Shown here: positions 1 through 64,000 of the stretch, piece after piece
Numbering within the stretch: the stretch's first letter is position 1
Layout of the letters: each line of letters starts with the position of its first letter
DNA from: Rhodobacter sp.
GTDB taxonomy: Bacteria > Pseudomonadota > Alphaproteobacteria > Rhodobacterales > Rhodobacteraceae
Direction: 5' to 3'
Assembly: GCA_027484145.1 (NCBI GenBank)
Contig: JAIXUH010000013.1
Coordinates: forward strand, 372,001-436,000
DNA length: 64,000 nucleotides
Position numbers and translations under genes: made by a program
Notes under the pieces: generated by a model
Seen by the model: only the letters and a program-made list of their open reading frames with translations
Told to the model about the DNA's origin: nothing
The model's database searches: none

Positions 1-2
1 AG

Positions 3-539
3 AACCAGGACCCACTGAACCCCATCGAATCGGCCGATTACGCTGTGCAACTGGCCACCTTTTCGGGCGTTGAACAATCGGTGCGGACCAACCAGCTGCT
101 AGAGTCGCTGCACAGCCAGTTTGGGTTGCTGGGCATGGCGGAACTGGCCGGTTGGGTCGGGCAAGAGGCAAAGGTAGCAGCCGCGGCCTATATGGATGGC
201 ACCGCTGTCACCCTTGCCCTTGATCCTGCCGCGCAGGCGGACCGGGCGGTGCTGGTCGTCCGCAACGCCAATGGCGACGTTGTCGCGCGCGAACCCGTGC
301 CGCGCACGGATGGCCCCTATGACTGGCTGGGCAGCAGCGCCACGGGCGATGCTTTGCCCACGGGCCATTACACTTTGTCGCTGGAAAGCTATCGCGGCGA
401 CGCCTTGCTGCGGACAGACCCCGTTCAGCACTATGCCCGTATCCTTGAGGCGCAGACCGGCACTTCGGGCACCAGCCTTGTCCTGCGCGGCGGTGAAAAG
501 GTGGCAGCAACCGCGATCACGGCGCTGCGCGTTCCGTGA
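3..539 (+). CDS. flgD: Flagellar hook assembly/capping protein FlgD, 5' end missing
   Basis: The frame is open from the window edge, and the visible 178 residues begin with the FlgD signature NQDPLNPIE followed by QLATFSGVEQ. In FlgD family proteins this N-terminal motif comes after roughly 40-50 residues, so the true start lies upstream of the window. The remainder fits the C-terminal beta-rich FlgD domain (about residues 65-150). FlgD is exported through the flagellar type III apparatus and caps the growing hook while FlgE polymerises. The rest of the flagellar cluster would be expected to the left. An internal GTG at 45 is not a plausible start because the conserved motif precedes it. Confidence 0.88.
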   Translation, partial: NQDPLNPIESADYAVQLATFSGVEQSVRTNQLLESLHSQFGLLGMAELAGWVGQEAKVAAAAYMDGTAVTLALDPAAQADRAVLVVRNANGDVVAREPVPRTDGPYDWLGSSATGDALPTGHYTLSLESYRGDALLRTDPVQHYARILEAQTGTSGTSLVLRGGEKVAATAITALRVP

Positions 540-581
540 CCGGTGGTTGCGGGGGGGCCACATGACCCTTAGGGTCGCGTC

Positions 582-1391
582 ATGTTGTCCGATCCGTTTT
601 TCGAAAGTGTCGCACGCGCCTTGCCGCAGCTTGACCAGCCATGGCAGGCCTTGGCGGGCGGGCGCACGAATGCGGTGTGGCGGGTCGGCGATCTGGTCAT
701 CAAGCGCCACGACCCCAGCGCCGCCTCAACCCTTTTTCCCAACGATCCGGCGGCCGAGGCTGCGGCCCTAGCCCGCCTTGGCCCACTGGGCCTGTGCCCC
801 AGACTGCGGGCGGCGGGGCCGGATTGGGTCGCCTATGACCATTACCCCGGTGCCACGTGGGCAGAAGACCCCGCCGCCGTGGCCCGGCTACTGGGGCGGC
901 TGCATCAGACCGGCATCGCGGACGCGCCGTTCCGCATCTGTCCCGGCGGCAGCCGCGCCCTGTTGGCGCAGACGGGGCAGATGATGGCAGCCGTCGCCCT
1001 GCGCTATCCATTGCCCGAACTGCCGCAGATTCCGCCGCCGCCGCCGTGCCTGCTCCACGGCGATGTAGTGGCCGGCAACATCATCGACGGGCCCGATGGT
1101 CTGCGGCTGATTGACTGGCAATGCCCGGCCATCGGCGATCCGGCCGAGGATGTGTCGACCTTTCTGTCGCCCGCCATGCAGATCATCTATCGCGGCGCAC
1201 CCCTGTCGGCACAGGATGAGCAAAGCTTTCTGTCAGCCTATCCGCTGCCCTTGGTGGCAGAGCGCTACTTTGCGCTGCGGCCCGCCTATCACCTGAGGAT
1301 GGCCGCGCATTGCCTATGGCGTGCCGCGCGCGGCGATGCAGGCTATGCCGCCGCCGCGCGGGCCGAGTTTCAGGCGCTGGCGTCCGTCTGA
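582..1391 (+). CDS. APH/choline-kinase-type phosphotransferase
   Basis: A 269-residue protein with the aminoglycoside phosphotransferase/choline kinase fold. Lys41 in VIKRH is the likely ATP-binding lysine. The Brenner loop reads LLHGDVVAGN (His159, Asp161, Asn166), and IDWQ at 177-180 gives the metal-binding aspartate. The family phosphorylates small hydroxylated molecules (choline, sugars, homoserine, antibiotics), and the substrate cannot be read from sequence. It begins 42 bases after flgD and ends 8 bases before the convergent ubiB stop. The fold is secure, but a resistance role should not be assumed. Confidence 0.8.
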   Translation: MLSDPFFESVARALPQLDQPWQALAGGRTNAVWRVGDLVIKRHDPSAASTLFPNDPAAEAAALARLGPLGLCPRLRAAGPDWVAYDHYPGATWAEDPAAVARLLGRLHQTGIADAPFRICPGGSRALLAQTGQMMAAVALRYPLPELPQIPPPPPCLLHGDVVAGNIIDGPDGLRLIDWQCPAIGDPAEDVSTFLSPAMQIIYRGAPLSAQDEQSFLSAYPLPLVAERYFALRPAYHLRMAAHCLWRAARGDAGYAAAARAEFQALASV

Positions 1392-1398
1392 CGCGCAG

Positions 1399-2928
1399 TC
1401 AGATCAGCGTTCCCAGCCACATGCCCAGCGCCATCAGTGCGGCCCCACCACCAATCGCGCCCAGCACCTTCCAGCGGCGCGGCGGCGGCTGCACCTTCGG
1501 GTGTTCGGCTTGGGCAATCAGCGCCGCCTCAACCATGCGCGGCAGCTTTGGCCCGAACCGCGCCAGCACCCGCGCCGTCTTGGCCAGATCGCGCAACAGG
1601 GCACGCGGGCCGACGTTCTTTTTGATGTAACCCTCGACGATGGGCTTCGCGACTTCCCAGATGTTGATGTGCGGGTCCAGCCCGCGCGCCACGCCCTCCA
1701 CCACCACCATCGTGCGCTGCAACAATATCAGTTCGGTGCGTGTTTCCATGCCGAACCGTTCAGTCACTTCGAACAGATAAGCCAGCAGCCGCGCCATCGA
1801 AATGCGGCTGGCATCCATTCCGAATATCGGTTCACCAACAGCCCGCAAGGCCCGCGCGAATTCGTCAATGTCGCGATCGGCGGGCACATAGCCCGCCTCG
1901 AAATGCACCTCGGCCACGCGACGATAATCCTTGCGGATAAAGCCGAAAAGAATCTCGGCATAGACCCGGCGGGTGTATTCGTCGATCCGCCCCATGATCC
2001 CGAAGTCATAGGCAATGATATTGCCGTTCGCCGCCACTTTCAGGTTGCCCTGATGCATGTCGGCATGGAAATACCCGTCGCGCAAAGCGTGGTTCAGGAA
2101 CAGTTGCAGTACTCGCGCGCCCAGCACCTTGCGGTCGTGCCCTGCCGCATCGATCAGGTCATTGTCGTTCAGGCCGATCCCTTCGGCCCAATCCAGCGTC
2201 ATCACGCTGCGACCCGACAGGAACCAGATCGGGCGGGGCACCTGAAAGCCCTCGTCCTTTTCGGTATTGGCCGCAAATTCAGCGGCTGCGCTCGATTCCA
2301 GCCGGAAGTCGAGTTCCCCCATCACCACGCCTTCGAAATGCCGGATGACGTCCATAGGCCGCAAGCGGCGCGATGCGGGCGACAAAAGCTCGATCGTCTG
2401 CGCGGCCAGATAGAAGGCGTCAATGTCTTTTCTGAACGCCCGTTCAATTCCGGGGCGCAGCACTTTGACCGCCACATCGCGCCCGTCCTCCGCCAGCCGC
2501 GCCTTGTGCACCTGCGCAATGGATGCAGCGGCAACGGGTTCCGAAAACGCCGAAAACACCTGATCCACCGGCACGGCCAACTCGGCCTCAATCATCGCCT
2601 TGGCCACATCAATCGGAAACGGCGGCAGCTTGTCCTGCAGGTATTTCAGCTGCGTCGCCAGTTCCTCGCCCACCATATCGGGGCGAGTCGACAGGATTTG
2701 CCCGAACTTGATATAGGCCGGGCCTAGCGCCGACATGGCCCGTGTCACCGGCGGCAACGCAGGGTCGCCCTTCAGGCCCAGCGGCTTGAACGGCCAGCCC
2801 AGCACACGTGCCACAAAACGAATGCGCGGCGGTGCCTCCAGCGCCGCCAGCACCACGCCAATGGCGCCCGTCCGCTCCAGCGTGGCCAGTGTGCGGATCA
2901 GCCGCCAGATGTTGTGGGGTCCCCGCAC
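1399..2928 (-). CDS. ubiB: Ubiquinone biosynthesis protein UbiB (ABC1/ADCK atypical kinase)
   Basis: A 509-residue UbiB homologue. The family-defining KFGQ motif is at residues 74-77. The kinase-like core contains VAVKVLRPG, HADMHQGN (catalytic loop) and YDFGIMG (metal-binding DFG equivalent). A hydrophobic C-terminal stretch (about 485-509) fits the membrane anchor typical of the family. UbiB has ATPase activity and supports assembly or substrate extraction for coenzyme Q synthesis at the inner membrane. It starts one base after the ubiE stop codon, so ubiE-ubiB are one transcriptional unit, as in many Proteobacteria. The ATG at 2928 gives the normal N-terminus for the family. Confidence 0.95.
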   Translation of the reverse strand: MRGPHNIWRLIRTLATLERTGAIGVVLAALEAPPRIRFVARVLGWPFKPLGLKGDPALPPVTRAMSALGPAYIKFGQILSTRPDMVGEELATQLKYLQDKLPPFPIDVAKAMIEAELAVPVDQVFSAFSEPVAAASIAQVHKARLAEDGRDVAVKVLRPGIERAFRKDIDAFYLAAQTIELLSPASRRLRPMDVIRHFEGVVMGELDFRLESSAAAEFAANTEKDEGFQVPRPIWFLSGRSVMTLDWAEGIGLNDNDLIDAAGHDRKVLGARVLQLFLNHALRDGYFHADMHQGNLKVAANGNIIAYDFGIMGRIDEYTRRVYAEILFGFIRKDYRRVAEVHFEAGYVPADRDIDEFARALRAVGEPIFGMDASRISMARLLAYLFEVTERFGMETRTELILLQRTMVVVEGVARGLDPHINIWEVAKPIVEGYIKKNVGPRALLRDLAKTARVLARFGPKLPRMVEAALIAQAEHPKVQPPPRRWKVLGAIGGGAALMALGMWLGTLI

Positions 2929-2929
2929 C

Positions 2930-3694
2930 TTACAGCTTCCAGCCAGAGTGCAGCGCGGCCACGCCCATGGTCAGGTTGCGATACTTCACCTGCTCGAACC
3001 CCGCCTGCCGGATCATGGTGGCGAAGGACTCCTGGTCGGGAAACTTGCGAATGGACTCAACCAGATATTGATAGCTGTCGCGATCCCCGGCCACCACCTG
3101 CCCCATCACGGGAATCACGTTGAACGAATACAGATCATAGGCCTTTTGCATCATCTCGTTCGGGATACGGCTGAACTCCAGCACCATCAGGCGACCGCCG
3201 GGGCGCAGCACGCGAAAGGCCTCCTTCAACGCATCGGCAATGCGCGTCACGTTCCGGATGCCAAAGCTGATGGTATAGACATCGAATGAATTCGACGGAA
3301 ATGGCAGTGCCATTGCATCGCCGACCACCCAATCCAGCCGGTCAGCCAGATGGTCCGCCTCGGCCCGCTGGCGCCCAGCGATCAGCATTGATTCGGTCAT
3401 GTCGCACACCACAGCACTGGCCGACGGCGCACGCTTCAGGAACCTGAACGCGACATCGCCCGTGCCACCCGCCACATCCAGCAGGCGCTGGCCGGGGCGC
3501 GGGGCCAGCCAATCCATCATCCCGTCTTTCCACAACCGGTGCACGCCGCCTGACATCAGATCGTTCATGATGTCGTATTTGCTGGCCACGCGGGTAAAGA
3601 CGCCATGCACCATTCCGGCCTTGTCGCCCTCCGGCACGGTCTGAAAGCCGAAATGCGTGGTGCCTTGCGGGTCGTCGGCGTTTTGATCGGTCAT
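2930..3694 (-). CDS. ubiE: Demethylmenaquinone/2-methoxy-6-polyprenyl-1,4-benzoquinol C-methyltransferase UbiE
   Basis: A 254-residue SAM-dependent methyltransferase. The SAM-binding motif [10 protein letters not shown] is at residues 71-80, and the UbiE/COQ5 signatures [15 protein letters not shown] (31-45) and ISFGIRNV are present. It C-methylates the benzoquinol ring in ubiquinone synthesis. The frame extends upstream to 3868, but that would overlap mutM and adds unconserved sequence. The start at 3694 (MTDQNADD) matches the family, and an ATG at 3718 is a possible alternative. It is first in the ubiE-ubiB operon and divergent from mutM across about 90 bases. Confidence 0.95.
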
Positions 3695-3781
3695 GGGGGC
3701 TTGCCGTTCCTGTTGCATGAGCCTTCTTATAGGCCGCCCAAGCGCCGCTGCAATGCGTCGCCCTGTCCGCAAAGGTGCAAG

Positions 3782-4633
3782 ATGCCCGAACTGCCCGAAG
3801 TTGAAACCGTAAGGCGTGGCCTTTTGCCGGTGATGGAGGGGCAGGTCATTACCCTTGCCTCCGTGCACCGCCCCGATTTGCGCTGGCCCTTTCCACCCCA
3901 GATGGCCGACCGGCTGACCGGCGCGCGGGTCACTGCACTGCGGCGGCGGTCGAAATACATCCTTGCCGATCTATCCACCGGCGAAACCTTGCTGATTCAC
4001 CTTGGCATGTCGGGGCGGATGCTGATTTCCGGCGCAATCTTGGGCGAATTTCACCACCACCACCCCGCACCCGAAAAACATGACCATGTGGTTCTGCACA
4101 TGGAAAACGGTGCGCGCATCACCTTTAATGATGCGCGGCGGTTCGGCGCGATGGACCTGATGCCCACCGCCACGGCCGAGGCACACCCCCTCTTGGCCAG
4201 CCTTGGGCCGGAACCCTTGGGCAATACCTTTCACGACTCCTACCTTGTGGCGCAACTGGCAGGGCGCAACACGCCGATCAAATCCGCGCTGCTGGATCAG
4301 CACATCGTGGCGGGTCTGGGCAATATATATGTGTGTGAGACACTTTATCGCGCCCGGATTTCCCCTGTCACCCGCGCGGGCCAGTTGCCAAGCGGCAGGG
4401 TTGCGGCCCTTGTCCCCATCATCCGCACTGTCTTGGCCGAGGCGATCGAGGCGGGCGGCAGTTCCCTGCGCGATTACCGGCAGGCCGATGGCGAGCTTGG
4501 GTATTTTCAGCACAGCTTTCAGGTCTACGACCGCGAAGGCCAGCCCTGCCTGACGCCCGGATGCACCAGCGCGGTGCAGCGCATCGTCCAATCGGGGCGC
4601 TCTTCGTTTTACTGCCCCACCTGCCAGCCCTAG
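3782..4633 (+). CDS. mutM: Formamidopyrimidine-DNA glycosylase (Fpg/MutM)
   Basis: A 283-residue base-excision repair enzyme that removes 8-oxoguanine and formamidopyrimidines and nicks the abasic site. After Met removal the catalytic N-terminal Pro2-Glu3 is exposed ([14 protein letters not shown]). Lys57 lies in RRSKYIL, and the H2TH region contains [15 protein letters not shown]. The C-terminal zinc finger carries cysteines in CLTPGC and CPTC. The frame is open further upstream (to 3605), but the start is fixed by the need for Pro at position 2. It is divergent from ubiE, an arrangement common in Rhodobacterales. Confidence 0.96.
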
Positions 4634-4708
4634 GGCGCGGCAGGCGCTTGCCATCCCGGCCAGTGCTGCTAGGAGTCCACGGGCACGCGAAACGCATGGA
4701 GTCCGCGC

Positions 4709-5485
4709 ATGGCTTATGAAACGCTTATCGTCGAGGTTGAGGATTACGTTGCCCTCGTCCGGCTGAACCGCCCCGACGCGTTGAATGCGCTGAATTCCCG
4801 CCTGATGTCGGAACTCGCCGCTGCCCTGACGGCGGCTGACCGTGACGACAACGTGCGTGTCATCGTGCTGACCGGCTCGGAAAAGGCCTTTGCCGCCGGT
4901 GCCGATGTCCGCGAGATGGCCGGAAAATCCTTTACCGAAGTATTCTTCGATAACCTTTTCGGCCCCGAGGCCGAGGCAATCGGCCGCGTCCGCAAACCGA
5001 TCATCGCCGCCGTGTCGGGCTATTGCCTTGGCGGCGGCTGTGAACTGGCCATGCTGTGCGATTTCATCGTGGCGGGTGACACGGCGAAATTCGGCCAGCC
5101 CGAAATCAACCTCGGCATCGTCGCAGGCATGGGTGGCACACAGCGCCTGACGCGGCTGGTGGGCAAGTCAAAGTCGATGGACATGCACCTGACCGGACGC
5201 TTCATGGAGGCCGCCGAAGCCGAACGCTGCGGCCTTGTCAGCCGGGTATTCCCCAGCAAGGACCTGATGACCGAGGTGATGCGGATCGCCCAAAAGATCG
5301 TCGAGAAATCGGCCGTCACCGCTCTTGTCGTCAAAGAATGCGTGAACCGCGCGCAGGAAACCACCTTGGCCGAGGGGCTGTTGTTCGAACGCCGGATGTT
5401 CCACGCCCTGTTTGCAACCGATGACCAGAAAGAAGGCATGGCCGCCTTCCTTGAAAAGCGTCAGCCCCAGTTCCGCGACAAATAG
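4709..5485 (+). CDS. Enoyl-CoA hydratase (crotonase family)
   Basis: A 258-residue crotonase-fold protein close to short-chain enoyl-CoA hydratases of beta-oxidation. Oxyanion-hole segments are AAGADVREM near residue 68 and GYCLGGGCELAML near 100-112. A catalytic glutamate candidate lies in GQPEINLGIVAGMGG, followed by GTQRLTRLVG. It hydrates trans-2-enoyl-CoA to 3-hydroxyacyl-CoA. It sits 75 bases after mutM on the same strand and before rpsT, with no fatty-acid partner genes nearby, so the physiological substrate is unclear. A second, shorter crotonase paralogue is at 15302-15922. Confidence 0.9.
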   Translation: MAYETLIVEVEDYVALVRLNRPDALNALNSRLMSELAAALTAADRDDNVRVIVLTGSEKAFAAGADVREMAGKSFTEVFFDNLFGPEAEAIGRVRKPIIAAVSGYCLGGGCELAMLCDFIVAGDTAKFGQPEINLGIVAGMGGTQRLTRLVGKSKSMDMHLTGRFMEAAEAERCGLVSRVFPSKDLMTEVMRIAQKIVEKSAVTALVVKECVNRAQETTLAEGLLFERRMFHALFATDDQKEGMAAFLEKRQPQFRDK

Positions 5486-5639
5486 GGTCGCCGCTTTTCC
5501 CTTTCCTTCATGGCGCATTTGTCCTATAGGCCCCGGTTACATGCGCGTGGGCCCGCTTAGGCAAGAATCGATCCCGTTCCTTGAAACGGGGCCTTGGGGT
5601 TTTCGTGCGACATTTTTACAGACCCCAGGAACCTAGCCA

Positions 5640-5915
5640 ATGGCAAATACCGAACAGTCCAAAAAGCGCGCCCGCCAGTCCGACGCGCGCTATGCCGTGA
5701 ACAAAGCCCGCCGTTCGCGCATCCGCACTTTTGTGCGCAAAGTTGAAGAAGCCCTCGCTTCCGGCGACGCTGGCGCTGCAGCCGAAGCCCTCAAGAACGC
5801 ACAGCCCGAACTGGCACGTGGCGTGACCAAAGGCGTGCTGCACAAGAACACCGTTTCGCGGAAAATCTCGCGTCTGGCGTCGCGCGTAAAGGCCCTGTCG
5901 GCGCCCTCCGCCTAA
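5640..5915 (+). CDS. rpsT: 30S ribosomal protein S20
   Basis: A 91-residue lysine/arginine-rich helical protein beginning [13 protein letters not shown], with the S20 hallmarks [31 protein letters not shown] and a short Ala-rich C-terminus. S20 binds 16S rRNA during early 30S assembly. The length is usual for the family (87-92). It is followed 24 bases later by a strong rho-independent terminator and lies upstream of dnaA, a gene order widespread in Alphaproteobacteria. Confidence 0.98.
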
Positions 5916-5938
5916 GTTGTTTGAATAGTGAAATGTCA

Positions 5939-5968
5939 AGGGCGTCCCCATGCGGGGGCGCCCTTTTT
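5939..5968 (+). terminator. Rho-independent terminator after rpsT
   Basis: An 11-bp stem (5939-5949 pairing with 5954-5964, one G-T pair) closes an ATGC loop and runs into TTTTT at 5964-5968. It lies 24 bases after the rpsT stop and should separate rpsT transcription from dnaA. Confidence 0.9.
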
Positions 5969-6444
5969 CGTTGCCGAGAACAGCTTTTCAGCCTTTTCAG
6001 CACGACGCGTTGCCGATTTGCCAGAGCCCCCGGATTCGGTTCCAGCAAAGGTCTGTCAACTCAATAGTTCGGTTGCAGAGGCCTTCCCGCGCTTGCTAGC
6101 GTGACCATGCGATTCACTTCGTCTTGGGGGACATGACGCGGTCTGAGTCGGGGATCTGATGGGTTCTGCTGCCTGCTTGCCTTCGGATTTTCGCTTCAGA
6201 TCAAACGTTTATGCTGTCTGCGGCCATAAACCGCGTTCAGAGCTGACAGGCAATTCCGGCTTCTTTCAGAGGCCGGTTTGTTTGTGTGTGTAGTGTCCTT
6301 GGCTCCGGTACGGTGCCGACCGTTGGGTTATATCCGATGGCCAGCGTCGTACAGGCGGACAAGGGGATTGTGCGTAGTGTGTGGGAATCGGGCCTTGCTG
6401 GCATGCCAGTGGGACAAGGCCAAATAAAGAACAGGTCAAACAGA
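5969..6444. other. Intergenic region upstream of dnaA (476 bases, no gene)
   Basis: No convincing coding sequence is visible. An ATG-less upstream extension of the dnaA frame exists but is not DnaA-like. A search by eye for TTATNCACA DnaA boxes on both strands found no full match; the closest, TTATATCCG near 6329, mismatches at several positions. There is no clustered AT-rich unwinding element. The stretch presumably holds the dnaA promoter and a long 5' leader, and this reading gives no support for placing the replication origin here. Confidence 0.5.
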
Positions 6445-7821
6445 ATGACGAACGACACGTGGGGACAGGTTCGGGAAGAACTGATCAAGAGGGTGGGGAA
6501 AAGCAACTACACGACCTGGATCGAACCCCTGCGGCTGTCAGACCTGAAGAACGGGGTTGCCCGCTTTGAAGTGCCGACGACCTTCTTTGGCGACTGGGTT
6601 TCCCGCAACTTTGCCGATCATATCCGTGGTCAGCTTTCCCAGTCTGGCTTGACCGTCGACCGTGTCGAATTTGCTGTCAGTAAAACCGCTGCCGACCCCA
6701 TGGCCAAAAAGGCTGGTCCGGCCAGCCGCCCCGCGACCCCGGCGCGCCGGGTGCCGCCGACGCGCGGTCAGGCCGATGACATCACTGGCGCGCAGTTGGA
6801 ACAGCGTTTTACCTTTGACAGCTTTGTGGTGGGCAAGCCCAACGAACTGGCCCATGCCGCCGCGCGCCGTGTGGCCGAGGGCGGTCAGGTCACCTTCAAC
6901 CCGCTGTTTCTCTATGGCGGCGTCGGCCTTGGCAAAACCCACCTGATGCATGCCATCGCCCACGAGTTGCAGGCGAACCACCCCGAACTGCACGTGCTGT
7001 ATCTGTCCGCCGAGCAATTCATGTATCGCTTCGTGCAGGCCCTGCGCGACAAGCAGATCATGGGGTTCAAGGAACTGTTCCGCTCGGTCGATGTGCTGAT
7101 GGTCGACGATGTGCAGTTCATCGCGGGCAAGGACAGCACGCAGGAAGAATTCTTCCATACCTTCAACGCGCTGGTCGACCAGAACAAGCAGATCGTCATC
7201 TCGGCCGACCGCGCGCCGGGCGAGATCAAGGATATGGAAGAGCGCATCAGCTCGCGCCTGCAATGCGGGCTGGTGGTTGACCTGCACCCGACCGATTACG
7301 AACTGCGTCTTGGCATCCTTCAGGCCAAGGTGGACCATTACCGCAACCAGTACCGTGGCCTTGTGCTGGAAACCGGTGTGCTGGAGTTTCTGGCCCATCG
7401 CATCACCACCAACGTGCGTGTGCTGGAAGGCGCCTTGATGCGCCTCTTTGCCTTTGCCAGCCTTGTCGGCCGCCCGATCAACCTTGATCTGGTGCAGGAA
7501 TGCCTGTCCGACATTCTGCGCACCTCGGACAAACGGCTGTCGATCGACGACATCCAGCGCAAGGTGGCCGAACATTACAACGTGCGTCTGGCCGACCTGA
7601 TCGGTCCGAAACGACCCCGCAACCTCGCCCGTCCGCGGCAGGTGGCCATGTATCTGTCCAAGCACCTGACCGCGCGGTCGCTGCCGGAAATCGGGCGGCG
7701 CTTTGGCGGGCGTGACCACACGACCATCATGCACGGCATCCGCAAGATCGAAGAGTTGATGACGCTGGACAACCAGTTGGCCGATGACGTGGCCCTGCTG
7801 AAACGCCTGCTGCAAAGCTGA
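6445..7821 (+). CDS. dnaA: Chromosomal replication initiator protein DnaA
   Basis: A 458-residue DnaA with all four domains. Domain I begins MTNDTWGQVREEL. A low-complexity Pro/Ala/Arg linker spans about residues 75-110. The AAA+ core has Walker A GGVGLGKTH and Walker B VLMVDDVQF. The C-terminal DNA-binding domain carries the DnaA signature GGRDHTTIMHGIRKIE. The start at 6445 gives the conserved N-terminus; the frame stays open to 6286, but the added sequence is unrelated to DnaA. It binds DnaA boxes, melts the origin and loads DnaB. It is followed by dnaN and recF in the ancestral order. Confidence 0.98.
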   Translation: MTNDTWGQVREELIKRVGKSNYTTWIEPLRLSDLKNGVARFEVPTTFFGDWVSRNFADHIRGQLSQSGLTVDRVEFAVSKTAADPMAKKAGPASRPATPARRVPPTRGQADDITGAQLEQRFTFDSFVVGKPNELAHAAARRVAEGGQVTFNPLFLYGGVGLGKTHLMHAIAHELQANHPELHVLYLSAEQFMYRFVQALRDKQIMGFKELFRSVDVLMVDDVQFIAGKDSTQEEFFHTFNALVDQNKQIVISADRAPGEIKDMEERISSRLQCGLVVDLHPTDYELRLGILQAKVDHYRNQYRGLVLETGVLEFLAHRITTNVRVLEGALMRLFAFASLVGRPINLDLVQECLSDILRTSDKRLSIDDIQRKVAEHYNVRLADLIGPKRPRNLARPRQVAMYLSKHLTARSLPEIGRRFGGRDHTTIMHGIRKIEELMTLDNQLADDVALLKRLLQS

Positions 7822-7822
7822 A

Positions 7823-7839
7823 GGCGCAAGATATGCGCC
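7823..7839 (+). other. Small hairpin directly after dnaA
   Basis: GGCGCA (7823-7828) pairs perfectly with TGCGCC (7834-7839) around a 5-base loop, two bases after the dnaA stop. No T-run follows, so it is more likely an RNA-stability or attenuation element than a complete intrinsic terminator. Confidence 0.35.
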
Positions 7840-7920
7840 ACACTGGGGCGGCGTTCGGGCCAGATGTATCGCACCGGCCTTGACGCCCCCCGCAAAGCCA
7901 AACAATGTCACGCAAAACGC

Positions 7921-7948
7921 TTGTGAACCGGCGAAAGCCGGGTAATGT
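7921..7948 (+). promoter_or_regulatory. Possible dnaN promoter
   Basis: TTGTGA (7921-7926) and TAATGT (7943-7948) are separated by 16 bases and lie about 40 bases before the dnaN start. The spacer contains a perfect CCGGC-GAAA-GCCGG hairpin (7928-7941). The match to sigma-70 elements is moderate and was found by eye only. Confidence 0.3.
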
Positions 7949-7986
7949 CGGCGTCCCTCTTTGGGGATACGGCAGGGAGAAGAATG

Positions 7987-9105
7987 ATGAAACTGAGCAT
8001 TGAACGCGGCAGCTTGCTGAAGGCCCTGGCGCAGGCACAGTCGGTCGTGGAACGGCGCAACACCATTCCCATTCTGGCCAACGTGCTGATCGAGGCCGAT
8101 GGTAATCAGGTCAGCTTTCGCGCGACCGACCTTGACATCGAAGTGGTCGACCGCGCGCCCGCCATGGTGGAACGTGCCGGGTCTACCACCGTCTCCGCCG
8201 TGATGCTGCACGAGATCATCCGCAAGCTGCCCGATGGCGCACTGGTGAACCTGACCGAAGACCCCGCCACCCACCGCCTGACCATCGCGGCGGGGCGGTC
8301 CACCTTCAGCCTTGCCACGTTGCCGAAAGAAGACTTTCCTGTCATGGCAACTTCGGAATACGCATCGAACTTTGCGGCCCCGGCCCCGGCGCTTCGGCGG
8401 CTGTTCGACAAGGCGAAGTTCGCCATTTCAACCGAAGAGACGCGCTATTACCTGAACGGCGTCTACATGCACGTCTCGACCGGGGAAAACGGCCCGGTTC
8501 TGCGCTGTGTGGCCACCGATGGCCACCGTCTGGCCCGGATCGATGCCGCCTTGCCCGATGGCGCGCAAGGCATGCCCGGCGTGATCGTGCCGCGCAAGAC
8601 CGTGGGCGAGTTGCGCAAACTCTTGGATGATGATGAGGCGACGATTGCGGTGTCGGTGTCGGAAACAAAGGTTCGCTTTGCCACGCCGGCCATCACGCTG
8701 ACCTCAAAGGTCATCGACGGCACCTTCCCCGATTACACCCGCGTCATTCCCACCGGCAACACCCGCCGGCTGGAGGTGGACGCCACGGAGTTCGCCAAGG
8801 CGGTGGACCGTGTGGCCACCGTATCCTCTGAGCGCAGCCGCGCCGTGAAACTGTCGCTGGACGAAGACCGCCTGATCCTGTCGGTCAACGCCCCCGACAG
8901 CGGCGCCGCCGAGGAAGAACTGGCCGTGGCCTATGCGGATGAGCGGCTGGAGATTGGCTTCAACGCCAAGTACCTGCTGGAAATCGCAAGCCAGGTGGAC
9001 CGCGAGAATGCGGTGTTCCTGTTCAACTCGTCCGGCGATCCGACGCTGATGCGTGAGGGCAATGACACCAGCGCCATCTATGTCGTCATGCCGATGCGCG
9101 TATGA
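7987..9105 (+). CDS. dnaN: DNA polymerase III beta subunit (sliding clamp)
   Basis: A 372-residue beta clamp with the expected N-terminus MKLSIERGSLLKALAQAQSVVERRNTIPIL-type sequence, and the three repeated clamp domains. The C-terminus ends in YVVMPMRV, matching the conserved MPMRL-type end that forms part of the partner-binding pocket. Two ATGs are adjacent (7984 and 7987). The AGGGAG ribosome site at 7974-7979 is better spaced for 7987, which also gives the standard family length. The protein forms the ring that tethers DNA polymerase III to DNA. Confidence 0.97.
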   Translation: MKLSIERGSLLKALAQAQSVVERRNTIPILANVLIEADGNQVSFRATDLDIEVVDRAPAMVERAGSTTVSAVMLHEIIRKLPDGALVNLTEDPATHRLTIAAGRSTFSLATLPKEDFPVMATSEYASNFAAPAPALRRLFDKAKFAISTEETRYYLNGVYMHVSTGENGPVLRCVATDGHRLARIDAALPDGAQGMPGVIVPRKTVGELRKLLDDDEATIAVSVSETKVRFATPAITLTSKVIDGTFPDYTRVIPTGNTRRLEVDATEFAKAVDRVATVSSERSRAVKLSLDEDRLILSVNAPDSGAAEEELAVAYADERLEIGFNAKYLLEIASQVDRENAVFLFNSSGDPTLMREGNDTSAIYVVMPMRV

Positions 9106-9131
9106 CGGGCGAAAGACCCAAAGCGTAAAGG

Positions 9132-9185
9132 CCGGGGGGTTTCACACCCCCCGGACCCCCCGTGGGATATTTTCAGACAGAAAAT
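9132..9185 (+). repeat. Bipartite intergenic repeat, copy A
   Basis: A GC-rich hairpin (CCGGGGGG at 9132-9139, CCCCCCGG at 9147-9154, 7-base loop) is followed by a C-rich spacer and the 20-base core GATATTTTCAGACAGAAAAT at 9166-9185. The core itself contains an inverted repeat, ATTTTC/GAAAAT. The same 20 bases and the same architecture recur on the minus strand at 41554-41609. Copy A lies between dnaN and recF and ends 11 bases before the recF start. Confidence 0.8.
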
Positions 9186-9196
9186 GAGGGCGGCGG

Positions 9197-10285
9197 TTGG
9201 GCGGTCTGGCCATAACATCGCTGATGCTGTCGCATTTCCGCAGCCATGGTGCGGCGACGCTGCGGTTTGACGGGCGGCCTGTGGCCATTGTCGGGCCCAA
9301 TGGGGCGGGCAAGACCAATATCCTTGAGGCGGTGTCGCTGTTGTCGCCGGGGCGCGGCTTCCGGCGGGCGGCAAGCGAGGATCTGGCGCGGCGCCCGGAT
9401 GCCATTGGCTGGAAGATCGTGGCGGATGTGCGGGGCCTTGCGGCGGATCATGTAATCGAGAGCTTTGCCGAGGGGACGCAAGCGCGCAGCGTGCGGCTGG
9501 ATGGCAAGGCGGCGACGCAGGCGGCCTTGGGGCGGGTGTTGCGCGTGCTGTGGCTGGTGCCCGCGATGGACCGGCTGTGGATCGAGGCGGCAGAGGGGCG
9601 GCGACGGTTTCTGGACCGCATGACGCTGAGTTTTGCGCCGGACCATGCCGAGGCGGTGCTGGCCTATGAAAAGGCGATGCGTGAGCGCAACCGGCTGCTG
9701 AAGGATCAGGTCAGCGATGCCCATTGGTATGGCGCGCTGGAGGCGGCCATGGCCGGTGCCGGGGCACAGATCGACGCGAACCGCCGGGCGGCGCTGGATC
9801 GGTTGGCGCGGGCGCAGGACGGGGCCGAGACGGCCTTTCCGCGGGCGGACCTGAGGCTGGTCGACCCCGAGGGGCGGGTCGAGGATCTGGAAGCAGCACT
9901 TGCGGCCAACCGTCGGCGCGATATGGCGGCAGGCCGCACCCTGCTAGGGCCACACCGGGCCGATCTGGCGGCGGTCTATGCGGCTAAAGGCGTGGCGGCG
10001 GACCAATGTTCCACCGGCGAGCAGAAGGCGCTTTTGATCAGCCTGATCCTCGCCAATGCGCGCGCCCTTGCCGAAGATCTGGGCCGGGCGCCGGTGATCC
10101 TGCTGGATGAGGTGGCCGCGCATCTGGACGAAGGGCGGCGGGCAGCCCTTTATGATGAGATCTGTGCGCTGGGGGCACAGGCGATCATGACAGGGACCGA
10201 GGCCAGCCTGTTTGACAGCCTTGGCCAAAGGGCACAGAACATCAGCGTCGCCGACGAGAGCGGCCTGTCGAGGATTTCGCAATGA
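9197..10285 (+). CDS. recF: DNA replication and repair protein RecF
   Basis: A 362-residue SMC-like ATPase. Walker A is GPNGAGKTNILEA near residues 34-46, STGEQKALL is the signature motif region, and VILLDEVAAHLD is Walker B. RecF loads the RecA mediator complex at single-strand gaps. An in-frame stop at 9185-9187 forces the start downstream, and TTG at 9197 gives the expected N-terminus (ITSLMLSHFRSH...). The preceding intergenic repeat lies almost at its ribosome-binding site. The stop overlaps the next gene by 4 bases (ATGA). Confidence 0.94.
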   Translation: MGGLAITSLMLSHFRSHGAATLRFDGRPVAIVGPNGAGKTNILEAVSLLSPGRGFRRAASEDLARRPDAIGWKIVADVRGLAADHVIESFAEGTQARSVRLDGKAATQAALGRVLRVLWLVPAMDRLWIEAAEGRRRFLDRMTLSFAPDHAEAVLAYEKAMRERNRLLKDQVSDAHWYGALEAAMAGAGAQIDANRRAALDRLARAQDGAETAFPRADLRLVDPEGRVEDLEAALAANRRRDMAAGRTLLGPHRADLAAVYAAKGVAADQCSTGEQKALLISLILANARALAEDLGRAPVILLDEVAAHLDEGRRAALYDEICALGAQAIMTGTEASLFDSLGQRAQNISVADESGLSRISQ

Positions 10286-10707
10286 CCATGCAGCGCGTAA
10301 CCCTGATTACCCTTGGCGTGGCGGATCTGGCCGCCGCGCGGGCCTTTTATGCACGGCTTGGCTGGGTTGAGCATCGCGAAAGCCAGGAGGGCGTTGCGTT
10401 TTTCCAGATGCATGGCGCGGCCCTTGGGCTGTTTGGCCGGGCGGCACTGGCGGCCGATCAGGGGCGGCCGGGGGCGGAGCTAGGCTCGGGCGCCGTGACC
10501 CTGTGTCAGAACTTTGCCACCGAGGCCGAGGTGGATACCGCCTTTGCCGCAGCCCTGGCCGCAGGTGGCACGGCCCTGAAGGCCCCGGAGAAGGTGTTCT
10601 GGGGCGGCTATTCTGGCTATTGGGCGGATGCCGATGGCCATGTCTGGGAGGTGGCGATGAACCCGTTCTGGCCGCTGAACGAAGATGGCAGCCTGACCCT
10701 GCCATGA
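10282..10707 (+). CDS. VOC-fold (glyoxalase/bleomycin-resistance/dioxygenase) protein
   Basis: A 141-residue single-domain vicinal-oxygen-chelate protein. The opening VTLITLGVADLAAARAFYARLGW is the classical first beta-alpha-beta unit, and the C-terminal segment GYSGYWADADGHVWEVAMNP carries the conserved glutamate of the second metal-binding half. Substrates range from methylglyoxal adducts to antibiotics and cannot be assigned here. It overlaps recF by 4 bases and lysE-like by 4 bases, so it is translationally coupled inside the recF-gyrB interval. Confidence 0.85.
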   Translation: MTMQRVTLITLGVADLAAARAFYARLGWVEHRESQEGVAFFQMHGAALGLFGRAALAADQGRPGAELGSGAVTLCQNFATEAEVDTAFAAALAAGGTALKAPEKVFWGGYSGYWADADGHVWEVAMNPFWPLNEDGSLTLP

Positions 10708-11324
10708 CCATCACCCTGCATCAGTTGCTGCTTTATGCAGGGGGTATGGCGCTGCTCTGGGTGATCCCCGGCCCGGTCTGGGTGGCGCTGACGGCGCGGG
10801 CATTGTCGGGCGGCTTTGCAGGGGCCTGGCCCTTGGCGGTTGGGGTGGCGCTGGGCGATCTGCTGTGGCCCCTGTGCGCGATCTTTGGTCTGACATGGGT
10901 GTTGTCCATCTATGGCGGGTTTCTGGAGGCGCTGCGCTGGGTCGCGGCGGCGGTGTTTGTGGTCATGGGGGTGCTCTTGATCCGCAAGCCAGCGGCCACC
11001 TTGTCGGAAGACAGCCGGTTGACCAAACCGGGGCTTTGGGCGGGCTTTGCCGTGGGCGTGGCCGCCGTGATCGGCAACCCCAAGGCGATCTTGTTTTACA
11101 TGGGGGTCCTGCCCGGTTTCTTTGACCTGAGCCGCGTGAACGGAGCCGATATTGCGGCCATTCTGGCGGTGTCGGGACTGGTGCCGATGCTGGGGAATCT
11201 GGGCCTTGCGCTGTTTCTGGACAGGGCGCGAAAGCTCTTGTCCAGCCCGGCTGCAATCCGGCGGCTGAACGTGGTTTCGGGCAGCCTTCTGATCCTTGTC
11301 GGACTGGTGATTCCCTTCACGTGA
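10704..11324 (+). CDS. LysE/RhtB-family amino-acid exporter
   Basis: A 206-residue membrane protein with about six hydrophobic segments. The LysE-family N-terminal motif lies around WVIPGPVWVALTARALSGG, and NPKAILFYMGVLPGF sits in the central part, both diagnostic of the superfamily. It is predicted to export amino acids or related solutes across the inner membrane. The ATG at 10704 overlaps the VOC gene stop by 4 bases. Its place between recF and gyrB interrupts the ancestral recF-gyrB adjacency. Confidence 0.88.
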   Translation: MTITLHQLLLYAGGMALLWVIPGPVWVALTARALSGGFAGAWPLAVGVALGDLLWPLCAIFGLTWVLSIYGGFLEALRWVAAAVFVVMGVLLIRKPAATLSEDSRLTKPGLWAGFAVGVAAVIGNPKAILFYMGVLPGFFDLSRVNGADIAAILAVSGLVPMLGNLGLALFLDRARKLLSSPAAIRRLNVVSGSLLILVGLVIPFT

Positions 11325-11349
11325 AACCCCCAAATATTGTGTCCAAGGG

Positions 11350-13858
<2,509 letters not shown>

Positions 13859-13868
13859 AGGCCGCTTG

Positions 13869-13892
13869 GGGCATGGTCCAGCGGCCATGCCC
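13869..13892. terminator. Palindrome between gyrB and the convergent tRNA gene
   Basis: GGGCATGG (13869-13876) pairs perfectly with CCATGCCC (13885-13892) around an 8-base loop. It lies between the gyrB stop and the 3' end of the oppositely oriented tRNA, so it could stop transcription from either side. No clear T-run is present. Confidence 0.45.
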
Positions 13893-13921
13893 TGCACGCG
13901 CCCGCCTGATATCAGAAGTGG

Positions 13922-13994
13922 TGACCCCGGATGGATTCGAACCATCGACCTGCCGCTTAGGAGGCGGCCGCTCTATCCCCTGAGCTACGGGGCC
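13922..13994 (-). tRNA. tRNA-Arg, anticodon CCU
   Basis: The minus strand folds into a full 73-base cloverleaf. It has a 7-bp acceptor stem (GGCCCCG with CGGGGTC, one G-T pair), a D stem GCTC/GAGC, an anticodon stem GCCGC/GCGGC with loop CTCCTAA (anticodon CCT in DNA), a 5-base variable loop, a T arm GATGG-TTCGAAT-CCATC and discriminator A. CCA is not encoded. It decodes AGG arginine codons, which are rare in this GC-rich genome. tRNA genes are common integration sites, but no integrase is adjacent. Confidence 0.96.
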
Positions 13995-14215
13995 CACGCA
14001 GGCTTCATGCGGAAAAACGCACGGCGTTGCAACTGTGGTGAAGTGTGGATGCCCAGAAAAGATAAAGGGGGAGTGAATTTTTGGCCCACCACCCCCCCTT
14101 TGGGTCCGTTGCGTCTGAGTTGAGAGCTTGCAGGACGCGCAGGATATCGCCAGCCGATCGTCGTGGCTGTTAGCGGTAACATAGCAGCTAAACTTGCCTT
14201 GGACAAGGGGGGGCT

Positions 14216-15298
14216 TTGGCGCTAACAAGAAAATGGCCCCCATTTGCAAAAAGGCTGACCTCCTTGCCCAGACCGCCCGCGCCTGACCCACGCCGCACCT
14301 TGACACTGCGCGATGTCTCCGAAGCCTCGGGCGTAAGCGAAATGACCGTCAGCCGCGTCTTACGGAACCGGGGCGATGTGTCGGGTGCCACCCGCGAACG
14401 TGTTCTCGAGGCGGCCCGCAGCCTTGGCTATGTGCCCAACAAGATTGCCGGTGCCCTTGCCAGTCAGCGCGTGAATCTTGTCGGCGTCATCATTCCGTCA
14501 CTGTCGAACATGGTGTTCCCCGAGGTTCTGACCGGCATCTCCGAGGTGCTGGAAGACACCGGCCTGCAACCCGTGGTGGGCGTCACCAACTATCTGCCGG
14601 AACGCGAGGAATCAGTTCTGTATGAAATGCTCAGCTGGCGGCCTTCGGGTCTGATCCTTGCCGGGCTGGAACACACCGATGCCAGCCGCGCCATGCTGTT
14701 GCAGGCGGGTATCCCCATCGTCGAGATCATGGATATCGACGGCACGCCGGTCGATTCCGCCGTCGGCATTTCGCACCGCCGCGCGGGCCGCCAGATGGCC
14801 GAGGCGATCATCGCCGCAGGCTATCGCAAGATTGCCTTCCTTGGCACGCAAATGCCCAACGACCACCGCGCCAAAAAGCGGCTGCAGGGGTTCGAAGAGG
14901 CGCTTGCCAAGGTCGGCCTTACGCTGGTGGACCGAGAGTTCTATTCCGGCGGTTCGGCCCTTCTCAAGGGCCGCGAGATGACCGAAGCCGTTCTCAAACG
15001 CAACCCGGACATTGATTTTCTCTATTACTCCAATGACATGATCGGTGCGGGCGGGCTGCTTTACTGTCTGGACAAAGGCATAGACGTGCCGGGCAAGGTT
15101 GGGCTTGCCGGCTTTAACGGCGTCGAATTGCTCGATGGCCTGCCGCGCCGCCTGGCCACAATGGATGCCTGCCGTCTGGACATTGGCCGTCAGGCCGCCG
15201 AAATCATCGCCGGAAAGCGCCCTGCGGGCGTGGTCGGCGGCGAAATGGTCGAACTGACCCCCACCCTGCAACCGGGCGACACAATCCGCCGCGTCTGA
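14216..15298 (+). CDS. LacI-family transcriptional regulator (GntR/gluconate-repressor-like)
   Basis: A 360-residue LacI/GalR repressor. The helix-turn-helix TLRDVSEASGVSEMTVSRVL and hinge helix NKIAGALASQRVNLVG are followed by a periplasmic-binding-protein-like effector domain containing VGVIIPSLSNMVFPEVLTGI. This pattern is most like the gluconate-repressor branch. No ATG fits the frame, and the TTG at 14216 follows an AAGGGGGGG ribosome site. The roughly 25 residues before the HTH are longer than usual. Downstream genes are convergent, so its targets are probably elsewhere or self. Confidence 0.9.
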   Translation: MALTRKWPPFAKRLTSLPRPPAPDPRRTLTLRDVSEASGVSEMTVSRVLRNRGDVSGATRERVLEAARSLGYVPNKIAGALASQRVNLVGVIIPSLSNMVFPEVLTGISEVLEDTGLQPVVGVTNYLPEREESVLYEMLSWRPSGLILAGLEHTDASRAMLLQAGIPIVEIMDIDGTPVDSAVGISHRRAGRQMAEAIIAAGYRKIAFLGTQMPNDHRAKKRLQGFEEALAKVGLTLVDREFYSGGSALLKGREMTEAVLKRNPDIDFLYYSNDMIGAGGLLYCLDKGIDVPGKVGLAGFNGVELLDGLPRRLATMDACRLDIGRQAAEIIAGKRPAGVVGGEMVELTPTLQPGDTIRRV

Positions 15299-15301
15299 CC
15301 G

Positions 15302-15922
15302 TCAGGCCAAAGGCACCAGCCGCTTGATGGCGGCCACATGGTCGGCACTGGCCCCCATGGCATCCCCGGCCAGCAGGCGGGCATCCTCCAGCAACGTATC
15401 GGGCGCGCAGATCCGGTCGATCAGACCCCACGCCAGCGCTTCGGCGGCATCAATCTTGGCCCCCCCCATCAGGATCATCTTGGCGCGGGAAGGCCCGACC
15501 AGTGCCGTCAGGCGGCGCGGATCAGATGGCTGCGGCAGAAAGCCCAGCTTCATCACCGGGTAAAAGATCTTGGCCTGCGGCACGGCAAGGCGAATGTCGC
15601 AGGCCAGTGCCATCCCCATCGCCCCGCCTGCCAGCGTGCCGTTCAGCGCGGCAATCGTCAGGCAGGGCAACCCCGCCACCCGCGCCGAAAGGCGTTCCCA
15701 CACCGGGTCCACCGCCAGACCGGCGCGGGCATCGTCAAGGTCCGCCCCGGCCGAAAACACATGCCCGGCCCCGGTGATGACAATGGCCCGCACGCCCTTT
15801 TCCTCGGCCTGCCTGATGCTGGCATCCATCTCCTCCAGCATCAGGCGGGTCAGGGAATTGGCCTTTTCCGGCCGGTTCAGCGTCAGCGTCAGCAGACGCC
15901 CTTCGACTTCGACATTTATCAT
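15302..15922 (-). CDS. Enoyl-CoA hydratase/isomerase family protein
   Basis: A 206-residue crotonase-fold protein, shorter than typical (about 260). It keeps the oxyanion-hole elements FSAGADLDDA and ALNGTLAGGAMGMALACD but ends soon after the core, lacking most of the C-terminal helical region. The start at 15922 (MINVEVEGRLLTLTLNRPEKANSL) is the conserved crotonase N-terminus, and the longer open frame adds unrelated residues. It overlaps the upstream SDR gene by 4 bases (ATGA), so the two are co-translated. The reaction cannot be specified. Confidence 0.82.
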   Translation of the reverse strand: MINVEVEGRLLTLTLNRPEKANSLTRLMLEEMDASIRQAEEKGVRAIVITGAGHVFSAGADLDDARAGLAVDPVWERLSARVAGLPCLTIAALNGTLAGGAMGMALACDIRLAVPQAKIFYPVMKLGFLPQPSDPRRLTALVGPSRAKMILMGGAKIDAAEALAWGLIDRICAPDTLLEDARLLAGDAMGASADHVAAIKRLVPLA

Positions 15923-16665
15923 TCGATCACTCCGATGGCGCGGCGAATCTGTTCGTCGCGCAGGCTGATGTCCTGGCCAAGCCACGGGTCGGCAGCAGGG
16001 GAACACATCCACAACAGGCACCGCGAGGGCCACTCCGCCGGGATGTGTACCGCCGGATCAAGCTGGCTGACGCGGTTAATTCCGCTGGCCCTGATCTTCA
16101 CCTGCATGTCCGTGGCCACCGTTCCGGGTGACAGTCCCAAGATCCGCAAACCGTTCTCGCCTTCTTCCAGATGGGCGGCACGGGTCAGCATCAGTGCCCC
16201 GGCCTTGGCGGCACAATAGGCGCTCCACCCTTCCAAAGGGTTAGTGGCCGCGCCCGAACTGACAGAAATCACCGTGCCGCCGCCTGCGGCCTTCATCACC
16301 GGAATCGCCGCCCGCAAGCCATGCATCACCCCGGTCAGGTTGATGTTGATCGCCCGCGCCCAAACCGCCGGATCGGTATGTTCAATCCGCGCAATCGGCT
16401 CGATCACCCCGGCATTGTTGATCCATGCATCCAGCCTGCCCCAGCGCGCCAAAACCGCCTGTGTCGCGGCCTCCACGCTGGCCCAGTCGGCCACATCGCA
16501 GCACAACGCCAGCGCATCATCGCCGATCTGCGCGGCCAAAGCAGCAATCTCGGTCTCGCTCCGGGCCAGCAGAGCCACCCGCCAGCCCGCCGCCGCAAAG
16601 ACCTGCGCCGCCGCCGCCCCGATCCCCCGGCTTGCCCCGGTAATCACGGCAACCTTTTTGTCCAT
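15919..16665 (-). CDS. Short-chain dehydrogenase/reductase
   Basis: A 248-residue Rossmann-fold SDR. It has the cofactor loop TGASRGIG (residues 9-16), NNAG near 83-86, a catalytic Ser in VISVSSGA and the YCAAK active-site motif. There is no acidic residue just after the second beta strand (ALLARS), which leans toward NADP(H), but this is uncertain. It forms a two-gene operon with the downstream crotonase, suggesting sequential steps on one acyl or alcohol substrate. It is divergent from the DUF2125 gene. Confidence 0.88.
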   Translation of the reverse strand: MDKKVAVITGASRGIGAAAAQVFAAAGWRVALLARSETEIAALAAQIGDDALALCCDVADWASVEAATQAVLARWGRLDAWINNAGVIEPIARIEHTDPAVWARAININLTGVMHGLRAAIPVMKAAGGGTVISVSSGAATNPLEGWSAYCAAKAGALMLTRAAHLEEGENGLRILGLSPGTVATDMQVKIRASGINRVSQLDPAVHIPAEWPSRCLLWMCSPAADPWLGQDISLRDEQIRRAIGVIE

Positions 16666-16789
16666 GGTCCGCTCCTGCCCTTGCCCACATGCTTGTTACC
16701 AAAGGCACAGGCAAAACGGAAACGCTTGACCCCTTCTTCGCCCCGCATGAGGATACGGCACAACATGCCATCTGCCGGAAAGGGTGACC

Positions 16790-18289
16790 ATGACGCATTG
16801 GAAACTGGCGGGATCGACCGCCCTCGTCACATTCTGGGGTGCAGCCGCCCTTCACGCCGATGTCACACCCGAAGAGGTCTGGCAAAACTGGCAAAAGCTC
16901 AGCGCGACCTATGGTCAGGCGCTGGTGGCCGATTCTGTCGTGCGCGAAGGCGATACACTGGTCGTCAAAGCCATGAAGATCAGCATGGATCAGGATGGCG
17001 CCAAGCTGAACGGCACGCTCGATGAGGTGCGCTTTCGCGATGTCGGTGATGGCACGGTTCAGGTGACAATGTCCGAAACCTATCCCATCACCATGACCAT
17101 GCCGGGCCCCGATGGCACCGGCACGCAGGATCTGGCGCTGACGATCAGCCAGCCCGGCCTGTCAATGATCGCAGGCGGCAGCGCCACCGAAACCTCCTAC
17201 ACCTTCGACGGCCCCTCGGTGAACATCGCCATGCAGGCCATCGAAGGCGGCAAGACGCTGGCTGATGTTGCCCTGACCATGACCAACATGACCGGCGACT
17301 ATCTGATGGAGCAGGATGGCGAGGCAACAACCCTCGACTCCAACGTCGAGGTTGAGACCCTTGCCTTCAGCATCGTTGGCGAAGAGGCGACGACGAAAAC
17401 CAACATCACCGGCACGCTCAGCAACCTTGTCATCGCAACCGGGGGCAACTTCCTTGGGCTTGCCGCGATGGAGAACATGGTGCAGGCGCTGAAGGACGGC
17501 TTCACCACCGAAGGAGCCATCAGTTATGGCGCGGGCAACTTTGCCATTGATGTGGTCGAAAACGGCGTTCCCACCAAGATCACGGCCAGCAATGCAACGG
17601 GCATGCTGGACTTTGCCATGGATGCTGCAGGCCTTTCCTATGCGGCAGGTGGCACAGGCGTTGCCATGTCGATTTCGGGCGGCGAGATTCCTTTCCCGCA
17701 GCTCAACATCAACTATGGCGAGGCCTCGTTTGACCTGCTGATGCCCCTCATGAAATCTGACACGCCGCAGAACTTCATGTTCCTGACCAAGATCGTCGAT
17801 CTGACCGTTTCCGAAGAAATCTGGGCCATGATCGACCCCGGCGCCAGCCTGCCGCGCGACCCTGCCACGGTAATCATCAATACCAAGGGCACGGCCAAGC
17901 TGACCACGGACATCATGGACGAAGAGACGATGGCCAATAGCGATCAGGCCGCGCCGGGCGAACTCCACTCACTCGAAATCACGGAATTGCGCGCAAAGGC
18001 CGCGGGGGCCGAACTGACCGGCACCGGCGCACTGACCTTTGACAATACCGATCTGACCACCTTTGACGGCGTGCCTGCACCCACCGGCAAAGTGGAAATG
18101 AAACTGGTCGGCGGCAATGGCCTGCTGGATAAACTGGTGGCCATGGGTCTGGTGCCCGAAGATCAGGCCTCAGGTGCGCGCCTGATGATGGCGATGTTCG
18201 CCAAGGCCGGTGCCGCCCCGGACGAGATGACCTCGACGCTGGAATTCAAGGACAAGGGCTTTTTCGCCAACGGCCAGCGCCTGCAATAA
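16790..18289 (+). CDS. DUF2125 secreted protein
   Basis: A 499-residue protein that begins with a signal peptide (hydrophobic STALVTFWGAAALHA, cleavage likely before DVTPEE). The rest is a beta-rich, Gly/Thr/Ala-rich body typical of DUF2125 proteins of Rhodobacterales. No catalytic motif is visible, and the function is unknown; an envelope or periplasmic location is inferred from the leader. The ATG at 16790 lies after GGAAAGGG; a GTG at 16784 is a weaker alternative. It is monocistronic, ending at a strong terminator. Confidence 0.75.
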   Translation: MTHWKLAGSTALVTFWGAAALHADVTPEEVWQNWQKLSATYGQALVADSVVREGDTLVVKAMKISMDQDGAKLNGTLDEVRFRDVGDGTVQVTMSETYPITMTMPGPDGTGTQDLALTISQPGLSMIAGGSATETSYTFDGPSVNIAMQAIEGGKTLADVALTMTNMTGDYLMEQDGEATTLDSNVEVETLAFSIVGEEATTKTNITGTLSNLVIATGGNFLGLAAMENMVQALKDGFTTEGAISYGAGNFAIDVVENGVPTKITASNATGMLDFAMDAAGLSYAAGGTGVAMSISGGEIPFPQLNINYGEASFDLLMPLMKSDTPQNFMFLTKIVDLTVSEEIWAMIDPGASLPRDPATVIINTKGTAKLTTDIMDEETMANSDQAAPGELHSLEITELRAKAAGAELTGTGALTFDNTDLTTFDGVPAPTGKVEMKLVGGNGLLDKLVAMGLVPEDQASGARLMMAMFAKAGAAPDEMTSTLEFKDKGFFANGQRLQ

Positions 18290-18305
18290 CCACGCGATCC
18301 GCAAC

Positions 18306-18337
18306 AAAAGGCCCCCGGTGCAACCCGGGGGCCTTTT
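18306..18337 (+). terminator. Strong bidirectional rho-independent terminator
   Basis: A perfect 13-bp stem (18306-18318 with 18325-18337) starts with AAAA, ends with TTTT and has a 6-base loop, 17 bases after the DUF2125 stop. Confidence 0.9.
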
Positions 18338-18401
18338 GCCTGCCTTGCAGCGGGGGGCCTTACGGACTACCTCGGTTCCAGCGACGATGAAGGATGAACC
18401 C

Positions 18402-19742
18402 ATGACCGACCTTTCCCGCCTGACAGATGCCCTGTTGTCTGCGGCCCGCCGTGCCGGGGCCGAACAGGCAGATGCTCTGGCGGTAGATGGCACTTCGGTT
18501 TCCATCGACATCCGGGCGGGCAAGCTGGAACAGGCCGAACGGTCAGAGGGCACCGAAATCGGCCTGCGCGTGCTGATCGGCGGGCGGCAGGCCTGCGTGT
18601 CGGCCTCAGATACGTCCGATGCCACCATCGCCCGTCTGGCTGAACGCGCCGTTGCCATGGCCCGCGAAGCACCATCCGACCCCAACGTGGGCCTTGCTGA
18701 CCCCGACCAGATTGCCAAGGGCTGGGATCTGGCCGCACTCGAACTGCGCGATCCTGCCGAAGAACCCTCTGCCGCCGCACTGGAAGAGGCCGCCCGCCGG
18801 GTTGAGGCTTCGGCCATGGCCGCTGCCGGGATCACGCAGGTCGAAGCCTCGGGCGCCTATTCCCAGCGCAAGATGCATCTTGCCGCCACCAACGGCTTCA
18901 GCGGCGGCTATTCCCGCACTTCGCATTCGTTGTCCGCCGTCGCCTTTACCGGCGAAGGCACCGCGATGGAGCGGGACTGGGCCGCCGAGGGCCGCACCTA
19001 TGCCGCCGACATGCCGGGCGCCGAAGGCATCGGCGCACTGGCCGCCGAACGCGCCCTGTCGCGCGCCGGTGCCGTGCGGCCCAAGACCGGCACCTATCCA
19101 GTGCTCTTTGATGAACGCGTCGCCTCCTCGCTGATCGGGCACCTGATCTCGGCCATCAACGGGGCTGCCATTGCGCGTGGGGCCTCTTGGCTGCGCGATG
19201 CCCTGGGCACACAGGTCCTGCCTGCGGGCCTGTCGGTCATTGAGGACCCGCATCGCCCCCGCATCTCGGCCAGCCGCCCCTTTGATGGCGAAGGTCTGGC
19301 CACAGCGCGCCGACTGATCGTGCAGGATGGCATCCTGATGGGCTGGACGCTGGACCTTGCCACCGGGCGCAAGCTGGGCATGCCCTCCACCGCCAATGCA
19401 TCGCGCGGCACCTCCTCGCCGCCCTCGCCCTCCACCTCCAACATCGACCTGACCCCCGGCACCGCCAGCCGCGCCGACCTGATCCGCGACATGGGCACGG
19501 GGCTGTTGGTCACCTCGATGATCGGCTCCACCATCAACCCCACCACGGGCGATTATTCGCGCGGGGCCTCGGGCTTCTGGGTCGAAGGCGGGCAGATCCT
19601 TTATCCCGTCAACGAATGCACCATTGCCGGAAACCTGCGCGACATGCTGTTGCGGATCATCCCCGCCAATGATGCCCGCAACCACCTGTCCACCCGCGTT
19701 CCCTCCCTTCTGCTGGAAGGGATGACGCTTGCCGGGGCCTGA
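18402..19742 (+). CDS. pmbA: TldE/PmbA metalloprotease-complex subunit
   Basis: A 446-residue member of the TldD/PmbA family. It has an N-terminal alpha/beta domain with IDIRAGKLEQAERSEGTEIGLRV and the C-terminal domain signature TGDYSRGASGFWVEGGQ. TldD and TldE form a heteromeric protease that processes peptides such as microcin B17 precursors and degrades unfolded peptides. TldE lacks the HExxxH zinc site of TldD, and none is visible here. The start at 18402 has a GGATGA site 8 bases upstream. It overlaps cysQ by 14 bases. TldD is not in this window. Confidence 0.9.
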   Translation: MTDLSRLTDALLSAARRAGAEQADALAVDGTSVSIDIRAGKLEQAERSEGTEIGLRVLIGGRQACVSASDTSDATIARLAERAVAMAREAPSDPNVGLADPDQIAKGWDLAALELRDPAEEPSAAALEEAARRVEASAMAAAGITQVEASGAYSQRKMHLAATNGFSGGYSRTSHSLSAVAFTGEGTAMERDWAAEGRTYAADMPGAEGIGALAAERALSRAGAVRPKTGTYPVLFDERVASSLIGHLISAINGAAIARGASWLRDALGTQVLPAGLSVIEDPHRPRISASRPFDGEGLATARRLIVQDGILMGWTLDLATGRKLGMPSTANASRGTSSPPSPSTSNIDLTPGTASRADLIRDMGTGLLVTSMIGSTINPTTGDYSRGASGFWVEGGQILYPVNECTIAGNLRDMLLRIIPANDARNHLSTRVPSLLLEGMTLAGA

Positions 19743-20517
19743 GATTGGCAATGATCTGGCCTTGCTGACCGCCGCCGCGCGCGAGGCGGGCCGCATCGCC
19801 ATGCGCTTCTGGCGGCACGAGCTAAAGGTTTGGGACAAGGGCGGCGAACACGGCCCGGTGTCCGAGGCTGACCTTGCCGTGAACACCATGCTCAAGGCGC
19901 GGCTCATGGGTGCGCGCCCCGGCTATGGCTGGCTGTCCGAAGAATCGCCCGATGATGCCGAAAGGCTGGCGCTGGACCGTGTTTTCATCATCGACCCGAT
20001 CGACGGCACCCGCGCCTTCATTGCGGGCGAAGATAACTTTGCCGTCTCGCTGGCCGTGGCCGAACGCGGGCAGGTCATCGCGGGCGTGGTGCTGCTGCCC
20101 GCCAAAAACCGGCTCTATTCCGCCAGAATAGACACGGCTGCAATGTGCGATGATGTGCCGATCCGTGCCAGCAACCGCGTTGTTCTGGATGGGGCCGATA
20201 TCCTTGCCACCAAGGCCAACATGCAGCCCGAATTCTGGCCGGGCGGTGTGCCCGACCTGAAGCGCAGTTTCCGCACGTCACTCGCCTATCGCATGTGCCT
20301 TGCGGCCGAAGGGCGGCATGACGGGATGCTGACGTTCCGCGATGCATGGGAATGGGATATTGCCGCAGGCGCGCTGATCTGCGCGCGGGCCGGGGCCACC
20401 GTGACGGATCGTCACGGAATGCCCCTTCGTTTCAATTCAGCCCCGCCGCAGACGCCGGGGGTGATCGCCACCTCACCGGCCCTGCATCAGGCGATCCTGT
20501 CGCGCCTTAGCGCTTAG
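19729..20517 (+). CDS. cysQ: 3'(2'),5'-bisphosphate nucleotidase CysQ-like / inositol monophosphatase family
   Basis: A 262-residue lithium-sensitive Mg-dependent phosphatase. Metal ligands are visible in SEESPDD, in the hallmark DPIDGTRAFI (about residues 88-97) and in AWEWDIAAGALI near 205-216. The DPIDGT-RAFI form resembles CysQ, which hydrolyses 3'-phosphoadenosine 5'-phosphate left over from sulfation, but other IMPase substrates are possible. The TTG start at 19729 follows GGAAGGG and overlaps pmbA by 14 bases, so the pair is coupled. Its 3' end overlaps the convergent helicase gene by 11 bases. Confidence 0.85.
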   Translation: MPGPEIGNDLALLTAAAREAGRIAMRFWRHELKVWDKGGEHGPVSEADLAVNTMLKARLMGARPGYGWLSEESPDDAERLALDRVFIIDPIDGTRAFIAGEDNFAVSLAVAERGQVIAGVVLLPAKNRLYSARIDTAAMCDDVPIRASNRVVLDGADILATKANMQPEFWPGGVPDLKRSFRTSLAYRMCLAAEGRHDGMLTFRDAWEWDIAAGALICARAGATVTDRHGMPLRFNSAPPQTPGVIATSPALHQAILSRLSA

Positions 20518-22927
20518 GGGCTTTTGGCGGGACGAACCGCTTGCTGGTATCCTTGGCATCGGTGCGCGGGCGGGCCGGGGCATCGGTCTTGCGGGCATAG
20601 GCCTTTTTCGGGCCATCCGCCGACTGGCTTTTGAACCCGGCAGACCGGCCCGCAGGCTTGGCCCCATCCCGCTTTACAAAGGGGCGCGCGTCGTCACCCT
20701 TGGGCGCATAGGGGCGCTTGCTTTCGCCATCGGTCTTGGGCTTGTAGCCCGTGCCTTCGCTGGCATGGCTTTTGAACCCTGTGGCACGGGCCGGTTTATC
20801 GGCGCTGCCACCATGGCTGCGAAAGCCCGCCGATTTCGGCTTGGCACTGTCGCCACGGTCATCCGATGTCCAGCGTGGCTTGCGCACGTCACCGTCTGCC
20901 GCCGCAGCGCGGGGTGCATAGGGCTTGCGTTCGGCACCATCACGCGGGGCGTAAGGCTTGCGCTCCGCACCGTCACGCGGGGCATAGGGCTTGCGCTCGG
21001 CATCGTCACGCTTTGCATAGGGCTTGCGCTCTGCCGCCTCACGCGGGGCATAGGGTTTACGCTCGGCACCTTCGCGCGGAGCATAAGGCTTGCGCTCGGC
21101 AGCATCACGCGGGGCATAGGGCTTGGGCGCATAGGGTTTGGCTTCCGCATCATCGCGGCGCACATAGGGCTTGCGCACGGGCTCTGCCGCAACGCCTTCG
21201 TCATCCTCGACCACACGCGCAGGTTTTGGCGTATAGGCGGGCTTTTCACGATCCTCACGCACGGCACGCGGGGCCGCAGGGCGTTCAGCACGCGGGGCAG
21301 GGCGCTCGGCACGCGGCGCGCGCTCAGGGCGGTCAAGGCTCGGTTCGCCCTCGATCCGGGTCATCACCAGACCCGGCTCAATCTCGGACTGCGCCGGAAA
21401 ACGGTTGGCCAGCCCATCGGCAATCTGCACAAAGGTGACTTCTTCCTTGACGCGGATCGCCCCGATCCCATCCTTGGAAATGCCCCCGGCATCACAGATT
21501 TTCGGCAGGATCCACCGCGCCTCGGCACGCCCCGTATGGCCAACCGACAGGCTGAACCAGACCGACGGCCCGAATTCGCTACGCTCACGCGGCGCCGATG
21601 CGGGCGGCGGCGGCAGGCTGTCCGACAGCACCTCGGGCGCAGACCGCCCTTCGCGCCACAGCCGGATAAAGGCGGCGGCCACATTCTCGGCGCCGAACTG
21701 CTCCAGCAGACGCGCGGTCATCACCGCTTCATCGCCCGGCGCTTCGGTCAGGGTCGGATGCTCCAGAATGCGCTGGTCGTCCTTTTCCTGCACTTCTTCG
21801 GCACTCGGGGCCTTGCCCCATTCGGCCACAACCTTGGCCCCGGCCAGCAGGCGCTGCGCCTTCTTTGCTTCGGCTGGCGGCACGATCAGCGCCGACACGC
21901 CCTTGTTCCCCGCGCGGCCCGTACGGCCCGACCGGTGCAGCAAGGTTTCCGAGTTCGACGGCAGGTCGGCATGAATCACCAGTTCCAGCCCTGGCAGGTC
22001 AATGCCCCGCGCGGCCACGTCGGTGGCAATACACACCCGCGCCCGGCCATCGCGCAGCGACTGCAGCGCATGGGTGCGTTCCTGCTGGCTCAACTCGCCC
22101 GACAGCGCCACCACCTGAAAACCACGGTTGCTCATCCGCGCCATCAGGTTGGTCACATTCATCCGCGTCTTGCAGAACACGATCGCGGTCGGCGCATCGT
22201 AATAGCGCAGGGCGTTAAAAATCGCATTCTCGCGGTCACGCGCGGCAACCGACAGCGCGCGATACTGAATATCGACGTGCTGCTTTGATTCACCCTTGGC
22301 CATGATCCGCATGGCATCGCGCTGGAAGGTACGTGCCAGCGTCTCGATCTCTTTCGGCACGGTGGCGGAAAACATCAGCGTACGCCGCTCTTCCGGCGCT
22401 GCACCAAGGATGAATTCCAGATCTTCGGCAAAGCCAAGGTCCAGCATCTCATCGGCCTCGTCCAGAACCACGGCCTTCAGCGCCGACAAGTCCAGCGACC
22501 CGCGCTCGATATGGTCGCGCAGACGGCCCGGTGTGCCCACCACCACATGCGCGCCACGGTCCAGCGCCCGCTTTTCGGTGCGGTAATCCATGCCGCCCAC
22601 GCAAGACGCCAGTTGCGCGCCCGCCGTGCCATACAGCCACTCAAACTCGCGCTTGACCTGCAACGCCAGTTCGCGCGTCGGGGCCACCACCAGCGCAATC
22701 GGCTTGTCCGCGTAAAGCAGCTTGTCCTGTCCGGCCAGAACCTCGGGCGCAATCGCAAGGCCAAAGGCCACCGTCTTGCCAGACCCGGTCTGCGCCGACA
22801 CCAGCAGGTCACGTCCTTCGACGCCCTCGGCGATCACAGCCAATTGCACAGCCGTCAGGGTTTCATAACCCTTGGCTTCCAAAGCCTGCGCCAGCGGCGC
22901 GGCCACGTTCATATCGTTCATATCCAT
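20507..22927 (-). CDS. DEAD-box RNA helicase with DbpA-type RNA-binding domain and repeat tail
   Basis: About 806 residues. The helicase core has AQTGSGKT (motif I), PTRELALQ (Ia), VLDEADEMLD (II), FSATVP (III) and RSGRTGRAGNKG (VI). A DbpA-like RNA-binding domain follows (GRAEARWILPKICDAGGISKDGIG region). The last roughly 270 residues are low-complexity and basic, with about nine ERKPYAPR-type units, then KSAGF/TGFK units. The class is CsdA/DeaD-like, acting in cold adaptation or ribosome assembly. The start is uncertain among ATGs at 22927, 22921 and 22912; none has a clear ribosome site, and further upstream sequence is not conserved. Confidence 0.9.
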   Translation of the reverse strand: MDMNDMNVAAPLAQALEAKGYETLTAVQLAVIAEGVEGRDLLVSAQTGSGKTVAFGLAIAPEVLAGQDKLLYADKPIALVVAPTRELALQVKREFEWLYGTAGAQLASCVGGMDYRTEKRALDRGAHVVVGTPGRLRDHIERGSLDLSALKAVVLDEADEMLDLGFAEDLEFILGAAPEERRTLMFSATVPKEIETLARTFQRDAMRIMAKGESKQHVDIQYRALSVAARDRENAIFNALRYYDAPTAIVFCKTRMNVTNLMARMSNRGFQVVALSGELSQQERTHALQSLRDGRARVCIATDVAARGIDLPGLELVIHADLPSNSETLLHRSGRTGRAGNKGVSALIVPPAEAKKAQRLLAGAKVVAEWGKAPSAEEVQEKDDQRILEHPTLTEAPGDEAVMTARLLEQFGAENVAAAFIRLWREGRSAPEVLSDSLPPPPASAPRERSEFGPSVWFSLSVGHTGRAEARWILPKICDAGGISKDGIGAIRVKEEVTFVQIADGLANRFPAQSEIEPGLVMTRIEGEPSLDRPERAPRAERPAPRAERPAAPRAVREDREKPAYTPKPARVVEDDEGVAAEPVRKPYVRRDDAEAKPYAPKPYAPRDAAERKPYAPREGAERKPYAPREAAERKPYAKRDDAERKPYAPRDGAERKPYAPRDGAERKPYAPRAAAADGDVRKPRWTSDDRGDSAKPKSAGFRSHGGSADKPARATGFKSHASEGTGYKPKTDGESKRPYAPKGDDARPFVKRDGAKPAGRSAGFKSQSADGPKKAYARKTDAPARPRTDAKDTSKRFVPPKAPKR
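20910..21175 (-). repeat. Tandem degenerate repeat encoding KPYAPR(D/E)xAER units
   Basis: Within the helicase tail, 27- to 33-base units encode KPYAPR followed by a short acidic/Ala spacer, repeated about nine times with small variation (KPYVRR, KPYAKR). Unit edges share near-identical DNA (GGGGCATAGGGCTTGCG on the plus strand), so the array likely expands and contracts by slippage or unequal exchange. Confidence 0.8.
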
Positions 22928-23213
22928 GTCCAAAAGGGGGGTGCCATTGCACCCGTGAAGCCCATACGGCACCACGTTTCCCTTTTGCCGGGCCTCCCTA
23001 GCCCGGACTGCGGAATCCTCGCGCCGTGCAGTGCCCATAGCGGAAAGGCAGTCACCTGTATAGGGGCTGCCCGTCCTTTGGGCAGATTCACCCGCTGCGT
23101 CACAGCGCGGGGGTCGTATTCGCCGGGACGGGGCCGATGTTTGGAAAGTTTCAATACGATTGGCACGTATCTTGACTCACCTTCCGAAGTAAAATCACCC
23201 AAGGGCCACAACC

Positions 23214-24245
23214 GTGACGAATGAACACCGGGTTCGTGAAACGATCCTCGCCATCGGCACTCAGGTCGATGGCTATGGCAAGGTGAATGACAAGGTTGTC
23301 ACGCAAACACAGTTGCTTGCCGTGAACTCGCTGATCGAGGCGGCGCGCGCGGGCGAACACGGCCGTGGCTTTGCCGTCGTCGCGGCCGAGATCAAGGCCC
23401 TGTCCGACCAGACCCGCAGCCACGCAACCCGGTTCCGCGATCAGGTGATGCACACGGTCCGGCTGGCCGAAGGGGAGGCTGATCGCCTGATCGGTTCGCT
23501 GGGACACAATGATCGCGCGCGGTTGCAGGAAAAGGCGCTGAACCTTGTGCAACTGATCGTGCGCAACCTGTTTGAACGCACCGCCGACGTGCGCTGGTGG
23601 GCCACCGATTCTGCGTTCTGGGGGGCGCTTTCGTCGGGCAAGGATGCCGATCTTGCCCATGCCGTCGAACGGATCAGAACCATCCACCGCTTTTACACCG
23701 TCTATGCCGACCTGATGCTCACCGATTTGGACGGGCGGGTGCTGTGCACCTCTGTCACCGGGCGTACCCGAACCGGGGTCAGCCTTGGTGGAACAGACTG
23801 GTTTGCAAAGGCCCGCAATCTGGCCACCGGCGATGACTACGCCGTGTCCGATGTCCACCGCAGCCCCCAGCACGGCGGGCGCAAGATGCTGGTCTATGCC
23901 ACCCCCGTCCGCGATGGCGGGCGGCGCGACGGCAGGCCGCTTGGCGTGCTTGCGGTCTACTTCGATTGGGAACGTGAGTCGCAGATCATCGTGACCGATG
24001 AGGCGGGCCTGACCCCCGCCGAAAAGGCAACGACACGGGTCCTGCTTCTTGATGGGGCCGAACGCATCATTGCGGCCTCAGACGGGGCCGATGAATTTCA
24101 GCGCCTGCCCCTGCCCGCAGGCCATCGCGGCACCGGGGCAATGCTGTTATCTGATGGCAGTCAGGCCATCTTTGCCAGAACGATCGGGTATCAGGATTAT
24201 GATGGTCTGGGCTGGTTCGGGGTTGTCATCCGCAAGACGTCCTAG
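23214..24245 (+). CDS. Soluble short MCP-type signalling tip fused to a C-terminal Cache-like domain
   Basis: A 343-residue protein without membrane segments. Residues about 25-67 match the conserved hairpin tip of methyl-accepting chemotaxis proteins (QLLAVNSLIEAARAGEHGRG then FAVVAAEIKALSDQT), but the long coiled-coil arms and methylation regions are missing. Residues about 110-340 look like a Cache/PAS-like sensor (GRVLCTSVTGRTRTGVSLGGTDWF; GVLAVYFDWE). This order is the reverse of a normal chemoreceptor. An in-frame stop at 23190 rules out a longer N-terminus, and the GTG at 23214 is the first usable start. No che genes are nearby, so whether it couples to CheA/CheW is unknown. Confidence 0.7.
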   Translation: MTNEHRVRETILAIGTQVDGYGKVNDKVVTQTQLLAVNSLIEAARAGEHGRGFAVVAAEIKALSDQTRSHATRFRDQVMHTVRLAEGEADRLIGSLGHNDRARLQEKALNLVQLIVRNLFERTADVRWWATDSAFWGALSSGKDADLAHAVERIRTIHRFYTVYADLMLTDLDGRVLCTSVTGRTRTGVSLGGTDWFAKARNLATGDDYAVSDVHRSPQHGGRKMLVYATPVRDGGRRDGRPLGVLAVYFDWERESQIIVTDEAGLTPAEKATTRVLLLDGAERIIAASDGADEFQRLPLPAGHRGTGAMLLSDGSQAIFARTIGYQDYDGLGWFGVVIRKTS

Positions 24246-24958
24246 GGCGGTTTCATCTGCCGCCACCCCGTGGTTCCGATGTCCTCAACGCCGGTTCATC
24301 CGGTTGCCCACCACGTCCGATTGGCCCGACAAACCCGGCACGCGCGCCGCCTGCGCGACGAAGGGCATCGTGTCGGCCACATGGTTCATGCAGCGCGGAA
24401 CCTTGCTCGAACCGGCGGTGGGGTATGGGCCTGTCGGCACAGGTAGCCGCCATGCTGGTCCAGATCGAGGCTGGCGACTGATTCCTATGCCGGCGGTGGG
24501 CAACTAAAGCCATATCGCCAGCGCCATGATACCGGCCAAAAAGGGCAAGGTGGCCGGGGTTGACCATGTGGCCGCCGTATCGCCGCCCCGGAACATCTGC
24601 ATGTGCAGGCCACGCCAGAACCGCCGATACCCGCCTCGCGAAACACGCCCGACCCGAACCCTCCCCAGCGTCAGCACTGCCCACCCCGCTGGAACCGTTG
24701 CCCCGCCTGTCTGCGCACTTCGACGGGCCACCGGCGGGGCCATCGGCCTGACTGGACAAACCCCTGTGCTCCCAAAGCCATGAAAACCAACGGCGGCGTG
24801 GGGCCCGAGGCGACGATACGGCTGATGCAACGGGTTCTGGCTGCGACCCCGGTCTGGTGCTGCCGCACCATCTGGCGCGCAGGTGTCAGCACGACTCCTC
24901 CAGCGCGACAACAATCCGCAGCGCCGTTACGGCGTCGCGGTTGTCTCGGCATCCGTCA
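24246..24958. other. 713-base stretch without a confident gene; possible decayed minus-strand gene
   Basis: No open frame here looks like a recognisable intact protein. On the minus strand, one frame ends in a hydrophobic STPATLPFLAGIMALAIWL segment (about 24504-24560). A different frame holds RIVASGPTPPLVFMALG (about 24770-24830). This is what a frameshifted membrane-protein gene might leave. On the plus strand a short frame ends GLSAQVAAMLVQIEAGD at about 24480, of unknown origin. These readings are weak. Confidence 0.25.
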
Positions 24959-25927
24959 TCAAAGCCGCAGCGAATCCATCACCCGCACCAGCCCTTCGGA
25001 GATACCCGGCTCGGACAGCGCATGCCCGGCCAGCGGGATGATCCGCAGGTGGCACTGATCCCAGCCTTCCGACAGCTTCCACGCTGAAACCGGCGGGCAG
25101 ATCATGTCATAACGGCCCTGCACAATGGTGGCGGGCACATGATGAATGCGGTGGCGTTCCCGCAGAATCCAGCCATCCACCTGCAGGAACCCGCCGTTGT
25201 GGAAATAGTGATTCTCCAGCCGCGAAAAGGCCCGCGCATATTCGCCGGGGCTTTCGCCCATCGGCCCGTCATGCTGCACCGAGGCCAAGGCGTTTTCCCA
25301 ATTGGCCCAGATCCGGCCAAACCGGGTTTCCTCCATCAGGTTGCCCGAAAACAACCGACGGTGATAGGCGCCAATCAGATCGCCCCGCTCTGGCTCGGGG
25401 ATGGCATTCTTGAACCGTGCCCAAAGGTCGGGGAAAAACGCCCCTGCCCCGCCGCCATAGAACCAGTCCAGCTCGGCCCGCGTCATCAGGAACACCCCGC
25501 GCAGCACCATATTCATCACGCGCGTCGGGTGGGTAATGGCGTAAACCAGCGCCAGCGTGGCCCCCCAACTGCCGCCAAACAAAATGAACTTGTCGATATT
25601 CAGCGCTTTGCGGATCGTCTCGATATCCGCCACCAGATGCCACGTCGTGTTCTGGATCACGCTGGCATGGGGGCGCGACCGCCCGCAGCCACGCTGGTCA
25701 AACAGAATCACCCGAAACACCGTCGGATCAAAATAGCGCCGCATCGCCGGCGAACATCCACCCCCCGGACCGCCATGCAACACCAGCACCGGAATGCCAT
25801 CCGGCCGCCCGCATTGCTCGACATAGACCCTGTGGCCATCCCCAACATCCAGCATCCGCTGATCGAACGGGTCGATCGGCGGGTAGAGGAATTCAACTGC
25901 GCGCTTTTGGCCTGATCTTTGATCCAT
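24959..25927 (-). CDS. pip: Proline iminopeptidase
   Basis: A 322-residue alpha/beta-hydrolase of peptidase family S33. Diagnostic motifs are [10 protein letters not shown] (oxyanion loop), [12 protein letters not shown] and the nucleophile elbow [10 protein letters not shown]. The C-terminal AGHALSEPG supplies the catalytic His. It releases N-terminal proline from peptides in the cytoplasm. The start at 25927 gives [18 protein letters not shown], normal for the family; the longer frame runs into the divergent ubiG leader. It is monocistronic. Confidence 0.93.
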
Positions 25928-25986
25928 GGGTGACCTATATAACGCGACAAGCCCGTGATCCAAAGGGCAATCGGAAGGGAATGAAA

Positions 25987-26727
25987 ATGGACGCACAGAC
26001 GACCGTTGATCCGGCAGAAGTGGCAAAGTTCGAGGCGATGGCCGCCGAGTGGTGGAACCCCAACGGCAAGTTCAAGCCGCTGCACATGCTCAACCCCTGC
26101 CGGCTGGATTACATCACCAGCCAGATCGCCGCCGAGTTTGACCGTGACCTGACCAAACCCCTGCCGTTGAAGGGGTTGCGCCTGCTGGATATCGGCTGCG
26201 GCGGGGGCCTCTTGTCAGAACCCATGGCCCGGCTTGGCGCCGATGTGGTGGGCGCCGATGCCGCCCCCCGCAACATCCCCGTCGCGCGGGTGCACGCCGA
26301 AGCCTCGGGCCTGACCATCGACTATCGCCACACCACCGCCGAAGACATGGCCGCTGCGGGCGAGCAATTCGATGTCGTCCTGAACATGGAGGTGGTCGAG
26401 CATGTGTCCGACCCCCTCGCTTACCTCACCGCCTGCCAGCAACTGCTGCGCCCCGGCGGACTGATGATCTGCTCGACCCTGAATCGCAACCCGAAATCCT
26501 TTGTCATGGCCATCATCGGGGCCGAGCACATCATGCGTTGGCTGCCGAAGGGCACCCATGACTGGAAGAAGTTCATCACCCCGGATGAGCTCTATGATCT
26601 GATCCGCCGTGGCGGGCTTGATCCGGTGGATCGCAAGGGCATGGTGTTCAACCCGGTCACATGGCAGTGGCGCCTGTCTGACCGTGACCTGTCGTGCAAC
26701 TACGTCACCGCCAGCGTCAAACGCTGA
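25987..26727 (+). CDS. ubiG: Ubiquinone biosynthesis O-methyltransferase UbiG
   Basis: A 246-residue class I SAM methyltransferase. The N-terminal [29 protein letters not shown] is the UbiG hallmark, [20 protein letters not shown] binds SAM, and [10 protein letters not shown] and [12 protein letters not shown] are also conserved. It performs both O-methylations of ubiquinone synthesis. Of the two nearby ATGs, 25987 is correctly spaced from AAGGGA (ending 25980), while 25981 is too close. It is divergent from pip across about 60 bases and separate from the ubiE-ubiB operon in this window. Confidence 0.95.
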
Positions 26728-26735
26728 CAGATGGT

Positions 26736-26765
26736 GCATCGGGCGGCCCCACGGCAGCCCGATGC
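26736..26765. terminator. Hairpin between convergent ubiG and cupin gene
   Basis: GCATCGGGC (26736-26744) and GCCCGATGC (26757-26765) form a perfect 9-bp stem with a 12-base loop, between the stop codons of ubiG and the minus-strand cupin gene. There is no T-run, so termination strength is uncertain. Confidence 0.45.
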
Positions 26766-26772
26766 GCAGCCC

Positions 26773-27126
26773 TTACTTCAGCTTGATGCAGAAGTGCTTC
26801 TTCACCGGCTTTTCGATCTTCCATGTGCCCTTGAACCCGGCCTCAACGGCAAAGCCGTCACCCGGATGCATCGTCACCGGCTCGCCCCCATCGGGGGTGA
26901 TGGTGATCTGCCCCTCGATCAGGTGCACGAACTCATAGAATTTATAGCTGGCATGCCATGTGCCCAATGTGGCTTCCCATGTGCCACTGATCACGCTGCC
27001 ATCAATCGTGGTGTGCTGCACCCATGTCTTCATGGTCGGGTTGCCCTCAACCTTGATCCAGCCATCCAGATCGGTCAGCAAAGGCGCCGGTCCCGGCGCG
27101 GGAAAGCGGAATACCATATCGCTCAT
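26773..27126 (-). CDS. Small cupin-domain protein (DUF861-like)
   Basis: A 117-residue single cupin. The sequence GTWHASYKFYEFVHLIEGQITITPDGG is the first conserved beta-barrel motif, and HPGDGFAVEAGFKGTWKIEK is the second, as in DUF861 (ureidoglycolate/EutQ-like) cupins. The metal ligands of catalytic cupins are incomplete: one His-Glu pair appears, and the second motif lacks a clear His. Enzyme function therefore cannot be asserted; a binding role is possible. It is convergent with ubiG and divergent from the GNAT gene. Confidence 0.75.
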   Translation of the reverse strand: MSDMVFRFPAPGPAPLLTDLDGWIKVEGNPTMKTWVQHTTIDGSVISGTWEATLGTWHASYKFYEFVHLIEGQITITPDGGEPVTMHPGDGFAVEAGFKGTWKIEKPVKKHFCIKLK

Positions 27127-27255
27127 GTCAGTCCTTCCAAGGTTGCGCTGCGGTCACGCCCATGTCGTATGATTCCGCTGCTGGGCTGGCAAGGGTCAAG
27201 ACTGGTTGCGCCCTGTGCCGCTTTTTGGTCTGACAGGCGGCAGGCGGAACAGTGA

Positions 27256-27855
27256 ATGGGAACAAACATGGTAATCCGTGGGGCAACGGCGGCAGATGCG
27301 GGGCATCTGGTGCGCTTCATCAACATGGCGGCAGATGACCTGCCGCTGCATTTCTGGCAGAAAACGGTTGGCCCGGATGGCGACCCATGGGCCTATGGGC
27401 AGGAACGCGCCGCACGCGCCACGGGGAACTTCTCGTATTCCAACGCGTGGCTGGCACAGGTGCAGGGCGACGTCGCGGCCTGCCTTCTGGGCTATCTGGC
27501 CGATGATGTGCCCGCCCCGATTGCCCCCGATACGCCGCCGATCTTTGTCCCGCTGCTCGAGCTAGAGGCTCTGGCCCCCGGCTCTTGGTATCTGAACGTG
27601 CTGGCCACCTATGATGCGTTCCGCGGACAAGGCTTGGGCAGCGCGCTTCTTGCCCATGCCGAAGATGTGGCGCAGGGTCTGGGCCGCGATACCATCAGCC
27701 TCATCGCCGCCGACACCCACCACGATGCCCGCCGCCTCTATGCCGCCAAGGGTTATGCCGAAGTGGCCCGTCGCCCGGTGGTCAAGGGTGACTGGCAGGT
27801 AGATGCAAGTGAATGGATTCTGCTGACAAAATCCATCAGCCCAGCCGCCGCGTAA
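27256..27855 (+). CDS. GNAT-family N-acetyltransferase
   Basis: A 199-residue GNAT protein. The acetyl-CoA loop is in YLNVLATYDAFRGQGLGSALLAHAE (R/Q-x-x-G-x-G/A form, about residues 116-135), and the final strand-helix unit contains ARRLYAAKGYAEVARRP. The protein or small-molecule substrate is unknown. An ATG at 27268 is an alternative start, but 27256 leaves the first strand intact. No operon partner is evident. Confidence 0.85.
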   Translation: MGTNMVIRGATAADAGHLVRFINMAADDLPLHFWQKTVGPDGDPWAYGQERAARATGNFSYSNAWLAQVQGDVAACLLGYLADDVPAPIAPDTPPIFVPLLELEALAPGSWYLNVLATYDAFRGQGLGSALLAHAEDVAQGLGRDTISLIAADTHHDARRLYAAKGYAEVARRPVVKGDWQVDASEWILLTKSISPAAA

Positions 27856-28016
27856 GGGGCCTGACCAAAACTCCCGTCGCGGTAGAAAAACCGTTGACCG
27901 AAATGGCGGATGTCCCGATGCTTTCCGCAGGGGAATAGTCGCCGCACATCCGTGGCCGTGCCGCGCCCCTTTCGCAAGGTTGCCGTCATTCCTGTCGCAA
28001 AGGCCGTTGATTGATC

Positions 28017-28892
28017 ATGCAAAGTGATACCCAGCCGAACCTCATCCAGCGCATTCTGCACTTCCCCTTCATCAGGCTGCCACTGCTCGGTGGTGTTCTG
28101 TTTTTGCTAATCGGCATCAGCAATGGCTTCAGATATCAATACGCAGCCACACCGTTGATGGCCCTGGCTCTGATTGCGGGCATGGTGGCCCTTGGTCTGA
28201 CAATCTATTGCGCCTTCATCTACTTTGTCGAACGGCGCACAGTGTCCGAGCTTGCGTTGCCCCATCTGGGGCGCGAACTGGGCGTCGGACTGCTGCTTGG
28301 CCTTGGTCTCTATTCTCTGGCCATCGCAATTCTGATGCTTATTGGTGTCTACCGGATAGAAGGGATCAACCCTTGGGTTTACCTTTTGCCCATGCTTTCG
28401 ATGGCGCTCAGTTCCGGTGTATTGGAAGAGTTGATCTATCGCGGAGTCCTTTACCGCGTCCTTGAAGAATACCTCGGAAGCTGGATCGCCCTTGCGCTCT
28501 CATCCTTGGTTTTCGGGCTTGGGCATTTCCTGAACCCGGACGGCACACTTCTTGGCGCGATCTTCATCACGATCGAGGCAGGGGTACTGCTTGCCGCTTG
28601 CTTCATGTTGACGCGGCGTCTCTGGATAGGGATTGGCTTGCACATGTCGTGGAACTACGCGCAGGCCGCAATATTCTCTGGCGCGGTTTCTGGAAACGAG
28701 ATGCCTCCGGGCCTGCTCATCACATCCATCAGCGGGCCAGACCTGTTGACCGGCGGCAAATTTGGCGTCGAGTCGTCGGTTGCCGCCTTTGCGGTCTGCA
28801 CCTTGGCGGGGCTGATCGTGCTGATGCTGGCCGTCCGGCGCGGCAACGTCCTGCCACCAATCTGGGCGCGCTCGGCTGCGGCCAACAGTTAA
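28017..28892 (+). CDS. CPBP-family intramembrane glutamic endopeptidase (Abi/CAAX-type)
   Basis: A 291-residue protein with about eight hydrophobic segments. The catalytic motifs of the family are present in order: EELIYRGVLYR (glutamate dyad plus Arg), FGLGHFLNP (His) and GLHMSWN (second His/Asn). Such proteases act inside membranes on prenylated or other substrates. In bacteria, roles include bacteriocin self-immunity, but no bacteriocin genes are adjacent. TTG at 28011 lies just before the ATG at 28017, which was chosen. It is convergent with the type I secretion operon. Confidence 0.88.
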   Translation: MQSDTQPNLIQRILHFPFIRLPLLGGVLFLLIGISNGFRYQYAATPLMALALIAGMVALGLTIYCAFIYFVERRTVSELALPHLGRELGVGLLLGLGLYSLAIAILMLIGVYRIEGINPWVYLLPMLSMALSSGVLEELIYRGVLYRVLEEYLGSWIALALSSLVFGLGHFLNPDGTLLGAIFITIEAGVLLAACFMLTRRLWIGIGLHMSWNYAQAAIFSGAVSGNEMPPGLLITSISGPDLLTGGKFGVESSVAAFAVCTLAGLIVLMLAVRRGNVLPPIWARSAAANS

Positions 28893-28943
28893 CAGATCGT
28901 AAATCGCGGTCTGCAAGCTGTTGATTTTCAAGGGATGGCCTTC

Positions 28944-28960
28944 TGTCCCTGCATGGGACA
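28944..28960. terminator. Palindrome between CPBP protease and T1SS operon 3' ends
   Basis: TGTCCC (28944-28949) pairs with GGGACA (28955-28960) across a 5-base loop, within the 75-base gap between convergent stops. It is a short perfect stem without a clear T-run, possibly serving both directions. Confidence 0.4.
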
Positions 28961-28967
28961 ACAGGGC

Positions 28968-30143
28968 TTATCTTTCCCGGAACGCTTCATTGGCCTTGTA
29001 AAGCGGCTTGGTCAGATAGCTCAGGATCGTCTTGCCGCCGGTCTGCAGCTCCACCGTGGCCTGCATGCCGGGCCGGATTTCCAATGCCTTCTGCCGCTCG
29101 GTCAGGTGGGCCATGTCCACCCGCAAGGTCACCTTGTAATGCGGGTCCCCATCCGGGTTGCGCGACCGCTCATCCTTGAAGGTGTCGGCCGAAACAAAGG
29201 TCACCTTGGCCTGCAGGCTGCCATAGATGGTGTAATCATAGGCCGACAGCTTGATCGTCGCCTCCTGCCCCAGCCGCACCTGCGCGATATCGCGGGGGGC
29301 CACGCGGGCCTCGATGAACAGCTCCTCATCCAGCGGGATGATCTGCATGATCTCCTCTCCCGGCCGCACCACCCCGCCAATCGTGGTGACCGACAGCTTG
29401 TTCACCACACCCCGCATCGGGGCGACCAGATGGGTGCGCGACAGTTGGTCCTGCGATTGCTTCAGCCGCTGCCGCAGCGCCGCCAGTTCACTCTGGGTCT
29501 CGGCATAGGTACTGGCCCGGTCCAGTTCCGCCGTCGTCCGCGCCTCGGCAAGCTGCGCTTCGGCGTCAGACGCGGCCTTGCGGGCGCGCGTTACCTCGAT
29601 CAGCGGGGCAATCTCTTGGTCATACATCCGTTCCAGCAGCTCGCGCTCCTTGTCGGCCTGCTTCATCACCGCCTTCGCCCCCGCCACCCGCGCCGCCTGC
29701 TCCTCCATCCGCGCGGTCAAGAGCGCCCGTTCCGAGGCGATCACATCAGGCACCCGCGCGGCAATTTCCTCGGGCACGTCGAAGTCATATTCTCCGGCCA
29801 GTTCCGCCTCGAGCCGCAGCCGCCGTGCCTCAAGGCTGGCGATCTGGTCCGACAATTCGTCCACCGCCGATTGATATTGCGTGCCGTAAAGCCGCGCCAA
29901 GGTCTGCCCCGGCTCAACCGTGTCACCCTCGGCCACGTTAAGCTCAGCCAGAATCCCGCCCTCAAGGTTCTGGATGATCTGCGGGCGCGAGGATGACACC
30001 ACCTGCCCCTCGGCCCGCACGATCTCGGCCACCCAGGCAAAGCCCGCCCACAGGATGAACACCAGAAAAGACGCCGCGATGACCCAGATCGTCAGAGAGG
30101 GGCCACGCATCTTGTGGTCAAGGCCGTGGTCAAAGGTCGTCAT
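28968..30143 (-). CDS. HlyD/LapC-type membrane-fusion (adaptor) protein of type I secretion
   Basis: A 391-residue periplasmic adaptor. One transmembrane helix (about residues 18-38) follows a short cytoplasmic tail. A biotinyl-lipoyl half-motif lies in QNLEGGILAELNVAEGDTVEPGQ, a long coiled coil runs over about 90-215, and the barrel has THLVAPMRGVVNKLSVTTIGGVVRPGE. The family name is HlyD-type I secretion periplasmic adaptor. It bridges the ABC ATPase and TolC. Its ATG overlaps the ATPase stop by 4 bases, and it is the last gene of the adhesin-tolC-ABC-hlyD operon. Confidence 0.93.
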   Translation of the reverse strand: MTTFDHGLDHKMRGPSLTIWVIAASFLVFILWAGFAWVAEIVRAEGQVVSSSRPQIIQNLEGGILAELNVAEGDTVEPGQTLARLYGTQYQSAVDELSDQIASLEARRLRLEAELAGEYDFDVPEEIAARVPDVIASERALLTARMEEQAARVAGAKAVMKQADKERELLERMYDQEIAPLIEVTRARKAASDAEAQLAEARTTAELDRASTYAETQSELAALRQRLKQSQDQLSRTHLVAPMRGVVNKLSVTTIGGVVRPGEEIMQIIPLDEELFIEARVAPRDIAQVRLGQEATIKLSAYDYTIYGSLQAKVTFVSADTFKDERSRNPDGDPHYKVTLRVDMAHLTERQKALEIRPGMQATVELQTGGKTILSYLTKPLYKANEAFRER

Positions 30144-32380
30144 TGCACCTGCCCCCCAACCATCGGGGCCGCGCTGGGCTGGGCCTTCATCAGATGCGCC
30201 AGAACGGCGTCACGCGGCCCATCGACCGCGAGTTTGCCATTCTGCAAGATCACCGTTCGCGTCGTCAGTTGCAAAATCGGCACGCGGTGGGTGGCGATGA
30301 TGGCGGTCCGCCCCTCCAGCCAGACCCGCAGCCGGCTGACCAGCGTGCTTTCCAGAGTCTGGTCCAATGCGGCAGTCGGCTCATCCAGAATGGCCACAAC
30401 AGGGTCTTGCAACCAGATGCGGGCCCAACCGATGGATTGGCGTTGCCCGACCGAAAGGCCTTCGCCCATTTCCTTGATCTCCAGATCCAGCCCGCGCGGA
30501 TGGTTGCGGACAAACTGGCCCAACCCGGCGAAATCGAGGGCATCCAGCAGGCGGTCGTCGTCACGCTCCAGCTGAGTGGTGTTCAGGTTGTCGCGCAGGG
30601 TGCCTGCGAACAGCCGCACCTCTTGACCCAGATAGCCGATGCCCCGGCGCAGATCGCGCGGGTGGACCTGGCCCAGATCAACACCGTCGATCAGAACGCG
30701 TCCGCCCGTCGGGTCATAGAGACCCGCCAACAGCCTGAGTAGGGTCGATTTACCCGAACCGTTGGTGCCGAGCACTGCGATATGCTGACCGGCGGGAATG
30801 CTGAGAGCCGGTATATCGACGGTGGGCGACGACTGGGCATCATAGCGGAATTCAAGGTGGCGCAGTTCGAAGGTACCAAGCAGTTTTTCGCGACGCAGAT
30901 ACTTGCGGCCCGCGGCTTCGGCCTGCTCGGCCTCGGCAATCAGATCCAACGCCTCTAGCGCGGCTTTCACGTTGGACCAGCGCGCCATGGTGGCTGAAAG
31001 CTGAGACAGCGGGCCGAGGGTGCGGCCTGTCAGGATGCCGATGGAAATGATGGTGCCCACGGTAAAATTGCCCGCAAAGACCATATAAGTGCCGAACATC
31101 ACGGCGCCGACGTAAGTGGCCTGCTGCACCCCTTGCGCCCAATAGGTCAACAGAGAGGTCAGTTTGCGCTGCTCGGACGACTTGACGGCAGAGAGTGTCA
31201 CCAGTTCCGACCACAACCGCTTCATCCGGTCTTCGCCACGGGTGATCGTCACGGTTTCATGCTCGAACACCGCCTCAAACAGCAGTTTGGCCTGTTTGGT
31301 AGTGGCGCCCTGACTGGCTTGCGTCAAAGCGATCATGCGGCGGCGCATGAGGAAGCCGGGCAGCACCATCAGGATACCGCCAGCGATCAGCACCCAGACC
31401 AGATTGCCCCCGATGGAGGCAACGAGGGCAAGAAAGATCAGGATGAACGGGAGGTCCGCCATGGTGCCAATGGTGGTGGCGGTAAAGAATTCCCGCACCG
31501 AGCCGAATTCGCGCATTGCGTTGAAGATCTGGCTGGGGCGGCGTTCCTGTGGATTGGCCTTCATGCCCAGCAAGCGCGACATCAGGCGGTCCTGCACCAC
31601 CATTTCAATCCGGCGGCCCGTCAGATCCATCAGGCCCGACCGCGCAGCCTTGAGCAAGCCTTCAAGGAAGATTGCAAGGAAGGCGCCAAGGGCCAGAACC
31701 CACAGTGTCGGCTCTGATTGGTGCGGAATGACGCGGTCATAGACCTGCATCGAAAAGAGGGCGACCGAAACGGCAAGAAGGTTGGCAACCAGCGACCCTG
31801 CGGCAACTTCGGCGAGCTGGCGGCGATAGCGCGAAAACTCGCCCCAGAACCAATGGGCGCCAACGGCCTCTGTGTGCCGGGCTTCAAGATCGGCCATCGT
31901 CGTGCGGGCGCGCAAGATTCGACCTGCATAGACACTCTTGAAGTCGGCCGCAGGCACCTCGGCCCGGCAATCCGGGGCGGATGGATCATATATGTCGATG
32001 CCATCTTCGGTCTGGGCCAAGACCAGAACGACCTGGCCCGACGTCATCTCGGCCAAGGCAGGCCAATGGTCCGGTCCGGGTTTCGGGGCCTTTTCGACGC
32101 GCGCCGTCAGCCCGGTGCCCAGAAAGGCGGCACAGACTTCATCAAGGCCAAGCTTGCCGGACCCGGCGGCGATCTGGATATGCTCCAGCAGATCGGCAGA
32201 AGAAATCTCTGCCCCCAGAAAGCCTGCATAGACACTGGCCAGATGCGCGCGGTTCATGGCGCGGTTGGTGTGACGCGGGCGCGATTTGCGGGTGGACGGC
32301 GCCGGACGTGACGAAGCGGGGCCAGCTTGCGCGGCCCGCGCGGCATTCATGTCAAAGGAGATGACCCTGTCGGTCGTCAC
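30140..32380 (-). CDS. Type I secretion ABC permease/ATPase (LapB-like)
   Basis: A 746-residue exporter half-transporter. The N-terminal region (about 45-175) resembles a C39-peptidase-like domain without a visible catalytic cysteine, as in LapB/HlyB systems that do not cleave a leader. Six membrane helices occupy about 195-470. The nucleotide-binding domain has Walker A GTNGSGKST, signature LSVGQRQ and Walker B VVAILDEPTAALD, with the H-loop in IIATHRVP. The ATG overlaps the tolC stop by 4 bases. It should energise export of the neighbouring adhesin. Confidence 0.93.
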   Translation of the reverse strand: MTTDRVISFDMNAARAAQAGPASSRPAPSTRKSRPRHTNRAMNRAHLASVYAGFLGAEISSADLLEHIQIAAGSGKLGLDEVCAAFLGTGLTARVEKAPKPGPDHWPALAEMTSGQVVLVLAQTEDGIDIYDPSAPDCRAEVPAADFKSVYAGRILRARTTMADLEARHTEAVGAHWFWGEFSRYRRQLAEVAAGSLVANLLAVSVALFSMQVYDRVIPHQSEPTLWVLALGAFLAIFLEGLLKAARSGLMDLTGRRIEMVVQDRLMSRLLGMKANPQERRPSQIFNAMREFGSVREFFTATTIGTMADLPFILIFLALVASIGGNLVWVLIAGGILMVLPGFLMRRRMIALTQASQGATTKQAKLLFEAVFEHETVTITRGEDRMKRLWSELVTLSAVKSSEQRKLTSLLTYWAQGVQQATYVGAVMFGTYMVFAGNFTVGTIISIGILTGRTLGPLSQLSATMARWSNVKAALEALDLIAEAEQAEAAGRKYLRREKLLGTFELRHLEFRYDAQSSPTVDIPALSIPAGQHIAVLGTNGSGKSTLLRLLAGLYDPTGGRVLIDGVDLGQVHPRDLRRGIGYLGQEVRLFAGTLRDNLNTTQLERDDDRLLDALDFAGLGQFVRNHPRGLDLEIKEMGEGLSVGQRQSIGWARIWLQDPVVAILDEPTAALDQTLESTLVSRLRVWLEGRTAIIATHRVPILQLTTRTVILQNGKLAVDGPRDAVLAHLMKAQPSAAPMVGGQVQ

Positions 32381-33717
32381 ATCCTTATCCCGTCCACAAG
32401 GACCCCCCGTTCCATGGCAATCTGCAAGCGCAGGTTTGCTGCAAGATACTTGAGCGCGACCTGATCGCGTTCGGCGCGTGCAAAGGATTCGTATTGCTGG
32501 ACCAGTTCCAGCAAGGTGCGGCGCCCGACCTTGTATTGCTCGGTGAACAGGTCGAGGTTGCCACTGGTCTGGCGCAGCACCTCGGCCCCTTCGGCCTCGC
32601 GGCTTTGGATGGTTTCCATTTCGCGGCTCAGGGCCACGATGCGGCGATTGGCATCCTCGGCGGCCTGAGCCGTGCGCCGCCCGGCCAGATCACCCGCCGC
32701 ATTCAGGGCCTGACGTTCTGCGCCACTGCCAAAGCCGAGGCCACCACCGCTGATCGATAGCCCGCCATCGACCCCACCTTTGCCCAAAGAGGCATTGGCG
32801 CGCAGGCCGGGGATCATATCTGCCTTGGCCATATCCGCCTCGGCCATGTCACGTGCGCCTTCGCTGCGCGCTTTCAGCACAGACAGGGGTTCGGGCGTTG
32901 GTGTATCGGGCGGCAGAGCTTGCAGACCCGCGGTTTGCGGGATCGCACGCGTGGTCATGGCGGCCAGTTCGGCGCGGGCCGTCGCTTCGGCCTGACGGTC
33001 GGCGGTCAAGATGGCCTGCATTTCGGCAAGCTTTTGCGACAGCACCCGGTGTTCGGAGCGGTCGGACAGCCCGCCATCAACTCGCAGCGACATGATCCGC
33101 TCAAACTCGGCCAGTTTCAGAGTGGCGCGTTCGGTTACGGTAGCCTGTTCCTGTGCCTTGGCGGCCGTCAGATGGAACTTCAGGCCATCATAGACCCTTT
33201 TGTTCACCTCGGAGGCCCAGGTGACGGCTGCCACCTCGACATCGGCGGCGGCGTGGGCGCGTTCCGCCTTGCGGCGGCCAGCGTCAAACAGGGTCTGTTC
33301 CACCAGCAAACTTGCAGCAAGTGAGCCGAGCGATGTCAGGCTGACATCGGGGCCGATGGAGGGAAGCCAGTTTTTGGCCCGCGCCTGCGCGCGCAGTTGC
33401 GACACGCGCAGTTCCGCCGAGGCGACACCAGCCCCCGCTTCGGTCACGGCGGCCGCGATTTCGGCGTAGGGGCCAGAGGGTGGCAGGATGGATTTGCGCG
33501 CCTGCAGATCATCAATGACCGAAGAACGCACCTCACCCTTGGGCGAAAGTGACGGAAGCGAGGGGTCGGCAGGGGCCCTGCCCGCGCCAAACCCCAATTT
33601 CGTTACATCTGCCAGGCCCCCGGCACCGACGCAGGCGCCGAGAAGGCCGCAGGCACCCAGAGCCAGAGCGAGGCGAAGCGCCCCGGCCCTGACCTGCATC
33701 CCTTTCGCTTTGGGCAT
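32377..33717 (-). CDS. TolC-family outer-membrane channel, probable lipoprotein
   Basis: A 446-residue outer-membrane efflux protein with two copies of the TolC alpha/beta pattern: the first half is around VTEAGAGVASAELRVSQLRAQ, the second around FTEQYKVGRRTLLELVQQYES, a highly conserved segment. The N-terminus carries a signal with two lipobox-like sites, LGAC ending at Cys23 and LGAC ending at Cys29, so lipid anchoring is likely. It lies 14 bases after the adhesin stop and overlaps the ABC gene by 4 bases, which assigns it to this secretion system. Confidence 0.9.
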   Translation of the reverse strand: MPKAKGMQVRAGALRLALALGACGLLGACVGAGGLADVTKLGFGAGRAPADPSLPSLSPKGEVRSSVIDDLQARKSILPPSGPYAEIAAAVTEAGAGVASAELRVSQLRAQARAKNWLPSIGPDVSLTSLGSLAASLLVEQTLFDAGRRKAERAHAAADVEVAAVTWASEVNKRVYDGLKFHLTAAKAQEQATVTERATLKLAEFERIMSLRVDGGLSDRSEHRVLSQKLAEMQAILTADRQAEATARAELAAMTTRAIPQTAGLQALPPDTPTPEPLSVLKARSEGARDMAEADMAKADMIPGLRANASLGKGGVDGGLSISGGGLGFGSGAERQALNAAGDLAGRRTAQAAEDANRRIVALSREMETIQSREAEGAEVLRQTSGNLDLFTEQYKVGRRTLLELVQQYESFARAERDQVALKYLAANLRLQIAMERGVLVDGIRM

Positions 33718-33731
33718 GTTATTGGCCCCTG

Positions 33732-36700
33732 TCAGACGGTCGAGATATCGTCGTCCAACAGCACAGTCGCCCCGGAGGAGCCGACCGTATAGATGTTGTA
33801 GGTTTCGCCGTCGACCTCTTGCGTGCGGCCCGTATTGGTGCCGCCCAAGATCGAGACCTGATCATCGGCATCGCCTTTGATGAGCATCGTCTTGTCGGCG
33901 CCGGTCAGGTTCAGGATCTGCGCTTCGGTGATGGTCATCTCGGCGTCGGGCGCGAAGGTCAGGTCGATGGCCGAGAAGTCAAAGTTCGACAATCCGGCGC
34001 GGTTGAGATCGATCTCTGGCGCGTTGGTGTTGTTCACCACCAAGAGGGTCGAGCTTTCGTTGCCCGCCACATCGGTGGTGTTGACCACCAGATAGCTGCC
34101 GTCGGGCACCGGGGTCGAGGTGAAGCCACCCGAACCGTTGTAGGTGCCGAAGGTCACGTTCTGGGTGCCGAACACCTCGTCCACCGTGCGGACAGCGTCG
34201 ATATCGGTGGTGTTGCCGTTGGAGTCGATGCGGGTGAAGTCGTAGGTCTCGTTGACCTCATCCGTTTCAAGACGCGTCATGCCGATGGCGTTGCGGGTGA
34301 ACTGCACCACATCCGGCGCGCCGGGGGCGATGGTGTCAACCGACAGGTCCTGCGTATAGCTGGCAACGTTGCCGGCAATATCCGTGGCGGTCACGGTAAC
34401 GGTGTGGTCCGAGTCGCCGCGCGGCAGGTTCGAGCCGGTAAAGGTTGTCGACCACTGGCCTTGGGCGTTCGAGGTGACGGTCATGCTGCCGGCCCCCGAG
34501 ATCTGCACCACAACCGTGGCGCCCGGTTCTGCCGTACCGGCAACAACCAGACCCTGCGCTGCCTCTTCCGCGTTCAGATAGCCGTCGGTGGACAGTTCTG
34601 CCGTGGCCGGAGCAAAGTTGCGCACAATGCGGTCAACGTCGACCTCTTCGGTGTGGACGCGGGTATTCCCCACCGCATCTGTCGCCGTCGCGGTCAGTGT
34701 CGCTGTTGTTTCGCCCGCCGGGATTTCGCTGGTCGGGATCGTGACGGACCAAACGCCGTTCGCGGCGACCGTTGCGGTGTGCGGGATGCCACCTTCGAGT
34801 TGGACGATCACAGTCGACCCAGCCTCGACCGTGCCGGTCACGGTCAGGCCGCGCGCCGCTTCGGTCTGGTTTACCACCTCATCCGGGCCAGCCGACAGGC
34901 TGGTGCGGGTCAGCGGCACCACTTCGGTATCGACATTCATCGCATGGGTTGTGGTGGCCACGTTGCCAAGCGCATCGGTGGACCGCACGGCAACCGTGCT
35001 GGCATAGGTGCCCGTGGGCACGTCACCGGCGGCGAAGACCGCGCTCCATGCACCATTGGCGCCCGCAGTCACGGTCCGGGTGGTGCCTTCGAAGGTGACC
35101 TCGACCGTGGCGCCTGCCTCGGCGGTGCCTGTCAGGGTGATGCCCGCGCCTTGTTCGGCAGAGGACACGATGTTGTCACCGCCCACCTGCCCGGCATTCA
35201 CCGTGACGGCGGTTTCCGTGTCGATGGTCAGGGTGCGGGTGGCCGTATCGACGTTGCCCGCCACATCTGTTGCAGTCACGGTCACCGGCGCGGTATAGGC
35301 CCCGGCCGGGATTTCGCCTGCCGCGTAGGTGGCCGACCAAGTGCCATCAGCGCCCGCTGTCACGGTTCGGCTGGTCGTGCCTTCGAGTGCGACAACCACG
35401 GTTGCACCGGCCTCGGCCGTGCCGGTCAGGGTAAAGCCTGCCGAACGTTCGGCACCGGAAACCTTGTCGTCACCCACCTGATTTGCCGCGATGGTCACAT
35501 CTGTTTGGGTATCGATCTGGATGCTGCGCGTGGCGGACGAAGTGTTGCCGATGCTGTCCGTGGCGCGAACCGTAGCCGTGGTGGACGAGGTACCCGCCGG
35601 AATGGTCGATCCGGCAAAGGTGGTGGTCCAGCTGCCATCGGCGGCGACGGTGGCCGCCTGCGTGGTGCCGTTCCATTCGACATTGACCGTCGAGCCGGGC
35701 TGCGAGGTGCCCGTCATGGTCACGCCAGCCGCCGCTTCCACCGCGTTGACGATGTTGTCGGTTGCGATCGGATCGGGAGAGAAGGCAACCGTGGCTTCGG
35801 TATCGATGCTGAAGCTGCGCGACGAGGACGAGGTATTGCCCGCCGCGTCAACCGTCGATGCTGTGACAGTGGCCTGATAGGTGCCGCCCTGCAACGTGCC
35901 GGGGGCAAAGGTTACCGACCATGCGCCGTCGCTGCCCGCGGTGACGGTGCGCGAAACGCCGCCGACCTCGAGCGTGATGACCGCGCCTGCGGTTGTGGTG
36001 CCTGTCACGGCAAAACCAGCGTCGAATTCGCTTTGCGACACGGTGTTGTCGGCGGTGACTGCATTGATCGCCACAGGATGCGGCACGGTATCAAGCACCA
36101 GCGTATCGGTCACCGTGGTGGTGTTTCCGTTGACGTCGGTCGAGACGACGGTAACGGTCGTCTCGCGCTCGCCGCCCTCGACCTGCGCCGGGGTAAAGGT
36201 CACCGACCAGGTGCCATCTGCGGCAACCGTTGCCGTTTGCGTGGCTGTGCCGACACGCACCGAAATGGATGCGCCCGCTTCGCCTTCACCAGCGATGGTG
36301 ACGCCATCCTGATATTCGACAAGGTTCTCGACATCGCCCGTGCTTTTGGTGCCATCGGTTACTTCAACCGGCGGCGGGGTCATGTCGATCAGGTAGTTGG
36401 GTCCATCCAGTGTGACGGAAGGGCCGTTGGGCTGGGTCACCACGGCTGTGGTGGTATAGCTGCCATCCGGTGGCAGGTTGGGGCCGGTAAAGGTGACACC
36501 CCATGTGCCCGTGGGCGTAATCGTGGTGGTCTGTGTCAGATTGCCGATGGTCACCACAACGGTATCACCCGGCTCGCCCGTGCCCGTTACGGAAACGGTC
36601 GGCGTGGGGGTGTTGGTGGTCAGCGTCAGGCTGGCATTCGGGTTATCAACCGTCGGCACGGCCCGGTCATCGTCATCATCATCATCATCGTCGTCATCGT

Positions 36701-37538
36701 CATCGTCATCATCGTCGTCGCCACCCGGGCCGGTGTCATCACCGTCGTCATCATCATCATCGTCGTCGTCGTCATCACCACCGGGGCCGGTGTCGTCGCC
36801 GTCGTCGTCATCATCATCGTCGTCGTCGCCACCAGGACCGGTGTCGTCGCCGTCATCATCATCGTCATCGTCGTCACCGCCGGGGCCGGTGTCATCGCCG
36901 TCGTCATCATCATCATCGTCGTCGCCACCGGGGCCGGTGTCATCGCCGTCGTCATCATCATCGTCATCGCCGCCGGGGCCAGTGTCATCGCCACCCCCAC
37001 CCCCACCGCCGCCACCGCCGCCGCTGGTGGCAAGGCCAAGGCCAACGATGCCAAGCGCACCTGCGCCAAGGCCACCTGCGCCACCCAGAAGGGCGGGGGC
37101 GAAGATGCCCATGCCGGCGGGTTCGTCAGACACTGCTGCGCCGTCAACGACCATGTCCGCTTCGGTAAAGCGAAGGTCGTCCAGCGGGCTCCACTTTTCC
37201 CAGCCTTGGGCGGGGCCATAGTTGGCCGCCAGAACGCCGTCGCTGCCAGCGGTAAAGCCGACTTCGGTGATTTCGCCACCGGAGGAGAGGTAAAGGTGGT
37301 TCGCGCCGGGTTCGCCATCGAAGTAGCCGGCCATCACGATCACACGGCCATCGGCAAGCTTGATCACAAGATCCTTGCCCTGCTGTTCATAGGCGACAAC
37401 GCTGGCCGGAGAGATGTTGAGAGAGACGCTGTCCCCCGCACCGACCTGAATGAAATTGCCCTGTTCGGCGCCAGCGACCGAACCTTGCTGATGACCGCCC
37501 GCAGAATCGCGGACAGCGAATTGAATCGCTGAAACCAT
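33732..37538 (-). CDS. Large Bap/Lap-like adhesin with poly-Asp linker and eight Ig-like repeats, T1SS substrate
   Basis: About 1268 residues. Residues 1-170 form an N-terminal Bap-type prefix module with beta-rich sequence and a hydrophobic Gly/Ala segment (FAPALLGGAGGLGAGALGIV). A poly-Gly run then leads to residues about 184-290, where six DDTGPGG linkers separate aspartate runs of 7, 8, 8, 9, 11 and 18. Eight Ig-like repeats of about 95 residues follow, each with a GTxEAGATV-like start and DGTWSVTF-like centre. The last roughly 120 residues contain a T1SS-type end (TYNIYTVGSSGATVLLDDDIS). No RTX nonapeptides were seen. The start at 37538 follows GGCGGAG. It is the first gene of its export operon. 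Confidence 0.88.
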   Translation of the reverse strand: MVSAIQFAVRDSAGGHQQGSVAGAEQGNFIQVGAGDSVSLNISPASVVAYEQQGKDLVIKLADGRVIVMAGYFDGEPGANHLYLSSGGEITEVGFTAGSDGVLAANYGPAQGWEKWSPLDDLRFTEADMVVDGAAVSDEPAGMGIFAPALLGGAGGLGAGALGIVGLGLATSGGGGGGGGGGGDDTGPGGDDDDDDDGDDTGPGGDDDDDDDDGDDTGPGGDDDDDDDDGDDTGPGGDDDDDDDDDGDDTGPGGDDDDDDDDDDDGDDTGPGGDDDDDDDDDDDDDDDDDDRAVPTVDNPNASLTLTTNTPTPTVSVTGTGEPGDTVVVTIGNLTQTTTITPTGTWGVTFTGPNLPPDGSYTTTAVVTQPNGPSVTLDGPNYLIDMTPPPVEVTDGTKSTGDVENLVEYQDGVTIAGEGEAGASISVRVGTATQTATVAADGTWSVTFTPAQVEGGERETTVTVVSTDVNGNTTTVTDTLVLDTVPHPVAINAVTADNTVSQSEFDAGFAVTGTTTAGAVITLEVGGVSRTVTAGSDGAWSVTFAPGTLQGGTYQATVTASTVDAAGNTSSSSRSFSIDTEATVAFSPDPIATDNIVNAVEAAAGVTMTGTSQPGSTVNVEWNGTTQAATVAADGSWTTTFAGSTIPAGTSSTTATVRATDSIGNTSSATRSIQIDTQTDVTIAANQVGDDKVSGAERSAGFTLTGTAEAGATVVVALEGTTSRTVTAGADGTWSATYAAGEIPAGAYTAPVTVTATDVAGNVDTATRTLTIDTETAVTVNAGQVGGDNIVSSAEQGAGITLTGTAEAGATVEVTFEGTTRTVTAGANGAWSAVFAAGDVPTGTYASTVAVRSTDALGNVATTTHAMNVDTEVVPLTRTSLSAGPDEVVNQTEAARGLTVTGTVEAGSTVIVQLEGGIPHTATVAANGVWSVTIPTSEIPAGETTATLTATATDAVGNTRVHTEEVDVDRIVRNFAPATAELSTDGYLNAEEAAQGLVVAGTAEPGATVVVQISGAGSMTVTSNAQGQWSTTFTGSNLPRGDSDHTVTVTATDIAGNVASYTQDLSVDTIAPGAPDVVQFTRNAIGMTRLETDEVNETYDFTRIDSNGNTTDIDAVRTVDEVFGTQNVTFGTYNGSGGFTSTPVPDGSYLVVNTTDVAGNESSTLLVVNNTNAPEIDLNRAGLSNFDFSAIDLTFAPDAEMTITEAQILNLTGADKTMLIKGDADDQVSILGGTNTGRTQEVDGETYNIYTVGSSGATVLLDDDISTV
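36666..36989 (-). repeat. Coding microsatellite: GAY (Asp) runs separated by DDTGPGG linkers
   Basis: On the plus strand this reads as long GTC/ATC trinucleotide runs interrupted by linker copies GCC(A/G)CCGGGGCCGGTGT-like. In the direction of translation the aspartate runs are 7, 8, 8, 9, 11 and 18 codons. A Gly run follows upstream (about 36990-37025). Trinucleotide runs of this kind can change length without breaking frame. Confidence 0.95.
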
Positions 37539-37755
37539 TGTACTACTCCGCCTCATATCCGGGCTGATTATTGCGCCCGTTGTGTTTTTATAGCCCCCGT
37601 TCGGGGTGCCCTTGCGGCAGTCTTACAACGATTTTGATACCATTTCTAGGCCAGAAGTATTAGGGCAACACATATTATGCAATTTTACCCATCACATGTG
37701 CTGTAGCGCCACAGATGATCAACCTATTGTAGCTGGCCCATGAAACTTTGGTAAA

Positions 37756-38754
37756 TCAGCGCAGCCGAAGCCCGTCTTTTCCAAAGAAGAACGCCCTCGT
37801 TTCATCTATATCTAGCGACGCGGTCTGGTCCACCGCAAAATCATGTTCGCCAAACAACCGAACGGTCAACAGGCCGTGCGGTTCGCATCGCAGATAGACC
37901 AGCGTTTCCCCCCCCAGTTTTTCAACATGGCTGACCATCCCACCGATCTGCCCCCCCGCCGGAACGATCCGCAGATGTTCGGGCCGGATGCCGATGGTTT
38001 CGCCCGCCTTGCCCAAGGCAGCGGCCCTCAGGAAGTTCATCTGCGGGCTGCCGATGAACCCGGCAACAAAGGTGTTTGCGGGGTTGTTATATAGCTCCAT
38101 CGGGCTGCCAACCTGTTCAACCCGGCCTTCGCGCAGCACCACGATACGGTCGGCCAGCGTCATCGCCTCGACCTGATCATGGGTGACATAGATCATCGTG
38201 GCCCCAAGATCGCGATGCAAGCGCGCAATTTCGATCCTTGTGGCCACGCGCAGGGCGGCGTCAAGGTTCGACAGAGGTTCGTCAAACAGGAACAGCTTTG
38301 GCGTGCGCACAATTGCCCGCCCGATGGCCACACGCTGACGCTGGCCGCCGGACAGTTCGGCCGGGCGGCGATCCAGCAGCTTTTCAAGCGACAGCATGTT
38401 CGCCGCGCGGTCGGTTGATTTCTGGATTTCGGCCTTTGACACGCCCGCCTGTTTCAGCGCCAGCCCCATGTTATCCCGCACGGTCAAGTGCGGATAAAGC
38501 GCGTAAGACTGGAACACCATCGCCAGTTCGCGCTTGGCCGGGGCCACGTCATTCACCCGCTTGCCATCCAGCAGGATATCACCGCCCGAGGCATCCTCCA
38601 GCCCGGCGATGATGCGCAACAGTGTCGATTTTCCACAGCCCGACGGGCCGACAAAAACGCAGAACTCACCCTCTTTCACGGCAAGGTCGACACCCTTGAT
38701 CACATCGGTGCTGCCAAAGGTTTTGGTGACGGATTTCAGTTCAAGCGCGCCCAT
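37756..38754 (-). CDS. Sugar ABC transporter ATP-binding protein (UgpC/MalK type)
   Basis: A 332-residue ATPase. It has Walker A GPSGCGKST, Q-loop VFQSYALYPHLTV, signature LSGGQRQR, Walker B LFLFDEPLSNLDAAL and H-loop TH in IYVTHDQVEA. A C-terminal OB/TOBE regulatory domain (about 235-332) contains GIRPEHL. This class energises CUT1 sugar importers. It is last in the operon, and its ATG overlaps the oxidoreductase stop by 14 bases. An upstream ATG at 38766 is possible but adds four unconserved residues. Confidence 0.93.
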   Translation of the reverse strand: MGALELKSVTKTFGSTDVIKGVDLAVKEGEFCVFVGPSGCGKSTLLRIIAGLEDASGGDILLDGKRVNDVAPAKRELAMVFQSYALYPHLTVRDNMGLALKQAGVSKAEIQKSTDRAANMLSLEKLLDRRPAELSGGQRQRVAIGRAIVRTPKLFLFDEPLSNLDAALRVATRIEIARLHRDLGATMIYVTHDQVEAMTLADRIVVLREGRVEQVGSPMELYNNPANTFVAGFIGSPQMNFLRAAALGKAGETIGIRPEHLRIVPAGGQIGGMVSHVEKLGGETLVYLRCEPHGLLTVRLFGEHDFAVDQTASLDIDETRAFFFGKDGLRLR

Positions 38755-39787
38755 ACCGGCCCTCATACAGTTTTACGGGTTGGCCGGAGCGGACCGATTG
38801 GTCCGCCGCAAGGCAGATGGCAAGGGATTGAACCGCATCATTCATGTGCCGCGACAGGTCGAGGTCTTCAAGAATGGCACGCGCCATGAACGCCTGCTCA
38901 CGCTCGCACAACTCCTGATGGCCCGGCTCATCGGCCATCGACAGATCCTGATCGGGCTGGCCCACACGATGCACCCGCAACATCGAGGTTTTGGTATGGG
39001 TGTCATGGTCATCAGACCGCGCGCTTTCCGGCATCTTGATCGACACGGCGCCATTGGGGCTGACCACGTCCTTCACGAAAAACGCCGTGTCAGACATCAT
39101 CGGGCCCCAGCCTGCCTCATACCAGCCAAGGCTGCCATCATCGAACAACACCTGAAAATGGCCGTAATTGTACATGTCGGGCGCAATCTCGTTGGAAAGG
39201 CGCAGGCCCATGCCGCGCACCTCGACCGGCTTTGCATCGGTGATCTGGCACATCACATCCACATAATGCACGCCGCAATCCACGATAGGGCTAGTGGTCT
39301 GCATCAGCGCCTTGTGCACCTCCCACGTGGGGCCGGTGCTTTGCTGGTTCAGGTTCAGCCGGAACACATACGGCCCACCAAGGGCGCGCGCCTCTTCGAT
39401 CAGCCGCATCCAGCTGGGGTGATGGCGCAGGATATAGCCCACCACCACCTTGCGCCCTGTGGCCTTGGCACAATCGACCACTCGCTGCGCGTCCTTGACC
39501 GTAGTCGCCAGCGGCTTTTCCACAAAGACATGCGCCCCTGCCTCCATCGCCGCGACGGCATAATCGGCGTGGCTGTCAGAGTAGGTGGAAATGTTCACAA
39601 GATCGGGTTTCAGCCGTGTCAGAGCCTCATGAAAGTCTGGCGTGATGGCGTAATCATCAAGCGCCGGGTCCAGCCGGGGGGTTGACCGGTTCACCATCCC
39701 CACCAGATCGAACGCCGGGTTACGGTGATAGGCAAGGGCATGGCTACGCCCCATGTTGCCAAGGCCAGCGACAAGCACACGGATCAT
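38741..39787 (-). CDS. Gfo/Idh/MocA-family oxidoreductase
   Basis: A 348-residue NAD(P)-dependent sugar oxidoreductase-like protein. The N-terminal Rossmann motif is VLVAGLGNMGRSHALAYHR (Gly-x-Gly-x-x-Gly form). EKPLATT at about 92-98 is the conserved EKP motif, and the C-terminal alpha/beta domain includes DCGVHYVDVM, with His as a catalytic candidate. Its substrate is unknown. It lies between the second permease (ATGA overlap of 4 bases) and the ATPase, so it is expected to act on the imported sugar, for example at an oxidised or lactyl-bearing position. Confidence 0.9.
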   Translation of the reverse strand: MIRVLVAGLGNMGRSHALAYHRNPAFDLVGMVNRSTPRLDPALDDYAITPDFHEALTRLKPDLVNISTYSDSHADYAVAAMEAGAHVFVEKPLATTVKDAQRVVDCAKATGRKVVVGYILRHHPSWMRLIEEARALGGPYVFRLNLNQQSTGPTWEVHKALMQTTSPIVDCGVHYVDVMCQITDAKPVEVRGMGLRLSNEIAPDMYNYGHFQVLFDDGSLGWYEAGWGPMMSDTAFFVKDVVSPNGAVSIKMPESARSDDHDTHTKTSMLRVHRVGQPDQDLSMADEPGHQELCEREQAFMARAILEDLDLSRHMNDAVQSLAICLAADQSVRSGQPVKLYEGRYGRA

Positions 39788-40623
39788 TTGACCGCTCCGG
39801 CTGTGATCCCGCGGATCAGTTGACGAGAGAAGATGAGGTAAAGCACCAGAACCGGCAGAATGGCGAGCGACAGCGCCGCCAGAACCGCATTCCAGTTGGT
39901 GACGAACTGCCCGATGAAAACCTGGCTGCCAAGGGTGATCGTCTTGACCTCTTCCGCAGGGGCAAGGATCAGCGGAAACCACAGGTCGTTCCAGATCGGG
40001 ATCATGGTGAACACCGCCACCGTCGCCATCGCCGGCCGCACCAGTGGCAGAACCAGCGTGAAGAAGATCGCATATTCCGACAGGCCATCGATCCGGCCCG
40101 CGTTCTTGAGGTCATCCGACACGGTCTTCATGAATTCCGCCAGGATGAACACCGCCAGTGGCAGCCCTTGGGCGGTATAGACCAGCACCAGCGCGGTCAG
40201 CGTGTTGACCAACCCGCCCGCCACCATGATCTCCAGAATGGCCACGGTGCCAAGGCGGATCGGGATCATGATGCCAAGTGCCAGATAAAGCCCCATCAGC
40301 ATGTTGCCCCGGAACCGGTACTCCGACAGGGCAAAGGCCGCCATCGCCCCGAACAGCAGCACGAAGAACAGGCTGAACACCGTGACGATCATGCTGTTCT
40401 GAAAGTAACCGAAGAAATCGCCCTGCTTCAGCACGGTCGTGTAACCGATCAGATCAAAATGCTCGGGCCACGGCAGGGCCAGCGGCTTGGAAAAGATCGC
40501 CTTGCGCGACTTGAAGCTGTTGATGACGGTCACGAACACCGGAAACAGCGCGATCAGCGTGTAGGTGATCAGAATGGCATGGGCAGCGATCGTGCGGCCC
40601 CGGGACATGCGCGCACTGGACAT
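39784..40623 (-). CDS. Carbohydrate ABC transporter permease (MalG/CUT1 type)
   Basis: A 279-residue inner-membrane protein with about six helices. The EAA loop that docks the ATPase is in LKNAGRIDGLSEYAIFFTLVLPLVRPA, and an N-terminal AILITYTLIALFPVFVTVINSFKS is typical of MalG-like subunits. The start codon overlaps the preceding permease stop by one base (TGATG), favouring 40623 over the in-frame ATG at 40608. It pairs with the 40623-41540 product to form the channel. Confidence 0.92.
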   Translation of the reverse strand: MSSARMSRGRTIAAHAILITYTLIALFPVFVTVINSFKSRKAIFSKPLALPWPEHFDLIGYTTVLKQGDFFGYFQNSMIVTVFSLFFVLLFGAMAAFALSEYRFRGNMLMGLYLALGIMIPIRLGTVAILEIMVAGGLVNTLTALVLVYTAQGLPLAVFILAEFMKTVSDDLKNAGRIDGLSEYAIFFTLVLPLVRPAMATVAVFTMIPIWNDLWFPLILAPAEEVKTITLGSQVFIGQFVTNWNAVLAALSLAILPVLVLYLIFSRQLIRGITAGAVK

Positions 40624-41540
40624 CAGAACTGATACCTCCGCAGCCTTGTCTGGATGCCGAACAGATAGACGCAAACCCCCAGCAGGATGATCCCGAACAT
40701 CGCCCCGGCAATCGCTGACCCCATGTAGGCGTCGCCCAGTTGCAACTGAAATCCAAAGAAGGTGCGATAGAGGAAGGTACCCAGAATGTCGGTGCTGAAA
40801 TCAGGCCCCGCAAGCGCGCCTTGCGCCACATAGATCAGGTCAAAGGCGTTGAAGTTGCCCACGAAGGTCAGGATCGAGATGATGCCGATGCTCGGTAAGA
40901 TCAGTGGCAGCTTGATCTTCCAGAACTGGCTCATCCCCGTGATGCCATCCATCTCGGCGGCCTCCAGCACCTCATCCGGAATCGACAACAGCGCCGCATA
41001 GATCAGCATCATCGGAATGCCGACAAACTGCCAGACCGAGATCAGCGCCAGCGTGGTCAGGGCATATTCTTCCTTGCCCAGCCAAGGCGCGAACAGACCC
41101 TTCAGCCCGACAAAATCCAGCATCCCCGGCGCAATCCCCCAGATCGGCGACAGGATCAGCTTCCAGACAAAGCCCACGATCACGAAACTCAGGATGGTCG
41201 GGATGAAGATCGCCGTCCGGTAAAACGCCGCCATCCGCAGGCGCGGCGTCGACAGGATCGCTGCCAGCGCAATCCCGATCGGGTTCTGCACCAACATATG
41301 CACCACAAAGAACCATGCATTGTTGCCAAGCGCATTCCAGAACGCATCTGACCAACGCGGATCGCCAAACAGCGTGGCAAAGTTGGCAAGCCCCACAAAC
41401 ACCACACCGTCCGCGCCCTTATTGAACAAGGAAAGGTTCAGCGTGCCGAACAGCGGAATGATCATGATGGCGGTATAGACCAGCACCGCCGGGGCCAGAA
41501 ACACCCCGATATGCCAGCGAACAGGCTTGCGGGCAGCCAT
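40623..41540 (-). CDS. Carbohydrate ABC transporter permease (MalF/CUT1 type)
   Basis: A 305-residue membrane protein with about six helices and the EAA motif EVLEAAEMDGITGMSQFWKIKLPLILPS near residue 200. Its N-terminal HIGVFLAPAVLVYTAIMIIPL is characteristic of MalF-like subunits. An upstream ATG at 41555 lies inside the intergenic repeat; the ATG at 41540 is preceded by GGGAG and gives the usual N-terminus. It is separated from the binding-protein gene by 90 bases containing the repeat. Confidence 0.92.
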   Translation of the reverse strand: MAARKPVRWHIGVFLAPAVLVYTAIMIIPLFGTLNLSLFNKGADGVVFVGLANFATLFGDPRWSDAFWNALGNNAWFFVVHMLVQNPIGIALAAILSTPRLRMAAFYRTAIFIPTILSFVIVGFVWKLILSPIWGIAPGMLDFVGLKGLFAPWLGKEEYALTTLALISVWQFVGIPMMLIYAALLSIPDEVLEAAEMDGITGMSQFWKIKLPLILPSIGIISILTFVGNFNAFDLIYVAQGALAGPDFSTDILGTFLYRTFFGFQLQLGDAYMGSAIAGAMFGIILLGVCVYLFGIQTRLRRYQF

Positions 41541-41553
41541 GCGCCTTGCTCCC

Positions 41554-41609
41554 ATTTTCTGTCTGAAAATATCCTCGGGGTGGTCTGGAGGGGCAGACAG
41601 CCCCTCCAG
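41554..41609 (-). repeat. Bipartite intergenic repeat, copy B
   Basis: Read on the minus strand: a perfect 9-bp hairpin (41609-41601 with 41593-41585, 7-base loop), then ACCACCCCGAG, then the 20-base core GATATTTTCAGACAGAAAAT (41573-41554), identical to copy A at 9166-9185. It sits between the binding-protein stop and the first permease, ending 13 bases before that start. The hairpin sequence differs from copy A but the fold and spacing are kept. Confidence 0.8.
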
Positions 41610-41630
41610 TTCCGAAGCATCAAGCCGCGC

Positions 41631-42881
41631 TTACTTTTGCGGGGCGTACCAGCTGGCAAGGCCATCCTGCAGGCGCTTGGCTGCATCAGCCGGCGCCTCG
41701 GTGCCCTTGATCACGTTGGCGGATGCGTTCCAGGTTTCGTTTTCCAGGTTCGGCGTGCCGCGCGACAGGATCTGATAGGTCGAGCGGATGGTCGACTGGC
41801 ACTTGCCGCGCCATGACACGAACTCTTGCGCCAGCGGGTCCTGCATTTCGACCGGGGTCGAGTTCAGGCTAAAGAAGCCGGGCAAAGCATTGGCATACAT
41901 GGTGGCAAATTCTGGGCTGCCCACCCATTCCAGAAACACCTTGGCCTGTTCGGCATTGGCTGATTTCGCATTCAGGCCGATGGCGATGTCGGTATGGTCC
42001 GAGATATAGCAGGTATCGCCTGCAGCCTGCACCGGCGGCGGGAAGGCGCCCATCTTGAAAGCGGCCTGCGTGTTGAAGCCAGAGATTTCCCACGACCCGG
42101 CGGGATAGACAGCCGCACGGCCCAGGGTGAACAGGTTCTGGCTGTCTGGGTAGGTCTGAGCCTCGAACCCGTCGCCCAGATAGTCTTTCCACTTGGCCAG
42201 TTGTTCAAACGGCGCAACCCATGCGGCATCGGTCAGCTTCTGTTCGCCCTTGATCAGCGCAAGACGGCCCTCTTCACCTTTCCAGTAGTTTGGCCCGATG
42301 TTGTTGTAGCCCATCGTGGCGGCTTCCCACTGGTCATTGGTGCCCATGGCCATCGGAATATAGGTGCCATCGGCCTTGATCTTGTCCAGCGCGGCAAAGA
42401 ATTCGTCATTCGTGGTGGGCACGGCAATGCCAAGGGCGTCAAACGCATCCTTGTTGTAGATGAAGCCGTGGATCACCGAGGCCATCGGCACGCAGAAGGT
42501 GGCGGCGCCATCATCGGTCTGCCATGCGGATTTGGCGACTGACGAGAAATTGGCCATCGAGGCCAGACCCGACAGGTCGGCCAGATGGCCCTGATTGTAA
42601 AGCTCAAGCGACGCGTCGAACGGGCGGCAGGTGATCAGGTCACCGGCAGAACCAGCCGAAAGCTTTGAGTTCAGCGCGGCGTTGTATTCGGCGGGGGCGG
42701 TTGGCGCGAACACCACCTTGATGCCGGGGTTCTGTGCCTCGAACGCCGGAATGATGGTGTCTTGCCAGATGGTCAGGTCGTCGTTGCGCCAGCTTTCGAT
42801 GGTCAGCGTCACGTCCTGTGCGCTGGCCGCGCCCGCCAGCATGGTGCTGGTCAAAAGCGCAAGGCGGAGTGTTCGTGTCAT
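41631..42881 (-). CDS. Sugar ABC transporter substrate-binding protein
   Basis: A 416-residue type I extracellular solute-binding protein. A Sec signal (RLALLTSTMLAGAASA, cleavage before QDVTL) precedes a periplasmic-binding fold. The pattern VTLTIESWRNDDLTIWQDTIIPAFEAQNPGIKV is the conserved family 1 start. The ligand is not determined by motif, but neighbours murQ, nagA and a BadF kinase suggest an amino sugar such as N-acetylglucosamine, chitobiose or N-acetylmuramate. It is the second gene after murQ, 33 bases downstream. Confidence 0.93.
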   Translation of the reverse strand: MTRTLRLALLTSTMLAGAASAQDVTLTIESWRNDDLTIWQDTIIPAFEAQNPGIKVVFAPTAPAEYNAALNSKLSAGSAGDLITCRPFDASLELYNQGHLADLSGLASMANFSSVAKSAWQTDDGAATFCVPMASVIHGFIYNKDAFDALGIAVPTTNDEFFAALDKIKADGTYIPMAMGTNDQWEAATMGYNNIGPNYWKGEEGRLALIKGEQKLTDAAWVAPFEQLAKWKDYLGDGFEAQTYPDSQNLFTLGRAAVYPAGSWEISGFNTQAAFKMGAFPPPVQAAGDTCYISDHTDIAIGLNAKSANAEQAKVFLEWVGSPEFATMYANALPGFFSLNSTPVEMQDPLAQEFVSWRGKCQSTIRSTYQILSRGTPNLENETWNASANVIKGTEAPADAAKRLQDGLASWYAPQK

Positions 42882-42914
42882 GGTCGTCTCCCGGTTGATG
42901 GGCTTTTCGCCCGG

Positions 42915-43808
42915 TTAGTCTTTTGCAGGGGTCAAGACAGGGGCAAGGTGCCCGCCGCTTGCCGTCAGTGCTGTTGCAGCGGCGGCGGGGGTCATCCCGC
43001 GCGCCACCAGAATTGCAGGTTTCACCGCACCATCCGTTTCGGCAAGGGCTTTGCGCGCCGAATCCTCGGACGCACCCGAAATTGCCGCAACAATCCGCGC
43101 CGCCCGATCCACCAGCTTTGCGTTGTCGGCGGTCAGGTTGACCATATAGCCGTCATGCACATGGCCAAGCCTGATGCCGACCAGCACGCTGAGCATATTG
43201 AGCGCCACCTTTTGTGTGGTCCCCGCGCCCATGCGGGTGGAGCCGCTGATCACTTCGGGGCCAGTATCCAGAAACACCGGGATGTCGGCAAGTTGCAGCA
43301 AAGGGGCATCGGCCACATTGCAAAAGCCGACAACGGTTTGCCCGCGCGCTTTGGCGGCGGTGGCGATGGTCATGGTATAGGGCGTGCCACCAGATGCGGC
43401 GAGGCAAAGCATCACATCGCCTGGCGCCAGATCTGCGCGGGCAAGGTCGGCCAAGGCGGCCTCGGCATCATCCTCGACCGAACCTTGCATATGCAGCAGC
43501 GCGGGCACGCCACCGGCAAACATCATCGGCACCCGGTCGGGCGCAATGCCAAAGGTTCCCGGCAGTTCAAGGCAATCTGACAAGGCCATCAGGCCGGAAG
43601 ATCCAGCCCCGACATAGGCCATCTTTCCGCCGCGGCGCAGGGCTTCTGCCCCCGCTTCGGCGGCGCGTTCGATCTGGGGAATTGCTGGCGAAATGGCTGC
43701 AAGTGCTTGCACTTGTGCGGCGTGAACACAGGCCAGAACCGCAGCGCCACTTATGGCATGTAGGCCATCAGAGTGCGGATGTCTGGCTTCTGTGCTGCGT
43801 TGTGGCAT
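42915..43808 (-). CDS. murQ: N-acetylmuramic acid 6-phosphate etherase (MurQ)
   Basis: A 297-residue SIS-domain lyase that cleaves the D-lactyl ether of MurNAc-6-phosphate to give GlcNAc-6-phosphate and D-lactate. The core has YVGAGSSGLMALSDCLELPGTF, including the catalytic glutamate in the CLEL position of the family, and SVEDDAEAA holds the second acidic site. ISGSTRMGAGTTQKVALNMLS is a strong MurQ signature. It leads the ABC operon and is divergent from the kinase. A candidate operator lies 25-42 bases upstream of its start. Confidence 0.9.
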   Translation of the reverse strand: MPQRSTEARHPHSDGLHAISGAAVLACVHAAQVQALAAISPAIPQIERAAEAGAEALRRGGKMAYVGAGSSGLMALSDCLELPGTFGIAPDRVPMMFAGGVPALLHMQGSVEDDAEAALADLARADLAPGDVMLCLAASGGTPYTMTIATAAKARGQTVVGFCNVADAPLLQLADIPVFLDTGPEVISGSTRMGAGTTQKVALNMLSVLVGIRLGHVHDGYMVNLTADNAKLVDRAARIVAAISGASEDSARKALAETDGAVKPAILVARGMTPAAAATALTASGGHLAPVLTPAKD

Positions 43809-43832
43809 TTGATTCCCCCGTACCCGGATAGT

Positions 43833-43850
43833 AATGCCAAAATAATACCA
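43833..43850 (-). promoter_or_regulatory. Candidate operator upstream of murQ
   Basis: The minus strand reads TGGTATTATTTTGGCATT: two hexamers, TGGTAT and TGGCAT, repeated at an 11-base period. It begins 25 bases upstream of the murQ ATG. The same arrangement, in the orientation of the other gene, is found at 43923-43940. The GntR/HutC regulator encoded at 44806 is a plausible ligand-responsive binder, though family operators are often palindromic. Confidence 0.5.
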
Positions 43851-43922
43851 CTTGTAAAGACTCTTCTTGTATCGGTGCGTTTTGTGCTGTTCAAAGCCCG
43901 AAACTAGATACCGCTTTTCAAA

Positions 43923-43940
43923 TGGTATTGATTTGGTATC
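43923..43940 (+). promoter_or_regulatory. Candidate operator upstream of the kinase gene
   Basis: The plus strand reads TGGTATTGATTTGGTATC: two perfect TGGTAT hexamers at an 11-base period, 21 bases upstream of the start at 43961. It aligns with 43833-43850 (minus strand) at 14 of 18 positions. Confidence 0.55.
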
Positions 43941-43960
43941 TTGATGCGAGGGAGATTCGC

Positions 43961-44806
43961 ATGGTCCTGTTTCTGGGCATTGACGGGGGTGGCACAGGGT
44001 GCCGTGCGGCTGTGGCGGATGCGTCAGGCCGGGTGCTGGGGCATGGGCAATCCGGGCCAGCCAACATCACATCTGATCTGCAGGGCGCGCGCGCAAACAT
44101 TCTTGATGCAACCGCGCAGGCCCTGTCGGCGGCGGTTGGTGCGGCCAGCGTGGCCGCCGAATTGCCGCACCTGACCGCGGGCCTGGGTTTGGCAGGCGCG
44201 AATGCGGCGGGTGCGAGCGGGCAGTTGCAATTGGCCCTGCCATTTGCGCGCATGCGGATTGAGACAGATGCCGTTGCCGCCGTGAAAGGTGCTCTTGGTG
44301 CCGCGAACGGGATTGTCGCTGCGCTTGGCACCGGATCGGTCTTTGCTGTGCAGCAGGCGGGGGTGATCCGACAGTTCGGTGGCTGGGGTCTTGTTCTGGG
44401 GGATGAGGGCAGCGGCGCATGGCTTGGCCGGGCCGCCCTGTCTCGTGCCTTGCGCGCGGTTGACGGGTTCGTGGCAATGACACCCTTTCTGTCAGACCTG
44501 CTGGCTGGGGTGGGCGGGCCTGCCGGGGCCGTCACTTTTGCCGCCACAGCACGACCCACTGACTTTGCCCGCCTTGCGCCGCAAATTCTGGAAAGCGCCG
44601 ATGCCGGGGCGCGGGTGGTGGTAATGCAGGCCTGTGCCGATGTCGGGGCGGTGATTGATCAATTGCGCGCGCAGCAGGCTTTGCCCGTGACGTTTATTGG
44701 CGGGCTTGGGTGGTTTTATGCCGCGCATCTGGCGCAGGTTCCGCAGCACCCGGCCATAGGCACGGCGCTTGATGGCGCGCTGATGCTGGCCCGCGAGGCC
44801 GCGTGA
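43961..44806 (+). CDS. BadF/BadG-family amino-sugar kinase (MurK/NagK-like)
   Basis: A 281-residue ASKHA-fold ATPase. The first phosphate loop LGIDGGGTGCRAAVAD is at residues 4-19, NGIVAALGTGSVFAVQ forms the second, and GWGLVLGDEGSGAWLGR is typical of the N-acetylglucosamine kinase branch. The BadF-type MurK of Clostridium phosphorylates both GlcNAc and MurNAc, which fits the murQ and nagA neighbours, but specificity here is inferred. ATG 43961 follows GAGGGAG. The stop overlaps the gntR start (TGATG). Confidence 0.85.
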   Translation: MVLFLGIDGGGTGCRAAVADASGRVLGHGQSGPANITSDLQGARANILDATAQALSAAVGAASVAAELPHLTAGLGLAGANAAGASGQLQLALPFARMRIETDAVAAVKGALGAANGIVAALGTGSVFAVQQAGVIRQFGGWGLVLGDEGSGAWLGRAALSRALRAVDGFVAMTPFLSDLLAGVGGPAGAVTFAATARPTDFARLAPQILESADAGARVVVMQACADVGAVIDQLRAQQALPVTFIGGLGWFYAAHLAQVPQHPAIGTALDGALMLAREAA

Positions 44807-45573
44807 TGGACCGGATCTTCTCAGCCGACGGTTTTGATGAGGCGGGTGCAGGGCCGCTTTATCTGCAACTGCAACGGCGGATTGCCGATGCCATCGCGTC
44901 GGGGCGGCTGGCCCCCGGTGACAGCCTGCCGGCTGAGCGGGACATGGCCACGATGACGGGGCTAAGCCGGGTCACCGTCCGCAAGGCGGTGCAGGCACTG
45001 GTGGCCGGGGGGCAACTGACCCAGCGTCGCGGGTCAGGCACCTTTGTGCAGGCCAAGGTTGAACGGCTGGAGCAGGCGCTGTCGCTGCTGACCTCCTTTA
45101 CCGAAGATATGGCGCGGCGCGGCAAATCGGTGGAATCGGTCTGGCTGGCCCGTCAGGTGACGATGCCTTCGCCCGAAGAGGTGATGGCGCTTGGCCTTGG
45201 TGCGGGGGAACGTGTGGCGCGGCTGGAACGGGTGCGGCGTTCTGATGACGTGCCACTGGCGATTGAGCGGGCGTCGCTGTCCACAGCCACGCTGCCCGAC
45301 CCGACGGTGGTGGAAAAGAGCCTTTACGCTGTGCTTGAGGCGCATGGCTGCCGCCCTGTCCGCGCAGTGCAGCGGATTTCGGCGGCAAACCTTGGCGCGC
45401 GCGATGCCGACCTTTTGGGCGTGCCCACCGGGGCGGCGGGGCTAAAGATCGAACGGATCAGCTATCTGCCATCGGGGCGTGTCGTGGAATTTACAAGGTC
45501 GCTGTATCGCGGCGATGCCTATGACTTTGCGGTGGAGTTGACGCTTGCACCCGGAACGGAAAGGACGACCTGA
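44806..45573 (+). CDS. GntR-family regulator, HutC/UTRA subfamily
   Basis: A 255-residue regulator. The winged helix contains LYLQLQRRIADAIASGRLAP, LPAERDMATMTGLSRVTVRKAVQ and RRGSGTFV (about residues 18-85). The C-terminal UTRA effector domain (about 100-245) is the fold that binds phosphorylated amino sugars in NagR/DasR. It probably represses the divergent murQ and kinase operons, responding to GlcNAc-6-P or GlcN-6-P. It overlaps the kinase and deaminase genes by one base each. Confidence 0.92.
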   Translation: MDRIFSADGFDEAGAGPLYLQLQRRIADAIASGRLAPGDSLPAERDMATMTGLSRVTVRKAVQALVAGGQLTQRRGSGTFVQAKVERLEQALSLLTSFTEDMARRGKSVESVWLARQVTMPSPEEVMALGLGAGERVARLERVRRSDDVPLAIERASLSTATLPDPTVVEKSLYAVLEAHGCRPVRAVQRISAANLGARDADLLGVPTGAAGLKIERISYLPSGRVVEFTRSLYRGDAYDFAVELTLAPGTERTT

Positions 45574-46598
45574 TGTCTGATACGCACATGGCGCGCGAGG
45601 TTGCCGAGATTCCGCAGGCGGCGGCACGGTTTCTGCTGACCTCGGGCCCGGCTGTGGCCGAGGCGGCAACGGCGTTGCGGGCCATAGACCCCGGCCTGAT
45701 CGTGACGGTCGCGCGCGGATCATCCGACCATGCCGCAACCTATCTGAAATATGCCGTCGAACTTTTGGCCGGGGTGCCGGTGGCATCGGTCGGGCCATCG
45801 GTGGCGTCGATCTATGGGCGGCCCCTGCGGCTGACGGGGGCGGCCTGCATAGGCATTTCTCAGTCGGGCCAAAGCCCCGATATCGTGGAAATGATGCGTG
45901 CCGGGCGCGAAGGGGGGGCGCTTTCCATTGCGATCACCAACTTTGCCGACAGCCCGATGGGGGCGGCCAGCAATCATTGCCTGCCACTGCAGGCCGGGAT
46001 CGAGCAGAGTGTGGCGGCGACCAAAACGTTTGTGGTGTCGGTGGTTGCCGGGTTGGCGCTCGTGGCCGAATGGCGGCAGGATGAAGACCTGCGCCGCGCC
46101 GTCGCAGCCTTGCCCGAAACCTTGGACCAGGCACTTGCGATGGATTGGACGCCGCTTGCTGCACGGCTGTCGCGGGCGCAATCGGCCTATGTGCTTGGGC
46201 GCGGGCCGGCCTTTGCCATCGCGTCAGAAGCGGCGCTGAAGTTAAAGGAAACCTGTGGCCTGCACGCCGAAGCCTATTCATCAGCCGAGGTGCTGCACGG
46301 GCCCGCCGCGATTGTGCAGGCACAGTTTCCGGTTCTGGCCCTTGGCATTGCCGATGCAGCCCTTTCCAACGTGGTGGCAACGGCGCAGCGGTTGGTGGAT
46401 CAGGGCGCAGACGTGTTCCTGACGGGCGCCACCGTCGAAGGCGCGACGACCTTGCCTTCGGTCGGGGGTCTGCATCCATTGGTCGCGCCCTTGGCACTGG
46501 CCACATCCTTTTACGGCTTGGTCGAACGCCTTGCGCGGCGCCGCGGCTTTGATCCGGACACGCCGCCACATCTTCGCAAGGTGACAGAGACGGTGTGA
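45573..46598 (+). CDS. SIS-domain glucosamine-6-phosphate deaminase (NagB-II type)
   Basis: A 341-residue protein with two SIS domains and no GlmS-type glutaminase domain. It has ARGSSDHAATYLKYAVE, the sugar-phosphate loop GISQSGQSPDIVEMMR, GIEQSVAATKTFVVS and KLKETCGLHAEAYSSAEVLHGP. Such proteins convert GlcN-6-P to Fru-6-P plus ammonia and stand in for NagB in proteobacterial nag clusters. The order kinase, regulator, deaminase, nagA supports this rather than an isomerase role. Confidence 0.85.
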   Translation: MSDTHMAREVAEIPQAAARFLLTSGPAVAEAATALRAIDPGLIVTVARGSSDHAATYLKYAVELLAGVPVASVGPSVASIYGRPLRLTGAACIGISQSGQSPDIVEMMRAGREGGALSIAITNFADSPMGAASNHCLPLQAGIEQSVAATKTFVVSVVAGLALVAEWRQDEDLRRAVAALPETLDQALAMDWTPLAARLSRAQSAYVLGRGPAFAIASEAALKLKETCGLHAEAYSSAEVLHGPAAIVQAQFPVLALGIADAALSNVVATAQRLVDQGADVFLTGATVEGATTLPSVGGLHPLVAPLALATSFYGLVERLARRRGFDPDTPPHLRKVTETV

Positions 46599-46600
46599 CC

Positions 46601-47722
46601 ATGCAGGCAATGACCGGGGCGACAGTGTTTGACGGGCGGACGTTGCACGCCGATGCCACCCTGCTGGTGGACGGGGCAAAGGTGGTAGGCATCGCTGCCA
46701 CGGTGCCCGATGGGGCGACAGAAATTCGGCTGGACGGCGGGATATTGTCGCCCGGCTTTCTGGATTTGCAGGTGAACGGCGGCGGTGGTCATATGGTAGA
46801 CCGGACCCTGACCATGGAAAAGCTGTCAGCCATCTGCGCCACCCATATCGGCCTTGGCACGACGGGCATCCTGCCGACGCTGATCACCGATACCCCCGAG
46901 GCGCTGCAGCATGTGGTCAAGGTTGCAGCAGACGCGACAGGCATGCCCGGCTTTCTGGGACTGCACCTTGAGGGCCCGCATTTGGACCCGCGCCGCCAAG
47001 GTGCCCATGATCCGGCGCTGATCCGGCCCATGCAGGCTGCAGACCTTGATCTGCTGGTTTGGGCTGCGGCGCGCCTGCCATCCCTGATGGTGACGCTGGC
47101 CCCGGCGGCGGCAACACCGCAGCAAATTGAAGCCCTGACCGAGGCGGGCATCATTGTCAGCCTTGGCCATTCCGAATGCACCTTGGCCGAGGCTGAGGCC
47201 GCAATTGCCGCGGGCGCGCGCTGTGCCACGCACCTGTTCAACGCGATGAGCCAACTTGGCAACCGCGAACCCGGTCTGGTGGGCGCGGTCCTGACACATG
47301 ACATTTCTGCCGGTCTGATTGCGGACGGCATTCACGTCAGCCCCGCCACCATTCGGATCGCCCTTGCAGCGCGGCCCGAGGGTCTGTTTCTGGTGTCAGA
47401 CTGCATGGCAGCCACGGGCACGGATGAGACGGAATTCTTCCTTGGCGGGCGGCGGATCCTGCGGCATGACGGACGTCTGACGCTGGAAGACGGCACCCTT
47501 GCCGGGGCCGATCTGACCTTGGCGCGCGCCGTTGAGGTGATGGTGCGGCAAGTGGGCCTGTCGGTGGACAGGGCACTGTCGATGGCCACCCGGGTACCGG
47601 CATCAGTCATTGGGCGTGAGGATCTGGGCAATTTCGCCGCCGGTACGGTGGCCGACATTGTGCATCTGGACAGCCAGTTCCGGGTTTCCGCCGTTTGGAA
47701 GGCGGGCCAGAAACGGGCCTAA
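46601..47722 (+). CDS. nagA: N-acetylglucosamine-6-phosphate deacetylase
   Basis: A 373-residue amidohydrolase-fold enzyme. GFLDLQVNGGGG, LHLEGPHLDPRRQGAHDP (first metal glutamate), GHSECTLAEAEAAIAAGA, ATHLFNAM (His and Asn at the substrate site) and LVSDCMAATG (catalytic Asp) are all visible. It deacetylates GlcNAc-6-P to GlcN-6-P, the step between MurQ and the deaminase. A GTG at 46595 is an alternative start. It closes the plus-strand operon and overlaps the convergent hyuB gene by 4 bases, with no room for a terminator. Confidence 0.94.
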   Translation: MQAMTGATVFDGRTLHADATLLVDGAKVVGIAATVPDGATEIRLDGGILSPGFLDLQVNGGGGHMVDRTLTMEKLSAICATHIGLGTTGILPTLITDTPEALQHVVKVAADATGMPGFLGLHLEGPHLDPRRQGAHDPALIRPMQAADLDLLVWAAARLPSLMVTLAPAAATPQQIEALTEAGIIVSLGHSECTLAEAEAAIAAGARCATHLFNAMSQLGNREPGLVGAVLTHDISAGLIADGIHVSPATIRIALAARPEGLFLVSDCMAATGTDETEFFLGGRRILRHDGRLTLEDGTLAGADLTLARAVEVMVRQVGLSVDRALSMATRVPASVIGREDLGNFAAGTVADIVHLDSQFRVSAVWKAGQKRA

Positions 47723-49401
47723 CCTTGCCAGTTCCAAAGGGCCCTTGCCTCTTCGGCAGTATAGCGGCCAAGGCGGACATCTTCGGCAATCAGGTCCGGG
47801 TCGCGGTTTTCAGGCAAGCCATAGCCACCGCCGCCGGGGGTGCGCACACGCACGCGGTCACCTGCAGTCAGCACTATGTCCTGTGCCTTTGACAGGTGGG
47901 GCGGGACAAACACCGTGCCGTTGCGGATCACTTCGACCCGGTTCACCGCACCGTCCTTGCCGCCTTGGGCACCCAAGGGGCCGGTGCGCCCGTGGTCCAT
48001 CACGAAACTGGCGCGCGCCTCTCCGCGCAGCAATTCGATCTCATAGTCCAGACCAAAGCCGCCCCGGTGCTGCCCGGCCCCGCCAGACCCTTCGTGCAAG
48101 GCATAGCGGCGATAGAGCACCGGAAAATTCTGTTCCATGATCTCGACCGGCGGGGCCTTTGAAATGCCGATGGTCGAACAGCCGTTCGAGAGGCCGTCAT
48201 GGTCACTGTTGCCACCGTAACCACCACCGGAAATCTGATACATCACATAGTCGCTGCCCCTGACCGGATCATGCCCGCCAAGGCCAAAATTGCCGCTGGT
48301 GCCCGCCGGGGCTGCGGTGACCCGATCCGGCAGCGCCTGCACCATCGCGGCAAAGACGGCCTCGGCAATCCGCTGGCTGACCTCGGCCGCGCAGCCCGAA
48401 ACGGGGCGCGGATACTGCGCATCCAGAAAGGTTCCTTCGATGCCCGTCACATGCAGTGGTTCAAAGGCACCGGCTGACATCGGCACATCGGGAAAAATAT
48501 GGCGCATGGCCAGATAGACCGATGACAGGGTCGTGGCCCGCACCGAATTCATCGGGCCCATGCACGGCGGCGAGCTGTTGCTGAAATCAAAGGTCAGATC
48601 ATCGCCGTGTTTTGATACGGACAGGGCAATTTCCAACGGCCTATTGACCACCCCATCCGAGTCGACAAAGGCCTTGGCACGATAGGTGCCGTCGGGTACA
48701 AGCGCGATCATGGCCCGCATCTGCCGCGCCGCAAGGCTTCGCATGGCGCGGATGCACGCCGTGACCGCCGCGTCGCCATAGCGGTCCACCAGGGCGGTCA
48801 AACGCTCGGCCCCCACCAGAAGTGCCGAAGCCTGTGCCTTGACATCACCGATACGCTGTTCGCTGACGCGGATGTTTGAGCGGATGATCGACCATATTTC
48901 GGTGTCTAACACGCCTCTTTTGAACAGCTTTACCGGGGGCAGGCGCAACCCTTCCTGTTCGGCGCTGATGGCACTTGCCGAAAAGCCACCGGGCACTGCA
49001 CCACCGGTATCTGGCCAGTGACCCGTGTTCGACAGCCAGCAAAAGATGGCACCGTTCCGCCAGACCGGCATGGCAAAGCGCACATCCATCAGATGAGTTC
49101 CGCCAAGATAGGGATCATTGACGATATAGATATCGCCTGGGTCAGGGGCCGCGGTCTGGCCGGTGCGAATACGCTCCAGAATGGTGCGGGTCGAAAACTG
49201 CATGACGCCGACAAACACCGGCAGGCCACGTGAGCCTTGGGCAATCAGACTGCCGTCATCGGCGCTGTAGATTCCGTCAGACCGGTCATCCGCCTCGGCG
49301 ATCACGGGGGAAAAGGCGGCGCGGCTGAAGGTCAGGTCCATTTCATCGCAGACCTGCTGCAAGCCTGCCTGAATGACGGCAAGGGTGACGGGGTCAAGCA
49401 T
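47719..49401 (-). CDS. hyuB: Hydantoinase/oxoprolinase-family subunit B (HyuB)
   Basis: A 560-residue member of the HyuB family. It has ADDRSDGIYSADDGSLIAQGSRGLPVFVG in the first part, NDPYLGGTHLMDVRFAMPVW, and DFSNSSPPCMGPMNSVRATTLSSVYLA, plus C-terminal EGSGGAGQHRGGFGLDYEIE, all typical. With HyuA it forms an ATP-dependent cyclic amide hydrolase such as N-methylhydantoinase or 5-oxoprolinase. It overlaps hyuA by 8 bases and is last in the long minus-strand operon. The true cyclic substrate is unknown; the context suggests a reduced pyridine-derived lactam. Confidence 0.93.
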   Translation of the reverse strand: MLDPVTLAVIQAGLQQVCDEMDLTFSRAAFSPVIAEADDRSDGIYSADDGSLIAQGSRGLPVFVGVMQFSTRTILERIRTGQTAAPDPGDIYIVNDPYLGGTHLMDVRFAMPVWRNGAIFCWLSNTGHWPDTGGAVPGGFSASAISAEQEGLRLPPVKLFKRGVLDTEIWSIIRSNIRVSEQRIGDVKAQASALLVGAERLTALVDRYGDAAVTACIRAMRSLAARQMRAMIALVPDGTYRAKAFVDSDGVVNRPLEIALSVSKHGDDLTFDFSNSSPPCMGPMNSVRATTLSSVYLAMRHIFPDVPMSAGAFEPLHVTGIEGTFLDAQYPRPVSGCAAEVSQRIAEAVFAAMVQALPDRVTAAPAGTSGNFGLGGHDPVRGSDYVMYQISGGGYGGNSDHDGLSNGCSTIGISKAPPVEIMEQNFPVLYRRYALHEGSGGAGQHRGGFGLDYEIELLRGEARASFVMDHGRTGPLGAQGGKDGAVNRVEVIRNGTVFVPPHLSKAQDIVLTAGDRVRVRTPGGGGYGLPENRDPDLIAEDVRLGRYTAEEARALWNWQG

Positions 49402-51415
49402 GGCCCACCTCGATGATCAGGTTGCCATCAGCGTCAGAGGTCACCAGACAACCCGGTTCGACGACGACGGTCGTGTCCATCTGCTCGATGATCGCCGGGC
49501 CCGGCAGTTGGAGGTTCAAGGGCAGATGATCCCGCCAGTAGATCGGCGTTTCGACCCATTTGCCAAACCAGACGGGCCGCGTGCCCTGCGGCACCGCCTT
49601 CGGCTGTCGGCCAGACGGGTCTATCAAGGCGGAAAGATCCATTTCAGGCCGCTCTCCGATCACGGAACAGTTCAGGTTTACCAGATTAGCGCGGATGGTC
49701 GGAAGATCCACACGGAACCGGGCGTGATAGGCGGCTTCGAACAGGCGCTGCATGTCGTCACGCGTGGGGGCCGCATTTGGCAGGGGCACACGCAACAGAT
49801 GGGTCTGGCCGACAAACTGCATGTCTGCTGAAAACTCGGCCCTGACAGTCGTCAGCGCAATGTTCTCGGCAGCAATCAAGCGGCGGCCTTCAGCCTCTTG
49901 CGCGGCGAAAACCGCGTGAACAGAGCCTGTTTCAACGCTATCCAGTGGCCGGTTCAAGGTGCGCACAAAATCATGGCGCAGGTCAGCCACCACACAGCCC
50001 AATGCATTGGTGATACCGGGGCGCGCGGGGACCAGAACACGCGGCACCGCCAATTCGCGCGCCAAAGCCACGGCATGCAGTGGGCCTGCCCCACCAAAGG
50101 CGAACAGGGCAAAATCGCGCGGATCAGCCCCCATGGAAATGCTGACCATGCGAATGGCCCCCGCCATATGGGTATTGGCGATGCGCACGACCGCCTCGGC
50201 CGCCTGTTCCACCGTCAGACCCAAGGGCGTGCCGATCTGATCGGCCATAGCCACGCGCGCGGCGTCGACCGCCTGTCCAAACCGGCTGACGGGCAGACGG
50301 CCCAGCAGGATATTGGCATCGGAAATCGTCACGCGATGACCGCCGCGACCATAGCAGATCGGGCCGGGGGTAGAGCCTGCAGACTCTGGCCCCACGCGCA
50401 GCAGACCGCCCGCATCCACCCGCGCGATCGACCCGCCCCCTGCCCCGACGGTGCGCACATCGACCATCGGCACATGGATCGGCATGGCATACTCCACCTC
50501 GATCTCGTTCGAGACGGGCGCCCTGCCCTGACGGATCATGGCCACATCGGTGGAAGTGCCCCCCATATCATAAGTCAGAAGGTCAAGCATTCCGGCGCGG
50601 CGCCCCGTGGCGACGGCGGCCATAACGCCGGACGCTGGGCCAGACATCACGGTCTTTACCGCCTCTTTCGACACTGTTCTGGCCGAAACCATGCCGCCGT
50701 TGCCGTTCATCACCAACAGATCATGCTGATAGCCACGCGCGGCCAGTTGGTCAGCAAGGCGTAGGACGTAGCGTTCCAGCAAAGGCTGCACCGAAGCATT
50801 GACGGCCGCGGTGACGCCGCGTTCATATTCGCGGCTTTCCGACAGCAGCGCATGGCCCATCGTCACATAGGGGTTGGGCCAGACCTCGGCCGCGATCTGG
50901 GCGGCACGGCGTTCGTGCGCGGAGTTGGCATAGGCATGCAGAAAATGGATGACAAGGCTTTCGCAGCCCTTTTCCAGCAGTTGCAGAGAAGCTTTGCGAA
51001 CGGCCTCCTCATCCAGTGCAACAAGAACATTGCCGCGCGCATCCAGCCGTTCGGGCACCTCGAGCCGCAGGTCGCGCGGAATGACCGGGGTGAAACGCCC
51101 GGTCATGCCATAGGCATTGGGCCGGGTCCGGCGGCCAAGTTCCAGCACATCGCGAAAGCCCATAGTCGTGATCAGGCCTGTTCGGCACAAGGCCCGCTCG
51201 AGCACCGCATTTGTTGTGGTCGTCGTGCCGTGCACGATCAGGTCAAGGGAAGACAGATCGGCTCCCTTCGCTTCGAACGCAGCAAGCACACCGTGGGACT
51301 GATTGGGCAGACTGGTGGGCACCTTGGCCAGTTTGACTGCGCCCGTGGCCGGGTCAAAGATCACCAGATCGGTGAAGGTTCCCCCAACATCGACGCCTGC
51401 CACCAAACCCGCCAT
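49394..51415 (-). CDS. hyuA: Hydantoinase/oxoprolinase-family subunit A (HyuA)
   Basis: A 673-residue ATPase subunit. The N-terminal actin-like phosphate motif is GVDVGGTFTDLV, then HGTTTTTNAVLERA and LTYDMGGTSTDVAMIRQG. The C-terminal half includes GADPRDFALFAFGGAGPLHAVALA. In this family ATP phosphorylates the ring carbonyl to drive hydrolysis. The ATG at 51415 overlaps the livF-like stop by one base; a GTG at 51418 is an alternative. HyuA-HyuB always act as a complex, and both genes are intact here. Confidence 0.93.
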   Translation of the reverse strand: MAGLVAGVDVGGTFTDLVIFDPATGAVKLAKVPTSLPNQSHGVLAAFEAKGADLSSLDLIVHGTTTTTNAVLERALCRTGLITTMGFRDVLELGRRTRPNAYGMTGRFTPVIPRDLRLEVPERLDARGNVLVALDEEAVRKASLQLLEKGCESLVIHFLHAYANSAHERRAAQIAAEVWPNPYVTMGHALLSESREYERGVTAAVNASVQPLLERYVLRLADQLAARGYQHDLLVMNGNGGMVSARTVSKEAVKTVMSGPASGVMAAVATGRRAGMLDLLTYDMGGTSTDVAMIRQGRAPVSNEIEVEYAMPIHVPMVDVRTVGAGGGSIARVDAGGLLRVGPESAGSTPGPICYGRGGHRVTISDANILLGRLPVSRFGQAVDAARVAMADQIGTPLGLTVEQAAEAVVRIANTHMAGAIRMVSISMGADPRDFALFAFGGAGPLHAVALARELAVPRVLVPARPGITNALGCVVADLRHDFVRTLNRPLDSVETGSVHAVFAAQEAEGRRLIAAENIALTTVRAEFSADMQFVGQTHLLRVPLPNAAPTRDDMQRLFEAAYHARFRVDLPTIRANLVNLNCSVIGERPEMDLSALIDPSGRQPKAVPQGTRPVWFGKWVETPIYWRDHLPLNLQLPGPAIIEQMDTTVVVEPGCLVTSDADGNLIIEVGHA

Positions 51416-52110
51416 CACACCCCCACAAACTGCCGGAACAGGGTCGAATCTGGCCGCAGATCCGTCACCGAAACCTGCGCTTCAACCCGTCCGTGCGCCA
51501 TGAAGGCCACCTGATCGGCCATTCGCAGCACCGACTCGACGCGCTGTTCCACAAGTACTGTGGCAAGGCCCGTTTCCCGCAACTTCAGGACCGTGTCGCG
51601 GATCAGCGCGATCATCGAGGGTTGAAGCCCTTCGGTCGGTTCGTCCAGCAGCAGCACCTTTGGCTCAAGACACAGAGCGCGGGCAATGGCCAGCATCTGC
51701 TGCTCGCCGCCCGACAGGGTCGAGGCGGTTTGGTCCAGCCGTTCACGCAGGCGGGGAAACAGGTCCAGCACAAAGTTCCGGGTCTTTGCACCGCCGTTGC
51801 GCGCCAACAGACCCACATCGATGTTTTCGCCAACGGTCAGCGGACCAAACAGGCGGCGGCCTTGTGGCACATAGGCGACACCTTGCAGCGGCACCTTGTG
51901 GGCGGGCAGGCGGTGCAGCGGTTGGCCCAACAGCGCGATCTGGCCCGATTGCGCCGGAACCAACCCCATGATGGCCTTCATCAGGGTCGATTTGCCCGCC
52001 CCATTGCGGCCCATGATGCAGGTCACCTGACCCGCCGCCGCCTGAAACGACAGATCACGCAGGATGGTGACAGGGCCATATCCGGCTGTCAGACCGTTAA
52101 TCTGCAGCAT
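51415..52110 (-). CDS. livF: Branched-chain-type ABC transporter ATP-binding protein LivF
   Basis: A 231-residue ATPase. Walker A is GRNGAGKST, Q-loop YVPQGRRLFGPLTV, signature LSGGEQQML, Walker B VLLLDEPTEGLQP. The YVPQGR-rr form and short length are typical of LivF. The start at 52110 is better spaced from GGGGG than ATG 52113. It overlaps livG by 14 bases. It energises the importer together with LivG. Confidence 0.93.
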   Translation of the reverse strand: MLQINGLTAGYGPVTILRDLSFQAAAGQVTCIMGRNGAGKSTLMKAIMGLVPAQSGQIALLGQPLHRLPAHKVPLQGVAYVPQGRRLFGPLTVGENIDVGLLARNGGAKTRNFVLDLFPRLRERLDQTASTLSGGEQQMLAIARALCLEPKVLLLDEPTEGLQPSMIALIRDTVLKLRETGLATVLVEQRVESVLRMADQVAFMAHGRVEAQVSVTDLRPDSTLFRQFVGV

Positions 52111-52816
52111 CATGTCCCCCAAGATAGGCGTCCTGAACGGCCCGGTTCTGACGGATGTCCTGTGGCGTGCCGACGGCCAGAACCTGCCCGAAGTTAAGCA
52201 CCGTAATCCGGTGGGCAAGATCCATCACCACGTCCATGTTATGCTCGATCAGCAGCACCGTGGTGTCGGGCGCAAGACCGTTGACCAGCGCCTTGAAGCC
52301 CTCGATCTCGGACGCAGCAAGGCCTTGGGTCGGCTCATCCAGAATCAGAACACGCGGGCGCAGGGCCAGACCCATGGCCAGTTCCAAAAGGCGCTGATGC
52401 CCATATGACAGGCTTCCGGCCAGCATCGCCTCATGGTCCGCCAGACCAACCCGCGACAGATGCGTCGCCACCTGTTGGTCAAGGCCCGCCGCACCCGCGC
52501 TTTGCACGGCAAGGGCGACGTTGTCAAAAACAGTCAGACGGGGAAACACCGACGTGATCTGAAAGGTATAGGCGATGCCCTTTTTCACGCGCTGGTGCGC
52601 GGGCAGATGGGTGATGTCTTCGCCCGCCAGTTCAATGCGGCCGGACTGCACCGGAACCCGCCCTGACAGCAAGCCGACAAAGGTGGTTTTTCCCGCGCCA
52701 TTCGGGCCGATCAGGGCATGAATCTCGCCCGCCTGCAGGCTCAGGCTGGCGCCATCCACCGCGCGCAACCCGCCGAAGTGGCGGTGAAGGTCTTGTGCCA
52801 CCATCAGGGGAGCCAT
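52097..52816 (-). CDS. livG: Branched-chain-type ABC transporter ATP-binding protein LivG
   Basis: A 239-residue ATPase. Walker A is GPNGAGKTTF, Q-loop TFQITSVFPRLTV, signature LSYGHQRLLELAM, Walker B VLILDEPTQGLAA. The signature LSYG and the H-loop region LLIEHNMDVVM mark LivG. The ATG at 52816 overlaps livM by 13 bases; a second ATG at 52804 is possible. Confidence 0.93.
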   Translation of the reverse strand: MAPLMVAQDLHRHFGGLRAVDGASLSLQAGEIHALIGPNGAGKTTFVGLLSGRVPVQSGRIELAGEDITHLPAHQRVKKGIAYTFQITSVFPRLTVFDNVALAVQSAGAAGLDQQVATHLSRVGLADHEAMLAGSLSYGHQRLLELAMGLALRPRVLILDEPTQGLAASEIEGFKALVNGLAPDTTVLLIEHNMDVVMDLAHRITVLNFGQVLAVGTPQDIRQNRAVQDAYLGGHDAAD

Positions 52817-53748
52817 CGGACCCCCCGTTCCCGCAAGGCGCCAAGGATTCCTTTGGGCGCGAAGAGCACCAAGGCCACCAGTGCCGCGCCCACCACGAAG
52901 AAATAGGCGTCGGTGATTCCGCTGGCTAAATCGATCAGGTAGAACATCGCCAAGGCCCCCAGAAACGGGCCGATCACCGTGCCCGCCCCGCCCAACAGCA
53001 CGTAAAGCATGGGCAGGATGGAATACTGGATCGTGGCAAATGTGGCCCCAACATAGCCGAACAGCAGGCCATAGGCCGCCCCGGCCAGCCCGGCATAGAA
53101 GCCCGACAGAACCAGCGTGATCAGCTTTATGGCAAAGGGGTTATAACCCAGCATACGGCTGCGCTCTTCGTTCTCGCGCATTGCCACCATCACGCGGCCA
53201 AAGGGCGACCGAACAAGCCAGAGGCAAAGCAGAAGGGCAAGCGCGAACAGCCCAAGCGCCACCAGATAGCGCGGCGTGTCAGCGGAAAGGTCAAGGCTGC
53301 CAATCATTCGCAAGCTGCGATCGGGGTTGAAGCCTTCGTCGCCGCCGGTGATGGTGCCAAAGTACAGCAGCGCCAGATAACCCGCCTGTGCGAACATCAG
53401 CGTCACAATCATGAAGCTGACTCCAGCCGTGCGCAGGGCCAGAACACCAACCGCCCCTGCAAGAAGCCCCCCAGCGACCAGACCCGCGATCAGTGCAGGA
53501 AGGGCCGTCCAGCCCAGCAAAGTCAGCGACAGGCCCATGCCATACATGCCCGCCGCAAAGAACAGCGCGTGGCCCAAAGACAACAGGCCCGTGTAGCCAA
53601 AGGCAATGTTGTAGCCCATGGCAAAGATCGACAGCACCATGATGCGCGCAAGGTTGGTGGCATGATAGGGTGGCAGCACATATTGCGCGGCAAACAGAAC
53701 TGCGATCAGCCCCAGATGTAGCGCCCAGATCTTTTGGCTCGCAGTCAT
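52804..53748 (-). CDS. livM: Branched-chain-type ABC transporter permease LivM
   Basis: A 314-residue membrane protein with eight or more hydrophobic helices. The LivM pattern GYNIAFGYTGLLSLGHALFFAAGMY is present, and a cytoplasmic MVAMRENEERSRMLGYNPFAIKL loop precedes the final helices, where ATPases dock. It starts with an ATGA overlap on livH. Confidence 0.93.
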   Translation of the reverse strand: MTASQKIWALHLGLIAVLFAAQYVLPPYHATNLARIMVLSIFAMGYNIAFGYTGLLSLGHALFFAAGMYGMGLSLTLLGWTALPALIAGLVAGGLLAGAVGVLALRTAGVSFMIVTLMFAQAGYLALLYFGTITGGDEGFNPDRSLRMIGSLDLSADTPRYLVALGLFALALLLCLWLVRSPFGRVMVAMRENEERSRMLGYNPFAIKLITLVLSGFYAGLAGAAYGLLFGYVGATFATIQYSILPMLYVLLGGAGTVIGPFLGALAMFYLIDLASGITDAYFFVVGAALVALVLFAPKGILGALRERGVRWLP

Positions 53749-54623
53749 GCCTTGGCCCCGAACAGGCCTTGCGGGCGGAACACCAGCACCAGCGCGACCA
53801 GCAACGTGGCGATGATCTTGGCCAGCGTGGGCGAGAAAAACATCGAGATGATGCCGTCTGACAGACCAATCACCAGCGCCGCAATCAAGGTGCCGCGAAG
53901 GGACCCAAGGCCCCCGATGATGACCACGATGAACGACAGCAACAGCGGGTCATGGCCCATCAGGTAATGCGCCTGCTGGATCGGCACGATCAGCACCGCC
54001 GCCATGGCGGCAAGGGCCGCGCCAAAGGCAAAAGTGCCTGCATAGACCCGATCAACATTGATACCGAAGCTGCGGGCAATGTCGCGGTCCACCTGTGTGG
54101 CGCGCATGACAAGACCCGCTTTGGTGCGCGTCATAAAGGCCCAAACACCCCACAGGATCAGGCCCGCAGCCAGAACCACGAACAGCTTATACCCCGAATA
54201 ACCGAACCACGGCAGTTGAATACGCCATTCAAATGGCGCGGCAACGGGGCGTGCATCGGGGCCGTAGAACGTGAGGGCTGCCTGTTGTAGCATGTAAAGC
54301 AGGCCGATTGTGGCCACGATCGTGGCCTCAGGGTCGTGGTGCAGGCGTTTCAGCACCAAGACATCGGCCAAGGCCGCAATCCCGGCCACGATCAGCGGCG
54401 CAATGATCAGCGCGGCAAGCCAAGCAAATGCGGGCGGCAGCGGCAGGTAATAGGTGACAAACCACGCCAGAACGGCCCCAAGCATGAAAAACTCGCCATG
54501 AGCGACGTTGACCACCCGCATCACGCCAAACACAAGGCTGAGGCCGACAGCCGTCAGGGCAAGGACCGCCGCCATGACGGTGCCCTCAAGCAGGGCAAGA
54601 AGAAGGAATGGTCCAAAGGCCAA
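53745..54623 (-). CDS. livH: Branched-chain-type ABC transporter permease LivH
   Basis: A 292-residue membrane protein with about eight helices. LTAVGLSLVFGVMRVVNVAHGEFFMLGA is the conserved LivH N-terminal segment, and MRATQVDRDIARSFGINVDRVY is the EAA-like docking loop. It follows livK after a 66-base gap holding a hairpin. Together with LivM it forms the channel. Confidence 0.93.
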   Translation of the reverse strand: MAFGPFLLLALLEGTVMAAVLALTAVGLSLVFGVMRVVNVAHGEFFMLGAVLAWFVTYYLPLPPAFAWLAALIIAPLIVAGIAALADVLVLKRLHHDPEATIVATIGLLYMLQQAALTFYGPDARPVAAPFEWRIQLPWFGYSGYKLFVVLAAGLILWGVWAFMTRTKAGLVMRATQVDRDIARSFGINVDRVYAGTFAFGAALAAMAAVLIVPIQQAHYLMGHDPLLLSFIVVIIGGLGSLRGTLIAALVIGLSDGIISMFFSPTLAKIIATLLVALVLVFRPQGLFGAKA

Positions 54624-54658
54624 GGTGGCGCACCAGTTGGTAAGCAGGGAAGGGGTGT

Positions 54659-54682
54659 GCAGGGCGGCGTCAACCGCCCTGC
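54659..54682 (-). other. Intercistronic hairpin after the binding-protein gene
   Basis: GCAGGGCGG and CCGCCCTGC form a perfect 9-bp stem with a 6-base loop, starting 7 bases after the livK stop. No T-run follows. It probably protects the binding-protein message from 3' decay and lowers permease expression, as with malE-malF in enteric bacteria. Confidence 0.6.
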
Positions 54683-54689
54683 GGGCCGA

Positions 54690-55970
54690 TCAGAACGATT
54701 GCGTGGTGTAATCCACGGCATCGTCATACATGCCGTCTTCCATCGTGGTCTTGTGTACGCGCATCAGCTTGCCGCCTTCGACTTTGCTGATCATCTGGTG
54801 ACCAAACACCTGGTGCGTCTTGCCGTTGAACTTTTTCGCGCCCTGCACATGCGCAGCGCTTTCGGGCATGTCCGACATGGCCTCGACCGCCTCGACGAAC
54901 TTTTGCCGGTCGGCCGAGGTTTGATAGCCTGACGCTTCCATCCCGGCCTTGATCACATGCAGCGTCTCCCACACGCTGAACATATGAGAATAGGTGGACA
55001 CATCCTTAGCGTCGCTGACCGATGCGCCGTTGTCATCCACCCCAACAGCGGCGCGATAGGCCACCTCATGCTCGGACGCGTCGGCCTGTTTTACTCGGTT
55101 GTGCGCCTCCCAGAAGTGGGTGCCTTCCAGGAACTCCAACCCCGGCGCGGCGGTATCCACGGCTTCGAGCGAGTCGATGAAGCCAAAGATCTGCGGGCGG
55201 GCGCCAGAACCGTAGAATTCGCCCAGTTCCTTGACAAAGGTCAGCACGGCCGGGCCGACCATGACGTGATACAGCACCTCGGTTTCCGCAGGGATCTGCG
55301 GCAGGTAGCGGGTAAAGGTGGTCTCCGTCGGCGGAATGGCGATCTGGGCAATCACCTCGCCCCCACCCGCCTGCACGGCAGCAGTAAAGAAATCGCGGTG
55401 GTCATAGCCAAAGGCGTAATCGGGGAACACCATGGTGACCTTTTTGCCAAGGTTGGCCAGAACCCACGGCGCCATAGACGACACCTGCGCCCGCACATCG
55501 GTGATGCCGGGCTGCATCGTCCAACGGTTCAGCATGCCCGATGCGACGTGATAACCTTCGGAACAGACCAGATAGGGCACCTTCAACTCGCCCGCGCGGG
55601 GGGCAGAGCCGATGACGACATGGCTGAAGAGGGGCCCGAAGATCAGGTCACAACCATGCTGGCTGGTCAGTTTTTCCACCACTTCGGCCCCGCGCTTTGG
55701 GTCGGTGCCATCATCTTCGAACACGATTTCGACCGGGCGGCCATTGATGCCACCCGCCGCATTGATCGTGGTCAGTGCCGCCTGTGCGGTGCGTTCATAC
55801 CAGCGGCCATAGGCGGCGCCGATGCCGGTGCGGTGCAGTTGGAAGCCCAGCTTGATCGGCGCGGCCTGTGCCCAGACGGGTGCGGCAAAGGCCGAAGCCA
55901 GCAGTCCGGCGCCCGTGCCCTTGAGAAGCGTGCGGCGGGTCAGTCCTTGGGCGGAAAAGTCCTTCGTCAT
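54690..55970 (-). CDS. ABC transporter substrate-binding protein, LivK type, Tat-exported
   Basis: A 426-residue periplasmic binding protein of the branched-chain/amide family. The N-terminus carries a twin-arginine signal, LTRRTLLKGTGAGLLASAFA, with cleavage likely at VWA-QAA. PIKLGFQLHRTG and ALTTINAAGGINGRPVEIVFEDD are typical of the fold. Family ligands include amino acids, urea, amides and aromatic acids. Next to the hydroxylase, reductase and hyuAB genes it may bind nicotinate or a related ring. The start at 55970 is preferred over 55973 on ribosome-site spacing. Confidence 0.9.
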   Translation of the reverse strand: MTKDFSAQGLTRRTLLKGTGAGLLASAFAAPVWAQAAPIKLGFQLHRTGIGAAYGRWYERTAQAALTTINAAGGINGRPVEIVFEDDGTDPKRGAEVVEKLTSQHGCDLIFGPLFSHVVIGSAPRAGELKVPYLVCSEGYHVASGMLNRWTMQPGITDVRAQVSSMAPWVLANLGKKVTMVFPDYAFGYDHRDFFTAAVQAGGGEVIAQIAIPPTETTFTRYLPQIPAETEVLYHVMVGPAVLTFVKELGEFYGSGARPQIFGFIDSLEAVDTAAPGLEFLEGTHFWEAHNRVKQADASEHEVAYRAAVGVDDNGASVSDAKDVSTYSHMFSVWETLHVIKAGMEASGYQTSADRQKFVEAVEAMSDMPESAAHVQGAKKFNGKTHQVFGHQMISKVEGGKLMRVHKTTMEDGMYDDAVDYTTQSF

Positions 55971-56076
55971 CATTCTCTCCTGTCGTTATGGGCACTGTTT
56001 TGGTCAGGTGCCTCTGGTGATTCAGATTGTAGGCATGCAAACGATTTGTCTACGTTTTCCTGTGCCCGCCCCGCGA

Positions 56077-57474
56077 CTATCCGGTGCGGGCGGTGGACAA
56101 GAGCCAAAGGCCCAGAATTGTATAGGCGACCATCAGGCCCGTCATCGGCAGATGGGCTATGGCGCGGGTCTCCGGCCCCACCAGCCGCAGGGCCAGAAAC
56201 ACGGCCAGAACATGCGCCCCAAGAATGGCCATGAACTGCGCGGCATAGATCAGTGGCATGATGCGTGTGTCGGTCAGGAACCCGAACGATACGTAAAAGG
56301 CCGGCAGGCCCAGCAAGGAGTCGCCCCGGAACAGCGGATCATTCAGCGCGGCAATGGTGTATTGCCCTGCCGTCAGCAGCGTGACCAGATAATGGGCCGC
56401 GTGATAACCTGCGGCGATGGCAAGAAACGACAGCATCACCGGCCCCGGGGCAAACCGGGCCCCGCCGATCATGCCGCCCATCCGGATCGTCAGGTGAATG
56501 AGGGCCGAGGTCAGCGCCCATGTGCCGACAAGGCCCAGCGTGTTCTGCACCATCACGGCAGACCGGCCGGTCGGCTCCAGCGGGTTTTCACCAATGACGC
56601 TGTGCCACCAGAACGTCTCCATCAGGCCATCGAAGGTCAGCGCCGACAAGGCCAGCGTCACAAAAGCCACCGCCGAGGCATCAAGCGGCTTCATCTGCAA
56701 CACCTGCGTGCCGGGGGTGCCCAGCATCAGGTGTCGGTCAACCGGGTCAACCCAAAGCGGCGCAACCTTGGCCAGAAAGCCCATCAGCACTGTCAGGAAC
56801 TCGCCGCGCTCCAACCAGTCCTCGCCCTCCAGCACCCCAAGGCCAAAGATCACGAGCCAATAGGCAAGCGCGACCGTTGCAAGTACCGCCGGGTCATCAG
56901 GCGCAAGGGATACCATCTGAAACCACGCAAACCCGGCATAACCCAATACGGCGGGCCAATGGCCAAGCCGCGACAGGCCAATGCCGCCCGTGCGCCCCAG
57001 CAAGGTGCGCATGATTCGAATGGGCGCAATCCAAGGGTTGAACACCTGCCAGACATTACCCAGCAGCATCGACGCTAGGGGAATGGCGATCCAGACCACA
57101 GTCCAGAACACCAGCGTCATCAGGTTGTGCATCGGGTCACGCGCGCCCAGAAATCCGACCAGCACAAGCCCGAGAAAACACAGAAACGAAAGGTAAGACG
57201 TGATGGAAACCGGCACCCGCACGGGGCGCTGCCAGATCGCCCGCGCGCCCAGCGAAGGCGCGTGTTGCGCCATGCTTCCCAACAGCGCCGTAACGGCAAC
57301 CGTGACCGCCGCAGCGGCAATGTAATGGCCCGAAGGCAGGGTCAGAATCACGCTTGGCGGCAGGGCACAGGCAAGGGCCATTCCGGGCAAAAGCTGCAGG
57401 CATAGGCCCGATTTGACCAGCAGGGCCACTGCATTTGCGACACCAGAAGAAGGTTTGGGTGCCCGGTGCCGCAT
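56077..57474 (-). CDS. Polytopic membrane protein of unknown function
   Basis: A 465-residue protein with roughly 11-12 hydrophobic segments. It has no recognised transporter signature. A conserved-looking segment is LLGNVWQVFNPWIAPIRIMRTLLGR, which resembles polytopic actinobacterial proteins sometimes annotated as fenitrothion hydrolase; that link is from memory and weak. Its start overlaps the DUF1185 stop (TGATG), so it is co-translated with the catabolic genes. A transport, respiratory-anchor or membrane-oxidase role are all possible. Confidence 0.6.
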   Translation of the reverse strand: MRHRAPKPSSGVANAVALLVKSGLCLQLLPGMALACALPPSVILTLPSGHYIAAAAVTVAVTALLGSMAQHAPSLGARAIWQRPVRVPVSITSYLSFLCFLGLVLVGFLGARDPMHNLMTLVFWTVVWIAIPLASMLLGNVWQVFNPWIAPIRIMRTLLGRTGGIGLSRLGHWPAVLGYAGFAWFQMVSLAPDDPAVLATVALAYWLVIFGLGVLEGEDWLERGEFLTVLMGFLAKVAPLWVDPVDRHLMLGTPGTQVLQMKPLDASAVAFVTLALSALTFDGLMETFWWHSVIGENPLEPTGRSAVMVQNTLGLVGTWALTSALIHLTIRMGGMIGGARFAPGPVMLSFLAIAAGYHAAHYLVTLLTAGQYTIAALNDPLFRGDSLLGLPAFYVSFGFLTDTRIMPLIYAAQFMAILGAHVLAVFLALRLVGPETRAIAHLPMTGLMVAYTILGLWLLSTARTG

Positions 57475-58055
57475 CAGCGCAGCCCGTCCTCGCCCTTGAC
57501 CTGCCAGCTTTCCAGCCCCCCCATGCGTGAATGCACGCGCGGCCCCTTGGCCATGACCAGAATGAACAGGATTTCGTTCGCCCGTGGCCCATCCGGAACG
57601 CTGACGGTCATGGCGTCAAAATGGCTGCGCACATAGGCGGCATTGATATGGCCGACCGGAATGTCGATCGTGGTGCCCATGCCGCCCACCTTCATCGCCG
57701 ATGGCACAATGGCGCGGCTTTCGCCCAGCCTTTCACGCATCGAATAGCCGCCGGGCACATGCCACAGGGCGCCATGTTCTGCCTCACCATTCTCGCCCAC
57801 GATGGCGCCTTTGCCATAGCCGTCGATGCCCGCTTTGCCGCCAAGGGCCGCAATCAGATGATCCGTCAGGGTAAGGCCAAGGGGCTTCAGATCCTCCATC
57901 GCGGGTTGCAGATCGGCATGATAGCTGCCCGCAAAGGGGTTTGCGACGATTGCCATGGCTGCGCCCCGCAAGCGCGGGGTGGCGGGCGCTGGCCCACCTT
58001 CGTGCATCACCTGTTCAATATGCAGTGCGATCTTGCGAACGGGAAAGTCAGGCAC
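57474..58055 (-). CDS. DUF1185 (amino acid synthesis family) protein
   Basis: A 193-residue alpha/beta protein of the PF06684-type family, with RKIALHIEQVMHEGG at the start, AAMAIVANPFAG, GKGAIVGENGEAEHGALWHVPGGYSMR and PSAMKVGGMGTTIDIPVGH. The family label 'amino acid synthesis' is historical and its reaction is not established. Here it overlaps the UPF0280 gene by 8 bases. The GTG start follows AGGAG. Co-occurrence with 6-hydroxynicotinate reductase points to a role in N-heterocycle catabolism. Confidence 0.82.
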   Translation of the reverse strand: MPDFPVRKIALHIEQVMHEGGPAPATPRLRGAAMAIVANPFAGSYHADLQPAMEDLKPLGLTLTDHLIAALGGKAGIDGYGKGAIVGENGEAEHGALWHVPGGYSMRERLGESRAIVPSAMKVGGMGTTIDIPVGHINAAYVRSHFDAMTVSVPDGPRANEILFILVMAKGPRVHSRMGGLESWQVKGEDGLR

Positions 58056-58884
58056 AAGCGGGCTCCTTCAGGGCAAATGCACCAAGGGTGCGTATCTCAG
58101 GGTGCAGGAAAAGGGCTGCCGCTTCAATCAATCCGATCTGGCGATAAGCCCGTGCAGCAGTTTCGCCTGAGTCCAGAGCGCGGGCAACCTCTGCCGCGGT
58201 CAGCGCAGGCACCTCAACCGTCACCTTTCGTGCACCAAGGTCACTGTCGGCCTGCAACGATTGTGCGGGGCGGCGCAGGATGCCGGGATGATCCGGTAGA
58301 TTGACGGCATTGGCGATCATCGTGGCGGCGGCATCGGCGGCCGATGCCGTTTTCGCCAGCACTGTCACGGAATCGGCAATGCCAAACGACCAACTGCGCC
58401 CCCGCCACCCCGAGGTGGCAATGCCGCGCACCCCGTCTTCGGCGCGCAAAGTGATGCTGTCGGGCGCACCTGCACGCGCGGCGATGGCGCAGCGCAGGCT
58501 GTGGCCGGGTGCAAGATGCAGCGCAATGTCACCGCCGTTGTTCACATAGGCGCGTGTGATGCCGGGCAGAACCATCCGCGCCAGAACCGCCTCGGCTACC
58601 GCGCCGGCAACGGCCGCCATCGGCGTGACAAAGGCCGGGCGGAACGGCGCGACGGCGGCGGCCATGACCCGCGCAATCGCCCCCTTTGGCGCGCCATCGG
58701 CAGACCGCAACACCGGAAGTTCAGCGACAAGTTCGGCCAGAATCGTGTCGAACCTTGTGGCGGCCTGCGCTTCGGCCTGCGCGATGGCGGAAGGATGGCC
58801 CCAGCACTGCGCCACGATGTCGATAGGCCCGTGATGCAGGTGCAACCGGCCATCGGGCAAGCGCGCGACCTGGGCCTGCATCAT
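58048..58884 (-). CDS. UPF0280 family protein (ApbE-superfamily relative)
   Basis: A 278-residue protein with LPDGRLHLHHGPIDIVAQ, AYVNNGGDIALHLAPG and RGIATSGWRGRSWSFGIADSVTVLAKTASAADAAATMIANAV, which are hallmarks of UPF0280. The fold is related to ApbE, the FAD:protein FMN transferase. If that similarity is functional, it could attach or handle flavin on the neighbouring reductase. The start at 58884 overlaps the reductase stop by 4 bases; 58881 is the alternative. Confidence 0.82.
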   Translation of the reverse strand: MMQAQVARLPDGRLHLHHGPIDIVAQCWGHPSAIAQAEAQAATRFDTILAELVAELPVLRSADGAPKGAIARVMAAAVAPFRPAFVTPMAAVAGAVAEAVLARMVLPGITRAYVNNGGDIALHLAPGHSLRCAIAARAGAPDSITLRAEDGVRGIATSGWRGRSWSFGIADSVTVLAKTASAADAAATMIANAVNLPDHPGILRRPAQSLQADSDLGARKVTVEVPALTAAEVARALDSGETAARAYRQIGLIEAAALFLHPEIRTLGAFALKEPACA

Positions 58885-60326
58885 GGCGTGCCCTTTCCCG
58901 GCCAAGGCTCGATGCGGGCGGCGGTCGGATATTCGCCGCCCCTATCCTGAACCGAAGCCAGATCGCGGATTGCGTCAAAATGCCCGCCCATCTGCAGATA
59001 GTCGTTTCGCGGCATGGTGAATTCAAGCGGGGCAACAAGGGCGGGCGTTGGCACATAACCGAACGCGCCCTTGGGCAAGGCAGTCACGTCCACCATGAAG
59101 GTGATGCCCCCACCCGGCCAGATGTAGCATTCCGCACCACCGCTTGTCAGCCGGGTCTGGCGCGCCTGCACCGATCGGGTCAGCCGGACCGGGTTGCTGG
59201 TGACACCCGCCCGCAACGACCCGCCAGCCCCGCCCATGAACAGCACCGTGCACAAGGATCGTTCGCAGTTTTCATCAATCAGACCGACCGTGGCCTGCAA
59301 CGCGGCGGGCAATGGCTGCTTCTGCGGGATCAGAGCCTGATCGAGAACGTAGTAGCCATATTCCTCGCCCGTGGTGGACACCATCAGCAGGCGCAGGCCC
59401 GGACGCGCACCCTTCTTGGCATTCCATTCGCCCAGAATTTCCAGCGGATCGGTCAGGCAGGTGCCGCCCCACCCCAGCCCCGGTTCAGATACACGGAAAT
59501 ACCGCCCCGGTGTGGATCGGCTGCCCTTGATCCGGATTCCGGTCGGTTGCCAGCCCAAGACCTTGCCCGCCTGATGTTCGCTGACGACCCCGGTGATATG
59601 GTCATCAACGACAACCACCTCATCCACCAGACCCAGCCATTGGCTGGCAAACATCCCGATAGTGGCCGAACCACAGCCAACCCGCATGCGCCGTTCGGTG
59701 CGGCCATCGACAATCGGCGCCTGACCTGCCTGCACCACCACGGTGGAGCCGCCGTCAATGGACAAAGCAACCGCCTCACCGTTGCACAAGGCCAGCATGG
59801 CGGCACAGGTCACGCGCCCTTCGGCCTTTGTGCCGCCAGTCAGATGGTGCACACCGCCCAGCGACAGCATCTGGCTGCCGTATTCGGCGGTTGTCACCAG
59901 ACCCACGGCCTCACCTTCGCTGCGCACGATGGCACCTTCGGGGCCAAGGTGGCGGTCGGTGTCGATTTTGACCTTGACGCCGCAGTACGAAAAAATCGCC
60001 TCGGTCACGACGGTGACCACATCGGCGCCGTCAACTTCGGACGAGATGATGAAGGGTGCGGGCTTGTAGTCGGGATAGGTGGTTCCCGACCCAATTCCCG
60101 TCACGAAACTGTCGGCGGGCAGGGGGTCGCCGGTCCAGTCACGCGCGGCAAAGGGCACGATGCGGCTTCCATGCTCCATCGCCTGCGACAGCATCACCAC
60201 CGGGTCCGTACGGACGATGCGGCCCGCGTCATTGGCATAGCGGTCACAGGCCCCGGTTTGCCCCGGCGCGATGTAGCACATCACCGGGCAGGCATCACAG
60301 CGGATCTTCTCGGTGCCGTCGGTCAT
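58881..60326 (-). CDS. 6-hydroxynicotinate reductase-like Fe-S enzyme
   Basis: A 481-residue protein. The N-terminal cysteine cluster RCDACPVMCYIAPGQTGACDRY gives four Cys suited to a [4Fe-4S] centre (Cys10, 13, 17, 27). The rest, including GIGSGTTYPDYKPAPFIISSEVDGADVVTVVTEAIFSYCGVKVKIDTDRHLG-type blocks and GWGGTCLTDPL, matches proteins annotated as 6-hydroxynicotinate reductase. That enzyme reduces 6-hydroxynicotinate to 1,4,5,6-tetrahydro-6-oxonicotinate using ferredoxin. It lies right after the molybdenum hydroxylase gene (ATGA overlap), which makes that pathway coherent. The name rests on family recall, not on a search. Confidence 0.78.
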   Translation of the reverse strand: MTDGTEKIRCDACPVMCYIAPGQTGACDRYANDAGRIVRTDPVVMLSQAMEHGSRIVPFAARDWTGDPLPADSFVTGIGSGTTYPDYKPAPFIISSEVDGADVVTVVTEAIFSYCGVKVKIDTDRHLGPEGAIVRSEGEAVGLVTTAEYGSQMLSLGGVHHLTGGTKAEGRVTCAAMLALCNGEAVALSIDGGSTVVVQAGQAPIVDGRTERRMRVGCGSATIGMFASQWLGLVDEVVVVDDHITGVVSEHQAGKVLGWQPTGIRIKGSRSTPGRYFRVSEPGLGWGGTCLTDPLEILGEWNAKKGARPGLRLLMVSTTGEEYGYYVLDQALIPQKQPLPAALQATVGLIDENCERSLCTVLFMGGAGGSLRAGVTSNPVRLTRSVQARQTRLTSGGAECYIWPGGGITFMVDVTALPKGAFGYVPTPALVAPLEFTMPRNDYLQMGGHFDAIRDLASVQDRGGEYPTAARIEPWPGKGTP

Positions 60327-62980
60327 GGCCGAGCCTTTATCGCTGTCATGATTCGGTGCGGCAGAGCGGGCACCCGTGTCAGCTTGGCCCCCGTTGCATG
60401 GCGGATGCCATTCAGAATGGCCGGGGCGGTGGGAATCAGAACATGCTCTCCCAACCCTTTTGCACCATAGGGGCCCTCAGGATCGGGCACCTCGATCAGC
60501 AGGCTTTCGATCGGGGGAACGTCACCAAAGGTGGGGATCAGATAATCATGCAGGTTTTCCGTACGCCCCGGCAGGTATTCTTCCATCAGCGCAAGGCCGA
60601 TGCCTTGGGCAATGCCGCCTTCGATTTGTCCGGTAGCAAGCTGTGGGTTGATCGCGCGACCCACATCATGGGCCGCTGTGATCTTCAGCAGGCGCACGGT
60701 GGCAAGATCGGAATCGACCGACAGTTCGACCATTTGCGCGCCATAGCCGTAAAGCGCATAGGGGCTGCCCTGCCCGTTGGCATCCAGTTTGGAGGTGGGC
60801 GGATCATAGGTTTCTTCGGCGGTCAGGGCATAGCCATGGCCATCGGGTGGCAGTGCCGACAGATCGATGATCCTGCGCACCGCCCCTTCGGCCACGGTCA
60901 GCCGCGGCCCCTCCATCGTCAGTGAAGCCGATGGCCCTGCGTTGGCAAGGCGCAGGATCTGAGAGCGTAGCGCTTCCGCCGCTGCCTTGGCCGCGCGACC
61001 CGTGACAAAGGTCTGTCGGCTGGCCGAAGTTTTGCCTGCATCCGGGGTCAGGGCCGTATCGGGACCGATCAGAACGAACTGTGACAGGGGCAGGCCAAGT
61101 GCTTCGGACGCGATCTGACTGATAACGGTGTTCGACCCTTGGCCAATATCGATGGCACCCTGATGCAGAACCACCTGCCCCTGCCGCGACAACCCGATGC
61201 GAATGGTTGACGGGTTCGGCAATGAGGTATTGCCGCAACCATACCAGCAGGATGCGATGCCAACGCCGCGCCCGGGCGTGCAGTCGGCCAAGGCGCGTTG
61301 CCAATGCGGGCGCAGCGCCGCAAGGCAGGCCGCGATGCCAACAGCCTTTAGGGTTTGGCCTGTTGCGGAAGCGTCACCATCCCGCAGGGCGTTCAGATGG
61401 CGGAATTCGAGGCGGTCCAGACCCGCCTTTTCCGCCAGTTCGTCATAAAGCGTTTCCTGCCACAGCGCGGCTTGCGGCACACCAAAGCCGCGAAACGCGC
61501 CCGAAACGGGCCCATGCGTATGAACCGCCCGTGCGCGCGCTGTGACATGCGGCGTCAGATAGGGGCCGGTTACATGCACGGGCACGCGGTTGGCCACGGT
61601 CGGGCCCCAACTGGAATAGGCGCCTGTGTTGAAGCGGCCTTCGAACTCGACCGCGACAATCCGGCCTGTGCTGTCACACCCGATTCGGCCCTGCATTTCG
61701 GCGGGGTGGCGCTTGGTTGTCGATGCCATGCTTTCCGCGCGGGAATAGGTCATTCGGCAAGGGCGCCCAGTGCGCAGGGTAACAAGCCCGATCAGCGGTT
61801 GCAGGCTGACATCCAGCTTGGACCCGAACCCGCCACCAACAGCGGATGGAATCATCCGCACGCGTTCCGGCGGCAAGGCAAGGATCAGTGCCGTATCGTC
61901 GCGGTCCATCACAGGCGCTTGGGTGCAAGCACGGATGCAAAGAGTGTCACCCTCCATCCAAGCCGACCCCGCCTCAGGCTCGATATAGGCATGTTCAACG
62001 AACGCCGTTTCCATGCTGCCCGCAACGATATGCGCGGCATTGGCAAAGGCGGTGGTGCTGTCACCCTTGATCACGCGCCCTTCGATCAGGCGGTTTGCCG
62101 GCCGGTCGGCGTGAACCAGCATGGCCTCGGTTTCGGCCTGCGCGGGCGATATCACCGCCGAAAGGGGCGACCATGAAACCGGGAATTCGGCAAGGTCAGG
62201 CTCTGTTCCCGGCTCGAAGGCAACAACGGCCACGCATTCACCACGGAAACGGGCGGGGCTTTCGGCAATGGCGGGTTGGTCGGCAAAGGCCGGGATCACG
62301 CCAAAGGCATTGCGGCCGGGCACATCCTTTGCGGTCAAAATAAGGGCCACGCCGGGGCGCGCAGCAAAGGCGGCAAGGTCTCCAAAGGCAAAGGCAGCAT
62401 GGGCATGGGGCGACCGCACGGCGCGAACGACAAGCGCCCCATCCGGGGCTTCGTCGTCGCCAAAGCTGTCGCCTGCCACCTTGGCCGCGCCATCGACGCG
62501 CGCAACGGCAGCACCGACACCCTGACCAACGACGCTGTCGAGTGCTGTGTTGCAGATGGCGGAAATGATCTTGCGGTATCCGGTGCAGCGACACAGCACA
62601 CCGCCAAGCGCATCCTTCGCCTCGTCCTCAGTGGGGTGCGGATTGCGGCGCAGCAGGTCCACCCCGGCCATCAGCATGCCAGGTGTGCAGATGCCACATT
62701 GCGCGGCACCATGGCGCAGGAAGGAGTCGCGCAGTTTGTCCAGATCGGCGCTGTCGGATTCAATCGTTTCAAACGTGCAACCATCGGCGCGCGCAGCCGG
62801 AATCAGGCAGGCACAGACTTGGTTGCCGTTCATCAACACCGTGCAGGCCCCGCAATCACCGGCGTCACACCCGACCTTGGTGCCCTTTGCGCCCAGACCT
62901 TCGCGCAAAACCTCGGTCAGGCGGGCGGTCGGGGCCGCTGTTGCGGTGACGGTTCGGCCGTTCAGGGTAAAGCGGATCAT
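60323..62980 (-). CDS. Molybdenum hydroxylase: fused [2Fe-2S] and Mo-cofactor subunits (nicotinate-dehydrogenase-like)
   Basis: An 885-residue xanthine-dehydrogenase-family protein. Residues 1-155 hold two [2Fe-2S] centres: CDAGDCGACTVLMNGNQVC (Cys38, 43, 46, 58) and CGICTPG with CRCTGY. The Mo-binding part (about 165-885) has AGSAWMEGD, AVGGGFGSKLD, GAFRGFGVPQAALW and GAKGLGEH, whose final Glu is the expected catalytic base. In most relatives these are two separate proteins; here they are one chain. The likely reaction is water-dependent hydroxylation of an N-heterocycle such as nicotinate. It overlaps the FAD subunit and reductase genes by 4 bases each. Confidence 0.88.
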   Translation of the reverse strand: MIRFTLNGRTVTATAAPTARLTEVLREGLGAKGTKVGCDAGDCGACTVLMNGNQVCACLIPAARADGCTFETIESDSADLDKLRDSFLRHGAAQCGICTPGMLMAGVDLLRRNPHPTEDEAKDALGGVLCRCTGYRKIISAICNTALDSVVGQGVGAAVARVDGAAKVAGDSFGDDEAPDGALVVRAVRSPHAHAAFAFGDLAAFAARPGVALILTAKDVPGRNAFGVIPAFADQPAIAESPARFRGECVAVVAFEPGTEPDLAEFPVSWSPLSAVISPAQAETEAMLVHADRPANRLIEGRVIKGDSTTAFANAAHIVAGSMETAFVEHAYIEPEAGSAWMEGDTLCIRACTQAPVMDRDDTALILALPPERVRMIPSAVGGGFGSKLDVSLQPLIGLVTLRTGRPCRMTYSRAESMASTTKRHPAEMQGRIGCDSTGRIVAVEFEGRFNTGAYSSWGPTVANRVPVHVTGPYLTPHVTARARAVHTHGPVSGAFRGFGVPQAALWQETLYDELAEKAGLDRLEFRHLNALRDGDASATGQTLKAVGIAACLAALRPHWQRALADCTPGRGVGIASCWYGCGNTSLPNPSTIRIGLSRQGQVVLHQGAIDIGQGSNTVISQIASEALGLPLSQFVLIGPDTALTPDAGKTSASRQTFVTGRAAKAAAEALRSQILRLANAGPSASLTMEGPRLTVAEGAVRRIIDLSALPPDGHGYALTAEETYDPPTSKLDANGQGSPYALYGYGAQMVELSVDSDLATVRLLKITAAHDVGRAINPQLATGQIEGGIAQGIGLALMEEYLPGRTENLHDYLIPTFGDVPPIESLLIEVPDPEGPYGAKGLGEHVLIPTAPAILNGIRHATGAKLTRVPALPHRIMTAIKARP

Positions 62981-63807
62981 GCCAACACCTCGGCAACGGC
63001 GCGTTGCAGCAGGTGGGTGGCTGCCTCAACACGGTATTCGGCTGAGGCGCGGATGTCATCAATGGGCGACAGATGGCTGGCCACATCCGCAGACCGAATC
63101 TGCGCTGCTGCATCCTTTGGCGATGCGCCGACCAAGGCGGATTCGACCCTGTGCAGGCGCAAGGCTGTGGCCGAACAGGCCCCGATGGCAAGGGCCGCCG
63201 TCACGATGCGGCCCTCAGCGACAGTGATCCGGGCCGCCACCATGGCAATCGAGATCACAAGATAGGCCCGCGCGCCAAGCTTGATAAAGGCCGAACGACC
63301 GGTCAGCGCATGATCTGGCAGCACCACGGCTGTCAGCACCTCATCCGCCGCCCGGTCTGTCTGGCGCGGACCCCGCAGGAACTGGTCAAGCGCGACCTGC
63401 CGAACACCGCGGGGCGATGTCAACTCAACCTCGGCATCCAGAATCAGCAGCGGCGGCACACCATCTGCTGCGGGCGAGGCGTTGCACAGATTGCCTCCGA
63501 TGGTGCCCGCATTCTGGATCTGACGGCCACCAACCTGCAAAGAGGCCTGTTGCAAGGCAAGCAGCGCCGGGGGCAGGCTGGACTGTGCGATCTGGGTCCA
63601 TGTGGTGCAGGCCCCGATGCGCAGGCCCTTGTCGCTGTGGACGATGCCTGCCAAGGCGGGAATTGCCGACACGTCCAGCACGTCACCATCCAGTTGCGCG
63701 CCCGATCCGGGGTAAAGGTCGGTGCCACCCGCCATGACCTTGCGCGGACGATCGGCCATCAAGGCCATGGCACCTGCCAGTGTTTCCGGTCGCGCGTAGT
63801 GGCGCAT
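62977..63807 (-). CDS. FAD-binding subunit of the molybdenum hydroxylase
   Basis: A 276-residue CoxM-type subunit. FAD-contact motifs are MAGGTDLYPG (residues 25-34) and NAGTIGGNLCNASPAAD (about 104-120), followed by the C-terminal CO-dehydrogenase flavoprotein domain. It passes electrons from the Mo/Fe-S chain to an acceptor. It is the first gene of the 13-gene operon, divergent from the MarR-like gene, and its stop overlaps the Mo-subunit start (ATGA). Confidence 0.92.
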   Translation of the reverse strand: MRHYARPETLAGAMALMADRPRKVMAGGTDLYPGSGAQLDGDVLDVSAIPALAGIVHSDKGLRIGACTTWTQIAQSSLPPALLALQQASLQVGGRQIQNAGTIGGNLCNASPAADGVPPLLILDAEVELTSPRGVRQVALDQFLRGPRQTDRAADEVLTAVVLPDHALTGRSAFIKLGARAYLVISIAMVAARITVAEGRIVTAALAIGACSATALRLHRVESALVGASPKDAAAQIRSADVASHLSPIDDIRASAEYRVEAATHLLQRAVAEVLA

Positions 63808-63833
63808 GGGTCCCCCGATTGTGGTTCCGATTA

Positions 63834-63880
63834 TTGTATGTGTGCAAATTATATTGGAGCCCGAAATCTTGTTCTGTCAA
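63834..63880 (-). promoter_or_regulatory. Candidate promoter and operator of the heterocycle operon
   Basis: On the minus strand, TTGACA (63880-63875) and a perfect TATAAT (63853-63848) are separated by 21 bases, longer than the ideal 17, with the -10 hexamer about 40 bases before the first ATG. Immediately downstream, TTGTATGTGTGCAA (63834-63847, plus strand) is an imperfect TTG-CAA palindrome overlapping the expected start site, a position suited to repression by the divergent MarR-like regulator. Confidence 0.45.
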
Positions 63881-63950
63881 CTCTTGCCTTGCTGTAGCCC
63901 TCTGCGTGTTCCGGCTTGCACCGCGGCTGCTGCAGGTCTAATCGAATTGC

Positions 63951-64000
63951 ATGAGCAACCCGCCTGATTATGTGCTGGATGAGCAGATTGGCTTTGTGCT
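63951..64000 (+). CDS. Divergent MarR-like regulator, truncated by window end
   Basis: Only about 16 codons are visible: MSNPPDYVLDEQIGFVL. The pattern DEQ-I/V-GF-x-L is common at the N-terminus of MarR-family regulators, and the pseudomonad nicotinate regulator NicR is also a MarR protein. It is transcribed away from the hydroxylase operon across a 143-base gap. The assignment rests on a short segment. Confidence 0.5.
   Translation, partial: MSNPPDYVLDEQIGFV

Follow-up and report, generated by a model that had tools for sequence, protein, structure and literature searches.

Among the closest described systems to the locus studied here is the nicotinate cluster of Eubacterium barkeri (locus L161), in which the gene of 6-hydroxynicotinate reductase (Hnr) adjoins a UPF0280 gene. 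This cluster also encodes an enamidase, a molybdenum hydroxylase with a split Mo subunit, a DUF1185 homolog, a 3-hydroxyisobutyrate-dehydrogenase-type protein and a PTS_EIIC_2 membrane protein, and its Hnr bears a dicluster ferredoxin domain. A reductive nicotinate route has been reported for Azorhizobium and Bradyrhizobiaceae as well, in a cluster said to encode the first three steps (PMC3511419). The passages of that paper on the cluster describe, in these Alphaproteobacteria, an Hnr with approximately 42% identity to that of E. barkeri, an ABC transporter and two conserved proteins of unknown function that may plausibly be UPF0280 and DUF1185; the same passages make no mention of HyuAB (PMC3511419). 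Further background was drawn from PMC9304392 and PMC10331938. Among the ATP-dependent lactamases, CapAB hydrolyses caprolactam and its ATP and metal-site motifs have been named (PMC8453981, in part), and OplAB hydrolyses the six-membered delta-valerolactam (PMC11033972, in part).

The window, by which we mean the whole stretch of 64,000 nt analyzed in this work, is from Rhodobacter sp. (GCA_027484145.1, JAIXUH010000013.1, positions 372,001-436,000, forward strand). Relatives of its FAD, Fe-S, Mo, Hnr, UPF0280 and DUF1185 proteins are all present in the E. barkeri cluster; the window differs in possessing HyuAB, a fused Fe-S/Mo subunit and a Liv importer, and in lacking the ferredoxin domain of Hnr. 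The first-pass annotation of this DNA had considered the route poorly described in aerobic Rhodobacteraceae. Among aerobes it is known already from the Azorhizobium and Bradyrhizobiaceae report (PMC3511419, in the passages cited), and we detected Hnr in 103 of 295 Rhodobacteraceae genomes. The new element appears to be the opening of the ring by HyuAB, the reductive nicotinate route itself having been reported already.

Organization of the operon and the predicted pathway

Thirteen genes form an operon on the minus strand (47719-63807), in the order and direction first annotated. The originally assigned boundary at 63951 had to be corrected, being the first base of a divergent MarR gene, most of which is beyond the window (contig C38:435951-436370). 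The features are as follows.

63951..64000, plus strand: first 50 bases of the divergent MarR-family regulator (MarR/MarR_2 match; continues to contig C38:436370)
62977..63807, minus strand: FAD subunit of molybdenum hydroxylase, NdhF-like (PF00941, PF03450)
60323..62980, minus strand: fused [2Fe-2S]x2/molybdopterin subunit, predicted nicotinate 6-hydroxylase (Fer2, Fer2_2, MoCoBD_1, MoCoBD_2)
58881..60326, minus strand: 6-hydroxynicotinate reductase (Hnr) without N-terminal ferredoxin domain (similarity to E. barkeri Hnr)
58048..58905, likely ATG 58884, minus strand: UPF0280 protein, ApbE-like fold (NF003322, Foldseek)
57474..58055, minus strand: DUF1185/AA_synth protein (PF06684)
56077..57474, minus strand: polytopic membrane protein (no Pfam or NCBIfam match)
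54690..55973, minus strand: LivK-type periplasmic binding protein (Peripla_BP_6)
53745..54623, minus strand: LivH-type permease (BPD_transp_2)
52804..53748, minus strand: LivM-type permease (BPD_transp_2)
52097..52816, minus strand: LivG-type ATPase (ABC_tran, BCA_ABC_TP_C)
51415..52218, likely ATG near 52113, minus strand: LivF-type ATPase (ABC_tran)
49394..51418, minus strand: HyuA, ATP-binding subunit of a putative ATP-dependent lactamase (Hydantoinase_A)
47719..49401, minus strand: HyuB, metal-binding hydrolytic subunit, proposed to open the THON ring with HyuA (Hydantoinase_B)

Genes overlap at 10 of the 12 junctions, the others being gaps of 103 bp (membrane protein/LivK) and 66 bp (LivK/LivH). 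For UPF0280 and LivF the ATG starts given above are the more likely ones, and the overlap at these junctions persists when they are used. Profile searches bore out the family assignments made earlier, namely FAD_binding_5/CO_deh_flav_C, Fer2-Fer2_2-Ald_Xan_dh_C-MoCoBD_1/2, UPF0280 and AA_synth/DUF1185, together with two BPD_transp_2, two ABC_tran, one Peripla_BP_6, Hydantoinase_A and Hydantoinase_B. A look for further pathway genes past position 64000 had been suggested; among the eight longer ORFs scanned there, up to 12 kb out, none was recognized except MarR, and specifically none acting from 2-formylglutarate onward. The other seven encode an NADH:flavin oxidoreductase, HlyD, an RND pump, an arginase, a metallo-hydrolase and two ABC transporter proteins.

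Conserved synteny, which the earlier annotation had suggested as a check, was evident in 66 Hnr neighbourhoods. UPF0280 was nearby in 66/66 and directly followed Hnr in 65, DUF1185 was present in 60/66 and the MarR gene in 54/66; because of this conservation, a chance grouping of the genes is excluded. These tallies derive from 68 merged neighbourhoods (60 genome regions, seven plasmid loci out of 26 plasmid records with Hnr, and the window), less L037, a duplicate of the G239 record, and G334, from which no Hnr ORF was extracted. Besides G000, the neighbourhoods came from 40 of the 102 other Hnr-positive family genomes and 20 of the 67 Hnr-positive class genomes, hand-picked to spread the sample and to favour contigs of probably sufficient length; the class set of 67 is what remains of 70 matches after removal of G000, G655 and G474, the latter two being matches of ~34 residues.

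The operon probably imports nicotinate and breaks it down reductively, and the fuller reading, in which HyuAB also opens the ring and UPF0280 is proposed to mature Hnr, is a likely one on the sequence comparisons described below. We infer the substrate, the individual reactions and their order as follows. LivKHMGF and its companion membrane protein would import nicotinate, and the FAD and Fe-S/Mo subunits would hydroxylate it to 6-hydroxynicotinate, which Hnr would reduce to 1,4,5,6-tetrahydro-6-oxonicotinate (THON). HyuA would then activate the THON lactam at the expense of ATP and HyuB would hydrolyse it at a metal site, giving 2-(aminomethylene)glutarate and from this 2-formylglutarate and ammonia. 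Opening the lactam in this manner, HyuAB would therefore be a non-homologous replacement of enamidase. The membrane protein was found in 21 neighbourhoods, all 21 of which also carry this type of LivK.

The reductase, the hydroxylase and their partner proteins

No Pfam or NCBIfam model matched Hnr at E≤0.001, and a search with its structure model (pLDDT 75.9) found nothing convincing in the PDB (best E 0.009, probability 0.13). Hnr is nonetheless 41.5% identical to the Hnr of E. barkeri over 441 columns, 17 of its 26 relatives on plasmids bear the annotation 6-hydroxynicotinate reductase, and Cys10, 13, 17, 27, 218 and 354 are conserved in all 72 alignment rows. An N-terminal dicluster (2[4Fe-4S]) ferredoxin domain was present in 8/8 readable Hnr genes of Firmicutes and deltaproteobacteria, in contrast to 0/66 alpha- and betaproteobacterial proteins, including that of the window. 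The eight came from 10 loci, since L163 begins inside Hnr and the Hnr of L168 is broken; the 10 themselves came from 11 found by an enamidase scan of genome contigs, with L171 left out (25% identity, no Hnr found). A search for a separate dicluster ferredoxin gene near Hnr gave pattern matches in only two of the 68 merged neighbourhoods, and both were rejected: the two matches in G063 each lie >10 kb from Hnr, and that in G003 is a stop-containing chance read. Of the ferredoxin-dependent ring reduction proposed at first, homology supports reduction by an Hnr-type enzyme and with it the reductive route, while dependence on ferredoxin is doubtful given the missing domain. The alphaproteobacterial hosts of the ferredoxin-domain-free Hnr are presumably aerobic.

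The UPF0280 protein has no Pfam match at all. It is matched by NF003322 at 348.9 bits (cut-off 290); four NCBIfam models of its family, all named 'hypothetical protein', match it. Profile scans for UPF0280 and DUF1185 covered 60 of the 295 family genomes, and UPF0280 was found in 21/21 Hnr-positive and 0/39 Hnr-negative genomes. Judged by its structure model (pLDDT 92.5), the protein has the fold of ApbE flavin transferases: Foldseek returned 2o34 first and then ApbE chains (E 4e-5 to 9e-4, probability 0.98-1.00), with TM-scores of only ~0.3-0.48. At the sequence level the two share a short ATSG...ADAxAT resemblance, and identification of UPF0280 as ApbE by hhalign was rejected as not significant (probability 2.4%). 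In an alignment with the genome's own ApbE, the segment SH..DP.TG, whose His we take to be catalytic, is absent from UPF0280. Two genes scoring over the ApbE family cut-off are located elsewhere in the genome.

We propose that UPF0280 matures Hnr by loading its flavin; the Hnr of E. barkeri reportedly carries a covalent flavin, according to work by Alhapel in 2006. It is quite possible, however, that UPF0280 is instead an independent enzyme of the pathway. The lack of the ApbE His segment would agree with this, as would the four 'hypothetical protein' models and the existence of a solved relative, DVU1097, in Desulfovibrio; the strict pairing with Hnr, the fold match and the covalent flavin said to occur in Hnr argue for the maturase role. 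Among the open-access papers listed, none contained the word UPF0280 and none combined ApbE with hydroxynicotinate.

The Mo hydroxylase appears, with moderate confidence from sequence, to be related to nicotinate dehydrogenase. Its FAD subunit is 36% identical to that of E. barkeri, and chains A and B of 3hrd, a nicotinate dehydrogenase, sum to ~440 bits against the fused Fe-S/Mo subunit, compared with 307 bits for 4-hydroxybenzoyl-CoA reductase and 365 bits, its Fe-S domain included, for the best aldehyde oxidoreductase. The first-pass annotation had named the clustering of the Mo subunit as one point on which its reading could fall, and on this point it was not refuted. The Mo subunits of Hnr clusters formed one clade, whose neighbours in the tree were the nicotinate dehydrogenase of E. 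barkeri and 4-hydroxybenzoyl-CoA reductase (SH-aLRT 87), and xanthine dehydrogenase and aldehyde oxidoreductase fell outside; oxidation of xanthine or an aldehyde was rejected on the Hnr synteny and the scores. An annotated NicB nicotinate dehydrogenase fell outside as well. Because of this, of the long reference branches and of three relatives that were entered as half-length ORFs, the tree does not fix the substrate.

That the tree is not decisive leaves some room for a nicotinate derivative as the true substrate (trigonelline, nicotinamide or another pyridine carboxylate), with additional genes encoded elsewhere and HyuAB perhaps opening a THON derivative. Rieske oxygenase genes, which would fit an upstream dealkylation, occur in 10/66 Hnr neighbourhoods, and flavin mono-oxygenase genes occur in some annotated plasmid loci. 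We nevertheless regard a derivative as rather unlikely, as genes of this kind are missing from the window operon and a NicB-type gene, which two of the plasmid records annotate as nicotinate dehydrogenase, lies near Hnr in 4/66 neighbourhoods.

The DUF1185 protein has solved relatives in 3byq and 2qtp, and its relative in E. barkeri adjoins the enamidase gene. Since it is found in the HyuAB and enamidase versions of the cluster alike, it explains no HyuAB-specific step; it would perhaps act at a step common to both, such as enamine or formylglutarate chemistry. A role in amino-acid metabolism has been proposed, partly from a Liv gene neighbourhood (PMC2954203, in part). For this subfamily at least, the synteny speaks instead for a part in the breakdown of nicotinate.

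HyuAB as a proposed alternative to enamidase in ring opening

As had been noted early on, the ring-opening part differs from that of E. barkeri: HyuAB is present, and a search of the whole genome for an enamidase hidden elsewhere gave no match at E≤0.001. The alternative gene in other Hnr clusters is an enamidase, with 2vun as its top PDB match (361 and 376 bits). By Pfam and NCBIfam, HyuA and HyuB are of the same family as CapAB, OplAB and N-methylhydantoinase, to which a PDB search with HyuA also pointed (7hk5, 419 bits; 6yra, 360 bits). HyuA matched the caprolactamase alpha model NF050156 at 480 bits and HyuB the beta model NF050157 at 305 bits, both under the equivalog cut-off of 1000, and the substrate that we propose differs in being an enamide lactam carboxylate. 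The motifs named for this family (PMC8453981, in part) are retained: phosphate 1, phosphate 2 and adenosine motifs in 31/31 cluster HyuA proteins extracted, the window's included, and the Asp-His-Asp-His metal-site motifs in 30/30 cluster HyuB proteins extracted. By motif, the metal site of the window HyuB comprises H103, D106 and H128, with D39 or D42 as the first Asp. As a member of the ATP-dependent oxoprolinase/caprolactamase family, HyuAB seems to take the place of enamidase in ring opening. Among the open-access papers listed, HyuAB was not found in print for THON opening.

Among 170 Hnr-positive alphaproteobacterial genomes, 95 carry a HyuB ortholog, 72 an enamidase ortholog, none both and three neither, under orthology cut-offs set after identity gaps had been seen (74 to 60% for HyuB in the family, and a narrower 64 to 62% in the class). 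HyuAB accounts for 57 of the 103 Hnr-positive Rhodobacteraceae. The family search scored at most four HyuB and six enamidase candidates per genome, so that a second gene of lower score could have gone unnoticed. Of the genomes with neither, G014 has stop-ridden Hnr and HyuB copies, G109 has a 49% enamidase-like protein and G147 is 73% complete. In Hnr-negative genomes, the HyuB ortholog was found in 2/192 of the family (both partial) and 0/80 of the class at ≥64%, and the enamidase ortholog in 0/192 and 1/80, respectively, the control outside the family being 80 of 140 genomes listed. G375 has an enamidase and no detected Hnr, which may have been missed. A HyuB sister subfamily at 54-62% occurs in the class, also in 3/80 Hnr-negative genomes, and distant enamidase-like proteins (37-41%) occur in 3/38 class HyuB genomes (G357, G397 and G580). 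HyuA was not near Hnr in 11/45 HyuAB-labelled neighbourhoods, nor enamidase in 6/21 enamidase-labelled ones, the label there coming from a gene elsewhere in the genome. No other gene stood out as marking one cluster type in an all-ORF scan, which has little power because many groups were antisense shadows of real genes.

A quick tree of Hnr requires at least seven switches between HyuB and enamidase, all seven forced by starred branches. At one locus the exchange is in place, with HyuBA in G397 and enamidase in G502 between the same flanking genes. It is improbable that HyuAB has another job (N-acyl, imide or hydantoin hydrolysis, or carboxylation) and that an unlinked hydrolase opens THON: the family is indeed broad (hydantoinase, oxoprolinase, caprolactamase, acetone/acetophenone carboxylase) and many genomes have several HyuAB paralogs, but the 95/72/0 exclusivity, the switches and the in-place swap would then be unexplained. 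Clade structure alone, that is, two old cluster types that never mixed and lack functional equivalence, is very improbable, since the shared labels of related genomes (~20 changes when shuffled versus seven) are offset by the forced minimum of seven switches and by close relatives that differ, e.g., G397 versus G502/G591 (fork 100*), G134 versus G070 (87) and G101 versus G063/G059 (81).

Implications for the pathway and its families

Ring opening by HyuAB is part of a wider picture to which we give about even chances, namely that Alphaproteobacteria have remodelled an anaerobic pathway, with the ATP-powered HyuAB and the ATP-free enamidase exchanged at least seven times, Hnr lacking the ferredoxin domain of its anaerobic relatives and UPF0280 acting as a maturase of Hnr with the ApbE fold but without its catalytic His. 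The findings also suggest how an anaerobic reductase was adapted. The orphan families UPF0280 and DUF1185 become linked to one pathway, which is present in about one third of the sampled Rhodobacteraceae genomes. If our reading is true, a HyuAB subfamily annotated only as hydantoinase/oxoprolinase would gain a specific function, and the exchange with enamidase would cleanly illustrate how a single pathway step can be replaced recurrently by a non-orthologous enzyme.

Gene content and identity of the operon

Thirteen ORFs, 10 of whose 12 junctions overlap, make up the operon, which lies in a genome of 4.97 Mb in 39 contigs; the window covers positions 372001-436000 of contig C38. The first-pass annotation had described the operon layout correctly. 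Family searches confirmed the FAD subunit, the fused Fe-S/Mo subunit, UPF0280, DUF1185 (AA_synth), LivK, LivH, LivM, LivG, LivF, HyuA and HyuB. At E ≤ 0.001, neither the 6-hydroxynicotinate reductase (Hnr)-like protein nor a membrane protein matched any Pfam or NCBIfam model. The features in the window are as follows:

47719-63807, minus strand: the 13 ORFs, running from 63807 down to 47719
56077-57474, minus strand: membrane protein family without a Pfam match, co-occurring with one LivK-type importer
43922-47722, plus strand: NagK-GntR-NagB-NagA operon for N-acetylglucosamine use (family searches)
from 63951, divergent to the operon: MarR regulator, mostly beyond the window end

At their 3' ends, hyuB and the convergent nagA overlap by 4 bases; the N-acetylglucosamine operon is not part of the nicotinate system.

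Scanning with the enamidase of Eubacterium barkeri retrieved that organism's own locus (L161), nine other loci with enamidase (L162-L170) and a remote match, L171, which was left out. The gene order in E. barkeri is Hnr, UPF0280, a 3-hydroxyisobutyrate-dehydrogenase-type gene, FAD, Fe-S, two Mo subunits, a PTS_EIIC_2 membrane gene, enamidase and DUF1185. Its PTS_EIIC_2 gene (L161:8730-9905), located between nicotinate dehydrogenase and enamidase, is a candidate nicotinate transporter. Hnr is present in all 10 loci, L161-L170, and UPF0280 and DUF1185 in 9 of them, the exception being L165, whose end falls inside Hnr. The window and E. barkeri Hnr proteins are 41.5% identical, and Cys10, 13, 17, 27, 218 and 354 are kept in 72/72 alignment rows. 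L167, L169 and L170 encode the Mo subunit as a single long ORF, so the split seen in E. barkeri is not general; in L163, L164 and L166 the Mo-subunit ORFs were found only at about half length. Taxa with E. barkeri-type enamidase and Hnr clusters (L165-L170) include Anaerotruncus colihominis, Hespellia stercorisuis, Dysosmobacter, Pseudoflavonifractor and a deltaproteobacterial MAG.

The Mo subunits of 16 proteobacterial clusters formed one clade that grouped with nicotinate dehydrogenase and 4-hydroxybenzoyl-CoA reductase (SH-aLRT 87), leaving xanthine dehydrogenase, aldehyde oxidoreductase and an annotated NicB outside, in a tree whose reference branches are long. Judged by its sequence, the operon is best read as a reductive nicotinate operon, more because of the synteny with Hnr than because of the Mo tree. 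That part of the earlier interpretation stands, but the pathway is not new to alphaproteobacteria: PMC3511419 already records it for Azorhizobium and Bradyrhizobiaceae.

Enamidase and HyuAB as probable alternatives for ring opening

Of 295 genomes from the window's family, 103 were found to carry Hnr. A sample of 385 genomes from the class gave 70 with an Hnr match, of which 67 were kept after removal of the window's own genome (G000) and two short matches. Among 26 plasmid records with Hnr, the seven examined with annotation carried HyuAB (five) or an amidohydrolase (two); the latter, whose best solved relative is 2vun (361 and 376 bits), is by sequence an enamidase.

The two ring-openers did not co-occur. 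Within the family, an ortholog of HyuB was found in 57 of the Hnr-positive genomes, one of enamidase in 43, both in none and neither in three, and the 192 Hnr-negative genomes held partial HyuB copies in two and an enamidase ortholog in none (Fisher p 8e-26, without correction for shared descent). The 67 Hnr-positive genomes outside the family divided into 38 with HyuB and 29 with enamidase, with none having both or neither; among 80 Hnr-negative genomes of the class, HyuB at ≥64% occurred in none (57-62% copies in three) and enamidase at 74% in one (G375). The cut-offs (family, HyuB ≥74% and enamidase ≥72% identity; outside, ≥64% for each) were placed at gaps in the identity lists after inspection of those lists, and the family searches scored at most four HyuB or six enamidase candidates per genome. 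Distant enamidase-like proteins (37-41%) occur in three of the 38 HyuB genomes outside the family (G357, G397 and G580). Stop-containing Hnr and HyuB matches were seen in G014, and partial HyuB copies with no Hnr detected in G022 and G155; these three genomes possibly reflect pathway decay or broken contigs.

The same separation was observed around Hnr itself: HyuA lies nearby in 34/45 HyuAB-labelled neighbourhoods, enamidase in 15/21 enamidase-labelled ones, and a ring-opener of the opposite label in none of the 66. A quick tree of Hnr with 69 rows (45 HyuAB, 24 enamidase) requires at least seven changes of label, and starred branches force all seven. The related genomes G397 and G502 share a pair of flanking genes between which G397 carries HyuB-HyuA and G502, on the same strand, enamidase.

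Accessory genes, electron supply and import

UPF0280 directly follows Hnr in 65/66 neighbourhoods, is nearby in all 66, and was present in 21/21 Hnr-positive vs 0/39 Hnr-negative genomes tested. In a Foldseek search, its predicted structure (pLDDT 92.5) matched DVU1097 (2o34), followed by ApbE flavin transferases at probabilities of 0.98-1.00 and TM-scores of only about 0.3-0.48. Sequence comparison with ApbE aligned only a short ATSG...ADAxAT stretch, with a probability of 2.4%, and the ApbE segment with the His was absent from UPF0280. The E. barkeri Hnr is reported to carry a covalent flavin. We propose that UPF0280 matures Hnr, and it may transfer the flavin itself.

In the Firmicutes and deltaproteobacterial loci, 8/8 readable Hnr genes start with a dicluster ferredoxin domain (two CxxCxxCxxxC motifs); it was found in 0/66 alpha- and betaproteobacterial Hnr proteins, including that of the window. 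The electron donor in these proteobacteria, which are assumed to be aerobic, may therefore differ from the donor used by the anaerobic enzymes. Near 11/66 Hnr genes there is a gene for a ferredoxin-NADP reductase.

Two importer types occur near Hnr. In the type present in the window, LivK is combined with LivH and LivM as separate proteins. The membrane protein stands with this type in 21/22 neighbourhoods and in none of the 66 without it; it is possibly an importer accessory. The second type, with fused LivHM, occurs in 18/66. A Rieske-type oxygenase gene, present in 10/66 neighbourhoods (L035 and L040 among them), perhaps serves an N-substituted nicotinate such as trigonelline.

Proposed ring opening by HyuAB

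The proposed substrate of HyuAB, 1,4,5,6-tetrahydro-6-oxonicotinate, is an enamide lactam with a six-membered ring. Of the cluster proteins extracted, 31/31 HyuA contain the three ATP motifs and 30/30 HyuB the metal-site motifs. In this family, as outlined in PMC8453981, the A subunit activates the lactam with ATP and the B subunit hydrolyses it at a metal site; members act on caprolactam and the six-membered delta-valerolactam (PMC11033972). PMC9304392 describes enamidase as bifunctional, performing ring opening and deamination. HyuAB would carry out just the opening, and the resulting enamine would then hydrolyse either spontaneously or with assistance. A candidate helper is DUF1185, which has a chorismate-mutase-like fold (PMC2954203), only a suggestion because it occurs in both pathway versions (near Hnr in 40/45 HyuAB and 20/21 enamidase neighbourhoods). 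Distant DUF1185 copies also occur in Hnr-negative genomes, and the family therefore has another role too; the window's genome holds a second, distant copy (39%) at G000:C23:99201-99731.

Among the matches listed in a search of the open-access literature, HyuAB ring opening in a nicotinate pathway was not found in print. The pathway itself is known; the version in which HyuAB opens the ring appears to be new.
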